Shown piece by piece: positions 1 to 64,000 of a stretch of DNA of 64,000 nucleotides. The translations under genes and the position numbers were made by a program. Source of the stretch: Macrophomina tecta (Eukaryota; Ascomycota; Dothideomycetes; Botryosphaeriales; Botryosphaeriaceae). The stretch is from assembly GCA_024180945.1 (NCBI GenBank), contig JAKSGN010000005.1, positions 248,001 through 312,000 on the forward strand, read 5' to 3'. How positions within the stretch are numbered: position 1 is the first letter of the stretch; each line of letters begins with the position of its first letter. The notes under the pieces are model-generated. The model made no database searches. It saw only the letters and a program-made list of their open reading frames with translations, and was not told the DNA's origin.

Positions 1-695
1 ATTAAGCAGAGCATTATTCGGAATATGTACACGCCACCCACCACCTACTCCACTATCATCCGGTCCTCAGACCACGCCTGCAGCAAGCCGCATACTTTTC
101 CGAGACGGCGCAACTACGCAGCTGGCCAGCATAGCTGTACATGGTAGCTTCTTGTATTTTCGCTGATGCTCCTCATATTACAGCTCGCCACGTGTATCCT
201 AGGCTAGTCTTACTGCCTTCCAGCCACCCGCCTTTCTGTACGACATATTCCCCAGCTCGGCCACCGCCGCACTCTTGTGGTGCAATTACTGTTCCTTCAC
301 CGTAGCTTGGCAGGCGCCCCGCCATTGTAGTGTGTCTGGTCCGTACGCAAAACCACTCGTTAAACCCTTCGATAATAACATGCACGAACGGTTTAGATCC
401 CTCAAATTCCTTCCCCAATTTCTCGCATGCCACTGTCACCGTTCGATTTCCATTTTCTGCCATAGCGCCGAGCCATCCTGCAAGCTCTCTCTCAGTTCCC
501 GTCATGTCGCGGCAGCCGTCGGCCCCGTAGGTTACGTGATGCTCCTCAAATTAGGCTCAAGCATGGAAACTGTGATTGACTGTATCGAACACTTGAAAAT
601 CCAACACCAGGAGCTGCTCATGCACAGCCACACAACATCCGGCGAAACATCGCTGCCCCAAGCCGACGCAGACGTCTAATGACCTATCCCAGGTA
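1..695. other. No recognisable gene
   Basis: Short open frames occur on both strands, but none reads like a known family, shows a convincing splice pattern or has coding-like third positions. The minus-strand ankyrin relic ends just to the right. I see nothing else to report here. Confidence 0.4.
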
Positions 696-1600
696 TTAGG
701 ACGTCCGTTTCATTGCGTCCCTTAGCCAGGTTGCTATAATCGCATTCCCGGCGTGGACTGCCCAGTCGAATGCTGTCCAACCGCATCTATCAGCCGACCC
801 CACATTCGCTTTTCTACCAGCCAATAAAAGTTTGACGTTCTCTTTATGCCCACAGTCCGCAGCCTTCCTAAGTCGTGCGTGGCCATTAATGTCTTGAAGG
901 TTCGGGTCCACTTCTTCAAGGTGAAATAAGCTTTCAACGACCTCAGCACGATCCCATAAGTACAGCTAGTGAGAGCAGATTGTTTCCATCGTCGGCTTGG
1001 ATGTTGAAATCATATCCGCCGGTTGTATTCGAGCGTTCCACTATGGTCCACAAGTCATCTTTGTGGTCTGAGTCGAAGTTCTTGCCGATTGTAAGCCCGC
1101 ACATCAACACGGTGTATCCATAGTCATTTTTCCAATCCAGTAATCCTCCAAGGCCTTTCCGATTTCGGTTTTGCTTCCATAGAGGTAGCTAAATATAGGC
1201 ATGTTGCCATACCCGTCGAGGATGACCGGATGTGCCCCGTAAGTGAGAAGCTCCAAAACTGACTTTAGTTTGTGAAGGCCTTTATCTTTTAGGTAGTCTG
1301 GGACCGACTGATGTATAAATTCGACGGATTAGTCACGAACGTGGTAGTTTGGTCGTTGTACCGGCAGTCTCTGTGGAAGGGAGGTCTGTCAGATATTGCT
1401 GCGTCGATGTGGACCCTGATCTCGACTAGTCCTTACAGAGATATTTGATCCTCTGTCTCATGTTGTCTAGATCATAGTAGTGATCAGAGGTTTCAAGATA
1501 GGAATAAGACGTTTGTGGCATCTTGGCCTCGGTAGCGAGAGCATCCCGTAGTTCCGCTACTGACAGTGGCCTGACATACCCGAGCTTAGCGGCTTGTTTA
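696..1600 (-). pseudogene. Ankyrin-repeat protein relic
   Basis: The minus strand carries pieces of ankyrin repeats that no longer share one frame. The clearest piece (696-911) reads as a repeat with 'DINGHARLRKAADCGHKENV' followed by 'LLLAG' and a C-terminal 'GWTAFDWAVHAGN' repeat before a stop. Further upstream, near 1200-1260, another frame gives 'SVLELLTYGAHPVILDGYGN', also an ankyrin-type helix pair. In between, shifted frames give 'AEVVESLFHLEEVDPN'. Frameshifts and stops separate these blocks, so no intact protein can be read. Ankyrin repeats are protein-interaction modules and give no function on their own. The left and right limits are approximate. Confidence 0.65.
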
Positions 1601-2000
1601 AAGGCTTATACGGGGCTATAGAAGCTTTTCTAGAGTTTAAAGTTAAGAGATATAGTTAGATCGGCGGAGTCGTGGGTTAATAGAGACCGAAAGGCCTTAC
1701 TATAGAATTACTTATAGTAGTAGGTTAGTTTTTAAAACTTTTTATAATTAATGGCGTCTATACCCGAAACATTAGTCAGTTAAAAAGTGAGATTGCTTTT
1801 TACTTAGTTTGAAGTTACTTCTAGGTTATCCAGGGGTTTCTTAATCCTAATAAAATAAGGTCACGATTCTAAGAGGCGATATTAATTCTACCAACTATTT
1901 TTAGGGTTCGCTAGATTCTGAAAAAGAAACTTCGATTACATAAGATAGTAAAAGCTTGATATATCGCCCCTAGGGTCTTTACCGTGGACCTCTTTCCTGG
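1600..2000. other. AT-rich patch between the ankyrin relic and the DJ-1 gene
   Basis: Base composition turns strongly A+T-rich, with many TA steps, compared with the GC-rich flanks. No open frame of note runs through it. This is what an old RIP-mutated repeat looks like, but no terminal repeats or protein traces are visible, so the origin is only a guess. Confidence 0.35.
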
Positions 2001-2279
2001 GTCGTAATAGTTGAGGATGGCGATTTAAGGCCCTTATAGCATGACGCAGGGGCCTTTCGTCGGTGAGATCGGAGAGGGAGGAACACCGCCCTTCGGGGAT
2101 CGGCCGAGGGTAATCATCGGGTGGATGGTTTCCATCCCGCGCTTACCAGCGAGTCCGAAAATGCCCGGGCCCGAGTCCGCCGCCAGACTGGTATAATAGT
2201 CTTCACTCCACAATCGTTTAGCAATAGCATACGAGAGCCCCACCCGACACAACATCGCTGACGCCGCAAATCAGAGACA

Positions 2280-3060
2280 ATGGCCCCAAAGCTCCTTATA
2301 GTTCTTACTTCCGCCGCGACATATGGCGAGAACAAGCCTACCGGCTGGTATCTGGTCTGTTAATTCACTGAACCTTCCTCGTGCTCGCCCGGAAATCACA
2401 ATCTCACGCACAATTCCCCTGGCTTCGCTGACACAATTTGCCCAGCCCGAACTCGCCCATCCATACCACATTCTTTCTCCACACACCGAAATAACCTTCG
2501 CGTCGCCCCTCGGCGGCGTCGCGCCCATCGACCCGTACAGCATTGAAGCTACCAAAGATGACCCTATCTGCACTTCATTCTACGCGACGAAGAAGCATCT
2601 GTGGACCAACACAGCGAAGTTAAGCACCTTTCTCGGGCGTGCGTCCGAGTTCGATGCCGTTTTCTACCCGGGCGGCCAGGGCCCGATGTTTGACCTCGCC
2701 ACGGATGAGTCATCCCATAAATTGATCAATGAATTCGCAGATGCGAAAAAGGTGATTGCATCGGTCTGCCATGGGCCAGCTGCTTTTGCCTTCGTAAAGA
2801 GGCCAGACGGAACTCCGTTTTTGAAGGGAGCTAAAGTGACTGGGTTGAAGGATAGCGAGGAGAGGGCGTTGGGGACGGATAAGGATATGCCGTTCCTGTT
2901 AGAATCGGAGTTGAAGAAGGTCTGTGGGGAGTATATTTGCGCAGGAGATTTCGAGCCTTGTGTAGTAGTGGACAGGGAGAGGAAGTTGATTACTGGACAG
3001 AGCCCACCTAGCTCAGTGGATGTTGGCAAGGCGATTTTGGATGCTCTGACGAAATGGTGA
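2280..3060 (+). CDS. DJ-1/PfpI superfamily protein (Hsp31-like, glyoxalase III type)
   Basis: Two exons, 2280-2354 and 2446-3060, give 229 residues. The first exon supplies the family's N-terminal strand ('APKLLIVLTSA', then 'KPTGWYL'), and a GT-AG intron joins it to 'PELAHPYHILSPHTEITFAS'. The start at 2280 is preferred over the in-frame ATG at 2323 because only it provides the beta-strand and the substrate-loop 'TGWYLPELAHP'. The nucleophile elbow 'SVCHGPAAF' places the catalytic Cys at residue 133, after 'VFYPGGQGPMFD'. Family members are class I glutamine-amidotransferase-fold proteins, often glutathione-independent methylglyoxalases or chaperones in the cytosol. Length is normal for fungal Hsp31-like proteins. 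The exact substrate cannot be read from sequence. Confidence 0.85.
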
Positions 3061-4591
3061 GGGTATTGACGGTCATAGATGGCTTTGTCGTTGCCGTTTA
3101 GCTCTTCCGTAACGCTTCAAGGAGGTAGAGCAGGGCCGAAACCACAGGCCCTCGGGACTATGTATGAAATTGGATACGAGCAGGTTAGCTAGAAAACATT
3201 ATGTTCGGGGGGACATGTACCGTCTATACGTAGATGATCTCGCCTGGTGCTGTACTTGCATGCACACGCAAGTTCTTATTAGAGACGGCGACTTAAGCGG
3301 AAGGTAGTAGGAAAGAGTTCTCTCGCAGAGTGTAGGAGGATACGTAAGTAGATGAGCAGGTTGGTGAAGGGGTTCCGAATTACGGAGTTGCGAAAGGACG
3401 AGGTATTGCTTTCTATCACGCGCGTGGTTTTCATTGAAGCTATGCTCAGAAAACAACCATCGTTTGTCTGCACACGTATACGAGCGGGAAAACTCGTAGA
3501 AATTTGACTGAATTCAGTCGAGTGGGTGGGGGCTGATGGCAGTATTGAATCTACCTGAGCTTCGTAGACAGTTGTAGCGAGCACTACTCACCATATTATA
3601 AGCCGCGTGATCTACCTTACGACCAGCACCGTTTCTATCCCGAGTGTGACTACATTAAATGTTAGAAGATATGTCACTTGGGGGGTAATCCCTTCAGTCA
3701 ATCATCAACAAAGCACGCCATCCGAGGTATCGTCCGCCTCTCCAACGTCTTGACCCTAGACTGCAATACCACGATATGCCTGTTTTATGTAGTCAGTGTG
3801 CTAACAAGTCTAACTTGGACGTAGTTTATTCAAGCAATCATTCAGGACAATGAAGATGGAGAGATATTCAGAGTTTTAGCACGAATCCCTAAAAAATCAC
3901 GTGTGTTTAGGATAAAGCATTTGATCCACGCTCTGACAAAATGTTCGTTCAAGAGAACGGCACAACAACAGGTGAGCTTAACTGAGTTTTCAGATACCTC
4001 TGATTAGCATTACACGCATTAGCGATTAGGCCTCCCCCAACGGCTAGTTAGCTGTAGCGCAGATGATGCGCATGTCCGCTCCGTATCAGGTCAGCAGCCG
4101 TGCCGCTCCATAAGCAGCCGCCACGTTCCGATGGGGCGTGCGCAGAGCGCCTCTTGAGCCACGCGGCAGGTGGTGAACATGCACGGAACTGAGTCGATGG
4201 AAGCTCCTCGCTACTGAACAGTAGTGAGCGGCGAAAAGACCGAACGTACTACCGTACTCGCTCGCTTGTATCCCTTGTGGCTTGTTACAGAGCTCGAAAG
4301 AGCGGTGTAAGCCATGTCACGGATGAGCGCTGAATTTACCAGATCTACCGGTGTTAGGAAGACATCACTTGAATGTTCCTTAGCTCCGTTTAAACCCGCA
4401 GCGTGTCACGAAATTCCAAAGCATCCTAAATGCTTCACCTGGTTTAAATATTCCACGTCCCCATATCTCCTGTCTATTGGCATTAATCCCCACTGTCCCC
4501 AGCATCGATTGCGCCTCTCCTGCCTCAAATCATTTCCTTCGACCAAGCTACTTCAAAACCTTCTGCCATTCATCTTAAGCATATCGGCGCC
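3061..4591. other. Intergenic, no gene seen
   Basis: About 1.5 kb between two plus-strand genes. Short open frames on both strands look random. The last 150 bp or so before the aldo/keto reductase is pyrimidine-rich, as in many fungal 5' leaders. Confidence 0.5.
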
Positions 4592-5974
4592 ATGAGTGAC
4601 ATCCCAAGGGAGCTACAGGCCAGTATTGACGCCACCAGGGTGACGTACAAACAGCTCGGCTCGTCTGGTCTACGCGTCTCGGTCCCCATCTTGGGCACCA
4701 TGTCCATCGGCCACAAAGACTGGCAACCCTGGGTTGAGGACAATGAAGAAGCCGTCTTTAAGCTCCTTCAGGCTGCGTACGTTAACGAACTTCTTTCTAC
4801 AAACCTCTCTAATCGATCGATCCATAGTTACGACCGTGGCCTGAACACGTGGGACACCGCGAACGCCTACTCGAATGGCGTCTCCGAGGAGCTGATCGGT
4901 CGCTTCCTTAAGAAATCAGGCATTCCGCGCAGCAAAGTCGTCATCATGACTAAATGTTGGGGCTACGTCGGCGAGACGCCCGCCGTGAACACGGCTCTCT
5001 TCCAAGTTAAGGACACGCGCGACTACGTGAACCACGGCGGACTCTCGCGCGCCGCCATCTTCAACGCCGTCAGCGCCAGCCTCGAGCGTCTGCAGACCGA
5101 GTACATCGACCTGCTACAAATCCACCGATTTGATGAGAACGTGCCAATCGAGGAGACAATGGAGGCGCTGTATGACCTGGTAAAGAGCGGGAAGGTGCGG
5201 TATATTGGCGCAAGCTCAATGTGGGCGCACCAATTTGCCAGGATGCAGTTCGTTGCTGAGAAAAACGGATGGACTAAGTTCATAAGCATGCAGAACCACT
5301 ATAGCTTGTGCTACAGGTAAGCGATCCGATTCCCTAAACGTTTCCTTCCTATGAGGTTAGTATTTTGCTGGAGTAGGTCACGGTGTGTTTAAAAAGTCGA
5401 AGCGTAAGCACTAATGGTCCATGCAAAGTATACATGGATCATCCGCCTACGCAATAAATTTCTTCTGTTGGTGATGGAGCACGGCTGTGCTGTCGTTATA
5501 CTATCATAGCTGACCTTATACCTTTTCACTCAATACTATAAAATAGCATGAATGCTAACGCAAGACCTTAAAAACAGAGAAGAGGAGCGCGAGATGATCA
5601 GATTCTGCAAGGAAACCGGTGTTGGGCTTATTCCCTGGTCGCCCCTCTACCGCGGTTACCTTGCGCGGCCGCTCGAGACCCCTGAGACTCTTAGGGCCAA
5701 GATCTTCAAGAATATCCCTATGTTCAGCAACATCACGGAGGCTGACCACCAGATTATCGGACGCGTCCAGGAGCTCGCTGGTCAAAAGGGATGGCCTATG
5801 ACACAGGTAGCGCTAGCGTGGATCATCCAGAAGGGCACTATTCCAATCGTTGGGTTGAGCAATGTAGAGCGACTTGAGGGGGCTATCGGCGTCAAGGATA
5901 AGACGTTGACAGAGGAGGAGATGAGGTACCTAGAGGAGCCATATGTGCCTAAGGCAATTATCGGCCATTATTAA
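4592..5974 (+). CDS. Aldo/keto reductase family oxidoreductase
   Basis: Three exons (4592-4776, 4828-5316, 5578-5974) give 356 residues. The protein has the NADPH-dependent (alpha/beta)8 barrel hallmarks: '[20 protein letters not shown]' at the N terminus; the Asp and Tyr of the tetrad in '[12 protein letters not shown]'; Lys in 'VIMTKCWGY'; His in 'DLLQIHRF'; and cofactor-binding segments 'GLIPWSPL' and '[14 protein letters not shown]'. It belongs with the fungal yakC/versiconal-reductase-like group that reduces aldehydes or ketones. The second intron (261 bp) is longer than the other introns here. Exon joins were chosen from GT-AG signals and family continuity. No neighbour suggests a pathway, and it lies far from the cluster at the right. 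Confidence 0.85.
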
Positions 5975-6324
5975 GCTTTTGTAATCAATTTATACGGGCT
6001 TGTGCTCCTCGGCTACTAGATTTTGCCTCCTTATCGACTATCCATAGTCGCTCGAATGCTTATAGAAACGATACAAAGCATAGTGTTAGAAATATCCGCC
6101 AGTTCCACCAACCCTGGCATCAGGGGGGTGGGGGTATAAGAGGCCCCCTAGCAACATGGAGTAGCTGGACGTGGTGCGTCCTTTTGCTCCATTCCATCAG
6201 TAGCTTTTTTAAAAAGCAGTATGCTATTTAAAATTCCATATAATTTATAAGTATTTTGCTTAACGATATATCTAGTGAAGCTGATGAATCTATAGAGCTC
6301 TAAGTTTTTTATCATATAAGACTA

Positions 6325-6378
6325 ACGTGTTTCACCACCGAGCCGTCCAAACCACCGAGCCGTCCACTTCCTCACCAA
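6325..6378 (+). repeat. Left terminal inverted repeat of the pogo element
   Basis: Fifty-four bases matching the reverse complement of 8124-8177 without a mismatch. Each end contains two direct copies of the 15-mer CCACCGAGCCGTCCA separated by AA, probably paired transposase-binding sites. Confidence 0.9.
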
Positions 6379-6446
6379 CATCACACTTTGAACTCAAGTT
6401 ATTCAACACAACACAAAAATTTCAATAAACTAGTAGCGATCCTAGA

Positions 6447-8096
6447 TTACTCAGTACCTGTTACCTCCTCTGTACAAGTCCGTCTGTTGTGCCCGGTCTT
6501 GCCGCAGTTCCCACAGCGCCGTTGAGCCCCCTGCGCGCCCTCTGCGCGAGCCTTCTTAGAGGGCTGTTCGCTGCCCTCTGCCCCCCCAGCGCCCTGAGGA
6601 TTAGATAGCTGACCGCCGTCTACCATTGTTAGCGTGCCCCGATTCTGTACGTACTTTCTTTTACGCTGTTTCTTCTTGTTTGCGGCCTCTGTGGCCCTTT
6701 GAAGGGCAGAGAGTTCGTCGCGTACTAACACAGCAGAGTGCACCATGAATGACGCGCCTTTTACGAGCGATTGAAGCGATCCACGCGCCTCTGTAGGTGA
6801 GGAGCTGCAATACTGCCTTATCTGCTGATAAAGTAGCCTTGATTGGGCCTCTAATTCGCGCATATTGCTGGGCGTTTTGGATTCCCATGGGACAGCCTCT
6901 GGTGCAGGCGGTGTAGGCGTACGAAGCCTGACATCAACCTTCGATAACACAACCTGCGGGTCGAGCGGCACCAAGCCAGCTCCTCGGAAGCTTGCACAGA
7001 TATTCTCCTTTGTGAACACCTTGTAATAAGCCGCCTTGTACGCCTGTATAAAGGCTGGTTTGTCGATTTTTGTGGCCATCAAGCGCGCCAAGCCTGAGAT
7101 CTAAGAGCGGTACGCCCGCTTTAACGGCGAGAAAATGCCCACATCAAGCGGCTGCAGGAGGTGCGACGAATGCGACGGCATACAGACGGTAATAATCTTC
7201 TCCTCCTTGCACAGATCCTAGAACTCAATTAAGTTATAGCTCTCGTGGCCGTCGATTATGAGCAGCCGGTACACCCCCACAGTACGCGACTTTATATGCG
7301 CGTTAAAGTGCTCTAACCACTTCACTCCAAGCTCATTTATCGTCCAGCCGTTGGCGCTGACAGCAACAACCCAGTCCTCCATGCCAGAGGTGTCTTCGTA
7401 CCAAGTGTTAATGTGGTTCTTGCCGGCGAAGATCGTAAAGGGTGGGATCGTCCAACCGAGCGCGCTAATCGCGTTAATAACTAAAGTCCACTCGCGATTG
7501 CCTGGCTAGATAAATTTTCGTTTTCCGCGCCTTTCAGAGCCTGTAATAACTAGCAGAGAGCCTATTACGCCCATCATAAAGCCAGTTTCATCAAAGTTGT
7601 ACGTATCCTCGTCTAGGATACCGTACTTCTCCTTCACAGAGCGAACGAGGTCGAACTACCGCTCGATAACCACTGGGTCCTCGTTTAAGGCTCGCTGGCG
7701 ATCGTACGCGCGAGTCCAGCACGTTTTGAGCTCATCTCTGCGGCTGATGAACCTGTCTGGCTAGTTCTTGCCCACGGTACCCCCGTCGCGCTCTGCCAGC
7801 AATTTGTTGGCCATATCACGTAGTATATCCTTGGAGGGCGGAAACCCTCTCGAATCCAGGTCCAGTATACGCTCGACAATCGCGCCTTCTTCATGTTTGG
7901 TAAGCTTCTTGCCGTTAGGCACAGCTTCTACGCGTGGTATGGCACCTGCGCGTCGGTCGCGTACGGTTGATCGGGGAGCAAGGTACTCGCGACAGGTAGC
8001 TCTTTCGCTGTGCGACGCGTGGGTATCAATAGATTGGATAGCAAGGTTAATATACTGAGTTTTCTGGGATGATTTCATAGCGTTGTGGTGATGCAT
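6447..8096 (-). pseudogene. pogo/Fot1-type transposase with five in-frame amber stops
   Basis: One continuous frame of 549 codons without any frameshift. The N terminus has the Psq/CENP-B DNA-binding region ('RGFPPSKDILRDMANKLLAE'). The centre has the DDE catalytic core ('YNFDETGF', then 'CMPSHSSHLLQPLDVGIF'). The C terminus ends in a basic region and a CCHC zinc knuckle ('CGNCGKTGHNRRTC'). Amber codons occur at 7763, 7658, 7508, 7220 and 7103 (first base, minus strand). Each is explained by CAG or TGG changing to TAG, that is CpA to TpA on one strand, the classic RIP change. No other stop type occurs. The copy cannot make a full transposase. Confidence 0.85.
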
Positions 8097-8123
8097 CGTG
8101 TTGAGTTTTCATCCGATGCGTTT

Positions 8124-8177
8124 TTGGTGAGGAAGTGGACGGCTCGGTGGTTTGGACGGCTCGGTGGTGAAACACGT
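8124..8177 (-). repeat. Right terminal inverted repeat of the pogo element
   Basis: Reverse complement of 6325-6378 over 54 bases, with the same duplicated 15-mer. It is followed by the second copy of the TA target duplication. Confidence 0.9.
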
Positions 8178-8488
8178 TATAATAAGTAATAATTTAGCTC
8201 ATCTCGTGTGTCTTATCTAATAGTAAAGTCAGTACAATATTAATATCTATTGTTCTAGGAACATTAATACACTCTTACGTACAGAAGGTATTCTAAAGAT
8301 AGATCCCTTGCCTAAATATATTTAAATTATTACTTGGGTATAAACACGAAACTCGCTCATCTCCGGCCATTAACGTGGCTGACTTCTATGGAGAATGGCC
8401 ACTCTCTGGACATACCTGCAATAACCTTTTGATCCGCTTAAGATACTGTCCTTCTCCATTCAATAATCCGATGCCGGCTCTCCCGGCC
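8178..8488. other. Intergenic, AT-rich, no gene
   Basis: A short A+T-rich stretch between the pogo element and the 3' end of the multicopper oxidase. Nothing is recognised in it. Confidence 0.5.
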
Positions 8489-10471
8489 TCAGCCCCGCTC
8501 GTCCACAACCTCCTCTTCCCCGTCCCCCTTGCCACCAACTTCAATCCCCATCGCCATCCCGCTCGCCTGATGCCACAAATTGTGGCAGTGCAGCATCCAC
8601 AGCCCCTCATTGTCGGCTCTAAACCGCAGCACCGCATACCCCCTCCGCGGCACCATGACCGTATCCCTCCTCACCGCGCGCTGCAGCTCCAGTGGGCCGC
8701 CCGGCGGCTGCTCCTCCGCCCATGGATTCCACGACCCCCAGCCCCACCCTGCGGCGTGGATTTGGAGCACCCAGAACGCGTGGCCATGTAGGTGGAAGGG
8801 GTGCGAGCCGTCGTCCAGGTTGTTGAGGACGATGGTGACCCAGGGCGCGTCTGAGGTGCCGTTGGGAAGAGGGATGCGCGGGACGAATTGGTTGGCGTCC
8901 CAAGAGGAGCGCGGCAGCGCGATGAGTGGACGGGGCGGAGAGGATTGCGGCGACCAGCTGGATTGGTTCATGTAGCCGTGTGGTTTGTTGCCGCGGTGGG
9001 AGAGTTTGAGGGTGTTGGCGTATAGAACGAGAGTGTGTTCAGCGGCAGGGGGCAGTGATGGGGTGACGATATCTGCGCTGACAAGGGCATTGAGGTCGAT
9101 GAGGGTTTGTGGTGCGTGGCTTTCTGGCCTGCCTTGTTCCGAAGAGGCAGAGGCTTCGCTCTTTTCCTTCGGGACAGGGTCAGAGCGAAATATGGAGAAG
9201 TGCTGAGTGCGAGTCAGGGCTGGATTGGGGTACTTGAAGTCCTCCCCGTCAAGGGTGATTGAAATTTTTGAGGCTTCTAGAGTATCCTCTGGCCAAGAGA
9301 GGATTAGGTCGGCACGTTGGCCTGGATATAAGCTCCCTACTGAAGTGGCGTTCTCAGAGTCGCTGGTAACGGCATGGCCGCCGTCAACTTCGATGATCTG
9401 CATGGCCGCACCCGGAATGCTCAAGGTGAATCCAGCCAATGTACCAGTGTTGACGAGTCTCAGCCGGTGACGTCTGGTGAAGTTGAACTGTAGATTAGGT
9501 GTGGCAGTTCCTTCAAAGGTAACGCATTCCACAGGTCTCGCAGGAATAGCTTTGGAGCAATTGAATGCGCCCATTCCATTGATGAGGAGTGAATCCGGCA
9601 CAGGCTCATTTCCAAAGGACCCAGCACTGATGTACCACGCTAGGACATCTTGTGCGGAACGATGGTACCAGTCTCCGATAAGCAGCAATCTCTCTTCATC
9701 ATACCCATATCTATCCACATCGGCGACTCCAGTTGCGGTTTCCGGGCGATGGATGATCAGTCCTCCGAACAGGCCATCCGCCCGCTGCACTTGGTCATGA
9801 GCGTGATACCAAAATGTGCCGGCTTGGTCATCCGCGATATCGAACTCATACGTGAAGTTGGCGCCCGGGTGAATGGGGTCTTGCGTAAATCCGACGGCAC
9901 CGTCCATGTTGTTGGCACCTCTCATTAAAAGACCGTGCCAGTGGAAGGAGAGACCTTCGTCTTCCAACGCATTTTGGACCTCAATCACCAGTCTATCGCC
10001 AGAACGAGCTTCGACTGTGGGTCCCAGAAAGCCGTCGTTAATCAGATAAACAGCCTTTTTCACCCCATCTGGGTATCGAAAAGCCTTGGTAATCTTCCAA
10101 CTGTAGTGCCTGACACTAGGAGGACGGACCACGTGCTCTCGAGGATGCAAGTTCTGGCCCAGAGATCCGCCGTATGGGCCCTTGCCAGGATGGCTGTCGA
10201 AATTGTTGTCAGAGTTCCCATGGGACAGAAAAGCCTTGAGGCCAGTTATTGTGTAATAAGACCCCGCAGTTTGGTATGCCGTTGCGCTATTGAGATAGGA
10301 AATAAACGTCGCGAAGATGGCGCATGAAAGGACAAAGAGAAACCATGATAGAACGCTACGTCGATTTTCCGATGACTTCCGGGTTGTTGAAGGCGGGGTT
10401 TCTTCTTCTGGTTGCTGTGGTATGCTGCGCCTACGGAGCACAGCGCCATGCTTCTGAGAATCTGAGGACAT
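8489..10471 (-). CDS. Multicopper oxidase (laccase-like) with N-terminal membrane anchor
   Basis: A single exon encodes about 660 residues from the ATG at 10471; an upstream in-frame ATG at 10522 would add 17. Residues about 38-56 form a hydrophobic anchor ('LSWFLFVLSCAIFATF'), then three cupredoxin domains follow. All four copper-ligand blocks are present: 'HWHGLLMRG', 'WYHAHDQVQ', 'HPFHLHGHAFWVL' and 'LHCHNLWHQASGM'. The enzyme should oxidise phenols, metals or similar donors with reduction of oxygen to water, outside the membrane. It is divergent from the phospholipase gene, with about 490 bp shared between the starts. The absence of introns is unlike most neighbours. Substrate (laccase, ferroxidase or ascorbate oxidase) cannot be fixed from the motifs. 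Confidence 0.88.
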   Translation of the reverse strand: MSSDSQKHGAVLRRRSIPQQPEEETPPSTTRKSSENRRSVLSWFLFVLSCAIFATFISYLNSATAYQTAGSYYTITGLKAFLSHGNSDNNFDSHPGKGPYGGSLGQNLHPREHVVRPPSVRHYSWKITKAFRYPDGVKKAVYLINDGFLGPTVEARSGDRLVIEVQNALEDEGLSFHWHGLLMRGANNMDGAVGFTQDPIHPGANFTYEFDIADDQAGTFWYHAHDQVQRADGLFGGLIIHRPETATGVADVDRYGYDEERLLLIGDWYHRSAQDVLAWYISAGSFGNEPVPDSLLINGMGAFNCSKAIPARPVECVTFEGTATPNLQFNFTRRHRLRLVNTGTLAGFTLSIPGAAMQIIEVDGGHAVTSDSENATSVGSLYPGQRADLILSWPEDTLEASKISITLDGEDFKYPNPALTRTQHFSIFRSDPVPKEKSEASASSEQGRPESHAPQTLIDLNALVSADIVTPSLPPAAEHTLVLYANTLKLSHRGNKPHGYMNQSSWSPQSSPPRPLIALPRSSWDANQFVPRIPLPNGTSDAPWVTIVLNNLDDGSHPFHLHGHAFWVLQIHAAGWGWGSWNPWAEEQPPGGPLELQRAVRRDTVMVPRRGYAVLRFRADNEGLWMLHCHNLWHQASGMAMGIEVGGKGDGEEEVVDERG

Positions 10472-10957
10472 GGTTCGGAGCGTGGAAAGATTGAGGCTAC
10501 AAAAAAACTCGGTCGTTCGCATTCAACTATACGCAGCTGTGCCGATATGAGCTATGAAAGCGCATCAGTGCTCCCTCCGTACCATCTTTACGTTTGATGC
10601 CTACCCGGATGTAGTTGCTGCCTCAGCTGTTGCCCGCCCGACGCAGTGCATGAGCAGCGGACTACCTCGCTGCGGTTTTCAAGTTGCCGTTTGCCGACGT
10701 TTTCCACCGCACTGAGCTGCAGGCGATACCTCAGCTTTCCGCCCCGGCCGCTCCCCGCTCCCGCGCAGTTGCCCCTCACCACGTGCAAAGTCGGCCCAGT
10801 CTCTGACCAATCACCACCGTCGCGATTCTACACGTGCCTGTCATCGGTACCACCAATTCCACCCACTCCTGCAGCTGAAGTAACGTTGCATTGGAAGCTG
10901 CCCGTATCAGCAGACGAGTCCCCCTTCTCACGAAGAAAGGAGAATTCTGGAGGTTCG
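10472..10957. promoter_or_regulatory. Shared divergent promoter region, oxidase and phosphoesterase
   Basis: About 490 bp separate the two start codons, so both genes must be driven from here. I see no copy of the cluster motif found further right and no obvious TATA box. Confidence 0.4.
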
Positions 10958-13123
10958 ATGAACAGCAGAAGTACGGCTCTGCCGGCCAAGGTCTGCCCTT
11001 TCCCGCTCTGCATCTGGATACTTGCCATGCTGTACATCAATACCACCCTTGCTGCGCAAGCAGCTTTCAGCGTTACGTCTGCGGCTGCTTCAGCATCGGG
11101 TTCCCTGGCGGATATTGACCATGTCGTTCTGTTCATGCAAGAGAACAGAGCGTTTGATCACTACTTCGGAACCATGGCAGGTGTGCGCGGCTTCGCGGAC
11201 CCCAACGTGCAGGTAAACGCCGGAAGCCGCTCGGTCTGGCAGCAGGAAGTCAACACCGCCTTGACGAACGCAACCGACCATCTCCTCCCTTGGCACCTCA
11301 ACTACCTGGGTGGAAGTTGGCTCGATGCAACGCAGTGCATGGTTGCCGGTGACAATGGCTGGAACGACAACCACGCGGCGCTCAACGGCGATCTTAACAA
11401 GTGGGCACTCAACAACACACCCTGGTCATGGGGATACTTCAAGCGCTCCGACATCCCGGTGCACTTTGCGATAGCCGAAGGCTGGACCATTGGAGACATG
11501 TACCAGGAATCTGTCATCGCTTCCACCAATCCCAACCGCGTCACGTGGGTCAGTGGAAGCATCAACGCCCCGGGCTCGCCACAAACGCCAGACCAAGGAG
11601 GGATGACCATCGACAATAACGAGAGCCCTGGGTGCGAGGGCCCAAACCTGAATTGCTACCCGCTGAGCTGGACGACGGCACCTGAGATCTACGAGAAAGC
11701 AGGGGTTTCGTGGCAGGTGTACCAGGACACTGACAACTTCGATGATAATCCGCTTGCCTGGTTCAGCCAGTATCAGACTGCCAGTCCAAACACTTCTCTT
11801 GGATCCCGCGGGATGTCCTTCATCGGACTCGACAGATTCTACGCTGACGCTGCTGCGGGGACGCTTCCGCAGATCTCATACATCATCGGGCCGGCGGAGC
11901 TGAGCGAGCATCCACCTTACCAACCGAAGGACGGAGCTTGGCTGCAGGAGCAGGTTGTCAATGCTGTCATCCATAGTCCGAGGTACAACAGCACCGCGCT
12001 AATTGTGAGCTACGACGAGACTGGCGGCTTCGGAGACCACGTCGTGCCGTATCACTCTCCGAAAGGCACCAGCGGGGAGTGGATTGAGGATCCGTATGGG
12101 AAGTTTGGCCATGTTTACACGGGGCCTGGTAGGACGCCACGCATCTTCCTTTTGACTTGCCCACTAGGTGCATTAGGCCAGCAATAGTGACGCCTCAATC
12201 CAGGTTTCCGAGTTCCCTTCTACATCATCTCGCCATGGACTCGCGGCGGCCACGTCTTCACCGAGCACGCGGACCACGTGTCGCAGCTCCTCTTCCTCGG
12301 TAAGGCTCCCGCCACAGGCACCATTTTACCGGAAGACCCAACGCGGCCGGAGACACAGCTGCATGGCCCGGCCGCAGTTTCGGCTCGCGCAAGCCCGGCC
12401 TGGCTCTTTTCCCACAGCTAACCCCCCCTCGCCGCCAACACAGACCGCTGGCTCGCCGCCAAAGGCCACAACGTCTCCGCCGTCCTCGCCCAAATCCCGC
12501 CCTGGCGCCTCGCGCACATGTCCGACCTGACCAAGGCCTTCGACTTCTCCGCCCCCGACGCCAGCCTCCCCCGCATCCCCGCCGCCGAGGCGCCCAGCGT
12601 CGACCCGGAGACGGGCTTGCCCAACGGGTACGCCCTGTGCGAGGCGACGTACGCCAGCTCGCGGCCGCCGGTGCCGTACGGGAACCAGACGAACGCCGGC
12701 TCTCTCGCGTTCGAGGAGGGATTCAAAACGGTGAGGGGCGCGCTGACGGAGGGCAGGTGGCTGGTGTTTGAGGTCGGCGGGCGGGCGCTGGCAGGTGACG
12801 GGGTTGGGTTAGTGGCGGAGACGGCGAGCACAGCGCACAAGGGGAAGAGCCAGCGGTGGGTGGTGCATAGTGCGGGAGGAGGCGGGAAGCGGTTCGCCAT
12901 CAGCAATGCAGAGAGTGCGAGATATATCGGGAGCCGGCTGTCGTTGGTTGATGGAATTGGCGACGCGGCTGAGTTTGATGTGGAGGATATGGGAAATGGC
13001 AAGGGGTATAGTGTGTTAGATGTGGCGGTGGGGAAGTACTTGGGCGTTGCAAGGGATGGTATGGTGCAGTACGAAGATCGGGCAGTGGGGTTCAGCTTGT
13101 TCAGTGTGACGTATAGAGATTGA
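10958..13123 (+). CDS. Secreted phosphoesterase, phospholipase C / acid phosphatase AcpA family
   Basis: Three exons (10958-12128, 12204-12299, 12444-13123) give 648 residues. The start at 10958 yields a clean signal peptide ('CPFPLCIWILAMLYINTTLA'). The family signature follows directly: 'DIDHVVLFMQENRAFDHYFG', then 'GVRGFADPN', the 'ASTNPNR' block with the nucleophile, 'GVSWQVYQDTDNFDDNP' and 'YDETGGFGDHVVP'. The C-terminal beta-rich domain ('GFSLFSVTYRD' at the end) is the one typical of fungal and bacterial phosphocholine-specific phospholipases C. It should hydrolyse phosphodiester or phosphomonoester bonds of lipids outside the cell. The two introns restore the family reading across 'YTGPGFRVPFYIISPWTRGG' and 'LFLDRWLAAKGHNV'. 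Substrate preference is not readable. Confidence 0.85.
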
Positions 13124-14480
13124 GCTGTCTGGTGAGCTGAGTAATCCCGAGTCTCGATGTGTGCGTGGCCTGGTTCAGTGTCGGTGACAACTTGGAGATG
13201 CCAGAAGGTCCGGTTGTGCTGCAAGAGAGAGCACAAACTACTGCATGCTGTCCTATCGACGAGAAAATATATCCGGACGACAGGGAAGCAAAAGTATCGT
13301 GCGGTTCTCGTCGATTTCAAGAGAGCTGAAGGGAACGATGCGAGCCGTACGGAAAACTGCAAAAACCGTTGCCAGCAGGGCGCAGCTACCGAAAAGTGGC
13401 TGGGCGCCGTCGACTGGCAGCGGCTTTCGGAGAAACTCTACCACGGAAGCCGGTGAGGACCGGGCAAGGTTCCATTGGCTTGCGGCAGATTGCTGGGTTG
13501 ATGAAGGGTTTTAAGTGCAGAGTTGCTCGTGCAATCGGCGCCTCTTCCAGACGACCGGTCCGGCAGACTTACCGAGAGCATGCGGTGATCTGCAGCACGC
13601 ACAGCCCTACTCTACAATAGCTCCGTTACCAATGCCGCGCCTTCTCTGCCGCTTTCGGGCTACGCTGTCACACCAGATCCTCGGGCGCGACATTTGCCCA
13701 GCTCGGAGCATCACTGCCGAAGAGCTCAAATGTCGAGCATATGAAGAGCACGCGGATGCTTCGTGTGTTGATGACGCCGGAGAATGCTGCAGAGGACAAT
13801 ATCAGAAGTGCACGTCCAGGCCCTCCTTGCATGGCGTTTCTGTAGCTCGGCACGAAACTTGCGAGGGAGGATCCCTATCTCATAGGATGGCCAGGACGAA
13901 GACGGATATAACAACATGCGAACTGCCTGCGCTATGCCCCCGCATTGCCGAATGAAGTGGCTTGTGAAACGAGCGTGTCGCTGCTGCAGTGCGTCAAACG
14001 AACCCTAAACCCCACATTGCCGATGCCCCCAGTGGTTGAAGGAGTTAGTGCGGCGTGGCGAGTGAGTACGCAAGCCGCTAAAATGGTGTCGCCGTCCGCC
14101 TCCTGAGCGTGCGAAGAGCCATTCCATAGGCCGAACCTTCTGCTCTCTGCAATTTTTCTCGTCCGGGATGCGTTCCCGAGCCTGAAAATTCTCGTGGTTA
14201 GTTTCGATAAAGCTTTGACTGATCTTCCTGAGCTTCGCATCACACGCGGCGCAGATCAGCTGCTGATCAACACGTGCCCTCCCGAGAGCAGTCCTAGATT
14301 GAGCATGGTCAATGGCACAGCGTCGATTCGGAAACGTCCCTGGCCAGGCAGCTTCTACACCCGGCATACTAAAAAGTCGCAACGCCCTACGCTTAAAGCA
14401 ACGTCCCGTTTGCCTTCCCCCGCATGTACACGAGACCACGACTTCCACGCCTTTCTTCTCTCCATCAACTGGTCCTCGCT
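13124..14480. other. Intergenic, no gene seen
   Basis: About 1.36 kb. Several open frames of 60-147 codons exist but overlap each other on both strands and match nothing I recognise. I treat the stretch as non-coding. Confidence 0.45.
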
Positions 14481-15953
14481 ATGCCCGGCGGCGTTGTGCC
14501 TCCGCTGGAACTGGTCCTCCAATGGCAGACCGATGCCTACCCTCACGGAATACGAGCTCCACCAACTCTGACCGTCATCAGTGTCATCTTCACTGCCTTG
14601 GCATTGGCCGTCACCCTCGCCAGATTATACGATCGTGCCTTTGTCAGGCACAACTCAGGTATAGACGATGTTCTCGTCGCCGTAGCTTTGGTTTGTTACC
14701 AAGTTTTCTCCGGTTTTCGGAGTTGAGTGCTGACTTGTGCTTCAAGGCTCCGCTGATCGGACTTTGCATCGCTACTTGTCTCGGTAAGCCTCTTTTTCAG
14801 TCGGCAAAGGACCTCCGCTGATTTAACTCTCGCCTTCCAATAGCCGAGCAGTTGTATGGCCTAGACCGCCACGCTTGGGATATCGCCCCAGATCTGGCGC
14901 CGTTAAGCCGAAAGGTCAGCACGAGCTTCCATCCAGAGAATTCTCAGGCTAAATTCACAGTTCAGATCACACTCTCGGTCTCAATGCTCTACATGTTCAG
15001 CACAAGTTTCACCAAAGTCTCCATCCTGTGCTTCTACCGCCGAGTGGGCGAAATCCGCCCTTGGTTCAAATGGACCATCTGGGCCAACATGGCCTACGTA
15101 GCCGGCTATACCATTGCCATCGTCATAGCTCTACCTCTCGAATGCACCCCGTTCCATGCCTACTGGGACAAGGTCAACCCGCTCTGGGCCATCAACAACA
15201 AGTACACCTGCATCAACGAGGGCGCAGCCAACGTCGCCGGCGGCGCCATCAGCGCATCTCAAGACCTCATCGCGTGCATCCTCCCTATGGCCATCTTCTG
15301 GGACATGCGCATCTCCACCCGCGCCAAAATCGCCCTCGGCGCCGTTTTCAGTCTTGGTCTATTGTAAGCCTTTGCCCCCGCATCCACCCGCTGCGCCGTT
15401 CGGGACGCCCCAGACTAACAGAAAGACAACGCGCACAGCACCTGCGTCTGCTGCATCCTCCGCGCCGTCTCGCTCTACCGCGTCTTCTTCCAGACCTACG
15501 ACACCACCTGGGCCGCGCGCTGGGCCTTCGCCCTCACCGTCGTCGAGGCGTCGCTCGGCCTCATCTGCGCCTCCATCCCCGCTCTGAAGAGCAGCCTGCA
15601 CCGCCTCGCCGCCGCCTGCGTCAGCTCCACCACGGCCGTGACGAGCAGCAGCAGGAGGCGCTCGAAGCGCTGGAAGAACCCGTTCTTCCGCAGCAGGTCT
15701 TCGCAAATGTACGTCAACTGGAGCCCATCGGACGGAAGCGGGCAGCCAGGCGGAGCGCCCGATGCGCCGCAGAATACATATACCGGTGAGTCGACTTCTG
15801 GTTTGGGCATACTACGGGGATTGCGCTGATGATGGAACATTGGAAGATGCCCGGAGCTCTCGGACCTCGCAGTCGCATCGCAAATCTATGCCGCCGAAAA
15901 GCACATCTGAGCAGGAGCTGAACCCGATTTCGAAACAACATATGGAGGTATAA
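14481..15953 (+). CDS. Integral membrane protein, fungal rhodopsin-domain (PTH11-like) family
   Basis: Exons 14481-14690, 14747-14783, 14844-14914, 14948-15363 and 15439-15785 join in frame; a last short exon ending at 15953 is likely but its acceptor is uncertain. The protein has about seven hydrophobic helices: 'LTVISVIFTALALAVTLARL', 'VLVAVALAPLIGLCIATCLA', 'TLSVSMLYMFSTSFTKVSIL', 'AYVAGYTIAIVIALPLECTP' and others. The diagnostic rhodopsin-domain blocks 'FTKVSILCFYRRV', 'PFHAYWDK' and 'DLIACILPMAIFWDMRI' are present. The tail is Ser/Arg-rich and cytoplasmic. Members sit in the plasma membrane and are suspected receptors; ligand and role are unknown. Confidence 0.75.
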
Positions 15954-16861
15954 AGGAAATACTGCTCATAGCCCTCCCTCTCTTGGGAGGGACGAACTTA
16001 AAGCATCGCAATTCGTCATGGGCGTTAAAGACCGCCTCCGACATGGTCAGGGTAGTGCCATCTATACCCGCTCTCTGGCGCCAAGAGTCCTTACGCTCCG
16101 GTCTTCCAGATCGCGGACGCGGGTAGGCGATCCGGAGATACTGCTGATCCTGCGAAACATACGCTTGCACGTCGCCTTTTGCAAGAAAATGCTACAACAG
16201 CAGGGCTGCGTCTTGGCCACGGCACATCTTGTCAAAGGGCCGCCTATCGTGGGGATGGCATGGCACTGCAGGCCTGTATTTCAAGGCGCAGGCACGGAGA
16301 GAAGACTATGTAGGAAGACCGTCTCAGGTCGGAGGGGCATCTGGCCCGGTAAGCGCTCTCTGCATGCGAGTCGTCGCACCATCTGTTTCACAAGAAGACG
16401 TTGTAGAGAAGGCTAAAGACCGGAATGATTTTTGAGCACATCAGATATGTAAGACTCCAGACTTATAATGATCACGTATAGTCAATGTATGACTCCAGTT
16501 GCTCTATCGTAGCCCAGGCAATTTATGTTCCACCTGTATGGAGCGAATCCCGGACTCAAAAAAACGTTGCGTCACTCCCAACGAACGAAGGATTCGATAG
16601 TTCGCGAGAATTAGGAAATATTAGAACGGAACGCGGGAGAGCTTCCCCACCCAAAATAGCGGTGTGCGATTGGACGTTGCGCCTTGGACAGTTGGCTTTC
16701 AAGGCAGCCATCAAATCCTACAGCTTGCTTCCGCGGAGGGTTCGGAATATTCCGGCATCCTCATCGTCGTCAAAAGGCAAGCAACAGCAACAACGTGGAT
16801 CTCGCCATTGTGGGCTGCATCTTTCTTCCGACAGTGCTTTCGAATGTCCCTGCTCCCGTAA
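15954..16861. other. Intergenic, no gene seen
   Basis: No family is recognised on either strand. Short overlapping frames only. Confidence 0.4.
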
Positions 16862-17640
16862 ATGATGGCTGCGATATCCTTGCAAACAACCGGCTTCTCG
16901 GGCCGCATCCTTGCTTCATCCTCCCGCACTTCGCCGCGGCCTCGCGCCGCTTCTCCGCACTCGCCGAGCGCAGAAGGAGACTCCTCGCCTTTCCGACTTC
17001 TGCAGAAGATGTCTCCCAGGCCAGAAGTATTGCGGTCAAGTTGTTCGCTCTGCAACCGCCGAACGTGAAACAACACTGACGTCGGGTCAGAGAAAACCGC
17101 CAGGTCGCAGCCAAAGGCGGTGGCCATCACGCATCCGGAGCCAGCAGCATTGAAGATGGACTCGTCGTTGACTTGGCCTACCTTAAAGGCGTTGAATTTG
17201 GCAGGACAAGCATGCAATTCCCCGTCGCCGGTAGCTGTGTTTGGGCAGATAAGTACTGGAGGTTGGATGAGCACAGTCTGGTCTGCATGGCAGGGGGTGT
17301 GCATTACTTTGGTGTCCGCGGCCATATGACCAGAGGTTGGTCCACTTGCGTTCACCAACAGGCCATCTCATCTGACATACCCTCTATGAGGATGTGGACC
17401 TCTCACTCCGAAGTACGGCATGGGTCAGTAGCTCTTCAGAGCTTGCGGAGAAGTGACATGACTGGCCCTCAAACGCATGCGAAAACATCATCTCTGCCGC
17501 TGTCGTCCTGGCGGATGGCAGTATAGTTGCCGCCAGCGATACCGAGTATACGGACCTATTGCGGGCTATCAAAGATTCGATAGTCACCGGTGGCTTGGTA
17601 ATCATCCTCCTTTGGCCATGGATGCTCGAGGAAGCATAGG
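16862..17640 (+). pseudogene. FAD-linked oxidoreductase relic (berberine-bridge type)
   Basis: The conserved blocks of the family appear in order on the plus strand but in different frames. They are 'FPTSAEDVSQARSIAVK' near 16990-17040; 'EDGLVVDLAYLKGVEFG' near 17155-17205; 'LDEHSLVCMAGGVHYFGVRG' near 17265-17325; and 'ENIISAAVVLADGSIVAASD' near 17480-17540. In intact enzymes these belong to the PCMH-type FAD-binding domain: the first leads into it, the GGGV...GVGGH loop contacts FAD, and the last is the 'VVLADGS' strand. The glycine-rich loop has lost residues, frames shift at least twice, and the substrate-binding half is not recognisable downstream. No function can remain. Confidence 0.7.
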
Positions 17641-18393
17641 GATCATTTTAACAAAGCACAGATACTCATTCTGATTCGATGACAACAAAACCCTTCTTTG
17701 AGTCGCATGGAACAGAGAGAACACGGCCGGTGAGTTGAGTAACCATCATCTCAACTTGCGGCTCCGCCTCTGACATCCTTAAAGCTCGACTGCGTGCCCC
17801 GTTTGCGAAAGGCATCATACCATTGTGCTCAGCGAAGAGTAAATGCCGGAATAAAGTTCCTCAAAAAGCACTTCTGAGCACAAAGTTAGAGACTCACAAC
17901 CAGTAAATGGTGCGGACGCACTTTCCTGGATCAAAAATACCGCGAACCTACTGCGATCGTACCAAACCAGATTCGGAGGTCAGGGTATCGGCGTGAATCC
18001 GAACGCTTGTATACGGCAGTTCCAAAGCGAAGCGATGTGCGGACCCAGCTCTGCACGGCTGAGGCGTGTAAAGGTAAGGTCACACCCGGACGCTGGAAGC
18101 GAGCTTCAGACTAAGTCTTTCGAGTCAAGGTACGACCCACAGTGCATCTTCAACATGCTTTTCCCCATAGAGCCCGAGAGCGGTCTGTCGCAGCTTTAGG
18201 GCCTTGGCTCTGTATGAAATGTATGACCTATCAAGCGCTTCAATTGGACTAACAATCTCATACCCTTCAGATAATCAACTAATGCATGGATCGACTCCGC
18301 TCCTGTGCAGATTTATCTCACTCCTTTGTACAGATGTATGGCCTGTCTATTGACATTCAGGTTCGGAGGCCCTGGATGGCAAGCAGATGCTGA
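17641..18393. other. Intergenic, no gene seen
   Basis: May include the unrecognisable 3' remains of the FAD oxidoreductase relic. Nothing else is visible. Confidence 0.35.
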
Positions 18394-19528
18394 TCAGATA
18401 TACAACCTGGCCGGCGTCCTTACCGTCATGTTGTAATACAGCTCCGGCCCGACCCACTCCAAGAGATTCCGCAGAACCGCCTCATTGTCGACCTCCCTGA
18501 ACGGCTCAGGAACGTACTTGGTAGCCTCGGAGCGGTTTGACCCTGTGTGCGGCCAATCCGAACCCCAGATCAACTGCTGCGGAATCTCCCTGGCAAAGAA
18601 CTTAATCAAACCCTCCACGTCGTCGTATCCGCCGGTCGTAAGCTCGGAAGAGCGGTAAAACGCCGAGACCTTCACATAAACCTTTCCCTCTTTGGCCAAA
18701 GACATCAACGACGCAAAGCCCGGCTGCATCGTGACGTCCGTAATCCCGGTTGGCAAAGCCGAAAGCCCTTGCATCCCGGCCTGGTGGTCTGCGATCACCG
18801 GAAGCGGGAGCTCCCGAACCACGTCACTGATGTCTGGTCGCTCTTCTGTCAGCTGACACCCGCACACAACGCTTGCCTCGGACCCGTACAATCCCAGCTC
18901 TCGCCCGAAGCGTAGACCTGCAGCATCCATCGCTCAAACGCGGCCACCCTCTCGCCCGCCTCCCTCAGCGCCTCGCCGAGCCCCACGTACCCGTCCTCAG
19001 CGCCGCTGCCCTGCGCATTCACGCGTACGCCTCGCACCCCCAGCGCATCCATCTCCTCGAGCTGCTCGTCTGTCGCGCTCGCCGGGTCGATGACGACGAT
19101 GGCACGCAAGACGCCGCCGTCACCGCCCCCCTTGTCCGTCGAAGAAGACGAAGAGCGGTTGCGCAGCGTGTCCAGGATGAGCGCATTGTCCGTGCCGTAC
19201 GGCGACGGCTGGACGAAGACGATGTTCTGTGGCGTGCGCGTAGACGACACGTTGGCGTTGAAATCAAGCAGCTCAGCGTAGGAGGCGGACATGGGCGTGT
19301 ACTGCCTGTCCGGGTCGTAAGGGTAGGCTTGCGGGTCGAAGATGTGGACGTGGGTGTCCCAGGAGTGGGCGGGCAGGCGCCATTGCACTTCGGTGCCGGG
19401 GTTGGAGCTGGGAGAGTCAGTGGTGGGGTTGAGGTGGAAGCTTGGGCTGCTTACTTGGAAGGGATGACTTCAGAGCTGTTAAGGCCCGATAAGTAAGAGG
19501 ATGCTTGTAGGGAAGTGGTTGGCACCAT
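18394..19528 (-). CDS. Amidohydrolase-2 family metal-dependent hydrolase
   Basis: Three exons on the minus strand (19528-19455, 19407-18918, 18852-18394) give 340 residues. The first intron joins 'SSEVIPSN' to 'SNPGTEVQWRLPAHSWDTHV'. The metal-binding HxH occurs in 'WDTHVHIFDP', a later His in 'LPVIADHQAG', and the terminal Asp in 'QQLIWGSDWPHTG'. This is the TIM-barrel fold of the amidohydrolase_2 group, which includes dicarboxylate lactonases (PDC hydrolase) and ring-opening or decarboxylating enzymes. The second intron (65 bp) removes a stop and restores 'WMLQLTEERPDISDVVREL'. Cytosolic, with no signal peptide. It lies outside the motif-bearing cluster, so a role there is not supported. 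Confidence 0.8.
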
Positions 19529-20470
19529 GATGTTTGGGTTTATCAGGGTTCTTGATGTTGGATGACGCTTTTATAATGTATCCACCCTTGGCAATGTGGG
19601 CCGGAGCAGACCCCGCACGGATATGCCAAGGAATATTTCTTGGGATGAAGATAGCTATTAAACCCCTTATCCTCCGTCAGCCGTATTGACTAATTCTAGC
19701 GGACGATAAACAGGATTTCCGACCTGAGGAACGGGGTCCAGTGAGCTGACATCACCGAAGCAAGAAATGGTCTGGTGAGGTCCACCAAGCACAACATCAT
19801 TTTACTACAAAAGGAAAGAAAGGTCCATATCATGCAATCAAACAAAGAGCTCCGCCTAGCTGTGTTTTAGTGTGGTGACATTCTTCCTGCAAGCCTTCGC
19901 AACTATATCAGGCTCTTGAGGAACAAAGAGAAGCAATAATAATCTTCGCGGGTCTCTCAGCCTCTACTGATGTACAAGCGCAATTTTCTCAGATTGAGGC
20001 AAAGGTATAAGCGGACTCGAACCAGCTATACTCGCTCACCACCAAAGCACCTATTGACACTTACCAGAACACCAGCTGCCCTTCCCAGCACATCAACATC
20101 CTGCGTTCAAAGAAAGCTCCGCTTACTACTAGGTGTACGTCCAGCATTAAAAACAGAGCTTCAAGCAACTGGATTTACTGCAGGTGTAGCGAACACATTT
20201 TTGATACCAGACGCTGCGGCCGCTGCGATGCTTGTTGACATAAATGCTGTAACTGCTACATCTGCCTTGAAGTTACTGGCTTACTTCGCCCGTGAGTAAA
20301 CTTTTATGGAAGGATAAGTCTCGAGAGGGACTGAGTGACGAGGTATAGTTTAGCGCCGCATATCTTAGAAATATCAATAACCATAGTATTTCTACTTAGT
20401 CCGACATGCTGAGTGAAATGACTCTTTAAGAAAACTTCAGAATCCTGGATGGTCATGTAGTATCTGGGTA
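19529..20470. other. Intergenic, no gene seen
   Basis: A plus-strand open frame at 19970-20299 has no start context, no family match and poor codon bias; I do not call it. Nothing else is visible. Confidence 0.4.
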
Positions 20471-20830
20471 TCATAAGGTAAAAGAAAGTATACAGGTGTT
20501 CCGCCACCAACTGTAAAGTGAATGCTGGCTGGCCGGAGCGTTCGAAAGACCGTAGCCTGGCCGTGGTGCCTTGCTCTGACGAAAACCCGTTTCAAGTCGT
20601 ATAATCGCCAAGCTGTCATATCCAGATGGACTATCTAACACGAATTCCGGTGCTAAGATTCGGATGTCAAAGCTCCGAAACGTCCTGCCTTCATTGCGGC
20701 GAAGCCCCGGTGTTTCATCTTGGCGCATGATCGTGGTGCCGACTGGAGTCCAGAGGATTTTGCCGTTGAAGAGGTATTCGTGGATGACCTTGAAGCCACT
20801 GCCATGGCTTTAGGTTGGTTGGAGGTTTGC
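20471..20830 (-). CDS. Possible small hypothetical protein
   Basis: A minus-strand frame of about 110 codons reads smoothly through 'GFKVIHEYLFNGKILWTPVG' and 'FDIRILAPEFVLDSPSGY'. I do not recognise it. The 5' end is unclear: the frame opens upstream of the first ATG in this stretch, so an upstream exon or a start outside the listed limits is possible. It could equally be a relic. The small gene to its right lies on the same strand. Confidence 0.3.
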
Positions 20831-20932
20831 AATTGGCTTCGAATATGGCAAAGTGTGGGTGGGTTGGTGGAACATCAGGCCAAGGTAGTGGCGTAGCTAT
20901 GGGGAGGTTGCGATCGGACTTGGGCGTAGCAT

Positions 20933-21462
20933 TTAAAGTTTGTGAACGGACTTCAGAAAGAATGTGTCGATGAAGAAGATTCCGAGGCAGAGGTCGAGCG
21001 CCGTGGCATCATTCTGGTCTGTAGACTGTTTGTTAGTGCGTTGCTGCAAGGGAGACCAAAAGCTGAGAGACATACCGTGTCAGACGGCCTGTCAGACGAC
21101 CAAGAAATAAGATCATCGGCGAGTACTATGTTGCTGAAGTTCTGGTGGACGGCCTCGGCGTTTCGATGCATGTCTTTACCAGGTATGGTACTTTGCATGA
21201 GATCCTGCAATACAACATTGATCTGGCTTTCACGGATGGCCGAGCTGGAGACGAAGGGCATTTTTTCGAGATGAGCAAGGTCGCGGCGAATATTCTTGAT
21301 GGCCGCTTTTGCGTGTTTTGGTCCACATTTGCAGGCGGAGAGGTTCCAGGTGAGGCGAGTAGTGATATCCGAGAGCCGTTGCATGGATGCCGCCTCCGCA
21401 TCGAGACCAGAACCAAAAATAGATGTAGTGGGCTGCATTGTGCGGGTGATAGAGAGGTACAT
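20933..21462 (-). CDS. Hypothetical protein, about 159 residues, two exons
   Basis: Exon 1 (21462-21076) and exon 2 (21025-20933) are joined by a canonical GT-AG intron that keeps phase 0 and leads to a stop 31 codons on. The protein is alpha-helical and charged: 'MQRLSDITTRLTWNLSACKC', 'AIKNIRRDLAHLEKMPFVSS' and 'DATALDLCLGIFFIDTFFLK'. The well-placed intron and sensible ending argue that it is real rather than random. I do not recognise the family. No signal peptide is clear. A second Met at 21438 is an alternative start. Confidence 0.5.
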
Positions 21463-22287
21463 AGCACAAGAGGATGAATAGGCACTAGATGCCTGTTGAA
21501 TTTATCCGATTTTAAATCTCCTGAGAACGCGGTATAGAGCCCCGTAAGCTGCGAGTGGGGGCGGTTGAAGAGTGGCTTAGCGAGGAGCGAAGGATGCGTT
21601 GGTGTATAAATATAGAAAACACAGCTAGGCACGGCCACAAAATAAGACTGAGTCATGCGATATCAGTATCATTGGCTCACTAGCGACTTGTTCCTGAAAT
21701 CTCGATGGATCCTAAGGATGATGGGTCCCAACATTCACCGCCGGAGCGTTCCACTCTTTATCGTATTGACCCGCACAAAACAAGGACCCTATCGACTACC
21801 TGCGCTGGCTCTTTGGCGCGGTGCCGCTCTTGCTCAGAGGTTTTGCGCGGGCGTTAATTCATTTGACTATTTCTCCTCAGTTCGTATAGAAATGTTTATA
21901 GAGTCGAGCTTTTATCCGCCTGGCCCAGCAAAGTCACGCAATTCGAACATGATTTTGACCACGACTAGAAAATATAGTCAGATGAAATGCTCGATCTAGT
22001 CTCCGTCTAGGCGTCGATATTCTTTGGGACAGCTTCCCCGCAAATTCGTTTCGGTAATCCACAACCCAAATTGCCGCCGAGCGTCTAACTGCATATGACA
22101 CTATTAAGATCCACAACGGCGCGCCAGAATCTCAGACGCCCTTATCCCCCATGGCTCAGGTAGAAAATATCCTCCGTACGATGATGACAGAGCCTGAGCA
22201 TAACCGTGACGGGCCATGATATATCTGGAAACCCATCTGCATCAAGTGTCAAAGCCCCGATCTCTTGCCTCGATTCATTCCAAGGAC
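21463..22287. other. Intergenic, no gene seen
   Basis: Between the small minus-strand gene and the plus-strand hypothetical membrane protein. No recognisable coding signal. Confidence 0.4.
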
Positions 22288-23316
22288 ATGTTGAACATCA
22301 CCATCGTCATGTTTTCTCTCCTACTCTTTGCTCAAGCTGATGTCTTTGACAGCGAGCGGTCTCCCCCGGATTTCGACGGTTTCTACACATTCAACGTCCG
22401 AACCGACCAAGCAGAGCCGCCGAGCAACAACCGAATAATCAAGCAACACGGTGCCCTCGAGTGGCCATTTCTCGGACGGGACACCATCAGTGCGCCCGAA
22501 CCTCTCCAGCAGCACTCAACATTCACGTCCAGAACTTACTCGCCATCGACGGGAGCATCCTCCACCGCCTTCTCCCCTCCTACCGCAAGCTACTCTTCCG
22601 AGCCGAGTGCCAGCACATCTCCCCCTACGACCGTTCATGCGCCCGTCACCCCCAGCCTGCCAATCACCCTGCTCTTGCCCGACGCCGCATCCAGCTCCAC
22701 CGCCACAACCGCCACCACCGCCTCATCTACGCCAACCCCATCCTCCGCTCCAAAACCGAAACCCTCGCCCCTCCCCCCACCACCCGCCCCTATCGCACCG
22801 ACCTCCCCGCCACCCCCGTCCCCGCCGCACTGCCTCGCCGCCTCCGCGCACGACGTCTTCTTCGCGCACGCCGACATCCCAACCATACTGTTCAACATCC
22901 ACACGCCGTGGACGGTGAGGTACCCATCACAGCTCTCCTCGGCTTTGCGGGGCTTGAACTACACGATCGTGGCGCGGGCGGAGGTGGACGAGGACGACGA
23001 GATGCGGTGCGGGTGGAGGGTTGTGGAGGAGGTGGAGGTGGGAGCCGTGGAGCGCGGGCTCGTACGTAAGCGGAGGCGGGGGCGGAGGAGGGATGGCGAC
23101 GGGGCGGAAGGAGAAGAGTGGCAACGGCAGCAACGTATTGACGGCGTGGGCGGGCTGGCGGCGACGGAGGCGGAGATACGCCGCGTGCTGGAGGAGACGT
23201 ATCCGTGGGTCGAGATCGTGCTGATCCTCGCGTTTACGCTGTGGCCGGTGTATGCGGTGGGGGCGATGGTGGTGGTGGTGTGCGTGTCGGCGTGTTTCTG
23301 CGGGAGGAAAATATAG
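22288..23316 (+). CDS. Hypothetical secreted or membrane protein with C-terminal helix
   Basis: From the Met at 22288 the frame begins with a signal-like stretch ('MLNITIVMFSLLLFAQA'). It passes through a long Pro/Ser/Thr-rich region, then an ordered part ('FFAHADIPTILFNIHTPWTV'), a basic segment, and ends with a membrane helix ('WVEIVLILAFTLWPVYAVGA') and a short Cys-rich tail. An upstream in-frame Met at 22216 is less likely because it hides the signal. In the middle (about 22560-22850) a different frame has cleaner GC-ending codons, so an intron pair or frameshift may be involved. Family unknown. The protein as listed is provisional. Confidence 0.4.
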   Translation: MLNITIVMFSLLLFAQADVFDSERSPPDFDGFYTFNVRTDQAEPPSNNRIIKQHGALEWPFLGRDTISAPEPLQQHSTFTSRTYSPSTGASSTAFSPPTASYSSEPSASTSPPTTVHAPVTPSLPITLLLPDAASSSTATTATTASSTPTPSSAPKPKPSPLPPPPAPIAPTSPPPPSPPHCLAASAHDVFFAHADIPTILFNIHTPWTVRYPSQLSSALRGLNYTIVARAEVDEDDEMRCGWRVVEEVEVGAVERGLVRKRRRGRRRDGDGAEGEEWQRQQRIDGVGGLAATEAEIRRVLEETYPWVEIVLILAFTLWPVYAVGAMVVVVCVSACFCGRKI

Positions 23317-23502
23317 AGATGGGTGGGTTGCGGGGCTGGAGGCGTGCGTGCGTGCATGTTGTTGAGGAGGATGTGGTAGCAATTCACCATAAAGAAGGAA
23401 GGGGGTTATGGATTGGGGGTATCAATTGTCGTTTCTGAATATATAGCTATCTACGTCCCGCTGTTCCATCCATTCATCACCATCAATACGTTTGCCTCTA
23501 CA

Positions 23503-25512
23503 TCAACTCTCCATCCTCCTCCCAAACCTCACCACCACAAACCCCGCACAAACCGCACACCCATGAGTAAACGCCGCGTCGTCCCCCTCCCTCGCCAACC
23601 GCCCCACCTCCCTCAACTCCGGCAAAACCGCCACTTCCGCCTGCGTATCGACCTCTGCCATCCAGACGAGGAACTCCTCCAAATCCTTCAACAACTTCTC
23701 CCTCAAAGACCCTCCCCCTTCAACACCCTCGACGACACCGCCATCAACCAACACCCTGGCCGAACACCTCGCCCTGACGCGATAAAACGCCTCGACGTCA
23801 GCGACCCGCGCCCAGTACCCCAGCTCGAGCAAGTGCGGCCGCGTCAGCGCGACGTGGGCGCGTGGGTGCGTCTTCCAGGCCCACTTGAACCAGTCGATGG
23901 TGGCGCGGAGGAGGGCTGATTGCGGCGGGGGCAGGGCGAGGGCGGCGTCGGTCATTGTCTTACCATGATCAAGACTGCCCGATAAGGGTGCGATGGCGGC
24001 GGCAGCGGAGGAGGAAGAAGTACATGTAGAAGCGGGATCGAAGCGGACTTGTTTGTTCGGGCGGCGGTGAGATGGCGTGGCGGTCTTGCTGGAGGATCTG
24101 GAGGGGCGGCGTGGCTTGCTGTTGTTGTTGTTGTTGTTGTTGTTGCTGCTGCTGCCGTTGTGCTTGTAGGAGGATTGCACTGCTGGTTCGGGGCCAGCCT
24201 CTGCTTCGACTTCGTCCTCAGAGGGGGACTTGGCGCGCTTGTAAGGAGGTGGGGGAGCGGTTTCGGTTAGTTCCTCTGTCGAGGGCGGGACTATGCTTTG
24301 GGGATAGCGGGACAAAGCGTCTGGTAGAGGGTCTAATGGGGCCGTGGGTGCCCGGAATTCTCTAGCGTGGCCGCACAAGGTTGGCGGGGCGCTTGACTGG
24401 CGCGTCCGTCCGTAAGGAGCGCCTCCATCTGCTACTGTGAAGCTGAGAGATTGTACTGCTCTCGTTGGAGGACGCTGTTCGGTAGCGGACTCGCTAGTGG
24501 GTGGAGGAGGTGCAGGTGAGACAGTTTGGTTGTATGCGGGCGGGATGCTGGCGTGGCGCTCTGCTGCTGGAGCCTCATCGCGCTGGGCTGCTTGTGGATG
24601 GTCTTCCTTCTCAATGGACTCTACAATAGCCGGTAGATGTTCCGTGGTTTCAGCTACCTCCACTACGGCCGGCTCTTTCGTCTTCACCTGCACAACCTGC
24701 GTCTCTTCAGATGGAGGCCCAGTGACGGGCGCCGCTTTCGCGCCCTCTGGAGGGCCGGCGAACGAAAAGGACTTTTGCTCGAAAAACGACTCCGCTTGCT
24801 TGTTCACGTCCGAAGGACCCGCCACCGCGGTTTGACCCGGCGGCAGGATGAAGTTCTGCCAGGCATTGACCTCTCCACCCTTACCGTGATAGAGCGTGTT
24901 GAGTTCCCGAGGACGAGACTGAAGGTTGCCATGCTGAACCATCCAGCAAAGGGTTTCCAGACGGTTGGTGGGAAGAGACTTTCGATGCACATAGACGCTG
25001 AACTTGGTGGCCTCAGAGAATGACTTCAAGGCGAGCAGGACTTCTTGGTTGACAGCTGAGGGCTCAAAGGGAGAGTCCCCGGCTTTGGGCATGACGACGA
25101 ACCCCGGCTTCTTGAGGTTGAAGCGAAGGCGGATGAGTTCGTCGTCTGATTGGCAGATGTTGCTGCTTTTGAAGCCGAACTGGACCGCCGGCGGGACGCT
25201 CAGCAGCGAGAAGGAAAGGGCCTGGTCTTCTCCTTTGACGTCAAACATGTCCAGCTCGATGATGAAGTAGACGTAGAATTTCGTCGGCCTCTTTGCTGAC
25301 TTCGACTTAACCCGGATGGGAAGTCGGAACCAGAACAGAGCTTCACGTTTCGAGTTCAGCATGTCCAGCCCGAGGTTGAGGACGAGATGAGATCTCCAAC
25401 TGGCCGGAGAGGAGAAGCCAAGGTATCTAGGCTTTCGGGAGTCATTGTCATGCCATTGAGCCATGACAGGCTCGCTGACCAGCCAATTCTCATCTGATTC
25501 GCGATCACTCAT
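23503..25512 (-). CDS. Hypothetical protein with Asn-rich tract, 669 residues
   Basis: A single long exon. Residues about 1-220 look folded ('RSHLVLNLGLDMLNSKREAL', 'RPTKFYVYFIIELDMFDVKG') and resemble a beta-rich domain. Residues about 230-520 are low-complexity, rich in Pro, Glu and Ser, with a run of Asn encoded by an AAC microsatellite. The C terminus is helical ('LLRATIDWFKWAWKTHPRAH', 'LLKDLEEFLVWMAEV'). No signal peptide or membrane helix is seen. I do not recognise a named family. Such proteins are common in filamentous ascomycetes and often nuclear. The length and continuous frame make it very likely to be real. Confidence 0.7.
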   Translation of the reverse strand: MSDRESDENWLVSEPVMAQWHDNDSRKPRYLGFSSPASWRSHLVLNLGLDMLNSKREALFWFRLPIRVKSKSAKRPTKFYVYFIIELDMFDVKGEDQALSFSLLSVPPAVQFGFKSSNICQSDDELIRLRFNLKKPGFVVMPKAGDSPFEPSAVNQEVLLALKSFSEATKFSVYVHRKSLPTNRLETLCWMVQHGNLQSRPRELNTLYHGKGGEVNAWQNFILPPGQTAVAGPSDVNKQAESFFEQKSFSFAGPPEGAKAAPVTGPPSEETQVVQVKTKEPAVVEVAETTEHLPAIVESIEKEDHPQAAQRDEAPAAERHASIPPAYNQTVSPAPPPPTSESATEQRPPTRAVQSLSFTVADGGAPYGRTRQSSAPPTLCGHAREFRAPTAPLDPLPDALSRYPQSIVPPSTEELTETAPPPPYKRAKSPSEDEVEAEAGPEPAVQSSYKHNGSSSNNNNNNNNSKPRRPSRSSSKTATPSHRRPNKQVRFDPASTCTSSSSAAAAIAPLSGSLDHGKTMTDAALALPPPQSALLRATIDWFKWAWKTHPRAHVALTRPHLLELGYWARVADVEAFYRVRARCSARVLVDGGVVEGVEGGGSLREKLLKDLEEFLVWMAEVDTQAEVAVLPELREVGRLAREGDDAAFTHGCAVCAGFVVVRFGRRMES
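24121..24153. repeat. GTT/GCT trinucleotide microsatellite in coding sequence
   Basis: Eight GTT units followed by GCT units on the plus strand. Read on the minus strand they encode the Asn and Ser run of the hypothetical protein. Length variation between strains is expected. Confidence 0.85.
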
Positions 25513-28500
25513 GGCGCAGATTCAATCGAAATGATCTATTCTATGTACCCATACAAGTCAGCCGGTGTATTCCAACCAACACCCAGCCCACAAAAGAATA
25601 CTGCACGCCTACACTGGCGGTGCAAGCCTCCAACCCCTCCTTGGCTGAGCAAGCAACAGCGTCGAGGCAGTCCTTGCACTGCAAGCACACACGTTCGAGG
25701 TGACGCTGGAACGAGTCGAGCATGCGGAAGAATCCAGCCTAAACTCTGCGGCAGCTCATAGGAACGGCTCAGGAACACCCAGCCTTCGCATTACAGTTGC
25801 GGCAGCGGGCAACCTGAACGGTCTAGCCGAGAAGCTCGGGAGACGATTCTGGAAGCGGCGTCGGCAGACTGTAGAGCGACGGGAAATGTCTCGCTGAACC
25901 CCAGCTTGTCCGGAAGAACAAGTGGCTCCGTTGATTGAGATGCGACATGATGTAGAGGAGGATTGATTGGCATCTCAACCGGGATCCAGAATCACACCTT
26001 CGAGTCTTGAACTCGACAGGCTGAGCTCGGCCATGTATTACTAGCAGGCAGAGGATACGGTTTGACTAACCAACTAAGGTGGAGACTCCAGCGAAAGCTC
26101 GACAAGCATGCAACCAAGGTCAAGACCTTGTTGTAATGCTTGCTGGACTTCCAACCGAAGGCAGAACCTCAGGGGAACAGTTCAATGGACGGCGACCGAA
26201 TTCTTTCAGACAGGGAACGGTTCGTTGGAACCCAAGCAAAGGTCAAAACCTTAGCGGAGCTTCGACGAACGTTCAGCTGGCAACAGAAATCAGTCGTGAC
26301 CAAGAAACCGGCTGCCTGAGGGTATTAATGTTGATATCTAGGAAAAGGTCAGTTGGGGGCGGAGCCGAATGAGCGCGCGTCGCTCGGGGAACAGCGGCGC
26401 CGGTGTCGGAAAGGCTGAGATGGGTGTCGGGACTCCCGCGTGGGCTGAGCAAAGACCGACAAAAGGCGAACTAGGCGAGCGATGCAGATATTCGATGCCG
26501 GCGATGCGTAGAGTTGATGGCGGCGCGGGTGGGCGGCGAGGGCAGGCGGCGGCGGCAACGGGCAGCAGCGACAGACGAGAGCGACCGGTCGCAGACGACG
26601 GCCAGAAGCTGGACGACGTACCGTTGGGGCGCAGGCGGAGTAATAGTCGGCGGTCCAACGGGTCGACTCGGGCGGGCCGATGAGATAACGTCGGTGTTGA
26701 TGAAAGGTGCGACCGGCGCGTTGTTGGGGAGGGAGCGGGGGCAGAGCGACGAGGGAACGCGAAGTGCGGCAGGCCGGTCGTGCCAAGACCACTGCTGACT
26801 CAGCTAAGCTGGGCCACGACTTTTGCTAGCGCGGTAAGGAACTCCGGATTAGGAGCAGGGTTGAGGCACCAAAGGCCCCCGCGCTTATTTCGTCAGCTCA
26901 CGCGTTTGCAGCACCGAAACACGAGATGCGGTCCAGCGCATAATCATGTCTACTTTGATAGCTTCTATGAGATAGCTATACACCATCGCATCGAGCTCCG
27001 CAGACCGCGATGCTCCGGCGTTATCGGTCCACATAAATTCGACTGCACTGACCAATACACCGTTGCTCCGTCGTTATCAGTCCGCTATACAATTAGTGTC
27101 TGGAGAATCTATCAAACGCTTCTAACCGTTGCTTTCACTTCAAAAGCCCTACTTAACGTCTAAAGCCTTAACCAGCTTTCTTTTAACGTGTCCGGCCCCT
27201 AGGACGCTCATTTGTAACTGTTGGAAGTAGTGGTGTGACGGCTTATTCAGTAATGAAGGAATGAATTGGTATAGATTGTCAGGGTGTTCGAGGAGGGCGG
27301 CCGTGGAGTAGCCTTTTATCCTCTCCTAAATAGGCTGTACTTGGCGAAAGTAAAATACACGTGATTGATCCAACAGTAACACTTCAATCATTCGTAAACT
27401 ACATCTACATTTTCCGAACATCCAAGCAATGGCCGACTTGCATTCCAGCATTGCCTTACTGCATAAGTCTTTGACGGATTATAGGCGGACAGCACACCGC
27501 GACATCATCAGCCTTCCATACACTATAACAATGCAGACTGGGAAAGCACCCACTTTACCAACCAATTTACACATAACAGGTCGGAAACCCACCGCTTGTT
27601 GGTCTGCTTCATGCTGCTTCTATCTCATACACCAGCATTCGATGCTGGAGATGGTCTCCCGGGATAGGGAAAGCCGGGACGATGTGAAGCCTTAAAATAT
27701 CGACCGAATGACAGGTTGCCGACGTGAAGGCCGAGTAATGGCTGTGAACCCCCCTTTCACCATGAGCCGTGCTGTAAGATGATGCGCCCGCGCACGTTCG
27801 CATCCATTGAGCCGTCGCTTTCTTGCCAAGCCGATGGATCTTCGTGGACCTTACGCCTCGGACCAAGCGTGAATATATACAGTGAGTCTTTCTGATGACA
27901 CAGCCCATAGAGATGGGCTTTTTGAGTGGAGTTCAGCGCTGGTTATGTCTGTTGCGGCGCAGAGTCCCTCCACCTAAGGTTGTTTGTGGCCGCTTCACTC
28001 ACTCTCGAGTTGACATGTTCCTTCAAACACGTACCGTCACCTGAGAGCTCTGGCAAGGATCAAGGATACCCTCAGGGACCAGACTGATGCCGAATGCCCA
28101 GGCCGTGCGAGGAGCGGGCCGAAGCCCAACAGTGGGCCGCCGACCGCGGAGGAGCGGCAACAACTTTCAACCCTGTCACTCTTCTCCCACTCTCGCATCG
28201 CACCACGACCCTCCTTCTCAAGCAACACAATGCAGGCTTATCGACGAGTCCCACGCATTGAGCGGGAACGTGGTGCGACCTCCAGGCCCTGAAGACATCT
28301 TTTGGCGGAGGTGCGGCGGCGAGAGGCCGTGCGTGTGGCGACGTTATTACGTCCGAGTGATTTCCACTGGGCTCAGCTGAGGTCGTCCGGCTGTGACCCG
28401 ACGCTGATGAACGTCGCCCGATTTATGTGGATATGCCAGATCCGGTCACGACATGTGTGTTTCACCACCGCTAAATGCCGGCTTAAAGCCTCATTGCTAT

Positions 28501-28679
28501 TTAACGTTGCAGAATCCACTCCAAAGCCCCTCCGTCATCAGCCAGCGTCCAGCACAACCCTCCACACCAACCCACTCTGCATCTTCCTCCTAGCTTCAAA
28601 ACATCCAGTGAGCTCCCGCTCAACCTGACCAGCGCGCCCGTACATACGCTGACATCATCCAGACCTTATTACAACAACC
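25513..28679. other. Long intergenic region, no gene recognised
   Basis: About 3.2 kb. Around 26340-26790 the minus strand has a Pro/Arg-rich open frame that looks like GC-rich low complexity, not protein. Around 26080-26290 there are imperfect repeats of an 'AAGGTCAAGACCTT'-like word. Neither gives a family, terminal repeats or an RNA fold that I can defend. The last 150 bp before 28680 is C-rich, as in a 5' leader. Confidence 0.45.
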
Positions 28680-29054
28680 ATGGCCCAAACCGAAGCCCGC
28701 GTTTTCACCTTCGGCCGCAACGACGACGAGATCAAGTCGCAGCAGATGCCCATCGTCGCCCCTGGCTGGACCCGCCTCACCTCAAAGCACTGGGATCTGC
28801 GCCACTCTCCCAACGTCCCCCATTTCGACGACGGCGTGCCAGAGCTGCCCGCCGGCGTCCCCGCCGACCACCCCCAGGCCAAGGAGTACTACGCCTACGT
28901 TGAGAAGGTCGCACCATTCTACCCCAGCGCCCTCGCTCTTTACCTCCTCCGGAGCCTGAAGCGGAGCGTCGGCAATTATGCCGAGTTTGCCAAGTTTAAG
29001 GGTCTGGTTGAGGAGGCGTTGAAGGAGGGTGACTTCGAGTTGGAGCAGTATTAA
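28680..29054 (+). CDS. Small hypothetical protein, 124 residues
   Basis: One intact exon with strong GC-ending codon bias, an ATG in good context (AACCATGG) and a pyrimidine-rich leader. The protein is soluble and compact: 'ARVFTFGRNDDEIKSQQMPI', 'WTRLTSKHWDLRHSPNVPHF' and a helical C terminus 'AEFAKFKGLVEEALKEGDFE'. I do not recognise a named family. Signal peptide and membrane helix are absent. Codon bias makes this a real gene in my view. Confidence 0.65.
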   Translation: MAQTEARVFTFGRNDDEIKSQQMPIVAPGWTRLTSKHWDLRHSPNVPHFDDGVPELPAGVPADHPQAKEYYAYVEKVAPFYPSALALYLLRSLKRSVGNYAEFAKFKGLVEEALKEGDFELEQY

Positions 29055-29788
29055 TGGCGGTCGCATAGAGATAGACGCGGCGGCGAAAAGTATATACGTC
29101 AGATTTCATACCCACTGACATTTCCAATGTAAAACATTGACCTTATGGCTGTCGCACTTCTCGATTCCTGTGCGCGGAACACCCACTCAATGGGTATGCC
29201 TTGGGTGGCCCTCACCTGAGTGAAGGAGAAGGCTTTTCGCCGCCTGAATCTCCACTAGAGTACGCATCTGGCCTTCTGTTCCCTCCCAATGCTCGCACAC
29301 CAAGGGTTCTGTGCCACAATTCCTTGCAAGCTTGCTTCTTAGAGCGAAGTCTTGCACACCACTTTCCATTTTGATGTCGACAGCGTCCCAATCGAGGCTC
29401 CCCAGCTAAAATAATTAGGATCGCCTAGACGCAACACCTAACCAAGCTACCGTGACTACTTCTGGTTTACAATTTAGCTTTCTCGATTTCCCAAAGAGGA
29501 AACACCCAGCTCGGCGAGGTCGCACTACACTAGCAGAGTGCGGGAGCCAAGCATCACGACATACCCCGCGTCAATTTGCAAACAACCTTGTCGTGCTGCT
29601 CCCGCCCAGCACCAGGCATTGCTTTTCTGCTCGCCAAGAAGCTCAAGAGCTACAACTTCGTTAGCGCAATCTAGACATGCCCCCTGCTTCGGTGAGGGCT
29701 GTGAAGACCAATAAAACTCCCCAAATGGCAACATCACACGCCTCAATGACTTCAATGGCGCGCAACAAAAAGTCTACATATACCGCAA
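29055..29788. other. Intergenic, no gene seen
   Basis: Short frames only. The stretch should contain the promoter of the oxalate decarboxylase locus. None of the cluster motif occurs here. Confidence 0.45.
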
Positions 29789-31260
29789 ATGATCCCAGCC
29801 GGAGACACCAGATGGCCTCCACCCCTACTCCTCCTCCTCCTCCTTGCCACCGCTTCCCTTTCTTTCACCCACGCCGCCGTCACCAAGCGTCAAGACGGCG
29901 AATCTGGCTTCTCGCACGGTCAGCCCATATCTGCCGATGGCAAGGGCGGGCCGCTGCTCGGCGGCACAAACAAGCAGGTCGACCTGGACAACCCGTCCAA
30001 CCTGGGCGCCGCCAGCACCGACAGCGGCGTCGTGCCGAACCTGAAGTGGCGCTTCTCCGACTCGCACGTCAAGCTCAGCAACGGCGGCTGGACGCGCGAG
30101 CAGGTCGTCACGGACCTTCCGTCGAGCCGCGACATCGCCGCGGCGCAGCAGCACTTGCGGCAGGGCGCGATACGCGAGTTGCATTGGCACCAGGTGGTGA
30201 GTGCTGTACAACACACACAAACAGAAACACAAAACGCCATCCGCCACCCCACTTTCCGCCCTCTCGAAACGTCACTCACGCTCTTCCCCGCACGCCGAAT
30301 GGGGCTGGGTCTACGCCGGCCGCATCCCCGTTTCCGCCGTCAACGAAGCCGGGCAATACACCAGCTCCTTCCTCTCCGCCGGCGACGTGTGGTACTTCCC
30401 CAAAGGCGCGGCGCACACGGTGCAAGGGCTGGACGGCGAGAACGAATACCTGCTCGTCTTCGACAACGGCGACTTAGACCGCAGCCGGCGCCACCTTCAT
30501 GGTCGACGACTGGCTGGCCCACACGCCGCGCGACGTCGTCGCCAAGAACTTCGGCGTAGATCCGGACATCTTGAAGGCGAATGTGTTGGGGCGGGACGTG
30601 ACGGGTGCGAGCGAAGAGGATTTGCTGACGGCCGAGAACGCGCACGTGTATTTTGCGAGCCAGCACGAGACGGAGCCGGTGCCGGGCGAGGGCGGCACGT
30701 TTAGGAAGGTCGATTCGACGACCTTCCCCATTGCGAAGACGATTTCGGCGGCATTTGTGACGCTGGAGCCGAAGGGCCTGAGGGAGTTGCATTGGCATCC
30801 AAAAGTGAGTTTTTTCTTTTTCTTTTTTTTTTTTTTTGTGATGGACTAAGTTTTGGTTCGGCGTTTGGCTGACTTGTTGCACAGGCTGAGGAGTGGCTGT
30901 TCTTCCACAAGGGCAAGGCGCGTGCGTCTGTGTTTATCAGAAATGGAAATTCCAGGACCTTCGACTTTAGTGCGGGCGATACGGCGGTCTTTCCGGATAA
31001 CAGCGGTAAGTCGTTGGCTCTTCTTGCAACTGGCCAAGGAAACTAATGTGGGGTCATCATCGCGCCACTATATTGAGAACACGTCTGAGACAGAGACAGT
31101 TGAGTGGGTAGAGATCTACAAGAGTGACCGTGTTGCGGATATCTCATTGACACAGTGGTTGGCCTTGACTCCGCCGGAAGTGGTTGCCAGCGTGCTGAAG
31201 GTCCCAATCTCGTTCGTGGATCAGCTGAAGAAAGAGAAGCAGCCGCTTCTCAAAGGATGA
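29789..31260 (+). pseudogene. Bicupin oxalate decarboxylase, probably decaying
   Basis: The protein traces are clear: a signal peptide ('LLLLLLLATASLSFTHAA'), cupin 1 with 'GAIRELHWHQV' and 'GDVWYFPKGAAHTVQG', and cupin 2 with 'KGLRELHWHPK' and 'AEEWLFFHKGKARASVF'. The Mn-binding HxH..E..H sets are present. Known members split oxalate to formate and CO2 in the wall or outside the cell. Three defects appear. The intron before 'AEWGWVYAGRIPV' ends in CAC instead of CAG (about 30289-30291). An extra base near 30478 shifts the frame between 'LLVFDNGDLD' and 'GATFMVDDWLAHTP'. The last intron has no AG just before 'HYIENTSETETVEW'. Sequencing error could explain one of these, not easily all three. 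Confidence 0.7.
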
Positions 31261-32365
31261 AATGAATGGATAAACCAAGAGCGTAGCCCCTGTACGGAGG
31301 TCATCCAGAGCTTGGATTTGCTTTGCAGATGAGAACATTAACACCATAGTAATGATTTTCTTGCTCCGAAACATCAAGCCGTCAGTCCTGAGTGATTATA
31401 AAATCAAGTAAAAAGGTCTCCGCTGTCACGTGAGTTTGGGAGTGGAGCAATTGCAAAAACGCAGTTAACTGCAAGTGTAAGCCCTCGACATCTTAAGAGT
31501 GCATCAACATCTCTTCTCTCATCTGAAACGTCCGCCTTCAAATTGCCAGACCGCTCTCTTTCACCTTTGCCCAACTACCTGACTTTCCTTCTGTAGCTAG
31601 CCACTAACATGGAGAAACCACCCCCCTAAAGATAGCATCATCATCATGTATCAGAAGCTAAGAGTCAGCAGGATATTTGTCTAATTAAAATGGTCTATTC
31701 TATTAACGATGTGCTGCAACGAGTGACCTGGTGAAAGTTCGTGAGAAAGGCGGACGGGCAGTGACGTCCGGATTTTGTAGCCTACTTGATCGTCGAACAA
31801 GGGATGACTTGTCTGCACCGGTGGAGAAAACTGGGTCTGATCTGCGCCTTTACCAGTTGCCGTATCCTACCGAGACGCCGGGAAGCATAATCACAAGCGA
31901 TCCATCCAACCCGCATTCCGGGTGATGTGCATGTAGTGGGTCGGCAAGGCTTAGTCGCAACTCTCTCTCGGCCGGCATAATAACCGGTGCACAGGTGAAA
32001 GTCTATATCCGACATCCGGAGAATCCCTACTTGTGCTGCAGGTCACCCTCGTACGCCAATGGATAAAAGTATTAACATCGTGATTAGTGACTGCTTTTAA
32101 ATAAACAATAATGATAAGGCACGTACTAAAGCCTTAATGAACGAGACCACATTCTTCCTATCCATAAATTGGTACTACAAAGGATAAGAGGCTCGCTTTA
32201 TCTGAGCCTCAAACGCGCCAATCGAATCTATATCCATCCCGCCCGCCCATCGCAAAGCCCTCCCCAAACGCACCGGTAGCATCGAAGAAAATGGTTCATA
32301 AAGTCGTGAATACGCAGGAGGGGATATCAGGAAACCACGCACGCAACACATCAAAGCACCCGAGT
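31261..32365. other. Intergenic, no gene seen
   Basis: Moderately AT-rich between the oxalate decarboxylase locus and the 3' end of the large regulator. Nothing recognised. Confidence 0.45.
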
Positions 32366-34897
32366 CTAAATGCCCATATTCCACAGTGGATCGTCTACGT
32401 CCATGTTGAACCTGAACGGATCGCCGTCCTTGCCGATAATACCAGCCCCGCCGCCTCCGACCTGGCCGTCGGCGGCGAAGCAAGTGTCGAGCGGATCGAT
32501 CTGCAGACCCGCCGCCGCGTCCTGCCCACCGCTCGCCAGCAAGCCATCCGCCGCAAAATCCGCGTCGCCAAACATGTCGTCATGCCCGCTCATCTCATCG
32601 GATCCCGGGCCGCCGCCGCCGCCGCCGCCAATCGTCGCGTAGTTGCTGCCGAAGAGCACGCTGTCGGACAGCCTACTGCCGCCGCTGGCGAAGCTGTCCA
32701 GCGCGGAGGACGCTTCGAGCCCGGCGAGCCCGATGACGGATCCGCTGTGCGACAGGGGCGCGCCGCCGCTTGCTAGGGAGCCTTTGCGTGAGAGGCGCAG
32801 GGGGCTGGAGAGCGAGGACTTGAAGACGCCGATGACGTCGAGGCACCAGGACATGCGAGCGTGCAGGAGGGCGCAGAAGACGCGGGGGAAATTGGGGTTG
32901 ACGAGGTCAGCGGCGGCGCGGACGGCCGAGGCGAGGAGCGGTGCGTGCGAAAGGCGGTCGGGCGCGGTGGGATTGTCGAGGATGTGGTGGTAGATTTCGA
33001 GGAAGGCGAGGGCCGGGTAGTGCTGGAATATTCTGCGGGCGAGTGTGAGAAGAATGCGAGAGGTGGCCGAGGGGGGTAAACGGATTGATGGGCTTTACCT
33101 TGCGAGAAAGCCGACGCTCGCGGATCGCGGCTGGGTCTTGTGCATGTTGGCGATAATTCGCAGGGCAGTCTGGGCTGACTCCAAGCATTTCTGCCGGCTG
33201 GCGGTGGAGTCGATGCACCGGTGGATCAGAAGAGAGCTCATGGCAAAGCAAAAGTTCAGCTCAGCCCGGAAAAAAACGTGCGGGCCAACGCTTTCGTCCA
33301 GGTCTGTCTTCTCCAGCAGATCACTGTGTCGGCGGTACCAGCCCTTGAGTGCCTGCTCTAGCTCGGACACTTGGTGATCTGCACACCGTCGCTTTCGCAT
33401 TTTGGTTTGCGGGGAGTACAGGAGCAGGTAAATCTTCTCCCAAACAACCATGATGCTGTTCATCGCGAATATGAAGCGGGATTCCAGCGTCTCTGCCTCA
33501 TAACTCATCATGGGGATGTCTGTGTCAAAGCTGTATAGGTCACAAGGTTGGCCCTTGAGGAAGCACCGTTGCTTGTCGAGCCGGTAGAGTGTCCAGTACA
33601 GCATCCTGCGCTCCTCAGAGGATGCGCCTGCTGTGCTCTTGTGGGATTGTGCTCTATGTAGCCCGGTAGATCTGACGAGTTGGAAAACCCTCGGCATCAT
33701 TTGCGAGAAGAAGCAACCCTCAAAACAGTCACGCCCCACCAAAGCCTGTTCTCAACGCGTTACTCCAATCAACATGATTACCTGGGAATTCGAGACATAC
33801 GAGGGTGGCAAGAGCTTGGATGTTGACAAAGCGAGGGCTGGTTAAGCGCTCCAGATTGTGAAATGCTCTGCAGGTATTGCGCAGAAAGGATTGAAGTAGG
33901 TCATGCTCGATGCCCTGAAAGTCACCTGACCCATTGTCCATGAGACGGGCTGTATGGCACATGGCCAGGAGGATGATGTTATTGAAACAAAGACTCCAGG
34001 CTTCCCGGTCAGGGTCTGGACTGAGAGCGGGCGTGGAATACCGTAATTCGACAGCCTCCCGTAAGCTGGACTCCTTGAAGATCGGGTTGTATGCGTTGAT
34101 TTCGGCAAGGTATATGTCGAGTGCGGAGAGGAGGAACGTCTTCGGGGGCAGCGCAGTTGGCCTGCCGCTCATTCCACCGATTCCGCTTACGGTGGAGAAC
34201 GGACGATGGCACTCTTCCACGGTGGGATAGGTCTCGTAGGTGCATTGGAGATCGTACACTAAACCAGGCCGATCCTTCAGAAGGGAAAAGCGGGGCGAGC
34301 TTTCTCCGTCCTGGTTCAAGCCCTGCAGCAACAGCTCGATGCGCTCTCTTGCCGACTTGAAAAGAGAATTTGCAGAAGTCACGCCAAAGAACTGCTCACA
34401 GCCGCAGCAAGAGTCGCCCAGATGTACGAACTCGGCAGGGTCGTCACCGTCAGGTTCCACCTCCTGGATCTGGCATTCCTCCAGGAAATCCCGCACCGTC
34501 CCGCGGCCTGATACAGACGAGGATCGGGAACCACTTCGTGAGGAGCTTGTGCTTGTGCTTGTGTACTTGATGGTGACCAGCTGATGGGAGAGACTTCCAA
34601 GCGCTGCTTCAATGGATTCGAGGCGCGAGGTGACAGAGGAGAAGTCGTTGAGCCTGGTAACGTTCCATTAGCACTCTGTGCCCGCAAAATGCCGGCCGGA
34701 GGTGGTACGCACAGCTGCTTGATGTGGTTGACTCGTTTTGACTGGTTGGTGAAGTCACAGCAGACTCCGGCTTTGCTGCAGTTGGAACACTCCGGGCGTC
34801 GTCGGTCGCAGCGAACCTTCCTTGCCCTACACTGGTCGCAGGCAGGATTGCTGGACTGTTCAGACGACCTTCCAGACCGCGCCTCCGTGTCGGACAT
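32366..34897 (-). CDS. Zn2Cys6 transcription factor with fungal-specific domain
   Basis: Four exons (34897-34713, 34653-33801, 33745-33099, 33032-32366) give about 783 residues. The binuclear zinc cluster spans residues 20-47 ('CDQCRARKVRCDRRRPECSN', then 'CSKAGVCC'). A basic linker follows, then a dimerisation helix after the first intron ('LNDFSSVTSRLESIEAALGS'). The fungal_trans middle homology region is seen in 'ALDIYLAEINAYNPIFKESS', 'MMPRVFQLVRSTGLHRAQSH' and 'ERRMLYWTLYRLDKQRCFLK'. The tail is Ser/Gly-rich. It is a nuclear DNA-binding regulator of unknown targets. No copy of the cluster motif lies near it, so I place it outside the cluster. An upstream Met at 34969 is an alternative start. 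Confidence 0.85.
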
Positions 34898-37800
34898 GGT
34901 GATTGTGTTGCTCGGGGGTGCGCCTGTCGAATAATGGGCGCCAATGGTAGCTGCTGCATTCTGGACCACTCTTTAAGGACTGGCTGGCCATCGATCAGCC
35001 CTCCCAGGGCAGCAGGTGCGCGGAAACATGGCGGCTGCGAGCAAAGAGACGACGGGCGAAGTGGAGGAGTAGGTCCTATTGGCTGCTGGCCCAATTGAGG
35101 CCAAGTCTGCTTATCGGGCGATGTTGGGTGTGGCGGACGGCTTCAAGGCGAGCCATGCAACGGGCGGGACGGGAGGCCGCATTGCCAAGCGGGCAAAGGG
35201 AGTTCGTAGAGGTGAACGAGTCAGGCTTCGCCGGTCGGGACGGTGCTTCCAGCGCCGTCTATTTCTACGCGTGTCCTGTAGTCATGTCTCACCCACTTAC
35301 ACACCAACACAGTAGCTCAGGCAAACCGTTCATTCGTTGCGACGCTATATCGGGGACGCCCGACGTCTGCTGGAGACACTGCGCACGCTCCGGACCCACT
35401 GCAAACTCCACCGTATGTGTACTTGTCACATCGTATCGCGGAGCGATGCCCTGAATTCATCTGTCGGCGGATGCGACGAGGCATTTCCGGTAGCAATTGT
35501 CTCAGGGTGTACGAGAGGGTCTTGGTCCATCAGTCGGGGCGATGGTGAGCTTGGGGGGAGCGATGCATAGGGGAAGAAAGATGCCAGAGAAAAACGGTTG
35601 CCATCATCGCCGATTTTCAGCGTCAAACGAGCTACCCCAGACCAGAGAAGCAATCACTTGGTCATGTGGAAGCAGTTTTCGTGATTAGATAGCAAGCTAT
35701 CTTTGGGTCGACGTGTTATCACGATCACCACCGCGTTCCGGCCACAGCCGCGGCCTCGAAACGAGGTTGAATGATTGGTTAGCAGCATCCTTGGCTGCAG
35801 CGACCGGGAGGGAACTAGTAGTCGCCGGGAGCACGTTGGGGGTGGGGGGGACTGGGGGGCTTCTCAGTTCGACGATGTGTCCGGGCGTCCCGGACGCTCC
35901 TTGACGCCGATATGCTTGGTATTGCTTGTCACAGTGAAGGCGCCGCTGATCTTCTGCTTTGACGTTGTGGCGTCCATCGCAGGCCACTTTGGAGGACAGA
36001 AAACGTCATGCGCGCAACACGGCGGGTAGTATTGTACTCGGCAAGTCCTCAGCGTATCATGCATGCCAGGACTTTTGTAGGGAGCATCTTCCCGCAGGAC
36101 TCGAGACCCCGATGCTGCCGTCTGGGAGATGGGCCGTGGAGAAACTCTGGCCACACATTCTTCAGGGTCAAGGGCCCACTTCCGGACATTTGAACTCCGC
36201 ACGATTTTGCAATCTTTTCCTCGTTCATGTGGACTCAGAAACTGTCGCTCCGCGGTGAAGGTTGGAGCCAGCCACTGCAGCGAACCTGGCTCCGCGGAAG
36301 CAAAATTGCGGTCAGCCAGTAAATTGGAGGCAGAGCGATTTACTGCCGCAAAATACAGGGGCTATCCCTGGTTTACATGCAGTACCCTGCCAGCCTCGTA
36401 CACGAGGAAAACGCCGCGCCGCTTGCCCGGGCCGTCCCGCGCTTGAGCTTCTGCGTGCTGAGAGGCGCCACCGCCAGCTTCAAGGTCCGAGTACGTGCGT
36501 TCCGCCACCGCGGCTCGCCCTGAAAGCCGCAAATGGCACGCGTGTGTAAGGGTCTAGAACCGGGAGCGAAGATTGCCAGGGGCTACAGCCGATCCGGTCA
36601 TTCCGCCGACACGGCCTCGCTACCCCAAAAGGTCTAGCTCCTCTTGCCGGATAGAGGAGTGATGTGGCAGAGCTCTCCACCCTGCCGACTCAAAGCAGGC
36701 GCCACCAACTGTCATGGCGAGCCGGGCCGGGACATTAATCATGCTCTTCCTTGCGGGAGATCCAGCCGGGACGACCAGAGCCAAGACGCGGCGTTCTGTC
36801 AGCCTCTGCCGCGCGTGTCAAGTTCACCTTGAAATGACGTGCCTCTGTATGACCTTTGTCTTTCGCGCTAGCCGCAACTGAATATTCTCAAGGCGAATAC
36901 AACTGCTACTGCTGGGCCGAATAGAGTACGCCTGTGTTGGCAGGTTTGGTTTCCCAACGGCCCTTGAACTTACCTGAGCACGCCATCAGTCGGGACTTGT
37001 TTGCGCCGGTCTCCGTATTTCACCAAATCACAGATCTCACAAGCGATCCTCTGCCCGGCGAAATTCCGTGCGGCCCACCGCTAACAGCATTCTTGCCGTC
37101 CTGATCTGAAGCGGAAACTGTCGAAAGGCCACTGATCTGGCCAGAACCAGTGATCCTCGGTCGATTTGTAGGTCTCGATCCCCGCAGTATCTCCGAGTCG
37201 GGGACTTTACTCATGAAGATCCACTTGTAGGCACTTTTAGGAACCTCCGCCCGCGATAAGCAATAATGATGCCATCTAAGTCCCATATCGTCGCATCTGT
37301 GCCCCTTCGCCACTTGAGACCGTCGCGAGCATCTGGAACCGCCTCGAATACGGCCTTGCTTTTCTAATTGGCTCGACTCAATAGACTCACTGTCTCGAAA
37401 AGGTCGCCTTCACACACGCCTGCTAGAGCAAACGGAAACTCCGGTTATCCCTCTCCGATGGATCGATGCGCAGAAGGTCGATAGCCATTGCACCAAAAAT
37501 CCTCCCTTTGCCGTCCTGCAGACGCAAGTTCATGCTCTCGCCACTTTTTGTTGTTCAAGCCTTCCCCTTCATTTTCACAAGCACAGGCGCGGCTCCTGCA
37601 GCCGATGTACTGAAGTACGCTCACAGAGTCTTGCTATCTCGATCTGTCGGACACCGGATATCTGAGGCTGTGTCACCCGTCTCCGTCGGGAGCCAATAAA
37701 CATACACGAGGCAACCTCACCTCCCTCTATTCGATGCTAAGGACTTGAACTGTCCGTCAGAATCTCCACAATCAGACCACTTCTCCGCCATTGAAACCCT

Positions 37801-38113
37801 TCTCGGCATCTGAAACCCGCCCGGATAGATCTACGAAACACGGATTTGTGAAGTGCGCCGAAAAATACCGTCTCCGTACGAGCGACGCATACGATCACAC
37901 AGGAGGGGAAAAGAGCGCCCATCGCAGCGTCGCAGTGAGGATCATCGACGCCAAATTTGCTGACACGTGGACGATGGGGAACCGAAGGTTTCGTCCCCTT
38001 CCATCTCATCCCCTATGGAGCTGTGGATACGTAAAATTAACTAGAAGAGAAATGGCCGGCAAAGCCCCCCAGACACATTGCCCCGCCAATGCCTGCTTAC
38101 GAGCCACACTTAC
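34898..38113. other. Long intergenic region, no gene recognised
   Basis: About 3.2 kb between the large regulator and the dioxygenase relic. Many short frames overlap on both strands without family resemblance or splice logic. No terminal repeats are visible. Old pseudogene debris is possible given the relic next door, but I can name nothing. Confidence 0.45.
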
Positions 38114-39300
38114 CGGATCGGAGTAAGGCTTCTCGTCAATCGACGTTGACCGCCACCCTATGCGCGGCTCCAGGCTGTCCAGATCCTGCGTGGCCGCGTG
38201 CACGACCGCGCGGTTGTCCCACATAACCTCGGAAGCAAGATCCAGCGAAGTGCCAAGCAAATCGTGAGGAAGGAAGAGAAATAGAGAAACTCTCCGAGGG
38301 AATAAGGCCACATAACACCAAATTCTCCAGCGCTCTGCCAGCTGATGCGCACCTGCAATTATTCACCGGTCGAGCCCAATACCAAGACCACAGCAGTTGA
38401 TGACGGCTCTCGTCAATGAGCCGCTAGATCTTCTCGACCACCGTCTTGCTCTCCGAGTCGGTCACAGCCTTGATATACTGAACGAAAAGCAAACCTGGGT
38501 AAAGAGCCTTCCAGCCGGTGGTGGGTTTGGTGCGGACGATAGGCTGGCTTCGTCAGTAGTGCTTAAAGTGATAGAGTGCGACCGGGAAAAGGCCCTCTTT
38601 CCGGACTGCTCAAAATTTCGGAGCCCACGTTCTCCGGGGCGCCACGGGGACGTGGGTACGGCTTTCCGGATCTCCTGCCCGCCCTGAAGAGGGTGGGGGA
38701 ATGACAGCGGATGTGCAGCCCTTCGACAAGTTTCTGGAAAGGTGGGGATAGGCGGTCGTACTGCTCTTATCTGGAAGCGAACACAGCGTCGCCGCCGCCC
38801 AAGGGATACGCGTCATGTGCAGAGTCGTGTATTCGGTGGGGTTTGTCTCGGAGCAGGCGTCTACGTGCCTGCAGATGAGCATCATTGTATTGGTACTCCA
38901 GCGTTTGGGAGGGTGATACGTACCACTGGTCTGCCGCGGACTGTCGCGGAAGCGAGTTTTCGAGATAAAAGTGAGTCGATTGAGATACATTGGCGTCCGG
39001 CTTCGAGCAGTCGGGATCCTCGCCGCGAGTAAGGCTCATGGGGTGCTTCAACCGGCAGCATTCCTTGGGCTTGGCGAAGAGCTCATCCAACCTTTGCGTC
39101 AGCTGGTTCTGGAGCTTCTGGACCAGGTCTGTCTATGAGCTGAAGGTGAAAGCGCTTCAATGACTAACTACAGAAGTATATTAGCTTCCATTGCTCCTTT
39201 TGGATAGTGTGGTTGAATGATGTTACCGAAGATAGCACAAGATCACGCAATTTCGCATCAGTCTATGGGCCTTTGATCCACCCCTTCAGGCTGATGTCCT
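38114..39300 (-). pseudogene. TauD/TfdA-type Fe(II)/2-oxoglutarate dioxygenase relic
   Basis: Family blocks run in order down the minus strand. 'LKHPMSL' is followed by 'AADQW', and after a GT-AG intron 'HVDACSETNPTEYTTLHMTR' carries the iron-binding HxD. Next come 'EQYDRLSPPFQKLVEGLHIR' and 'IRKAVPTSPW'. A second intron then leads to 'VMWDNRAVVHAATQ' with the distal His, and 'WRSTSIDEKPYSD'. Lesions: a one-base loss near 38803 before the 'GGGDAVFAS' block, an in-frame TAA near 38767 where the family has an aromatic residue, a frameshift near 38672 and a TAG near 38426. It cannot be functional. Intact homologues hydroxylate or desaturate small molecules. A cluster motif lies just upstream, so it was probably the pathway's oxygenase. 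The 5' limit is approximate. Confidence 0.75.
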
Positions 39301-39559
39301 ATACCTCAGCGCGCAGGCAGAGCGCCAGATGCTCCAGGGGTTCTTTGACGAAATCAGGGTACATGGGTGCACATACAGTAACTCTCCTCACATGATAGTC
39401 ACGACTCTGATTCGGTGGATAGATTGTCGTATGTTTGTCTGACAGACCCATATCAACTGAGCCGCGCGTACATTCAGTAAATGAATCCCCTTCAGCAGCA
39501 TATTCCAAAGTCACAAAGGAAACAGTCCCCAGACGCGTCATATCGGCGACAGCTGATCC

Positions 39560-39578
39560 GTCGGCCCTCGGACGCCGA
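39560..39578 (+). promoter_or_regulatory. AflR-type cluster motif, site G
   Basis: GTCGGCCCTCGGACGCCGA matches the seven-site consensus [C/G]TCGGN3TCGGCNGCCGA except for one base and keeps the palindrome TCGN5CGA. It lies upstream of the dioxygenase relic, in the position expected for that gene's promoter. Confidence 0.55.
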
Positions 39579-40503
39579 TACCCGCCATACCTACACACTC
39601 TTGTCTGCCCAAAACCGGCATAGTTCTACGTGCTTCAGAGGCTCCGGCCTTACGGGTGCAGGACAGTAATAGCAGTGCGGGGGCGAAGGCCCGAGAATGT
39701 CACTGTCCCTACTCGCATAGCCTTCGCTGCAACTCCAGCTGTTCCAACTCCTTGGCAAAATTCCTCTCTCCACCATCCCAACTTCAGCATGGATCAATCT
39801 TTTTCCTCTAACGAGAAACCGGAAAGCAACATAGCCAGGGCAGGTTTGTCCATTGGAGGTGACTTCTCCGTCGCCTTCCCGCTTCTCTGCACGCCATGGC
39901 TACCCGGCAGCTTGTTCGCCGTCAAGAAGGGCAGCCGCAAACCCCAACAAAACCTGCACCGCCACTTTTCCTTGTTGCTACAGCACTCTTGGATGGCACT
40001 GTGCGCAGCATATCGGGACGGAATTCGAACTCCCTCCGTAATGATGTCTCTACTACTGCAGCCCAAGCTCAACTGGTCCAATGTTCCGCGCAAATGATGG
40101 ATAGGGGGCACTGAGACAGCAAATCAATGGATTCTGGGCACTCGTACAATTAACGCTCCTGTATCACCTAATATCACATCCTCTTATTCTCAGAGGCCTC
40201 GTAGACTGCCAGTAGGATTTCGGAGCAACGGATAATGGAGATTTTGCTGCAGCCGCCAGAAATGCCCAAGCGCCCCAATGAATTCACTGATCGGGTGCAT
40301 TAGCTGTGCACACCACCTCATATTTCTCTGTACGCAGTTGAAGCGCACAATTCTCTTCTACCATCATTTGGACTACTTTTCCTCCCTGCCTCCTCGAACT
40401 ACTGCGCGTCCGCAAAGACTACACAGGTCCCAACGCTTCCTCACTGCACATGCCGCACCACCCAGACTCCTCAAACCATTCACTCCACTCGCTCCCCAAA
40501 CCA
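39579..40503. other. Intergenic, no gene recognised
   Basis: Lies between the dioxygenase relic's promoter side and the 3' end of the MFS gene. Several short frames occur; none is convincing. Confidence 0.4.
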
Positions 40504-42150
40504 TCACGACCTCGCCTCCCCAGCCGCATACAGACTCCTCGCTCTCAACTCCGGGCCCCACCGCCACAGCACCACCGGCGCCGCCACGCCCACTACTGCA
40601 CTCACACCCGCAATCAGCGTGCTCGCCCACCCATACCCCAGGGCCCCATACAACCGCGGTGCAATGCCCGGCAACACAAAGCCGCCCAATGACCGCAGCA
40701 GCGTCAGCGAGCCCATGGCGCTGGCAGCGTAAAGCGGGTAGCAGTCAATCACGTATGCCTGGATGCATTGATACCCGACGATGATGGCGGTGCTGAACAG
40801 CGTGACGCCGAGGTCGGGCAGCAGCCAGTGAAGACGGCGCTCGGCGCTCCAGCCGTAGAGAAGCTGGCCGAGCGGAAGCAGGATGGCCACAGCAAGCATG
40901 AGCGGGCACCGGAATTCTGGAGCGCCGGGGGAGGCGTAGCGGACTTTGAGACGTGCGTAGATCTGTGCAAGGAAGATCCGGGTTAGTTTGGTGTTGAGGA
41001 GATGAGGGTTAGGATCCTTGATTTCTTTTCTTTTCTTACCCTGTCATTAATGCGTCCGCCCACTTGGGAGCCGATTGTCAGGCCGGCGGCGATGAAGACG
41101 TAGTGCAGCGACGCGACCCGCGGCGGCAGGCCGTAGCGCTGCTCCCACAGCGTCTCGAAGGTGGCGATGGTCAGCTGGTTGAGGCCGAAGAGGAAGCCCA
41201 TGAACAGCGCAACGACCTGGACGATGGGCTGCGTGCCGAGCAGCACGAAGGGCCGCTTGAGCTCGCCCCCGAGCGACCAGATCGTGCGCGCTTTGAGGTC
41301 TTCTTCTTCTCCTCCACCGACGTCGACGCCGTCGGATGCCAGGCGCTGCTTCTTCCAGCGCAGGAGCAGCGGCTGGAAGGTTTCGTGCAAGAAGAAGTAG
41401 CCAAGGACGAGCATGCTGAAAGCGACCGCCGATGCGGTGAAGAATATCCATCGCCATGACCACTTCTCGACAATGTAGCCGGCCGCGATGGGGCCGATTG
41501 CTGGGCCAGCCAGGGGGCCGAGGGCATAGATGGAGAGGGAGAGCCCTCGGTCTTCTTTGTGCCAGAGGTCGCTCAGCACTCCCGCGCCAATCTGCAAAGC
41601 GGCGTTAATGTATTGAGAGTGTGAAACCAGGAGCAAGGTTTGACGTACGGACATCGGACCACTACCACACAGCCCGGACACGAAACGAAGCAGGATGAAG
41701 TGTGTCTTATTGGAAGTGAAGCCGCACAGCGTGTTCGCTACGAGGAAGAGGGAATGACCAGTGTTGAGCAGTCTCCTTCTGCCATACACTTCAGAGAGCG
41801 GAGCAACCAGGATGGGCCCAATACCCCAGCCAAGCAAGAAAAGCGTCATGGCCATTTGAACCTCGCCGCCCTCTCCCATATTGAGATCTTGCGAGATTTG
41901 CGTAAAGGCTGGAACGACCATGGCCGCAGTGCTAGGTATGAGCAGCCCATAGCATGATACAATGATGGCGACCGCCCATTTCCGCGCAGTAGACCAGGCT
42001 TTGGGATCTTCCTTACCCACAAGTGTCACGTAGCCCTCCTATGACCGTAAGTAAGAAATCTTCCAGCTTCAAAAAATTGGAGGATCTTCATACCACGTGA
42101 TCCCGGCCTTGGAGGAGCCCGGTGCGTTCGTTCGGGGTCGTAATCGCCAT
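40504..42150 (-). CDS. MFS multidrug-type exporter of the cluster
   Basis: Four exons (42150-42094, 42038-41649, 41591-41040, 40962-40504) give 485 residues with about 12 membrane helices. The first exon (19 residues, 'MAITTPNERTGLLQGRDHV') is short but joins in frame to 'EGYVTLVGKEDPKAWSTARK'. DHA1 hallmarks are present: motif A 'PLSEVYGRRRLL', and the drug/H+ antiporter motif C 'GPLAGPAIGPIAAGYI'. It should pump a small molecule out across the plasma membrane using the proton gradient. Site A of the cluster motif lies 146 bp before the start, which ties it to the pathway, probably as product exporter or self-protection. Its 3' end faces the dioxygenase relic. Confidence 0.88.
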
Positions 42151-42295
42151 CGCCGGGTAGTGTTGCTGCTCGTATGGGGCAACTGGCTCGATCAGGTCAA
42201 TCCACCAGTAAACCACGTTTTATCGCCATCTTCAGAGTAGCATTATCTACGCCTGCCAAGGTCCCAGCAAAGGACAGCCAGTTGTGGGTCTTTTC

Positions 42296-42314
42296 CTCGG
42301 CGCTCGGCGTCCGC
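42296..42314 (+). promoter_or_regulatory. AflR-type cluster motif, site A (exporter promoter)
   Basis: CTCGGCGCTCGGCGTCCGC fits the consensus with two differences in the right half (T for G, final C for A). It lies 146 bp upstream of the MFS start codon. It is the weakest of the seven palindromes, but the double TCGG spacing is exact. Confidence 0.6.
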
Positions 42315-42691
42315 GAGGCGACAGACAGCATTACGAGTCAACGGGCCGGCGCTCTTGCCCGTAGCCCATCACTGTCCCTTCGCTCGCCAGCGGCTCGGAC
42401 ACCCGGGACGCGAGTGCCAACGACTCGTTCCGCGCAACGTACAGATAGGTCCGGGAAGAGCGTACGCGAACCTGCCAGGGATCTGACTCATTACAACTTA
42501 CCTGCTCTGCAAACTCAAGCCGAATACGAAATTGGTGATAAGGGACTCGAATGGTGTGACTGCGAACGACGTAGAATTTTTGCTACTGCCAGATATGGAT
42601 TGAGTTGCAAGATCTTGCTCTCTATCGACCTCAGAGGCAAATGAGGCCGCTTATCTGTGGCGCCAAAGTGGCATGCAACGACAGAGCCTTT
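42315..42691. other. Intergenic between exporter promoter and lactonase 3' end
   Basis: About 375 bp with no gene of its own. It should hold the distal exporter promoter and the lactonase 3' untranslated region. Confidence 0.5.
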
Positions 42692-44015
42692 TTACCGTGC
42701 GAGCCTAGGACCGCGAAGCCCCAGTCTGACCCTTGCAATACCTCCCTTCCCTACCGCCCACAGTTCCTCCTGCTGATGACCAACCCAAGCGATATTGATT
42801 ACAGTGAAATTTGTCTGTACCAGCACAACTGGCGCGCCTTCAGGCGAGAGAATAGTAATGCCATTGCCAGTGGCGGCAATCACATAGCCGTCTTCCGACA
42901 CCTTGATGCCATCAGGGGCCAGCTGCATGGACTGATGGAACGGCCGCTTGTTGGTCAGGATCTTGCGGACGGGATCGACGTCGAAAGCGTAGATGGACCT
43001 CTTCCCGGTGGAGTTGTACTTAATCGGCGGCACGGGGTCAACGGCCGGGTCGATGACAGCCTCGCCAGCGCCGGTGTCTGTGAGATACAACGTCCGACCG
43101 TCTGGCGAGAACTGGGCGCCGTTGGGCTCGACCAGGGTGTCTTCAACTACAGTGACGAAGCCAGTAGAAGGGTTGAAGCGATATGTTGCGGGATTAATCT
43201 GAGGGGCGTACGAGTTGAGGCGTGTAGGGCGGCCATAGTCTGCGATAGGTCTCAGCCGTCGGGTCATTGGGCTGTGGGGGGGAGAAGGGCTGCTTACCGT
43301 TGTCGGTGAACCAGATGTGGCCGTCTCGGTCGATATCAAAATCGTCGGCACCGATGAAGTAGTAGCCGTAGTAGTTGTTAAGCAGGACCTGAGACTCGCC
43401 AGAAGTAGCGTTGAGGGTGTAGATGCCAGGGCGGTAGCTGCGGCCGTCAATGTTCTCATCGCCTCCCAAAGTGGAAAAGTACAGGAGACCGTTGTAGTAG
43501 CGACCGCCAACGGCGCCATAGATAGGCGGGTTCGCTATCTTCTCTCTCAGCACGGGGGGATCCTGATTCAGGTCGATGACCAGCTGAGGGAGAAAGCGAT
43601 GCTCTAGCCGGGCTAAGTACAGCTCGTTGGTCTCCGGCGACCAGACAGGAGCTTCGTGAGACATCAACCCTTTGGTAGAGAGTATGAAGTCAACGGCTGG
43701 TGCTGAGCCAAGCACATGCTTGGCGTCTTTCTCGTCCCAGACGACAAAGTCGGCGTCGCGCACGTGACGGAAGCTGGACTCCTGGGGCATGCGGGTGGAG
43801 CGGAAAGTGTCGGCATGTGCGATGTCGTTCGTGACCGGTCGCTCCCAGTCGCCGCGGATGACGGCGCCGCGCTTCCGCAGGCACACCACCGCAGGAAATG
43901 AGTACCCACTGCACTCTACAGCCAGCGGGTCGTCATGTCCAACGAGAGGCGTTTGCTCGCAGTTCACAAAGGCCGCGGCGGCAGCCAACGAGGCAAGAGT
44001 GATCAGTGGTTGCAT
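42692..44015 (-). CDS. Secreted SMP-30/gluconolactonase-type lactonase
   Basis: Two exons (44015-43298, 43239-42692) give 421 residues. The start at 44015 yields a signal peptide ('MQPLITLASLAAAAAFVNC'), so the enzyme is secreted. The six-bladed propeller blocks are 'LMSHEAPVWSPETNELYLAR', 'DDFDIDRDGHIWFTDNDYGR', 'DTLVEPNGAQFSPDGRTLYL' and 'MQLAPDGIKVSEDGYVIAAT'. The Glu, Asn and Asp ligands of the metal-dependent lactonase site fall in these. The family opens or forms lactones. In the cluster it could act on a gamma-lactone of the alkylitaconate product; secreted lactonases are, as I recall, also part of the sporothriolide cluster. It is divergent from the MmgE/PrpD decarboxylase-type gene, and their 176-bp gap carries motif site B. 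Confidence 0.82.
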
Positions 44016-44097
44016 GGCAGAAAGATTGTGAACCAGAAATTGAGGGCATGGCAAAGCGGAGGGAACGACATCTTTGAGGTTGTCGCTGTTGTCGCAG

Positions 44098-44117
44098 CTC
44101 GGCTGCCGACACGCGAG
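44098..44117 (-). promoter_or_regulatory. AflR-type cluster motif, site B (divergent promoter)
   Basis: Read on the minus strand: CTCGCGTGTCGGCAGCCGAG, one difference from consensus. It is centred in the 176-bp gap between the lactonase and decarboxylase start codons (83 and 75 bp away), so one site can serve both genes. Confidence 0.7.
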
Positions 44118-44191
44118 AATGCGATGCTTAAGAGTGTGGAGAATGTAGATGCATGCAGCGTGGGCAGGACAGAAGTAAGCCTTGAAGGAAA

Positions 44192-45933
44192 ATGAAGCAC
44201 CAGCTGGAGCACGAGGTCGAGGGCGATGGCACGACGGAGCAGCTGGCAAAGTGGATCGTGGGCCTGCGGGCAAACGAGGTGCCGCCGCGGGTGCTGGAGC
44301 GGGCCAAGCACTTGATCCTCGACGGCCTCGGGTGTGGCCTGGTCGGTGCTCGAGTGCCCTGGTCGGAGAAAATGCTGGACGCTGTGAGCCAATACGAGCC
44401 CGACGGGCCGTGCAGCGTCATCGGCAGCGAAAAGGTAAGTGCAAGACTCGGTTATCCACGCAGAGGAAGGTTGTTCCGCTCAAGGCGCCTGTCTCATCAC
44501 TCAACACTAGCCGCTTCTGAGTCAATGATGGTGCTGATCTTCTCTCCAGCGCTTCGGCCCGCTTGCGGCGGCAATCCTGAATGGCTCCATCATTCAGGCC
44601 ACCGAGCTCGATGACTATCACAGCGGCGGTCCGTTGCACTCGGCCAGCATCATCATCCCCACTCTGTTGGCCGCCGTTGAGGCCACCAAGAAAGACTTGC
44701 GCGTCTCCGGCCGCGATCTCCTCGTTGCCGCCGTCGCCGGTTTCGAGGTCGGCCCGCGAGCTGGTATAGCGCTGTACGGCCCGGACATGCTGACTCGGGG
44801 CTGGCACTCCGGTCCCATCTTCGGCAAGATACCCACTGCCACTTCATGCGTCCCAGCGCTAACCACAAGCAGGTTGTCCGGCGTCGGCCGCCGCGGCCGC
44901 TAGCCTCTTTGGCCTTGACGTGCGCCAGACGGAGAGTGCCCTCGGCATCGCCTGCACTCAAGCTGGATCGCTAATGGTCGCCCAGTATGAGGGCATGATC
45001 AAGCGCGCCCAGCACTCCTTTGCCGCTCGCAATGGCCTCTTCGGCGCCTTCTTGGCACGGGGTGGATACGAGGGCATGCGCAAGGTATTCGAACGGCCCT
45101 ATGGTGGCTTCTTGGCCATGTTCAGCGCTGGAAACGGACGCGACCCGCCATACAAAGTGCACGAGGTAAGCCGTCTTCGCTCAAATGACACTAATCTACG
45201 TGGCTGATAACCCGCGTCAGATAACTGCCGGCCTGGGCGACACCTGGCACACTGAGCTCATCCGCATCAAACTGCATGCCTGCGTCGGCGGGAGCCACGG
45301 CCAGATAGAGGTCCTCGAGAGACTGCAAGACAAGTACCCAGAACGCTTTGCGCGGGAGAAGCTACAGCACATCCGAAAGATCAATGTTCACTTGAGCCAC
45401 GCTATTTATGCTCACGATGGATGGGTCCCAGAGTCTCGTCCCTTGACGGAGACGGGAGCCCAAATGAACGCCGCTGTACGTATGCTTTTGTTAACTTTAC
45501 CGGTGAGATTGCATGCTGACAGCGATTGCAGTACATTGGCGCCGCCCAACTGACAGACCGTCAAGTGCTTCTGGAACAGTTCAGTCCCGCCAAGCTGGAC
45601 GACGACCTGATCTGGGAGCTCATCCACAAGACCGAATGTTTCCACGACCCGGAATTCGACAAGCCCGACCAAGCCACCGGCGCTCGCATCCAAATCGAGT
45701 TCGACGATGGTTTCACCGTAGAAGACTCCCTACCGTGGCCCAAGGGCTACGATCCTATCATAACTAACGAGGACATCCGCACCAAGTGGCGGAAGCTGTC
45801 GCGCTCGGTCATCGACGAAGAACGCGCGCAGCAGATTGAAGATCTGGTGCTGGGATTGGATAAGGCGGACGAGGCAGCAATTCATAAACTGTGTGATTTG
45901 CTTACTGGACCCGTCCGTAACGCTATGGCATAG
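44192..45933 (+). CDS. MmgE/PrpD family protein, cis-aconitate-decarboxylase type
   Basis: Five exons (44192-44434, 44550-44823, 44873-45165, 45221-45475, 45532-45933) give 488 residues. Family blocks: 'ERAKHLILDGLGCGLVGARV', 'AAAILNGSIIQATELDDYHS', 'GPLHSASIIIPTLLAAVEAT', 'LYGPDMLTRGWHSGPIFG' and 'ACVGGSHGQIEVLERLQDKY'. The third exon follows a GC-AG intron (donor GCAAGA at 44824), a rare but known form. The 'GWHSGPIFG' loop and overall length resemble itaconate-forming decarboxylases more than true methylcitrate dehydratases. The likely role is decarboxylation of an alkyl-cis-aconitate to an alkylitaconate in the cytosol. A second, different PrpD member lies at 58.6-60.3 kb, which fits a dehydratase plus decarboxylase pair. 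Confidence 0.8.
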
Positions 45934-47520
45934 AGTTTCCTGCCAGCTCTCATGCAACACAGACTTGCGTCCGCTGATGGCTCCACCTCCACTGTTCGGA
46001 ACATTTGCCGGTTACACGGTTCTGTTGCTTGTTTTTGATATGGGGTATGGTACGCCGTAAGCTTTTCTTCATATAGACTGGCAGAAAATACCATGTGGGT
46101 AGCGAAGTGCAATTAATAAAATATGCAAAAAAAAGAAAAAAAAAACCGGGGGCACTAGAATCAATCATTGCCATCCTTACCTTTTGAACATCGAGTTAAT
46201 CCCCAGTATCACGGCTCGACGCATGCCGGCAGTCAAACCCCCTCATTGCAAGCCGGCAGAGTGCGAAACTTGGCCCATGGCCTTACCAAACTCGCCACTA
46301 ATACATCAAGATCCACCCGCAAAGTCTGGTTCATTCCACCTCTCCCCTCCCCCGCAAAAAAAGCCGTCATATTTTCCACCCTCTACTTCCATCCAATCCC
46401 AACTCTCCGTTCTTATGCACCGCTGTCTCCGAATTTCACCGTATAATCCTCCCGAACTTGTAAAACAGCACTGGTATCGGAATAACGGCGATGGCCGGGA
46501 AGGAGAGTTGGTGTTGCGGCGCCCGAGTCAACATCCTTGCCAATGGCAGAAGTAGGATTTTAGTCTGACGTCTGGAGATAGGTCATTGCGTGGTTGCAAC
46601 ATAGCATATAACTAAAGATGATATTAAAAGCGCGAAATTAAGCAGTCTCGGTCATTCGTTGGCTTTTTTGGGAAAGCTGCTCGTTCAGGAGCGGTGGCAC
46701 AGAGCATGTTCTGCTGATAAATCAGGACTGAAGGGCGGGCATGCACGTTGGTAACCCCGCTCCTTGCAATTCTAATCAGAAGTCACATGCGGGCGAATCA
46801 TTGCGGCTGGACGTGACAGAGTGTCGTCTGTATCTGGCCGAGCTCCACTCGATCGGCGGCCAACCTCAGCGCGGATAACGTAATCATCTCGCGGGCCTCG
46901 GCGGCCGAATCCCGACCAGATTACAGAGACATTTGTTTCGGGAGCAGCAATATTGGACGAAATTCTGGGGCTGTCTCTTTCTTTCTCCTTTGGAAGCGAA
47001 CTTGTATTTTCTGGGAATTTTTGTTCAATTCATGCGCGGAAACTTTTAGTAAAAACTGTTCAGAGACCTCTTTCAGGGCCGGCATGAGGATACGGGTTCC
47101 ATTTCCATTTCATTTATTTAATCCTTTTCAGTAGTAAAAGGCAAAAAATTGTCGAAATTAGTCATATCAGCTAAAGCATATCATTGGTAGGGGTTTCGTC
47201 ATAGCCAGAGAAGACAGCTCATGCGATTCTTTACACGTTAATCACTTCCGACCCACTCGGAATACGAGAAGTAGTCCCACGTGAACAGAGATAAGTCCTA
47301 CCATGGAAACAATATGCACCCACCTCCCGCGAGGGAAATTCTGATTGAGTAGTATTGATCCCATCTGCTCACTGGAACACCAATTCCGACCCACAAAAGA
47401 TCACTTGAACTCCACAAAACACCACCAGCGTGCATATCGCAAGCAGAATTCTAGACACATATGTTCAAAAACAACGGAAGCGGAAAACCAGTTACTGTGC
47501 ATTGAACACCAAATTCGTCA
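45934..47520. other. Intergenic, 1.6 kb, with orphan motif site C
   Basis: The decarboxylase and the AflR-like regulator both end here, so no promoter is expected. A poly-A/G tract near 46123-46145 may mark a 3' end. No protein can be read on either strand, although motif site C sits in the middle. A lost gene is possible. Confidence 0.5.
46897..46916 (-). promoter_or_regulatory. AflR-type cluster motif, site C (orphan)
   Basis: Minus-strand reading GTCGGGATTCGGCCGCCGAG fits the consensus fully when the first base is allowed as C or G. It lies between two convergent gene ends with no gene to control. A weaker, shorter-spaced lookalike lies about 40 bp to the left. Confidence 0.55.
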
Positions 47521-48645
47521 TCAACCCCCCGACAACTTGCACATATGCCTCGCCACGCGCTCTGCCTCATTCCGCGTAAACCGGTGTAACAGCTCTCTCC
47601 CCCTCCTCTCCCACGCCTCCACTCCTCCCTCCCCCGCGTGTTCTTGCCCCTCTCTCTCCATCCGCGCCCCCATCTCCTCCACCACGCCCGCAATCTTTCG
47701 CACATCCAGCAACACGATCCGGCACTTCAGCGCCGCCACATCCTCCGCGCGGTCGACCACCGTGTACGACCCGACGCGCACGGGCGCCGCGTCGGCGCCC
47801 ATGTACACGGCCTCGTGATAGGTGGCCAGCAGCTTGTTGAGGCAGGCGTAGAGGGCGTAGTCGAGGGAGGCGGGATGCGGGGAGGTGTCGGGGCACGCGA
47901 GCACGTCGCGGATTACTTGGAGGAGGGCGCGGTTGAGGCGCAGCACGTGGTCGAGCGTCTTGCCTTCGACCGGGCTTTGTTGCAGGTCGCGCAACGTGCG
48001 GCCGAGGATGTCGAGGCAGGCGCAGGTGCGGGTTGTGCTGTTGGTGGTGGAAGTGCTGCGGTGGGAGGAGGCGGAGGAGGGGGGTTGGAAGGCAAGGGAG
48101 CTGGTGGCTGCGGCGATGTTGATAGATTCCGTCTGGTGCGGCGTCCCAATTGGAGAGGATGATGATGAGGATGGCGATGGGACGGAGTGTGTTGGTGGCG
48201 CGGGAGACTCGGTGTACAGCGGAGGGGGCGCCCCGAACCAGCCTCCTCCTGCCAATTCCAGCGATGGGAAGGATGATGCGTACTCAGGGAGAAAGAACGT
48301 CGGCTGGGAGAAGTCCAACATTGAACCGCCAAACTGTGTGGTTTCGTCCGTTTCCGGAGACGTAGCGCTGGAATCCCCAACGAAAGTGTAAGGCGAAGCT
48401 GGCGAGCGAGGAGCATCGGGGGAAGATGGAGACCGGGGCTCCTCCGGAGATGGATAGGGTTCCGTCTTGGATTTTGGAGTGCGTCCGACGGGCATGGACA
48501 TGCTCCGGACGCAGGTGTAGTCCCGTTTCCTGCACCGAATACAGTCCCTTTCGTCCTCGTAGATGCACTTGACTTTGGCGTTATGGCACCGATCGCAGGA
48601 TGCTCTGAGGCGCGGGGTGCTTCTTGTCGATTTGCCTTTGACCAT
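47521..48645 (-). CDS. AflR-like Zn2Cys6 pathway regulator
   Basis: A single exon of 374 residues. The zinc cluster occupies residues 17-45 in the pattern C-x2-C-x6-C-x7-C-x2-C-x6-C ('CDRCHNAKVKCIYEDERDC', then 'CRKRDYTC'). A Pro/Ser-rich linker follows. The C terminus begins with 'CACLDILGRTLRDLQQSP' and includes 'LLATYHEAVYMGA' and 'LLDVRKIAGVVEEMGARM', the layout of the AflR-type regulatory domain. AflR proteins bind TCGN5CGR, and exactly that palindrome sits in the promoters of this cluster, including this gene's own (site D, 273 bp upstream). This strongly suggests it is the nuclear activator of the cluster and autoregulates. That it binds these sites is inference. Confidence 0.85.
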   Translation of the reverse strand: MVKGKSTRSTPRLRASCDRCHNAKVKCIYEDERDCIRCRKRDYTCVRSMSMPVGRTPKSKTEPYPSPEEPRSPSSPDAPRSPASPYTFVGDSSATSPETDETTQFGGSMLDFSQPTFFLPEYASSFPSLELAGGGWFGAPPPLYTESPAPPTHSVPSPSSSSSSPIGTPHQTESINIAAATSSLAFQPPSSASSHRSTSTTNSTTRTCACLDILGRTLRDLQQSPVEGKTLDHVLRLNRALLQVIRDVLACPDTSPHPASLDYALYACLNKLLATYHEAVYMGADAAPVRVGSYTVVDRAEDVAALKCRIVLLDVRKIAGVVEEMGARMEREGQEHAGEGGVEAWERRGRELLHRFTRNEAERVARHMCKLSGG

Positions 48646-48917
48646 GCTGCTTGGATCGACGGCTCATCAGCGAGCTGACCTTGGCCGGCCCGGTGAGGAT
48701 GCTCACCCTTGTTCTTCTCGCTGTGTGCCGTAGGTGTGGGGCTTCGGCCTTGTGTGCGGATTTTCAGTGGTCGGAACGATTCTCCCAACAAAACCAGTAA
48801 ACTATGGAAATATTAAAGCCTTAGCTTCTCTTGCGGGCCGGAGGTGTTGCTGCTCGCGGCATTCGCTCTCAAAGCCCGTCGGACCGCACTGCCCGAGCCT
48901 TCACTTCGGTGCGTAAG

Positions 48918-48937
48918 CTCGGCTGCCGAACACCGAG
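48918..48937 (-). promoter_or_regulatory. AflR-type cluster motif, site D (regulator promoter)
   Basis: Minus-strand reading CTCGGTGTTCGGCAGCCGAG is a perfect match to the consensus. It lies 273 bp upstream of the AflR-like gene, pointing to autoregulation. Confidence 0.7.
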
Positions 48938-49671
48938 CGGGAATGGGCGGAACACAAGATGCTCATTTGATTTCTGGGCATGTGCTTTACTGGAAAACAC
49001 AAAGTTGAAAAAATTCAGAGTGGTTTTTTGCACGTGGACAACAGCATGAGGAATGATCGGGAATCAGCATCTGTAATTTGCATCCTCCTTTCTCTATCGA
49101 TTTTCACGGAAAACGAAGCCAATTCATGTATATCCGCGAAATATTCCTACAGAATTGGAGATTTAAATATTGCGACGTGCACTTTTGGTGATACTTTGAA
49201 ATATGAACATGTACTTATCAAAATGTTTGCACCATGACCCGTCTCAACCCATCAACAATTCATCCGCCGGAGTTGTCAAAAGAAAAGGTTGAATAGGTAG
49301 CATGATATAGTAAATAGAAAAACGCCTTGTTCTCTTTTTCTGAAATTTTTTTTCATTTTCAATCGAGATCTTCCTCCTGACTCTGCAAATCATTACAGAA
49401 ATTCAATGTGTGGGTTTCCGAGATCACCAGTTTATCACCAACCGAGGAATCATTTACGGTGCAGAGACGCAGAAAGCTATTTCATATTCAGATACCAGAC
49501 CATTGCATTTTGTAGAAAAAAGGAAATGGAAAAAACAAAAAAGAGGCGATTGCTCCTAAGAAACTCAGCCCAACAAGATATACGAAATCAAGCACCCAGA
49601 CGTAAATAATCCAGTCGTATATACACAATCTGAAGCCAAAGAAACGGAAAGCCAAAATCTTCTCCACACAA
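48938..49671. other. Intergenic, AT-rich, no gene
   Basis: About 730 bp between the regulator's promoter site and the 3' end of FAS alpha. A/T runs but no open frame of note. Confidence 0.5.
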
Positions 49672-52600
49672 CTAACCACATAAAGTCTCACACCCTCCAT
49701 CCGGCGCCCTCGACGCCAACGCAATCGCAATCGCCACATTATCCGAATGCGAGATGCTCACCCGCACCTCCTTGACGTTCTGCGCTTTCGCCGCGCTCCT
49801 TGCCTCCCCATGCAACTGTTAAACTCAGGTGTTAGAACCTCCGCAAAAAAGAGAAAAAGAAAAGAGGGAAGGGCATTAACAACTCACATTCACGACCGGT
49901 ACACCCCCTTTACTCAACACCTCGATGCCCCTCATCCCCGCGCCAGCTCCCCTCGACGCAACATTCAGGCTCTTGAACACGGCCTCTTTTGCCGCCCAGC
50001 GGCCCGCCAGCGACGCGCGCGGGTCCGGCGCGGCGCGGCAGTACGCCAGCTCGGCGTCGGTGTAGTTCCGGGCCAGGAAGACGTCGTTGTCGATGTTGAC
50101 GGCAGACACGTCCTCGACATCCACGCCCACGGTGGTGGTCGGCGGCGGCGCCTGCCGGCCGCGCGACGGCGGCAGCAATTCGCGCGCCGCGGCCGCGAGC
50201 GTGCTGGCGAGGTCCATTTTGGGAGCGGCGTCCTCGCGGTCGCTGTTGTAGCCGCTGTCGAGCGGGCCGGCGGACGCGGATGCCGACGCCGTTTCGCAGT
50301 CCGAGTCCGAGTCGCAGGAGGCGGACGGGTGCAAGTTCTGCGGGTCGAAGGACAGCAGGCCGTCGGCGCCGAGCTGGACGCGGGCGTGCGGGTCGAGGAA
50401 GACGGCGGCCTCGTCGGCGGCTTGCCACGGCGGAGTCGCTTTCGGGCGGACGAGGTCGTTGGCGATAAGCCCTTCGGCGAGGCGGGCATTGGCAGTGCGC
50501 TGGCGCCGCAGGGCGCGCGCGCGGTAGGTGGTGTAGGTGCGGGCGTCAAGGGCGGCGAGCAGGTAGCGCGGGGCGACGCCCAGGACGAGACCGCCCTTCT
50601 GGCCGAAGCCGAAGGAGGTGAGCATGAAGGCTTTGATGGCGTTGGGGCCGAGGGAAATGGACTGGGACGGGAAGACGAGGTGCGAGAATTGGCGGAGGGC
50701 GGCGTCGACGTTGTCGGCGTTGCGGTTGCCGGGGACGGTCCCGCTGGCGAGGATTTGCAGACAGCCATTGAGCATGAAGGCACCGGCAGCGCCCTTGGGG
50801 TGGCCGGGCGTGCGGCCGAGATGTGACATCTGCGTGTTGACAACATTTGATTCGTTCTTGTCGTTGGCCTTGGTCGATGTGCCGTGGAACGAGGCCACCT
50901 GGATGTCGTCGATTGTCAAACCCCAGACGGCCAATGCTGCCTTCATCGGTGAGATGCCTGCATCCTGGTGGCGGATATCGTGCGACCACATGCTTTGGGC
51001 AGCACGTGTCTTGGTAGCGGCGGCCGCTTCGATAGCACGCACAGCACTCTCCACGTCTTTGCTGCGTGCTGTGGCGTTGCGCAGCTGCTTCTTTCGCCAC
51101 TCTTGAATCTGTGCAAGGTCTTCCTCCATATGGCGGCGGCGGTACTCAAGGTTGAGCAGTGGGGAGGATGCGGAGCGCGGATCCTCGCGGGCAGCCGTCA
51201 GAACACCTTGACCGGGTGCTGGGACTGAACGGCCAATGCGGTCTCCTGCCATCTGGGTATGCGCAACAATGGCGTGGATCGGAGCGCCAATCTATGGATA
51301 TATTAGTACAGCAACACAAAAGGGTGTAGGAGCCACTCACCTTCAACGCCAATTCAGCCGTCATCAGAATCTGAACACCGCAGCCAGCCGATTCGACAAA
51401 TCCTGCACGTGAGCTGGCCGTCGGACGTGACATCTCGCGCGGCAGACGCCCAGCAGCCATCTCTGCCACAGAGCTGGCAGTAGCCTTCATGTTTCCGAAC
51501 TCGTATGAGAGTTCTTCCTGGAAATCATCAGTGCCACCCACAATCGCCATCTTGGCACCTCCAGTCCGGAGAGCCTCGCAAGCAATGTCTAGCGACTCGA
51601 TAGCGGTAGCACAGGTGCCAGAGGGCGATCGGATCGGACCAGCTGAGGAGAGCAACAGCATGTTGGACCAGGCATCGAGGGCATTGCTGAACGACTCCTG
51701 TAGCACATCATTCTTGGCCTCCTTGTCAAGGTAGCGGTCGCGATAGACGGCGCGCAGGGCAAGAAGGCTGCCAGCGCCCGAGCCCACGCAGTTGGCCAGC
51801 TCGGAGACGTGGATGTGTTGCCAGATCTCGAAGGGATCGCCGAAGCCGGCGTGGACTAGCGCTTCGTTGACGCAGCAAAGCGTGTAGATGGTGACCGGGT
51901 CGACCTGGGAGATGATATCATCGGGGACGCCGTAGCGGCGGGGATCCCAGCCTTTCGGAAGTTGACCAGCGACCTGACGGTCGAAGCTGACGGCCTTGGG
52001 GACGAGGAAGTGAGCGCCTTTCTTGACTTGCACGGTATACGAGTCAGCATCGGCAGGGCGGATATCGACGTTGTCACCATGGCGCTTCTTGAACGCTTGA
52101 GCGGTGGTTCTGTCGGCGCCAAAAGCAGGCAGGTCTTGTTCGACAACAACCTCGTGGAGCAGTTCCTTCGAAGTAGGATCGTAGTTACCAAGACCTTCCG
52201 GTTCGATGACACGGATGCCGGCGTGCTTGTCGATGTACTCTCCATACTTTTGTTCGAAGTCAATGTCTTGCACCGGCTCTCCTGATTCCGCATCAACCCA
52301 ACCCACGTACGGCTTGCCCTTGGCTTCGCCATCGCAGAAGCGGACCTGATCTCAATGTTAGCCTCCACGAGACAGAAAGACCAGGAAAAGGCAGAAAAGG
52401 GTGGATGATCGGGCGTGGCGGCCTGAGGATTAGATGCAGTTGCCTAGGCAGGAAGCCGGAAAAGCCAATAGGTGATCGAGCGAGGAGCAATAAAAAAAAA
52501 AGCAAAAGGAGGCAGATATAGAACTTACCAGACCCATCAGCCAGGCCATCTCAACATATCCCGCCCACGACAGCTTCCCCTGCTGCTCGACCTCCCACCT

Positions 52601-55542
52601 CGTCCGCGCGCTGCCCCACGGCCCGAGTTCCGAGTACCCGACAACCACGACTGTGCGGCTGAGATCAATCATGTTCTGCAAGCGCGGCGCACCGCTCACC
52701 ACCTCATCATGCGAGGGGAGGCTCGGGTAGCCGAACTGCACCGTTGCGCGCGGCGTGGACGACGATGACGAGGGGGCTTTCTCCGCCTTCGGCTTCGCAG
52801 GTCCATCCAGCACGCTCTGCTGCTGCTTGCGCTCTGCCGCCAGGGCCTTGCGCAGACGGCTGTCGTCCAGGATGCTCTTGCGGGCGCCGGTGATGACGGC
52901 TTTGAGGTCCGGCAGAAACTGCAGGCCGCCATTGAGGTCGGCGTACACGGGGGCCTCCTCGCACAGGGCGCGGATCTGGGGCGAGAGGAGGGCCAGGATG
53001 TTGAACGCCATCTCGGGCGTATTGAACGTGAGGCAGTTCCCGCGCTCTTCGATGGCGCGGGCGACGATGTTGTTGCCGCTCATGAGCCCCGTGCCGCGGG
53101 TCCAGCCGATGACGGCGCCGCACACGGCGACGTAGTTGCTCCAGTTCTCGCTGCGGAAGCGGTTAAACAGCGTCTCGAGGCCAAGCTTGGACTCGGCGTA
53201 CAGGCCGTCGCCGCCGAAGGTGCCGTGGTTGGGCGAGAGCGGGAGGACGGCGATGGTCGGGTGCGTGTCGAGGCCGCGCGCTTCCTTGGCCTGCTTGACG
53301 GCGCCGAGCAGCCGCAGCACGTTGGTCAACATGATGCGGTGCGCGAGCTCGGACTTGCCGTCGATGCGGTCGATTTCCTGGCCGGTCTCGCTGATGGCAG
53401 CAAAGGGGATGATGAAGTCAAGGTCGCCGCCGTAGCTCGACGGGCCGGCGTAGATGTGCGAGACGAGCGCTTGCACGTCGGTGAGGCTCCCTTGGTTGAA
53501 AGGCAGGACGGAAAGCTCGGAGCCGGCGGCGCCGTGCTCGCGGTACATGGTGTTGTAGAACTCGGCAACTTGGGAGGCGGCCCTTGAGGTCGTTACAACT
53601 ACGCGCGCGCCACCTGCAATCAGCCCGCGCACGACTTCGGCGCCAATCGATCCGGGGCCGGCACCGGTAACGAGTGCAGTCTTGCCGGCGAAGCTGAGAC
53701 CACTGCTGCCGCCTTGAGCGAGTGCTTCCAGCAGCTTGGCTGTGGTAGTGCTATCGTAATTCCATGCACCACCCTCGTTCTTGCGCAGGTGCACGTAGGG
53801 GACGAGTTCTCCGGTCGCTGGGTCGGGCAGACCGTGTGCCACCAGTTCAGGATAGGTCTGGAATTCAGTCTCGCGGGGAACCTCCGAGTAACTGATGATA
53901 CCGTCTTCATCCACCGAGGTCTGGGGAGCGACGGGCTTCGCAGTGTACTTGAAGACAGGTGTTGTGACAGGCCTCGCCCGGGCGGCAGTCAACAGCTTCT
54001 GAGCAACCGCCGAGCTGAAGTCATTGGGCGCGATGCTCTCAGCCTTGGCGAAGAACTTGGCGATGGTGTCGCAGGTGGCGTCCCAGCGGTTGAGGATGTG
54101 ATGCATCCTGGCGGGATCGTCGAGGTCCTCGCGGCTGTAGAGCGTCTGCAGCAGGTCCTGGCGCACCCAGTTCCAGGCCGAAGTGTAGCGACGCTCCTTG
54201 GCCGCATCGAACGCCGGCTGAATGCCGTTCCAGAAGGCGTCGTCGAACTCTTCGCCCCAGCGCTGCAGCCGCGCGGAGAGGGCTTCACGGACTTCCTCAA
54301 GCTCGTCCAGCTGTGCGCGGGATGCGGATTCGGCGTTCATGCCGAGTTGCGATGAAAGAAGTTCATACTGCCGGCGGAGGTACTCCTCCTGCTTGGCTGT
54401 GATATGACCCAAGCTGGCGGCGTCGATGACGGCGGCGTGCTGCTGTGCTTGCGCGCCGCCACCCTGTCCTCCAGGAGTCAAGGGAATGTGAGCAAAGGCA
54501 CCGTAGCGCTTGACCACGCCATCGATGAACTCCTTGGCCGCCTCGACCGACGAGATTCTCTGCGCTGGCTCCATAGTTACCGCGAAACCCAGCACAGCCA
54601 GTTGGCGCTGTGAACCAAGCCCCCAATAATTCTCAAGGTGCTGTTTCACGGCCGACATGCTGTTGAACCCAGCTGGCATCTTGGCCGACATCAGGCGTGC
54701 GACGAGTCCTGCCAGTATCTTGCCGTGATTGCCCGAAAAGCCGCCCTCTACCGCCGAGGCGATGGCTTCGGCGGACAGGTCCTCACACCCATCGGGAAGA
54801 GACCCGAATTCGACGCCAAGGTCTCCGACGAGTTCGTTTTGGAGTGTTGATTTACCTGGAACGTGTGTCAGAACAGGCATGTGTCAAAAAAGTAAGTGGA
54901 TTTCTCACCTGCAGACAGGTCGCGGAGAGACTTATCAAGCGGCAGCTCGTCAAAGGCTTTCTTTAGCTTCTGCGCACTAAGTGCAATGACGACGTCAAGA
55001 GCACGGAGAGGAACATCTTCGACAAGCGCTGCCGGTCCTGCCGCAGCCGCCATGGGGGGAGGCGCAGCTGCCTGAATAGGAACGGCGGCGGGAGCAGCAG
55101 CTGGAGCAATCTCTTGTGATTCCTCGACTGCTTCCGGCGCTGCTACTCCCTCGTACTCGTAGTAAATTTTAGATGCGTCATCGGCTGAGGATAAGAATGT
55201 GCGGCTAGTAGAGGTGAGCGCATCTTGTGCTGACAACTTCTTCTTCCAAGTCTTCTGTGCCATGGTCGCCAGCACTTTCGACGGCCCAATTTCTATTATC
55301 CGCCGCACGTTGGCCTCCTTGAGGAGCTCATCCTGTGTTTCGATCCTGGTAAAAGTCAGTAGACACTCCAGCTGGAAAGCAGAAGTGGGAGTGCCGCATA
55401 CCATCTTACTGGATTGGCAAATTGGTAGCTGTGAAGATGTTAGCTGGGAATGACCGAGTTTCACAGGCACCGCTTACGCCAAAAGCTCAACCAATAGCGT
55501 CCTCGCCAATTCACGCTCCGAAGTGTTTTTCTTGCTAGCCAT
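49672..55542 (-). CDS. Dedicated fatty acid synthase subunit alpha (ACP-KR-KS-PPT)
   Basis: Seven exons (55542-55478, 55428-55402, 55345-54909, 54855-52529, 52345-51341, 51291-49888, 49815-49672) add to 1,802 residues in one frame, slightly short for the family. The N terminus is 'RTLLVELLAYQFANPVRWIE'. The ACP attachment Ser is residue 179 in 'AGKSTLQNELVGDLG', whose Gly codon is split by intron 3. Ketoreductase: 'ALVTGAGPGSIGAEVVRGLI' near 570. Ketosynthase: active Cys near 1197 in 'GTCATAIESLDIACEALR'. The phosphopantetheine transferase domain from about 1670 reads 'VGVDVEDVSAVNIDND' and 'GRWAAKEAVFKSLN'. With FAS beta it should form the cytosolic dodecamer that makes the acyl chain. It is divergent from the alkylcitrate synthase, across motif site E. 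Location in the cluster indicates a pathway-specific copy, not the housekeeping one. Confidence 0.92.
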
Positions 55543-56110
55543 CTTTGCTGAGTGCAGACACTACGTTCTCGTGTAGCCTGGATGCGGGGATGCCTTTGCC
55601 AGTAATCGTCAGCCCGGCCCATAAGAGACGCGTGCAAATGTGTACCATGTACCTTATCTTATTTCAAACCCCTGAGAAGGATACGGGTGGCTATGGGAAA
55701 AAAGCTGCTAAGTGAACAGGCTAGCCTGGAGTAGGAAACAAGGAGTATCCTTCTATCGCTTCATATACAACGAGCGAGGACCGACAGCTCAGTCCAGCAA
55801 TCAGAGGACAAACCTCCGGGAATATTAAAGATAAGACTTCTTGCTGTTCAATGGCCATTTTGATACCTACTTCTGGTTAGGTGGGTATCCGTTTGTCCGC
55901 TCGGTGCTCGGCGGCCGGCTGCCGCAGCGCGCTCCCACCATCCGGAGCCCGGCTACCAACCGCCGTTTACCGGCAGTTGAACGCGAGTGCATGAAGAGAA
56001 TATGGTGAAGTGAGCCCATTTGAATATGAAGCGCAGTCAGCTTCGAATGATTAATTAGCTTCGACAAGGACGTGCAAGCGAGCGCTCATCCATCCTGCAC
56101 ATAGACCAAA
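55543..56110. promoter_or_regulatory. Divergent promoter, FAS alpha and alkylcitrate synthase
   Basis: A 568-bp gap between start codons, with motif site E at 55900-55918. Both genes act in consecutive steps, so shared control makes sense. Confidence 0.6.
55900..55918 (+). promoter_or_regulatory. AflR-type cluster motif, site E
   Basis: CTCGGTGCTCGGCGGCCGG matches the consensus except for the last base, where G still satisfies TCGN5CGR. It lies 358 bp before FAS alpha and 193 bp before the citrate-synthase-type gene. Confidence 0.7.
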
Positions 56111-57704
56111 ATGGCGACTGTTACCGTCACTGCTCCCTCCAACGGACACGTGGCCAAGAACTCGCTCACTGTCACTGATAACAGGACAGGAGAGGCATTC
56201 GAGTTCCCCATCACCCACAATGCGGTCAATGCGTCAGATTTCAAGAAGATCAAGGCCCCTGAGGACCCCGAGAACATCGCGGACCAGAACGAGCAGGGCC
56301 TGCGCATCTTCGATCCGGGCTATGGAAACACCTGTGTCAGCGAGAGCAAGCTTACATTCATGTACGAAGCATCATGTATCCGTTCATGGTCGAGCCAGCT
56401 AACATGAACAAAGTGATGGCCTGAAGGGTATTGTCCAGTATCGGGGCTACGACATCAGCGATCTGGTCCAAGCCAAGAAGGGATTTCTCGATACTGCACA
56501 CCTCCTTTGGTTCGGCACGCTGCCGTCTCCGGCAGAGAAGCAGCAGCTGCAGGACAAGTTGAACGCCGTTCCGCTCATCGACGACAATGTCTTCAACGTT
56601 ATCCGGTCAATGCCGTAAGTCAAGTCCTTGCCACCTCCTCCTGCCATCTCCAACCTCATGCTGACGACCACCCAGCAAGAATGGCTCACCCCTCGGCACC
56701 ATAATCGCCGGCCTCATGGCTCTGCAATCCTCCGACATGTCCCTCGTCCCCGCGCACGCGGCGCAGAACCTCTACCTCGGCAACCCGTCGCTCGTCGACG
56801 CCCAGCTCATCCGCACCATGCAATCGCTCTCGCAAATCACGGCCGCCGCGTACTGCCACCAGACCGGCCGCACCTTTACCCCACCCCGCGCAGACCTCTC
56901 CTTCATCGAGAACTTCCTCCTCATGATGGGCCACGCGGAGCCGGGCACCGGCCTCCCGAACCCGGCCTACGTCGCCAAGTTCGAGCGGCTCTGGCTGCTC
57001 ATCGCCGACCACGAGATGACGTGCTCGACGGCCGCGATGCTGCACACCGCGTCGTCGCTGCCGGACGCGCTGTCCTGCCTGGCCTCGGCCATCTCGGCGC
57101 TGTACGGGCCGCTGCACGGCGGCGCGATCGAGGTGGCGTACAAGCACATCCGCGAGCTCGGGTCCGTCGACGCCATCCCGGCCAAGATCGCGCGCGTCAA
57201 GGCGGGCAAGGAGCGCCTGTACGGGTACGGGCACCGGGTGTACCGCGTGCCGGATCCGCGGTTCAGGCACATCAGGGAGGTGCTGGAGGAGCTGACGGCG
57301 GAGATCGAGGACGACCCGCTGCTGAAGGTGGCGTTCGAGCTGGATCGCGTGGCGTCGACGGACGAGTATTTCGTAAGCAGGCGGCTGAACCCGAACGCGG
57401 ACTTGTTCGCTGGACTGGCGTACAACGCGATGTGAGTACTGTGTTCCGCTAACTTTCCGGTCGATGATGGCAGAGGAGGCTGACTCGGCGTGCGATTGAA
57501 CAGGGGCTTCGAGCCGGAGTGGATTCTGCCCATTTCGTTGATTTCGAGGGCACAGGGCTTGCTGGCGCACTGGAAGGAGGCAATGTGTAAGTTCGTCCCA
57601 TTCTCCTTGGATGTGATGCAGACTGACTCGAAGAAGCCGGGTCCGCTCGTATCTGGCGTCCAGGCCAGATTTACACTGGGGATGTCAACAAGAAGCTTGA
57701 GTAA
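56111..57704 (+). CDS. Alkylcitrate synthase (citrate/2-methylcitrate synthase family)
   Basis: Five exons (56111-56361, 56414-56614, 56676-57431, 57504-57586, 57637-57704) give 452 residues. All three catalytic residues are present: His298 in 'LYGPLHGGAIEVAY', His337 in 'YGYGHRVYRVPDPRF' and Asp393 in 'NPNADLFAGLAYNAM'. Other family blocks include 'IVQYRGYDISDLVQAK' and 'ILPISLISRAQGLLAHWKEA'; the last short exon supplies 'IWRPGQIYTGDVNKKLE'. The protein starts 'MATVTVTAPSNGHVAKNSLT', with no mitochondrial presequence and no peroxisomal C-terminal signal, so it is not the housekeeping enzyme. It should condense an acyl-CoA made by the neighbouring FAS with oxaloacetate. The last acceptor (after 57636) was chosen because the alternatives give stops. 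Confidence 0.88.
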
Positions 57705-58602
57705 GAAGCGAGTGATGAAAATATATAGTTGCAGGGGACCTGGGCAACGCCGAATTTCATTCTTCCCCTCCTCTTTCCCTTTTTCCGTTTTAAGTCAATG
57801 TGAAATAGTGAAATATTGAACAAACCTGGGAAGTTCGATAGGATCATGAAATAAAAATGTTCAAATTGTGCCTGAGATCGGCCTGTGACAATGGAAAACA
57901 AGAAACAGAAACACGAATGCTGGCTGTGTGTCTATGGAAAAGACGATTGGCGCTCGTTTCAGCGGGAATCGCAGAGCGCTCAAAATGAAGCATCGAAACG
58001 TGTCTGGTGGATTTCTCTACTCTACGCAGAGAGCGTTGGGTATGACACAGAAACATGATGACCACAGTAGTAAAAGAGGCCGCTTGTCCGGCAAGTCATA
58101 AGACGTGCGTTGTGCAGGCATTTTGGAGATGTTGTGATGGTGAAAGAAGACACGGCCACGCGGCGAGAAGAAGCCCCGCCGGAACAAAGACATTCCAACC
58201 CCGAGCCGCTTTTCGTCTCTCTCACGCCTCTGAAATCTTCCAACTTCATTACGAACTCGCAGAATAGCAAAATGAAGCATCTGATCCAGTCTGAGATGCA
58301 GTACATACCTTTAACATAACTCGTGCTGCTCAGCTCGTTGCTTGTCAGATAAATTCGTCATGGTTTCCGGCAGCATTCTTTCAGTGGATCGGTGCGCAAA
58401 CAGTACTGCTACAACTGTGGCTTCCTTGAATCTTATTGAGCTACACGACTGATCGAATTAAAGAAGCCGCCACGAAATCAAAATCCTGAGCGGAGAGGGG
58501 TGTTGCCCCTGGTCGACGGTGCACCTCTGCCAGCGAACGCATAGCTCGGAACAGTCCATGCTCAACACAAGTCCATTTTCTCTTCTTGCCAAGTGAACTA
58601 AA
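57705..58602. other. Intergenic between two convergent genes
   Basis: About 900 bp between the 3' ends of the alkylcitrate synthase and the dehydratase. Short frames only; no motif copy. Confidence 0.5.
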
Positions 58603-60267
58603 CTAAAGAGCAAAGAGATCAAGGAACTCATTCACAGGTGTCTGCTGGAGCTTTTCATCATCCTGCGCCAGCTGGAGCACGGCCTCAACCTTTTCGGGCG
58701 CCAGCTTCAGCGACAGATTCCTCCTCGCCTTCTCATACACCAGGGGGATCGATTCCGGCCGGCGGAAATGCCCCAGCGGATACTCCACCACCACATCATC
58801 CAACTCCGTTCCATCCTTCAACGTCACCTTGAGCGCGTTCGTTACACTCCTCTTCTCCGGATTGTGGTAGTCTGCCGTGAACTGCTTATCCTCTACCATC
58901 GTCGTCTTCCTCCGCAGTTCCTCTACCCGCGGATCCGTCGCCCACGCCGACCCATCCTGGTAATCTTCCGTCTCGATCTGCTTGCCCTTCAGCAGCACGA
59001 CAGCCACCATGTACTTCAAGCAGTGATCGCGGTCTGCCGGATTATGGAGCGGGCCCTGCTTGTTGATAATGATCATGCCCGCTTCCTGCGTCCTGACGTC
59101 GATCTTGGCGATGTCCTCCTCCGCCTTCAGCCCCCTCTTCCTCAACTCGTCCGCGATGACCAGCGCCGCCTCGACCGCGGTCATGCCATGCCCCTCGGCC
59201 GTGTTGACCTTGAACAGCACCGTCTCCGCCACCCAGCTGCCAAACGGCTTTGCGAGCACAAACTCCTTCCCGCCGAACAGCACGTCGTAGAACCCCCAGC
59301 GGCTCGCCGTCAGCGCCGAGTGCGCGCCGGGCTGCCCCGCGCGCGCCAGCAGCGCGAGGTGCACCGCCCGCTGGCAGGCGTCGCCCGCCGCCCAGCCTTT
59401 GCGCGGGCCCGTGTTGGGCGCTTGCCGGTAGGCGCGCAGCGGGTGCCCGTCGAGCCAGGCGTGCGAGACGGCGGCGAGGGCTTGCGCGCGGGGCAGGCCG
59501 ATCAGCCACGATACGACGGCCGTCGAGGCGACTTTGACGAGGATCACGTGGTCGAGGCCGACGCGGTTGAAGGCGTTGGCGATTTGGAAGACGCCCTGGA
59601 TTTCGTAGGCTTTGATGAGCGCGGTGAGGACGGTGCGGACGGTGATGGGGAGGTTGGCGGTGCGGGCGAAGATGGAAGAGGCGGCAAGGATGGCCCCGAG
59701 GTTGTCTGTTGCGTGGGATGTGGTTAGCTGGTTGGGAGTGGGACGGGAGACTGCTATGATGCTAGAGTAAAGGTATGGGTGAGAATGGAAACTGTAGCCC
59801 ATGCGCTGTTCAGATCTCTCCAGCCCCGTGTTTTCATTCCGGTGGGGCGTGCGTCAAACTTGGGGAAAGGTTTCTGGGATTGAGGCTAATGAATAACCAG
59901 AGGAAAACATCGTACCTGACGGGTGGCCCCATTCCGCACCGGGAAAAGCATCGTTGTGATCGAGATAGCGGATGGATGCACCCATATCGAATGCGCCTTT
60001 GTAGATATCGAGCTGGTATGATGTTCCAGGCAGCTTGAAGCCGTTGGGCAGAATCTCGGGGCTGCCGACGGGGGGACCAACCAAGCTGGCCAGCTCCGCG
60101 CTGGTGGCCAGACCCTCGCAAGCACAGCCCAAGGCATCGATCAGCGTGGCCTTTGCGCGGGCCCAGGCCGCGGGACTCTCCGGCGTATAGTCGTACGCAT
60201 AGTCGACAATGGAGGATATGACGCTGTCATACGGGTGGACCGAGTTGTCATCGCCGGTTGGGGCCAT
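58603..60267 (-). CDS. Alkylcitrate dehydratase (2-methylcitrate dehydratase, PrpD type)
   Basis: Two exons (60267-59916, 59705-58603) give 484 residues, the usual PrpD length. The N-terminal part reads 'KATLIDALGCACEGLATSAE' and 'GASIRYLDHNDAFPGAEWGH'. After the intron come 'DNLGAILAASSIF', 'AYEIQGVFQIANAFNRVGLD', 'DGHPLRAYRQAPNTGPRKGW' and 'GPLHNPADRDHCLKYMVAVV'. 'LDHNDAF..AEWGHPSDNLG' is the hallmark of true methylcitrate dehydratases, in contrast to the other MmgE/PrpD gene of the cluster. It should remove water from an alkylcitrate to give an alkylaconitate. The intron is 210 bp. A Met at 60324 would add a hydrophobic leader; I prefer 60267 because the family is cytosolic or mitochondrial. 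It is divergent from FAS beta across motif site F. Confidence 0.88.
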
Positions 60268-60380
60268 GGCGAAGGGGCGAAAACAGAGCAGCAGCAAGGA
60301 TAGAGAGAGCTGGAGGTGTCTCAACGGAAGAAAACGCTCGCCAATACTTCAAACTTACGGTTCTGGATGTTGAACGGGTC

Positions 60381-60400
60381 CTCGGTTCTCGGCGGCCGAG
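60381..60400 (+). promoter_or_regulatory. AflR-type cluster motif, site F
   Basis: CTCGGTTCTCGGCGGCCGAG, a perfect match. It lies 114 bp before the dehydratase start and 303 bp before the FAS beta start, in their shared 435-bp divergent promoter. Confidence 0.72.
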
Positions 60401-62610
60401 CGCGGGAGCAGTGTTGACGGGCTCGGCCGTGCTTCTCCGCCACGACGGCATCTGCGGCCCGACTACTTGCACAAGGCCAACACCAAAAGGATTGCAACAT
60501 ACCCTTGATATGGAGGATTGGAGCATTTCGCCGGATGAAGCTGTCCAGAAGAGCCAATCTCGTTCGCTTCAGACAAATCCTCCAGCTCCCCGTGCAAGTT
60601 CTCGCTTGCCGCTGCAACACTGTCCGAACCGACGTCGCCCCCCTATCCGATCCACGGCCCGGTCCGACATCCAGTGAGTGGCTGCAAAAACCGTTCGACA
60701 TCATGTCGAGTTCTGCCTCCACATCCAGCGCTTCCTCTCCGCTGGCACGCCTCCATCTCGTCTCTGCAGGAGTAAAGTGCGCACTCGATGTGGATTCTTC
60801 CCAGCTGGCTCCTTTGGCTGGCCACGGCGACGAATTCATCAATTCACTCCATGGGGATGAGCATCCGCCTTCTTCACCTGCGTCATTGGCACTGCGCTTC
60901 ATCGCGTATCTCGAGTCCACCGACACAACGATACCTGCCCTCACCTCTGCCCTGAGCGCTTTCGAGACACGATTTCTCACCACAACAGACATACATACCC
61001 TTGCGCTCTCACAGCCCGGTGGTGCCCAGCAGGCACGAATGCTACTCCGAAGCTACTATGAAGCGCTCTTCCGCTGCTCCAGGAAACCCATTGCTACATC
61101 TAGTGCCCTGCTCGATGCCTCAGCGGCCTCCAAGGCACACCCGTTCCTCATTTTCGGCGGACAGGGTGCCGCCAACCCAGGCTGCTTCCAGGAGCTCCGC
61201 GGTCTCATTTCAACGTATAGGCCTCTGGTTCACACTCTCATCTCCACCGCCTCGCCAGTCCTTTTCTCGCTCTCGAGGGATCCCGCAACAAATGGATTCT
61301 ACGCAGGACGCGAGCTTGACCTTGATGCATGGCTGGCGGATCCGGATGTTGTGCCCGAATCCGATTTTCTCGCTAGTGCCGCCGTCAGTTTTCCCATCAT
61401 CGGCCTTGTCGGACTGGCACACTACTGCATCACCTGCCAGGTCCTCGGCAAAACACCCGGCGAGTTTCGTAAGCTATTGCGGGGAGTGACAGGCCACTCA
61501 CAAGGTCTCGTTGTGGCAGCAGCCGTTGCGCAGTGTTCCACATGGGACGAGTTCTACGCCGTCGCTCAGGAGGTATTGGAGCTTCTCTTCTGGACAGGAT
61601 TCGAGAGCCACATCGCGGCACCCCGGTCGGCGCTGTCGGACGCAGACATTAAGGATAGCATCGAGCACGGAGAAGGCCGGCCAGGCCTGATGCTGAGCGT
61701 GAGGGGCTTGGGAAAATCCGAGGTACAGGACCTGGTGGACAAATGTAATGCACGACTGCCCGAGAATGCGCGTATATGTGTCGCACTCCAGAACACACAG
61801 GACAACTTTACACTTGCTGGGCCTGCTCGCTCGCTGCGGGGCTTCTGTTTGCATGTTCGCCCGCTGCAGGCGGAAGATGGAGTTGATCAGTCACGTGTTC
61901 CGTACAGGAAACGGAAGAAGGCCATCAAGGCTTCTTTCCTGCCGATCAGCGCCCCCTTCCACAGCAAGTATCTGGCCAAGGCTGCGGAGAGGATCAAGGA
62001 TCAAGTGCCAACATCGAGCCTCTCGGCTGCCAATATGGCGATTCCGGTATACCACACCAAAGATGGTCAGGACCTCCGCAGCATCACTGGCCGCTCCATC
62101 ACGGATATCCTCGTCGATGCTGTGTGTACTGACTTTGTTGACTGGCCGGCATCTCTCAAGCTCTCGGGGGCCTCACACATCATCACGCTGGCTACCGGCA
62201 GGCTCGGCGACGTGGTAGAGATTGTCAAGCAGGGCGAAGGCATCATCGTCATCAACGCTGCTACAATCGCGGAGCCTGATGCTGCAAGGCTGACCAAGGT
62301 GGACCTCTTTGCCGCCCAGCTTCCGGCCGAGAAGCTCTCCACCCCATCCTGGAGCGACCTGTACCGGCCGCGGCTCGTCAAATCAGAAAACGGCGAGGTG
62401 CAACTCGACACCAAGCTCAGCCGCGTCCTGGGGACACCGCCGGTCTTCACCGCCGGCATGACGCCCACGACAGTGCACTGGGACTTTGTCTCCGCCGTCA
62501 TGAACGCCGGCTACCACATCGAGATGGCCGGTGGGGGCTACTTCTCGCCCACAACGCTCTCGGCCGCCATCACGCAACTCGCGCAATCCATCCCGCGCGG
62601 GCGCGGCATA

Positions 62611-62640
62611 CCGCACCCGTGCAAAAGTCAGGGCGCACGG
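62611..62640 (+). repeat. Left terminal inverted repeat, Tc1 element
   Basis: Thirty bases beginning CCGCACCCGTGCAAAAGTCA, identical to the reverse complement of 63890-63919. The two ends diverge immediately inside. Confidence 0.92.
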
Positions 62641-62698
62641 ACGTGCACGAGTCAAAACAACAACGTACCCTCTTCATCCCTTGCCTCATTACACCACC

Positions 62699-63785
62699 AT
62701 GCAGCGCATCTTTGGACGCGAAATTTCAGGCAATGCTAGGCAAAGGCATCAGCTTTCACATGATCAACGAGTTTCGGTTATTACACAATCGCAAGATGGT
62801 AAATCTGGGCGTCAAATTGCCCGTGAGACTCGCTTCTCAGAACACGCAATTAGGAGCTGCATCAACCACTACAATACGACTGGCCAGATTGATCTAACAC
62901 CTCGTACTGGCCGTCCCCCAAAGTCAGCCTTCGCACGGAGCGCCAGATTATTCGTTTTGTTAACCGGTTCCCAAAACTTAAGCACAGCCAGGTGATTAAG
63001 CAACTCCAGTTATCTATCCATAAAGATACGCTCAGGCGTATTCTACGCAAGAACCATATTACCAAATGGCGTGCAAAGAATCGGCCTTGGATCTCTCAAG
63101 CGAATGCCCGCATTCGGTACCAATATGCAAAGAAATACCGGTATAAGAGCTGGAGATGGTGGATGAGGGTTACGTTCGGTGATGAGTGCTCAGTTGAGCA
63201 GGGCTCTGGCCACGCACCAAGCTGGGTTTTCCGTACGCCTGGCCAGCAAAAGTGGGACCAAAGCCGGCTTAATACACGGCCACTTGGCAAGAAGGCAAGA
63301 TGTATGGTATGGGGTGGCTTTTCAGGCCAGCTAGGGGTGTCTGATTTACACGTTATGGAGCGTGATTTGGACTCTCCTAGGCAAGGCTATACTGCCAAAT
63401 CCTATATCAAAGTACTGGAGGAACAGGTGCCAAGAAACTACGACTATGGTATGTACTGGTTACAAGATGGTGCTGGTATTCATCGGGCGAACCGGGTGAA
63501 GAAATGGCTGCGTGATCACCAAATTAGGTGCATTACTCACCCCCATATTCGCCTGATCTGAACCTCCAGGAATACCTTTGGTGGCCACTAAAGATGAAGC
63601 TTCAAGAGATTGCGCCATTTATTGAGCTTGAGAAGAATCCTGAGCGCGTGGAGGCATTACTAGCTGAGTGGTTACCTAGGGCATACGCATTGGTGGAAAA
63701 ACCAAGCCTTAAAGCGCTTTGTAAAAGTATGCCACAACGGCTTGTAGATGTTATTCAAGCTGGTGGCTATCAAACTCGCTGGTAG
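62699..63785 (+). pseudogene. Tc1-type transposase with two frameshifts
   Basis: From the ATG at 62699 the first block has the paired-type helix-turn-helix ('ISGNARQRHQLSHDQRVSVI', 'SGRQIARETRFSEHAIRSCI'). The frame then slips in a C-run near 62920; the second frame gives 'LSIHKDTLRRILRKNHITKW', the first catalytic Asp in 'VTFGDECSVEQGSG' and the second in 'MYWLQDGAGIHRANRVKKWL'. A second slip near 63535 moves to the frame with 'YSPPYSPDLNLQEYLWWPLK', which holds the third acidic residue. All three catalytic positions survive, but no single frame encodes them. This copy probably cannot move by itself. Homopolymer sequencing error is the alternative for the first slip. Confidence 0.82.
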
Positions 63786-63889
63786 CCTAGCTTTATAAAG
63801 AATCAACTCTTACTGCATTTGAGCAACTCCTTGTTGAATAATACGACTCCAAAGTATTGGTGTTGGTGGCAGGATAATTAGCGCCTTGG

Positions 63890-63919
63890 CCGTGCGCCCT
63901 GACTTTTGCACGGGTGCGG
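63890..63919 (-). repeat. Right terminal inverted repeat, Tc1 element
   Basis: Mirror of the left end over 30 bases, followed by the TA target duplication and then FAS beta coding sequence. Confidence 0.92.
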
Positions 63920-64000
63920 TAACCCTCAACCTCATCTACGCCAGCCCCGAATCCATGCGCTGGCAAATCGCGCTCCTCCAAGACCTCCAACGCAAGGGCA

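What the first reader, a model, noticed from the sequence alone, without database searches (positions are those of the whole stretch)
39560..60400. Seven copies of a 19-bp AflR-type motif outline a regulon and its limits
The pattern [C/G]TCGGN3TCGGCNGCCGA occurs at 39560, 42296, 44117 (-), 46916 (-), 48937 (-), 55900 and 60381, each with at most two mismatches. I noticed none in the 39 kb to the left. Each contains TCGN5CGR (one differs in its last base), the known AflR site, plus an extra TCGG half three bases upstream. The one AflR-like gene in the window carries it in its own promoter. The extended form is longer than the published AflR palindrome and may mean a dimer plus an extra contact, or a second protein.
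Basis: partly seen in the sequence, partly recalled or inferred. Interest (0 to 1): 0.9.

Follow-up and report, generated by a model that had tools for sequence, protein, structure and literature searches.

The report
Promoter code of an alkylcitrate-type cluster
Seven copies of a repeated DNA signal mark the promoters of a fungal gene cluster that probably makes an alkylcitric-acid type compound, and the same signal marks a half-decayed sister locus elsewhere in the genome, which suggests that one regulator now controls genes at two places.

Summary
All seven sites are where stated, in promoters of a FAS/citrate-synthase (alkylcitrate, oryzine-like) cluster of a Macrophomina-like fungus.

Beyond the finding: (1) the site reads better as four half-sites at a 7-bp pitch; a CpG at +24/+25 is in 7 of 9 sites. 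(2) The two loci decayed reciprocally: here the regulator is open while TauD and one MFS are dead; on C27 the regulator is dead while TauD and MFS show no stops in the frames seen. Sites remain at both. (3) The odd site at 46.9 kb is the promoter of the dead MFS gene.

"AflR-type" is only partly right: the strict AflR consensus fits 2 of 9 cores, and the regulator is a borderline AflR-family member. FAS beta is interrupted by a Tc1/mariner element here. A new variant of a known kind.

The parts
38084..39337 (-). decayed TauD-type dioxygenase gene
   Evidence: tblastx and tblastn to the C27 TauD gene, with stop codons in the frame
39560..39578 (+). site 1, promoter of the decayed TauD gene; exact triple half-site
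   Evidence: best-conserved 25-bp block between this promoter and its C27 paralogue
40504..42150 (-). MFS transporter A (with introns)
   Evidence: Pfam MFS_1 3.9e-34 for the frame 40983-42038; the frame 40504-41043 alone gave no family; start read from the sequence
42296..42314 (+). site 2, 146 bp upstream of MFS-A
   Evidence: 2 mismatches
42692..44015 (-). SMP-30/gluconolactonase-like (SGL) lactonase gene
   Evidence: Pfam SGL 3e-17 for the frame 42692-43534; the frame 43194-44417 alone gave no family
44099..44117 (-). site 3, shared promoter of SGL and PrpD2; symmetric, TCGC on both outer arms
44192..45933 (+). MmgE/PrpD gene 2, cis-aconitate-decarboxylase-like
   Evidence: Pfam MmgE_PrpD in 4 of 4 frames, 3 over the cut-off; the frame 44538-44903 hits IRG1 / cis-aconitate decarboxylases in the PDB, the frame 45520-45933 hits nothing
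46409..46507 (-). relic of a second MFS gene (C-terminal 33 aa, with a stop)
   Evidence: 66.7% identity to the C27 MFS C terminus
46898..46916 (-). site 4, promoter remnant of the dead second MFS gene; exact triple half-site
   Evidence: 46845-46918 aligns at 76% to the C27 MFS promoter
47521..48645 (-). cluster regulator, Zn2Cys6 with a borderline AflR domain, 374 aa
   Evidence: Pfam Zn_clus 22.4 bits, AflR 20.7 bits; 98% identical to Macrophomina phaseolina MS6 MPH_00110
48919..48937 (-). site 5, 274 bp upstream of the regulator's own ATG; exact triple half-site
49876..55542 (-). fatty acid synthase subunit alpha (several exons; the 3' end may lie a little further left)
   Evidence: Pfam Fas_alpha_ACP, FAS_I_H, ketoacyl-synt, Ketoacyl-synt_C, ACPS
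55900..55918 (+). site 6, shared promoter of FAS alpha (358 bp) and citrate synthase-like gene (193 bp)
56111..57704 (+). alkylcitrate-synthase-like citrate synthase
   Evidence: Pfam Citrate_synt 2.6e-59; 83% to a Lasiodiplodia theobromae homologue and 69-74% to the five closest named Aspergillus ones
58603..60267 (-). MmgE/PrpD gene 1, 2-methylcitrate-dehydratase-like
   Evidence: Pfam MmgE_PrpD N and C; best PDB hit 2-methylcitrate dehydratase 8.7e-119, cis-aconitate decarboxylases only about 2e-6
60381..60399 (+). site 7, shared promoter of PrpD1 (114 bp) and FAS beta (304 bp); exact triple half-site
   Evidence: distances read from the sequence
60703..64000 (+). fatty acid synthase subunit beta, interrupted; probably continues beyond the window
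   Evidence: Pfam SAT and FAS_N; Acyl_transf_1 downstream in L009
62609..63921 (.). Tc1/mariner-type element inside the FAS beta gene
   Evidence: inverted ends with TA at both borders; HTH_Tnp_Tc3_2 1.4e-11

Best explanation
The sites are the operators of one pathway-specific Zn2Cys6 regulon. The regulator at 47.5-48.6 kb binds an array of TCGG half-sites set 7 bp apart, TCGG-N3-TCGG-N3-CCGA-N3-(S)CG(M). The inner inverted pair would be held by two monomers, and the outer halves by further monomers that bind cooperatively. By this it switches on itself and the genes for making, trimming and exporting an alkylcitrate/alkylitaconate-type product: FAS alpha and beta, alkylcitrate synthase, dehydratase, decarboxylase, lactonase, dioxygenase and MFS. 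Divergent gene pairs share one site.

A second, paralogous locus on C27 (MFS, dead regulator, TauD) carries the same sites. It would now be driven in trans by the regulator of this cluster, because each locus has lost what the other keeps.

Shown: the sites, their confinement to the two loci, their promoter positions, and the decay. Inferred: binding, activation, stoichiometry and control in trans.
For: - Genome-wide the triple half-site occurs 7 times: 4 here, 2 at C27:464893/466470, 1 at C6. The spacing +1 control gives 9 scattered hits, none at either locus; the reversed control gives 10. Poisson P for 4 in 20.8 kb is about 1e-11.
- Out-of-sample support: C27 turned up in the genome scan with the window's motif. 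Only afterwards did a protein search find there a stop-carrying relative of this regulator, fourth of 13 rows by E-value and, the window's own gene apart, the row with the highest identity (52% over residues 207-290, 1 TGA, 1 TAG).
- Each of the seven window sites sits upstream of a cluster gene or its relic.
- Of 48 half-site arrangements, only the direct repeat at N3 (7 in 21.0 kb against 5 in 129.5 kb) and the inverted repeat at N3 (5 against 1), with their sum at N10 (5 against 4), stand out. All others are at most 3 in the cluster.
- A CpG at +24/+25 is in 7 of 9 sites; the other 54 flank offsets counted have at most 3; background rate after CCGA 78 of 1083.
- The four-half-site form (searched as a 24-bp pattern): 12 hits, 6 (5 places) here, 2 at C27, 4 elsewhere.
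- The DNA-binding domain is conserved in a 51%-identical homologue (P0002).
- TerR is a precedent for monomers binding repeated TCGG-type half-sites (PMC4360782 passages).
Against: - No binding, expression or deletion data were available.
- In one of three paralogous promoter pairs (TauD) the site is the best-conserved block. In the MFS pair it is not among the best blocks, and in the regulator pair no site block appears.
- The fourth half-site was seen after the fact. Its genome-wide total (12) is no higher than that of the reversed control (13); only its clustering is unusual. The off-by-one control finds 6 hits, one of them a real cluster site. Two of 9 sites lack it, and the two C27 sites are not independent of sites 1 and 4.
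- Site 44117 has TCGC, not TCGG, as its outer half, and sites 42296 and 55900 have a changed right half.
- FAS beta is interrupted in this isolate, so the pathway may be silent here whatever the sites do.
Confidence: 0.75

Rival explanations
1. Only the inner palindrome TCGGCNGCCGA (an AflR- or GliZ-like dimer site) matters. The outer TCGG and the far CpG are by-products of small numbers.
For: The inner core is present in all seven window sites in exact (4) or changed (3) form. Known Zn2Cys6 sites are often two half-sites, for example GliZ TCGGN3CCGA (proposed, PMC4006717 passages).
Against: The exact palindrome occurs at 128 places genome-wide, 4 of them here, so it cannot mark the regulon alone. 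The outer TCGG is in 6 of 7 window sites and both C27 sites. The exact triple form leaves only 1 place outside the two loci.
Confidence: 0.2
2. The outer half is bound by a second protein (another Zn2Cys6 factor or a cofactor), so the element is composite.
For: The window has another Zn2Cys6 gene with a Fungal_trans domain at 33-35 kb, and a similar stretch lies downstream of the C27 TauD gene.
Against: All four halves are versions of the same 4-mer at one 7-bp pitch, which fits one protein better. That second gene has no site with 2 or fewer mismatches within about 4 kb.
Confidence: 0.12
3. The sites are fossils: the cluster is dying, and the sites remain only because decay is recent.
For: TauD and one MFS are dead here, the regulator is dead on C27, and FAS beta carries a Tc1/mariner element.
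Against: The paralogous protein pieces have diverged to 39-67% identity (TauD 39-48%, regulator 52%, MFS fragment 67%) while the four sites at the TauD and second-MFS genes of both loci stay exact, so selection probably lasted long after the duplication (inference). The regulator is one open frame of 374 codons. The element sits cleanly in FAS beta, as if recent (inference).
Confidence: 0.25
4. Chance or base composition.
For: The bare TCGN5CGR is at chance level, and the 18-mer with up to 1 mismatch is as common genome-wide as its reversed control.
Against: Clustering at two loci that share the same regulator family; Poisson P about 1e-11 here and about 4e-8 for C27.
Confidence: 0.01

Closest known systems
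AflR sites of Aspergillus (TCGN5CGA / TCGSWNNSCGR; A. flavus ChIP-seq 18-bp palindrome)
   Same: A cluster-specific Zn2Cys6 regulator; each element contains TCGN5CGR cores. The A. flavus ChIP-seq motif was also read as two overlapping 11-bp sites (PMC7344883 passages).
   Different: Here the core is TCGG(C/A)NGCCGA in most sites, meets the strict consensus in 2 of 9, and sits in a 25-bp array of four half-sites. The pathway is alkylcitrate-type, not aflatoxin-type.
TerR sites of the terrein cluster (TCGGHHWYHCGGH)
   Same: Direct repeats of CGG with a 5' T. Monomers bind, and a second monomer can be added (PMC4360782 passages).
   Different: Spacing differs (N5 between CGGs there, N4 here), and the TerR consensus has no inverted pair.
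GliZ motif TCGGN3CCGA (proposed, not proven in the source)
   Same: Identical to the inner inverted pair (PMC4006717 passages).
   Different: No outer halves in the proposed motif. In the gliotoxin cluster gliZ and gliA lack it, whereas here the regulator's own promoter has it.
Alkylcitric acid cluster (akc) of Aspergillus niger
   Same: FAS alpha and beta, citrate synthase, 2-methylcitrate dehydratase, a cluster regulator, plus an unlinked decarboxylase gene (PMC7338620 passages).
   Different: AkcR carries PF04082, whereas this regulator is AflR-like. No binding motif is named in its main text (0 occurrences of 'motif' and 'binding site').
Oryzine cluster (ory) of Aspergillus oryzae
   Same: Nearly the same parts list: FAS, citrate synthase, dehydratase, aconitate decarboxylase, lactonases, TauD, transporters (PMC6162547 passages).
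   Different: Different regulator (OryO, similar to S. pombe C530.05). It also lists a truncated P450 and an acyl-CoA ligase, not among the frames I scanned here (not searched for specifically).

Membership tests
AflR-family regulator | Zn2Cys6 domain | tested here: met
   PF00172 22.4 bits over cut-off 21
AflR-family regulator | AflR domain PF08493 over its cut-off | tested here: inconclusive
   20.7 bits in hmmscan (cut-off 24); 23.8, or 24.8 with its neighbours in the frame, in the genome search
AflR-family regulator | cysteine spacing CX2CX6CX6CX2CX6C | tested here: not met
   Spacing read from the sequence is X2-X6-X7-X2-X6; the AflR spacing is quoted in PMC7344883
AflR binding site | TCGN5CGR | tested here: met
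   Present in 7 of 7 window sites as TCGGNNNTCGG and/or the core
AflR binding site | strict consensus TCGSWNNSCGR | tested here: not met
   Core fits in 2 of 9 sites (39560, C27:466470), by reading; the W position is C in the other 7
AflR binding site | bound by the cluster's AflR | not testable with these tools
   needs a binding assay
Oryzine/alkylcitrate FAS-type cluster | FAS alpha + FAS beta + citrate synthase-like + 2-methylcitrate-dehydratase-like | tested here: met
   FAS beta is interrupted
Oryzine/alkylcitrate FAS-type cluster | aconitate decarboxylase, lactonase, TauD | tested here: met
   PrpD2 (one exon without PDB hit), SGL, TauD decayed here and without stops in the matched frame on C27
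Oryzine/alkylcitrate FAS-type cluster | product is an alkylcitrate derivative | not testable with these tools
   no chemistry; FAS beta is interrupted in this isolate

The most novel reading that the evidence does not exclude
A four-half-site, 25-bp operator with a 7-bp pitch is bound cooperatively by an AflR-like factor as a dimer of dimers. It ties two chromosomal loci into one regulon after reciprocal gene death: the regulator survives at one locus, and the dioxygenase and transporter at the other.
Probability: 0.4. Interest if true: 0.65.

Novelty: new variant of a known kind. Interest (0 to 1): 0.52.

Why it matters
It gives an almost unambiguous DNA code for one pathway: 6 of 7 genome-wide exact copies sit at two loci that share the same regulator family. 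Such a code can find unlinked pathway genes, a known difficulty for alkylcitrate pathways (an unlinked decarboxylase in A. niger, PMC7338620 passages). It also offers a natural case in which two copies of a regulated module have decayed in complementary ways while the promoter sites stayed. And it makes a testable claim about how AflR-like factors use more than two half-sites.

Tried and rejected
Bare TCGN5CGR as the signal: rejected, 88 against 91 expected. The 11-bp palindrome alone: rejected as sufficient, 128 places genome-wide (count whole, list cut). C6:2995390 as a further member: it lies about 22.4 kb from an AflR-domain gene at C6:2972.8 kb, but the 10 kb around that gene holds no site with up to 2 mismatches, and about 9-10 chance copies are expected (controls); treated as chance. 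C5:1384663/1387995, a pair of 1-mismatch hits: the neighbourhood shows a bZIP-like frame and no cluster genes, read by eye without a family search; treated as chance. Site 44876 lies in the PrpD2 coding region. C2:672514 and C3:168629: L006 and L008 show tannase-like and NRPS-like frames, read by eye; not followed. The other 1-mismatch hits were not looked at one by one. Orthologous promoters: the DNA collections open to me hold prokaryotes, viruses and phages, plasmids and E. coli, and metagenome scans were capped at 0, so not attempted. The citrate-synthase search (120 of 1924 candidates at E up to 1e-60) listed no M. phaseolina MS6 entry; not explained. Structure prediction was not run, as it would not show DNA contacts. 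The background used for spacing counts is not independent: it includes L018 and L019, fetched because of hits, and the C27 flanks L014 and L017.
Full report
WHAT IS THERE. The window is G000:C5:248001-312000 of a 54.1-Mb fungal genome. Its regulator is 98% identical to MPH_00110 of Macrophomina phaseolina MS6, so the source is that species or a close relative (inference). From 38 kb to beyond 67 kb lies a cluster of FAS alpha, FAS beta, citrate-synthase-like, 2-methylcitrate-dehydratase-like, cis-aconitate-decarboxylase-like, SGL lactonase, MFS and AflR-like regulator genes, plus a decayed TauD dioxygenase. The parts list is close to the oryzine cluster (PMC6162547, passages) and the alkylcitric acid cluster (PMC7338620, passages). 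The citrate-synthase-like protein is 83% identical to one of Lasiodiplodia theobromae and 69-74% to the five closest named Aspergillus ones; an A. lentulus one is at 45%. The product here is unknown.

THE SITES. All seven are confirmed. Distances to the start codon, read from the sequence, are: MFS-A 146 bp, SGL 84, PrpD2 75, regulator 274, FAS alpha 358, citrate synthase 193, PrpD1 114, FAS beta 304. One search printed four of these (SGL, PrpD2, PrpD1, FAS beta) from start positions that were one base off; the figures here are corrected by eye. Three sites serve divergent gene pairs. The site at 46.9 kb first looked misplaced, between two 3' ends. It is best read as the promoter of a lost MFS gene: 33 codons of that gene's end remain at 46409-46507, 66.7% identical to the MFS on C27, and the DNA around the site aligns at 76% over 76 bp with the C27 MFS promoter.

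GENOME TEST. At up to 1 mismatch the 18-mer gives 39 hits, 8 of them (6 places) here, 2 at C27 and 29 elsewhere; the reversed control gives 39. The exact triple half-site gives 7 hits: 4 here, 2 at C27, 1 at C6. The reversed control gives 10 and a spacing +1 control 9, none at either locus. Poisson P for 4 in 20.8 kb is about 1e-11 and for 2 in 1.6 kb at C27 about 4e-8. The palindrome alone has 128 places, 4 here; the direct repeat alone has 1549 hits, fewer than its reversed control (2570), about 0.6 expected in 21 kb against 7 seen. These probabilities are for a motif that was defined on this window; C27 is the out-of-sample confirmation.

THE SECOND LOCUS. C27:462.3-468 kb holds an MFS gene, a broken relative of the regulator and a TauD gene. 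The regulator relic is 52% identical over residues 207-290 with 1 TGA and 1 TAG; its DNA-binding half was not found by tblastn in C27:464001-467000. The C27 TauD frame of 241 aa has no stop, whereas the two C5 TauD pieces hold 1 TAA, and 1 TGA plus 1 TAG. The MFS-regulator neighbourhood is thus shared by both loci, and each has lost what the other keeps. That the C27 MFS and TauD genes are whole was not tested beyond open frames. In the TauD promoter pair the best-conserved 25-bp block of 415 bp is the site (22 of 25). In the MFS pair it is not among the best blocks, and in the regulator pair no site block appears.

ARCHITECTURE. Of 48 half-site arrangements tested only the direct repeat at N3, the inverted repeat at N3 and their sum at N10 exceed 3 copies in the cluster. 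Beyond the 19-mer, a CpG lies at +24/+25 in 7 of 9 sites; none of the other 54 flank offsets exceeds 3, and the background rate after CCGA is 78 of 1083. Binomial P is 3e-7 for 9 sites, or 4e-5 for 5 of the 7 window sites, before allowing for 55 offsets. The half-sites then fall at 2-5, 9-12, 16-19 and 23-26 of the 19-mer's numbering, one every 7 bp, 25 bp in all. Searched as a 24-bp pattern (outer half TCGS, right half CCGN, the CpG), this form has 12 hits: 6 (5 places) here, 2 at C27, 4 elsewhere; its reversed control has 13. With the CpG moved by one base there are 6 hits, one of them site 5, and 11 in the reversed control. Site 3 is symmetric, with TCGC on both outer arms.

SPECIFICITY. 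The genome search gave 10 matches to the AflR domain at E up to 0.01, 9 over the cut-off, and 13 rows for this regulator, some of them two rows of one gene. None of the other AflR-like genes in those two lists, the C27 relic apart, lies within 20 kb of an exact triple site; the nearest is about 22.4 kb away (C6), and 10 kb around that gene has no site with up to 2 mismatches.

MECHANISM. Best reading: cooperative binding of one Zn2Cys6 regulator to an array of TCGG half-sites, with self-activation. TerR shows that such factors can add monomers at repeated half-sites and prefer a T before CGG (PMC4360782, passages). Binding, activation, stoichiometry and control of C27 in trans are inferences.

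KNOWN OR NEW. No paper in the held library carries TCGGNNNTCGG or TCGGCNGCCGA as written (15 papers, 0 occurrences of these two). Searches for Macrophomina with FAS clusters (10 of 10 listed), AflR with overlapping repeats (5 of 5), Macrophomina with AflR (10 of 18), alkylcitrate terms with binding motif (12 of 885) and cluster motifs in Botryosphaeriaceae (10 of 22) listed no title on this regulon; of most of these papers only listings were seen, and the library lacks most subscription papers. The sporothriolide paper was not held.

CAVEAT ON THE ISOLATE. FAS beta is interrupted by a Tc1/mariner-type element at 62609-63921, so the pathway is probably not productive in this isolate. It is described only.

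Noticed in passing
62609-63921: Tc1/mariner-type element with inverted ends and TA at both borders sits inside the FAS beta gene.
   Followed up: partly
L015/L016 (C27:462.3-468 kb): Paralogous locus with MFS, broken regulator relative and TauD without stops in the frames seen; complementary decay to this cluster.
   Followed up: yes
46409-46507: 33-codon relic of an MFS gene explains an apparently misplaced site.
   Followed up: yes
33095-34972: Second Zn2Cys6 regulator with Fungal_trans domain beside the cluster; a similar stretch lies downstream of the C27 TauD gene, so it may belong to the duplicated module.
   Followed up: partly
G000 C31:721 kb, C5:2493 kb, C3:146 kb, C35:3081 kb: Four further FAS alpha loci, one of them presumably the housekeeping FAS; the C3 one is about 70-85 kb from AflR-like genes at C3:61-76 kb.
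   Followed up: no
38084-39337: Decayed TauD gene keeps an exact site in its promoter although its coding frame is broken.
   Followed up: yes
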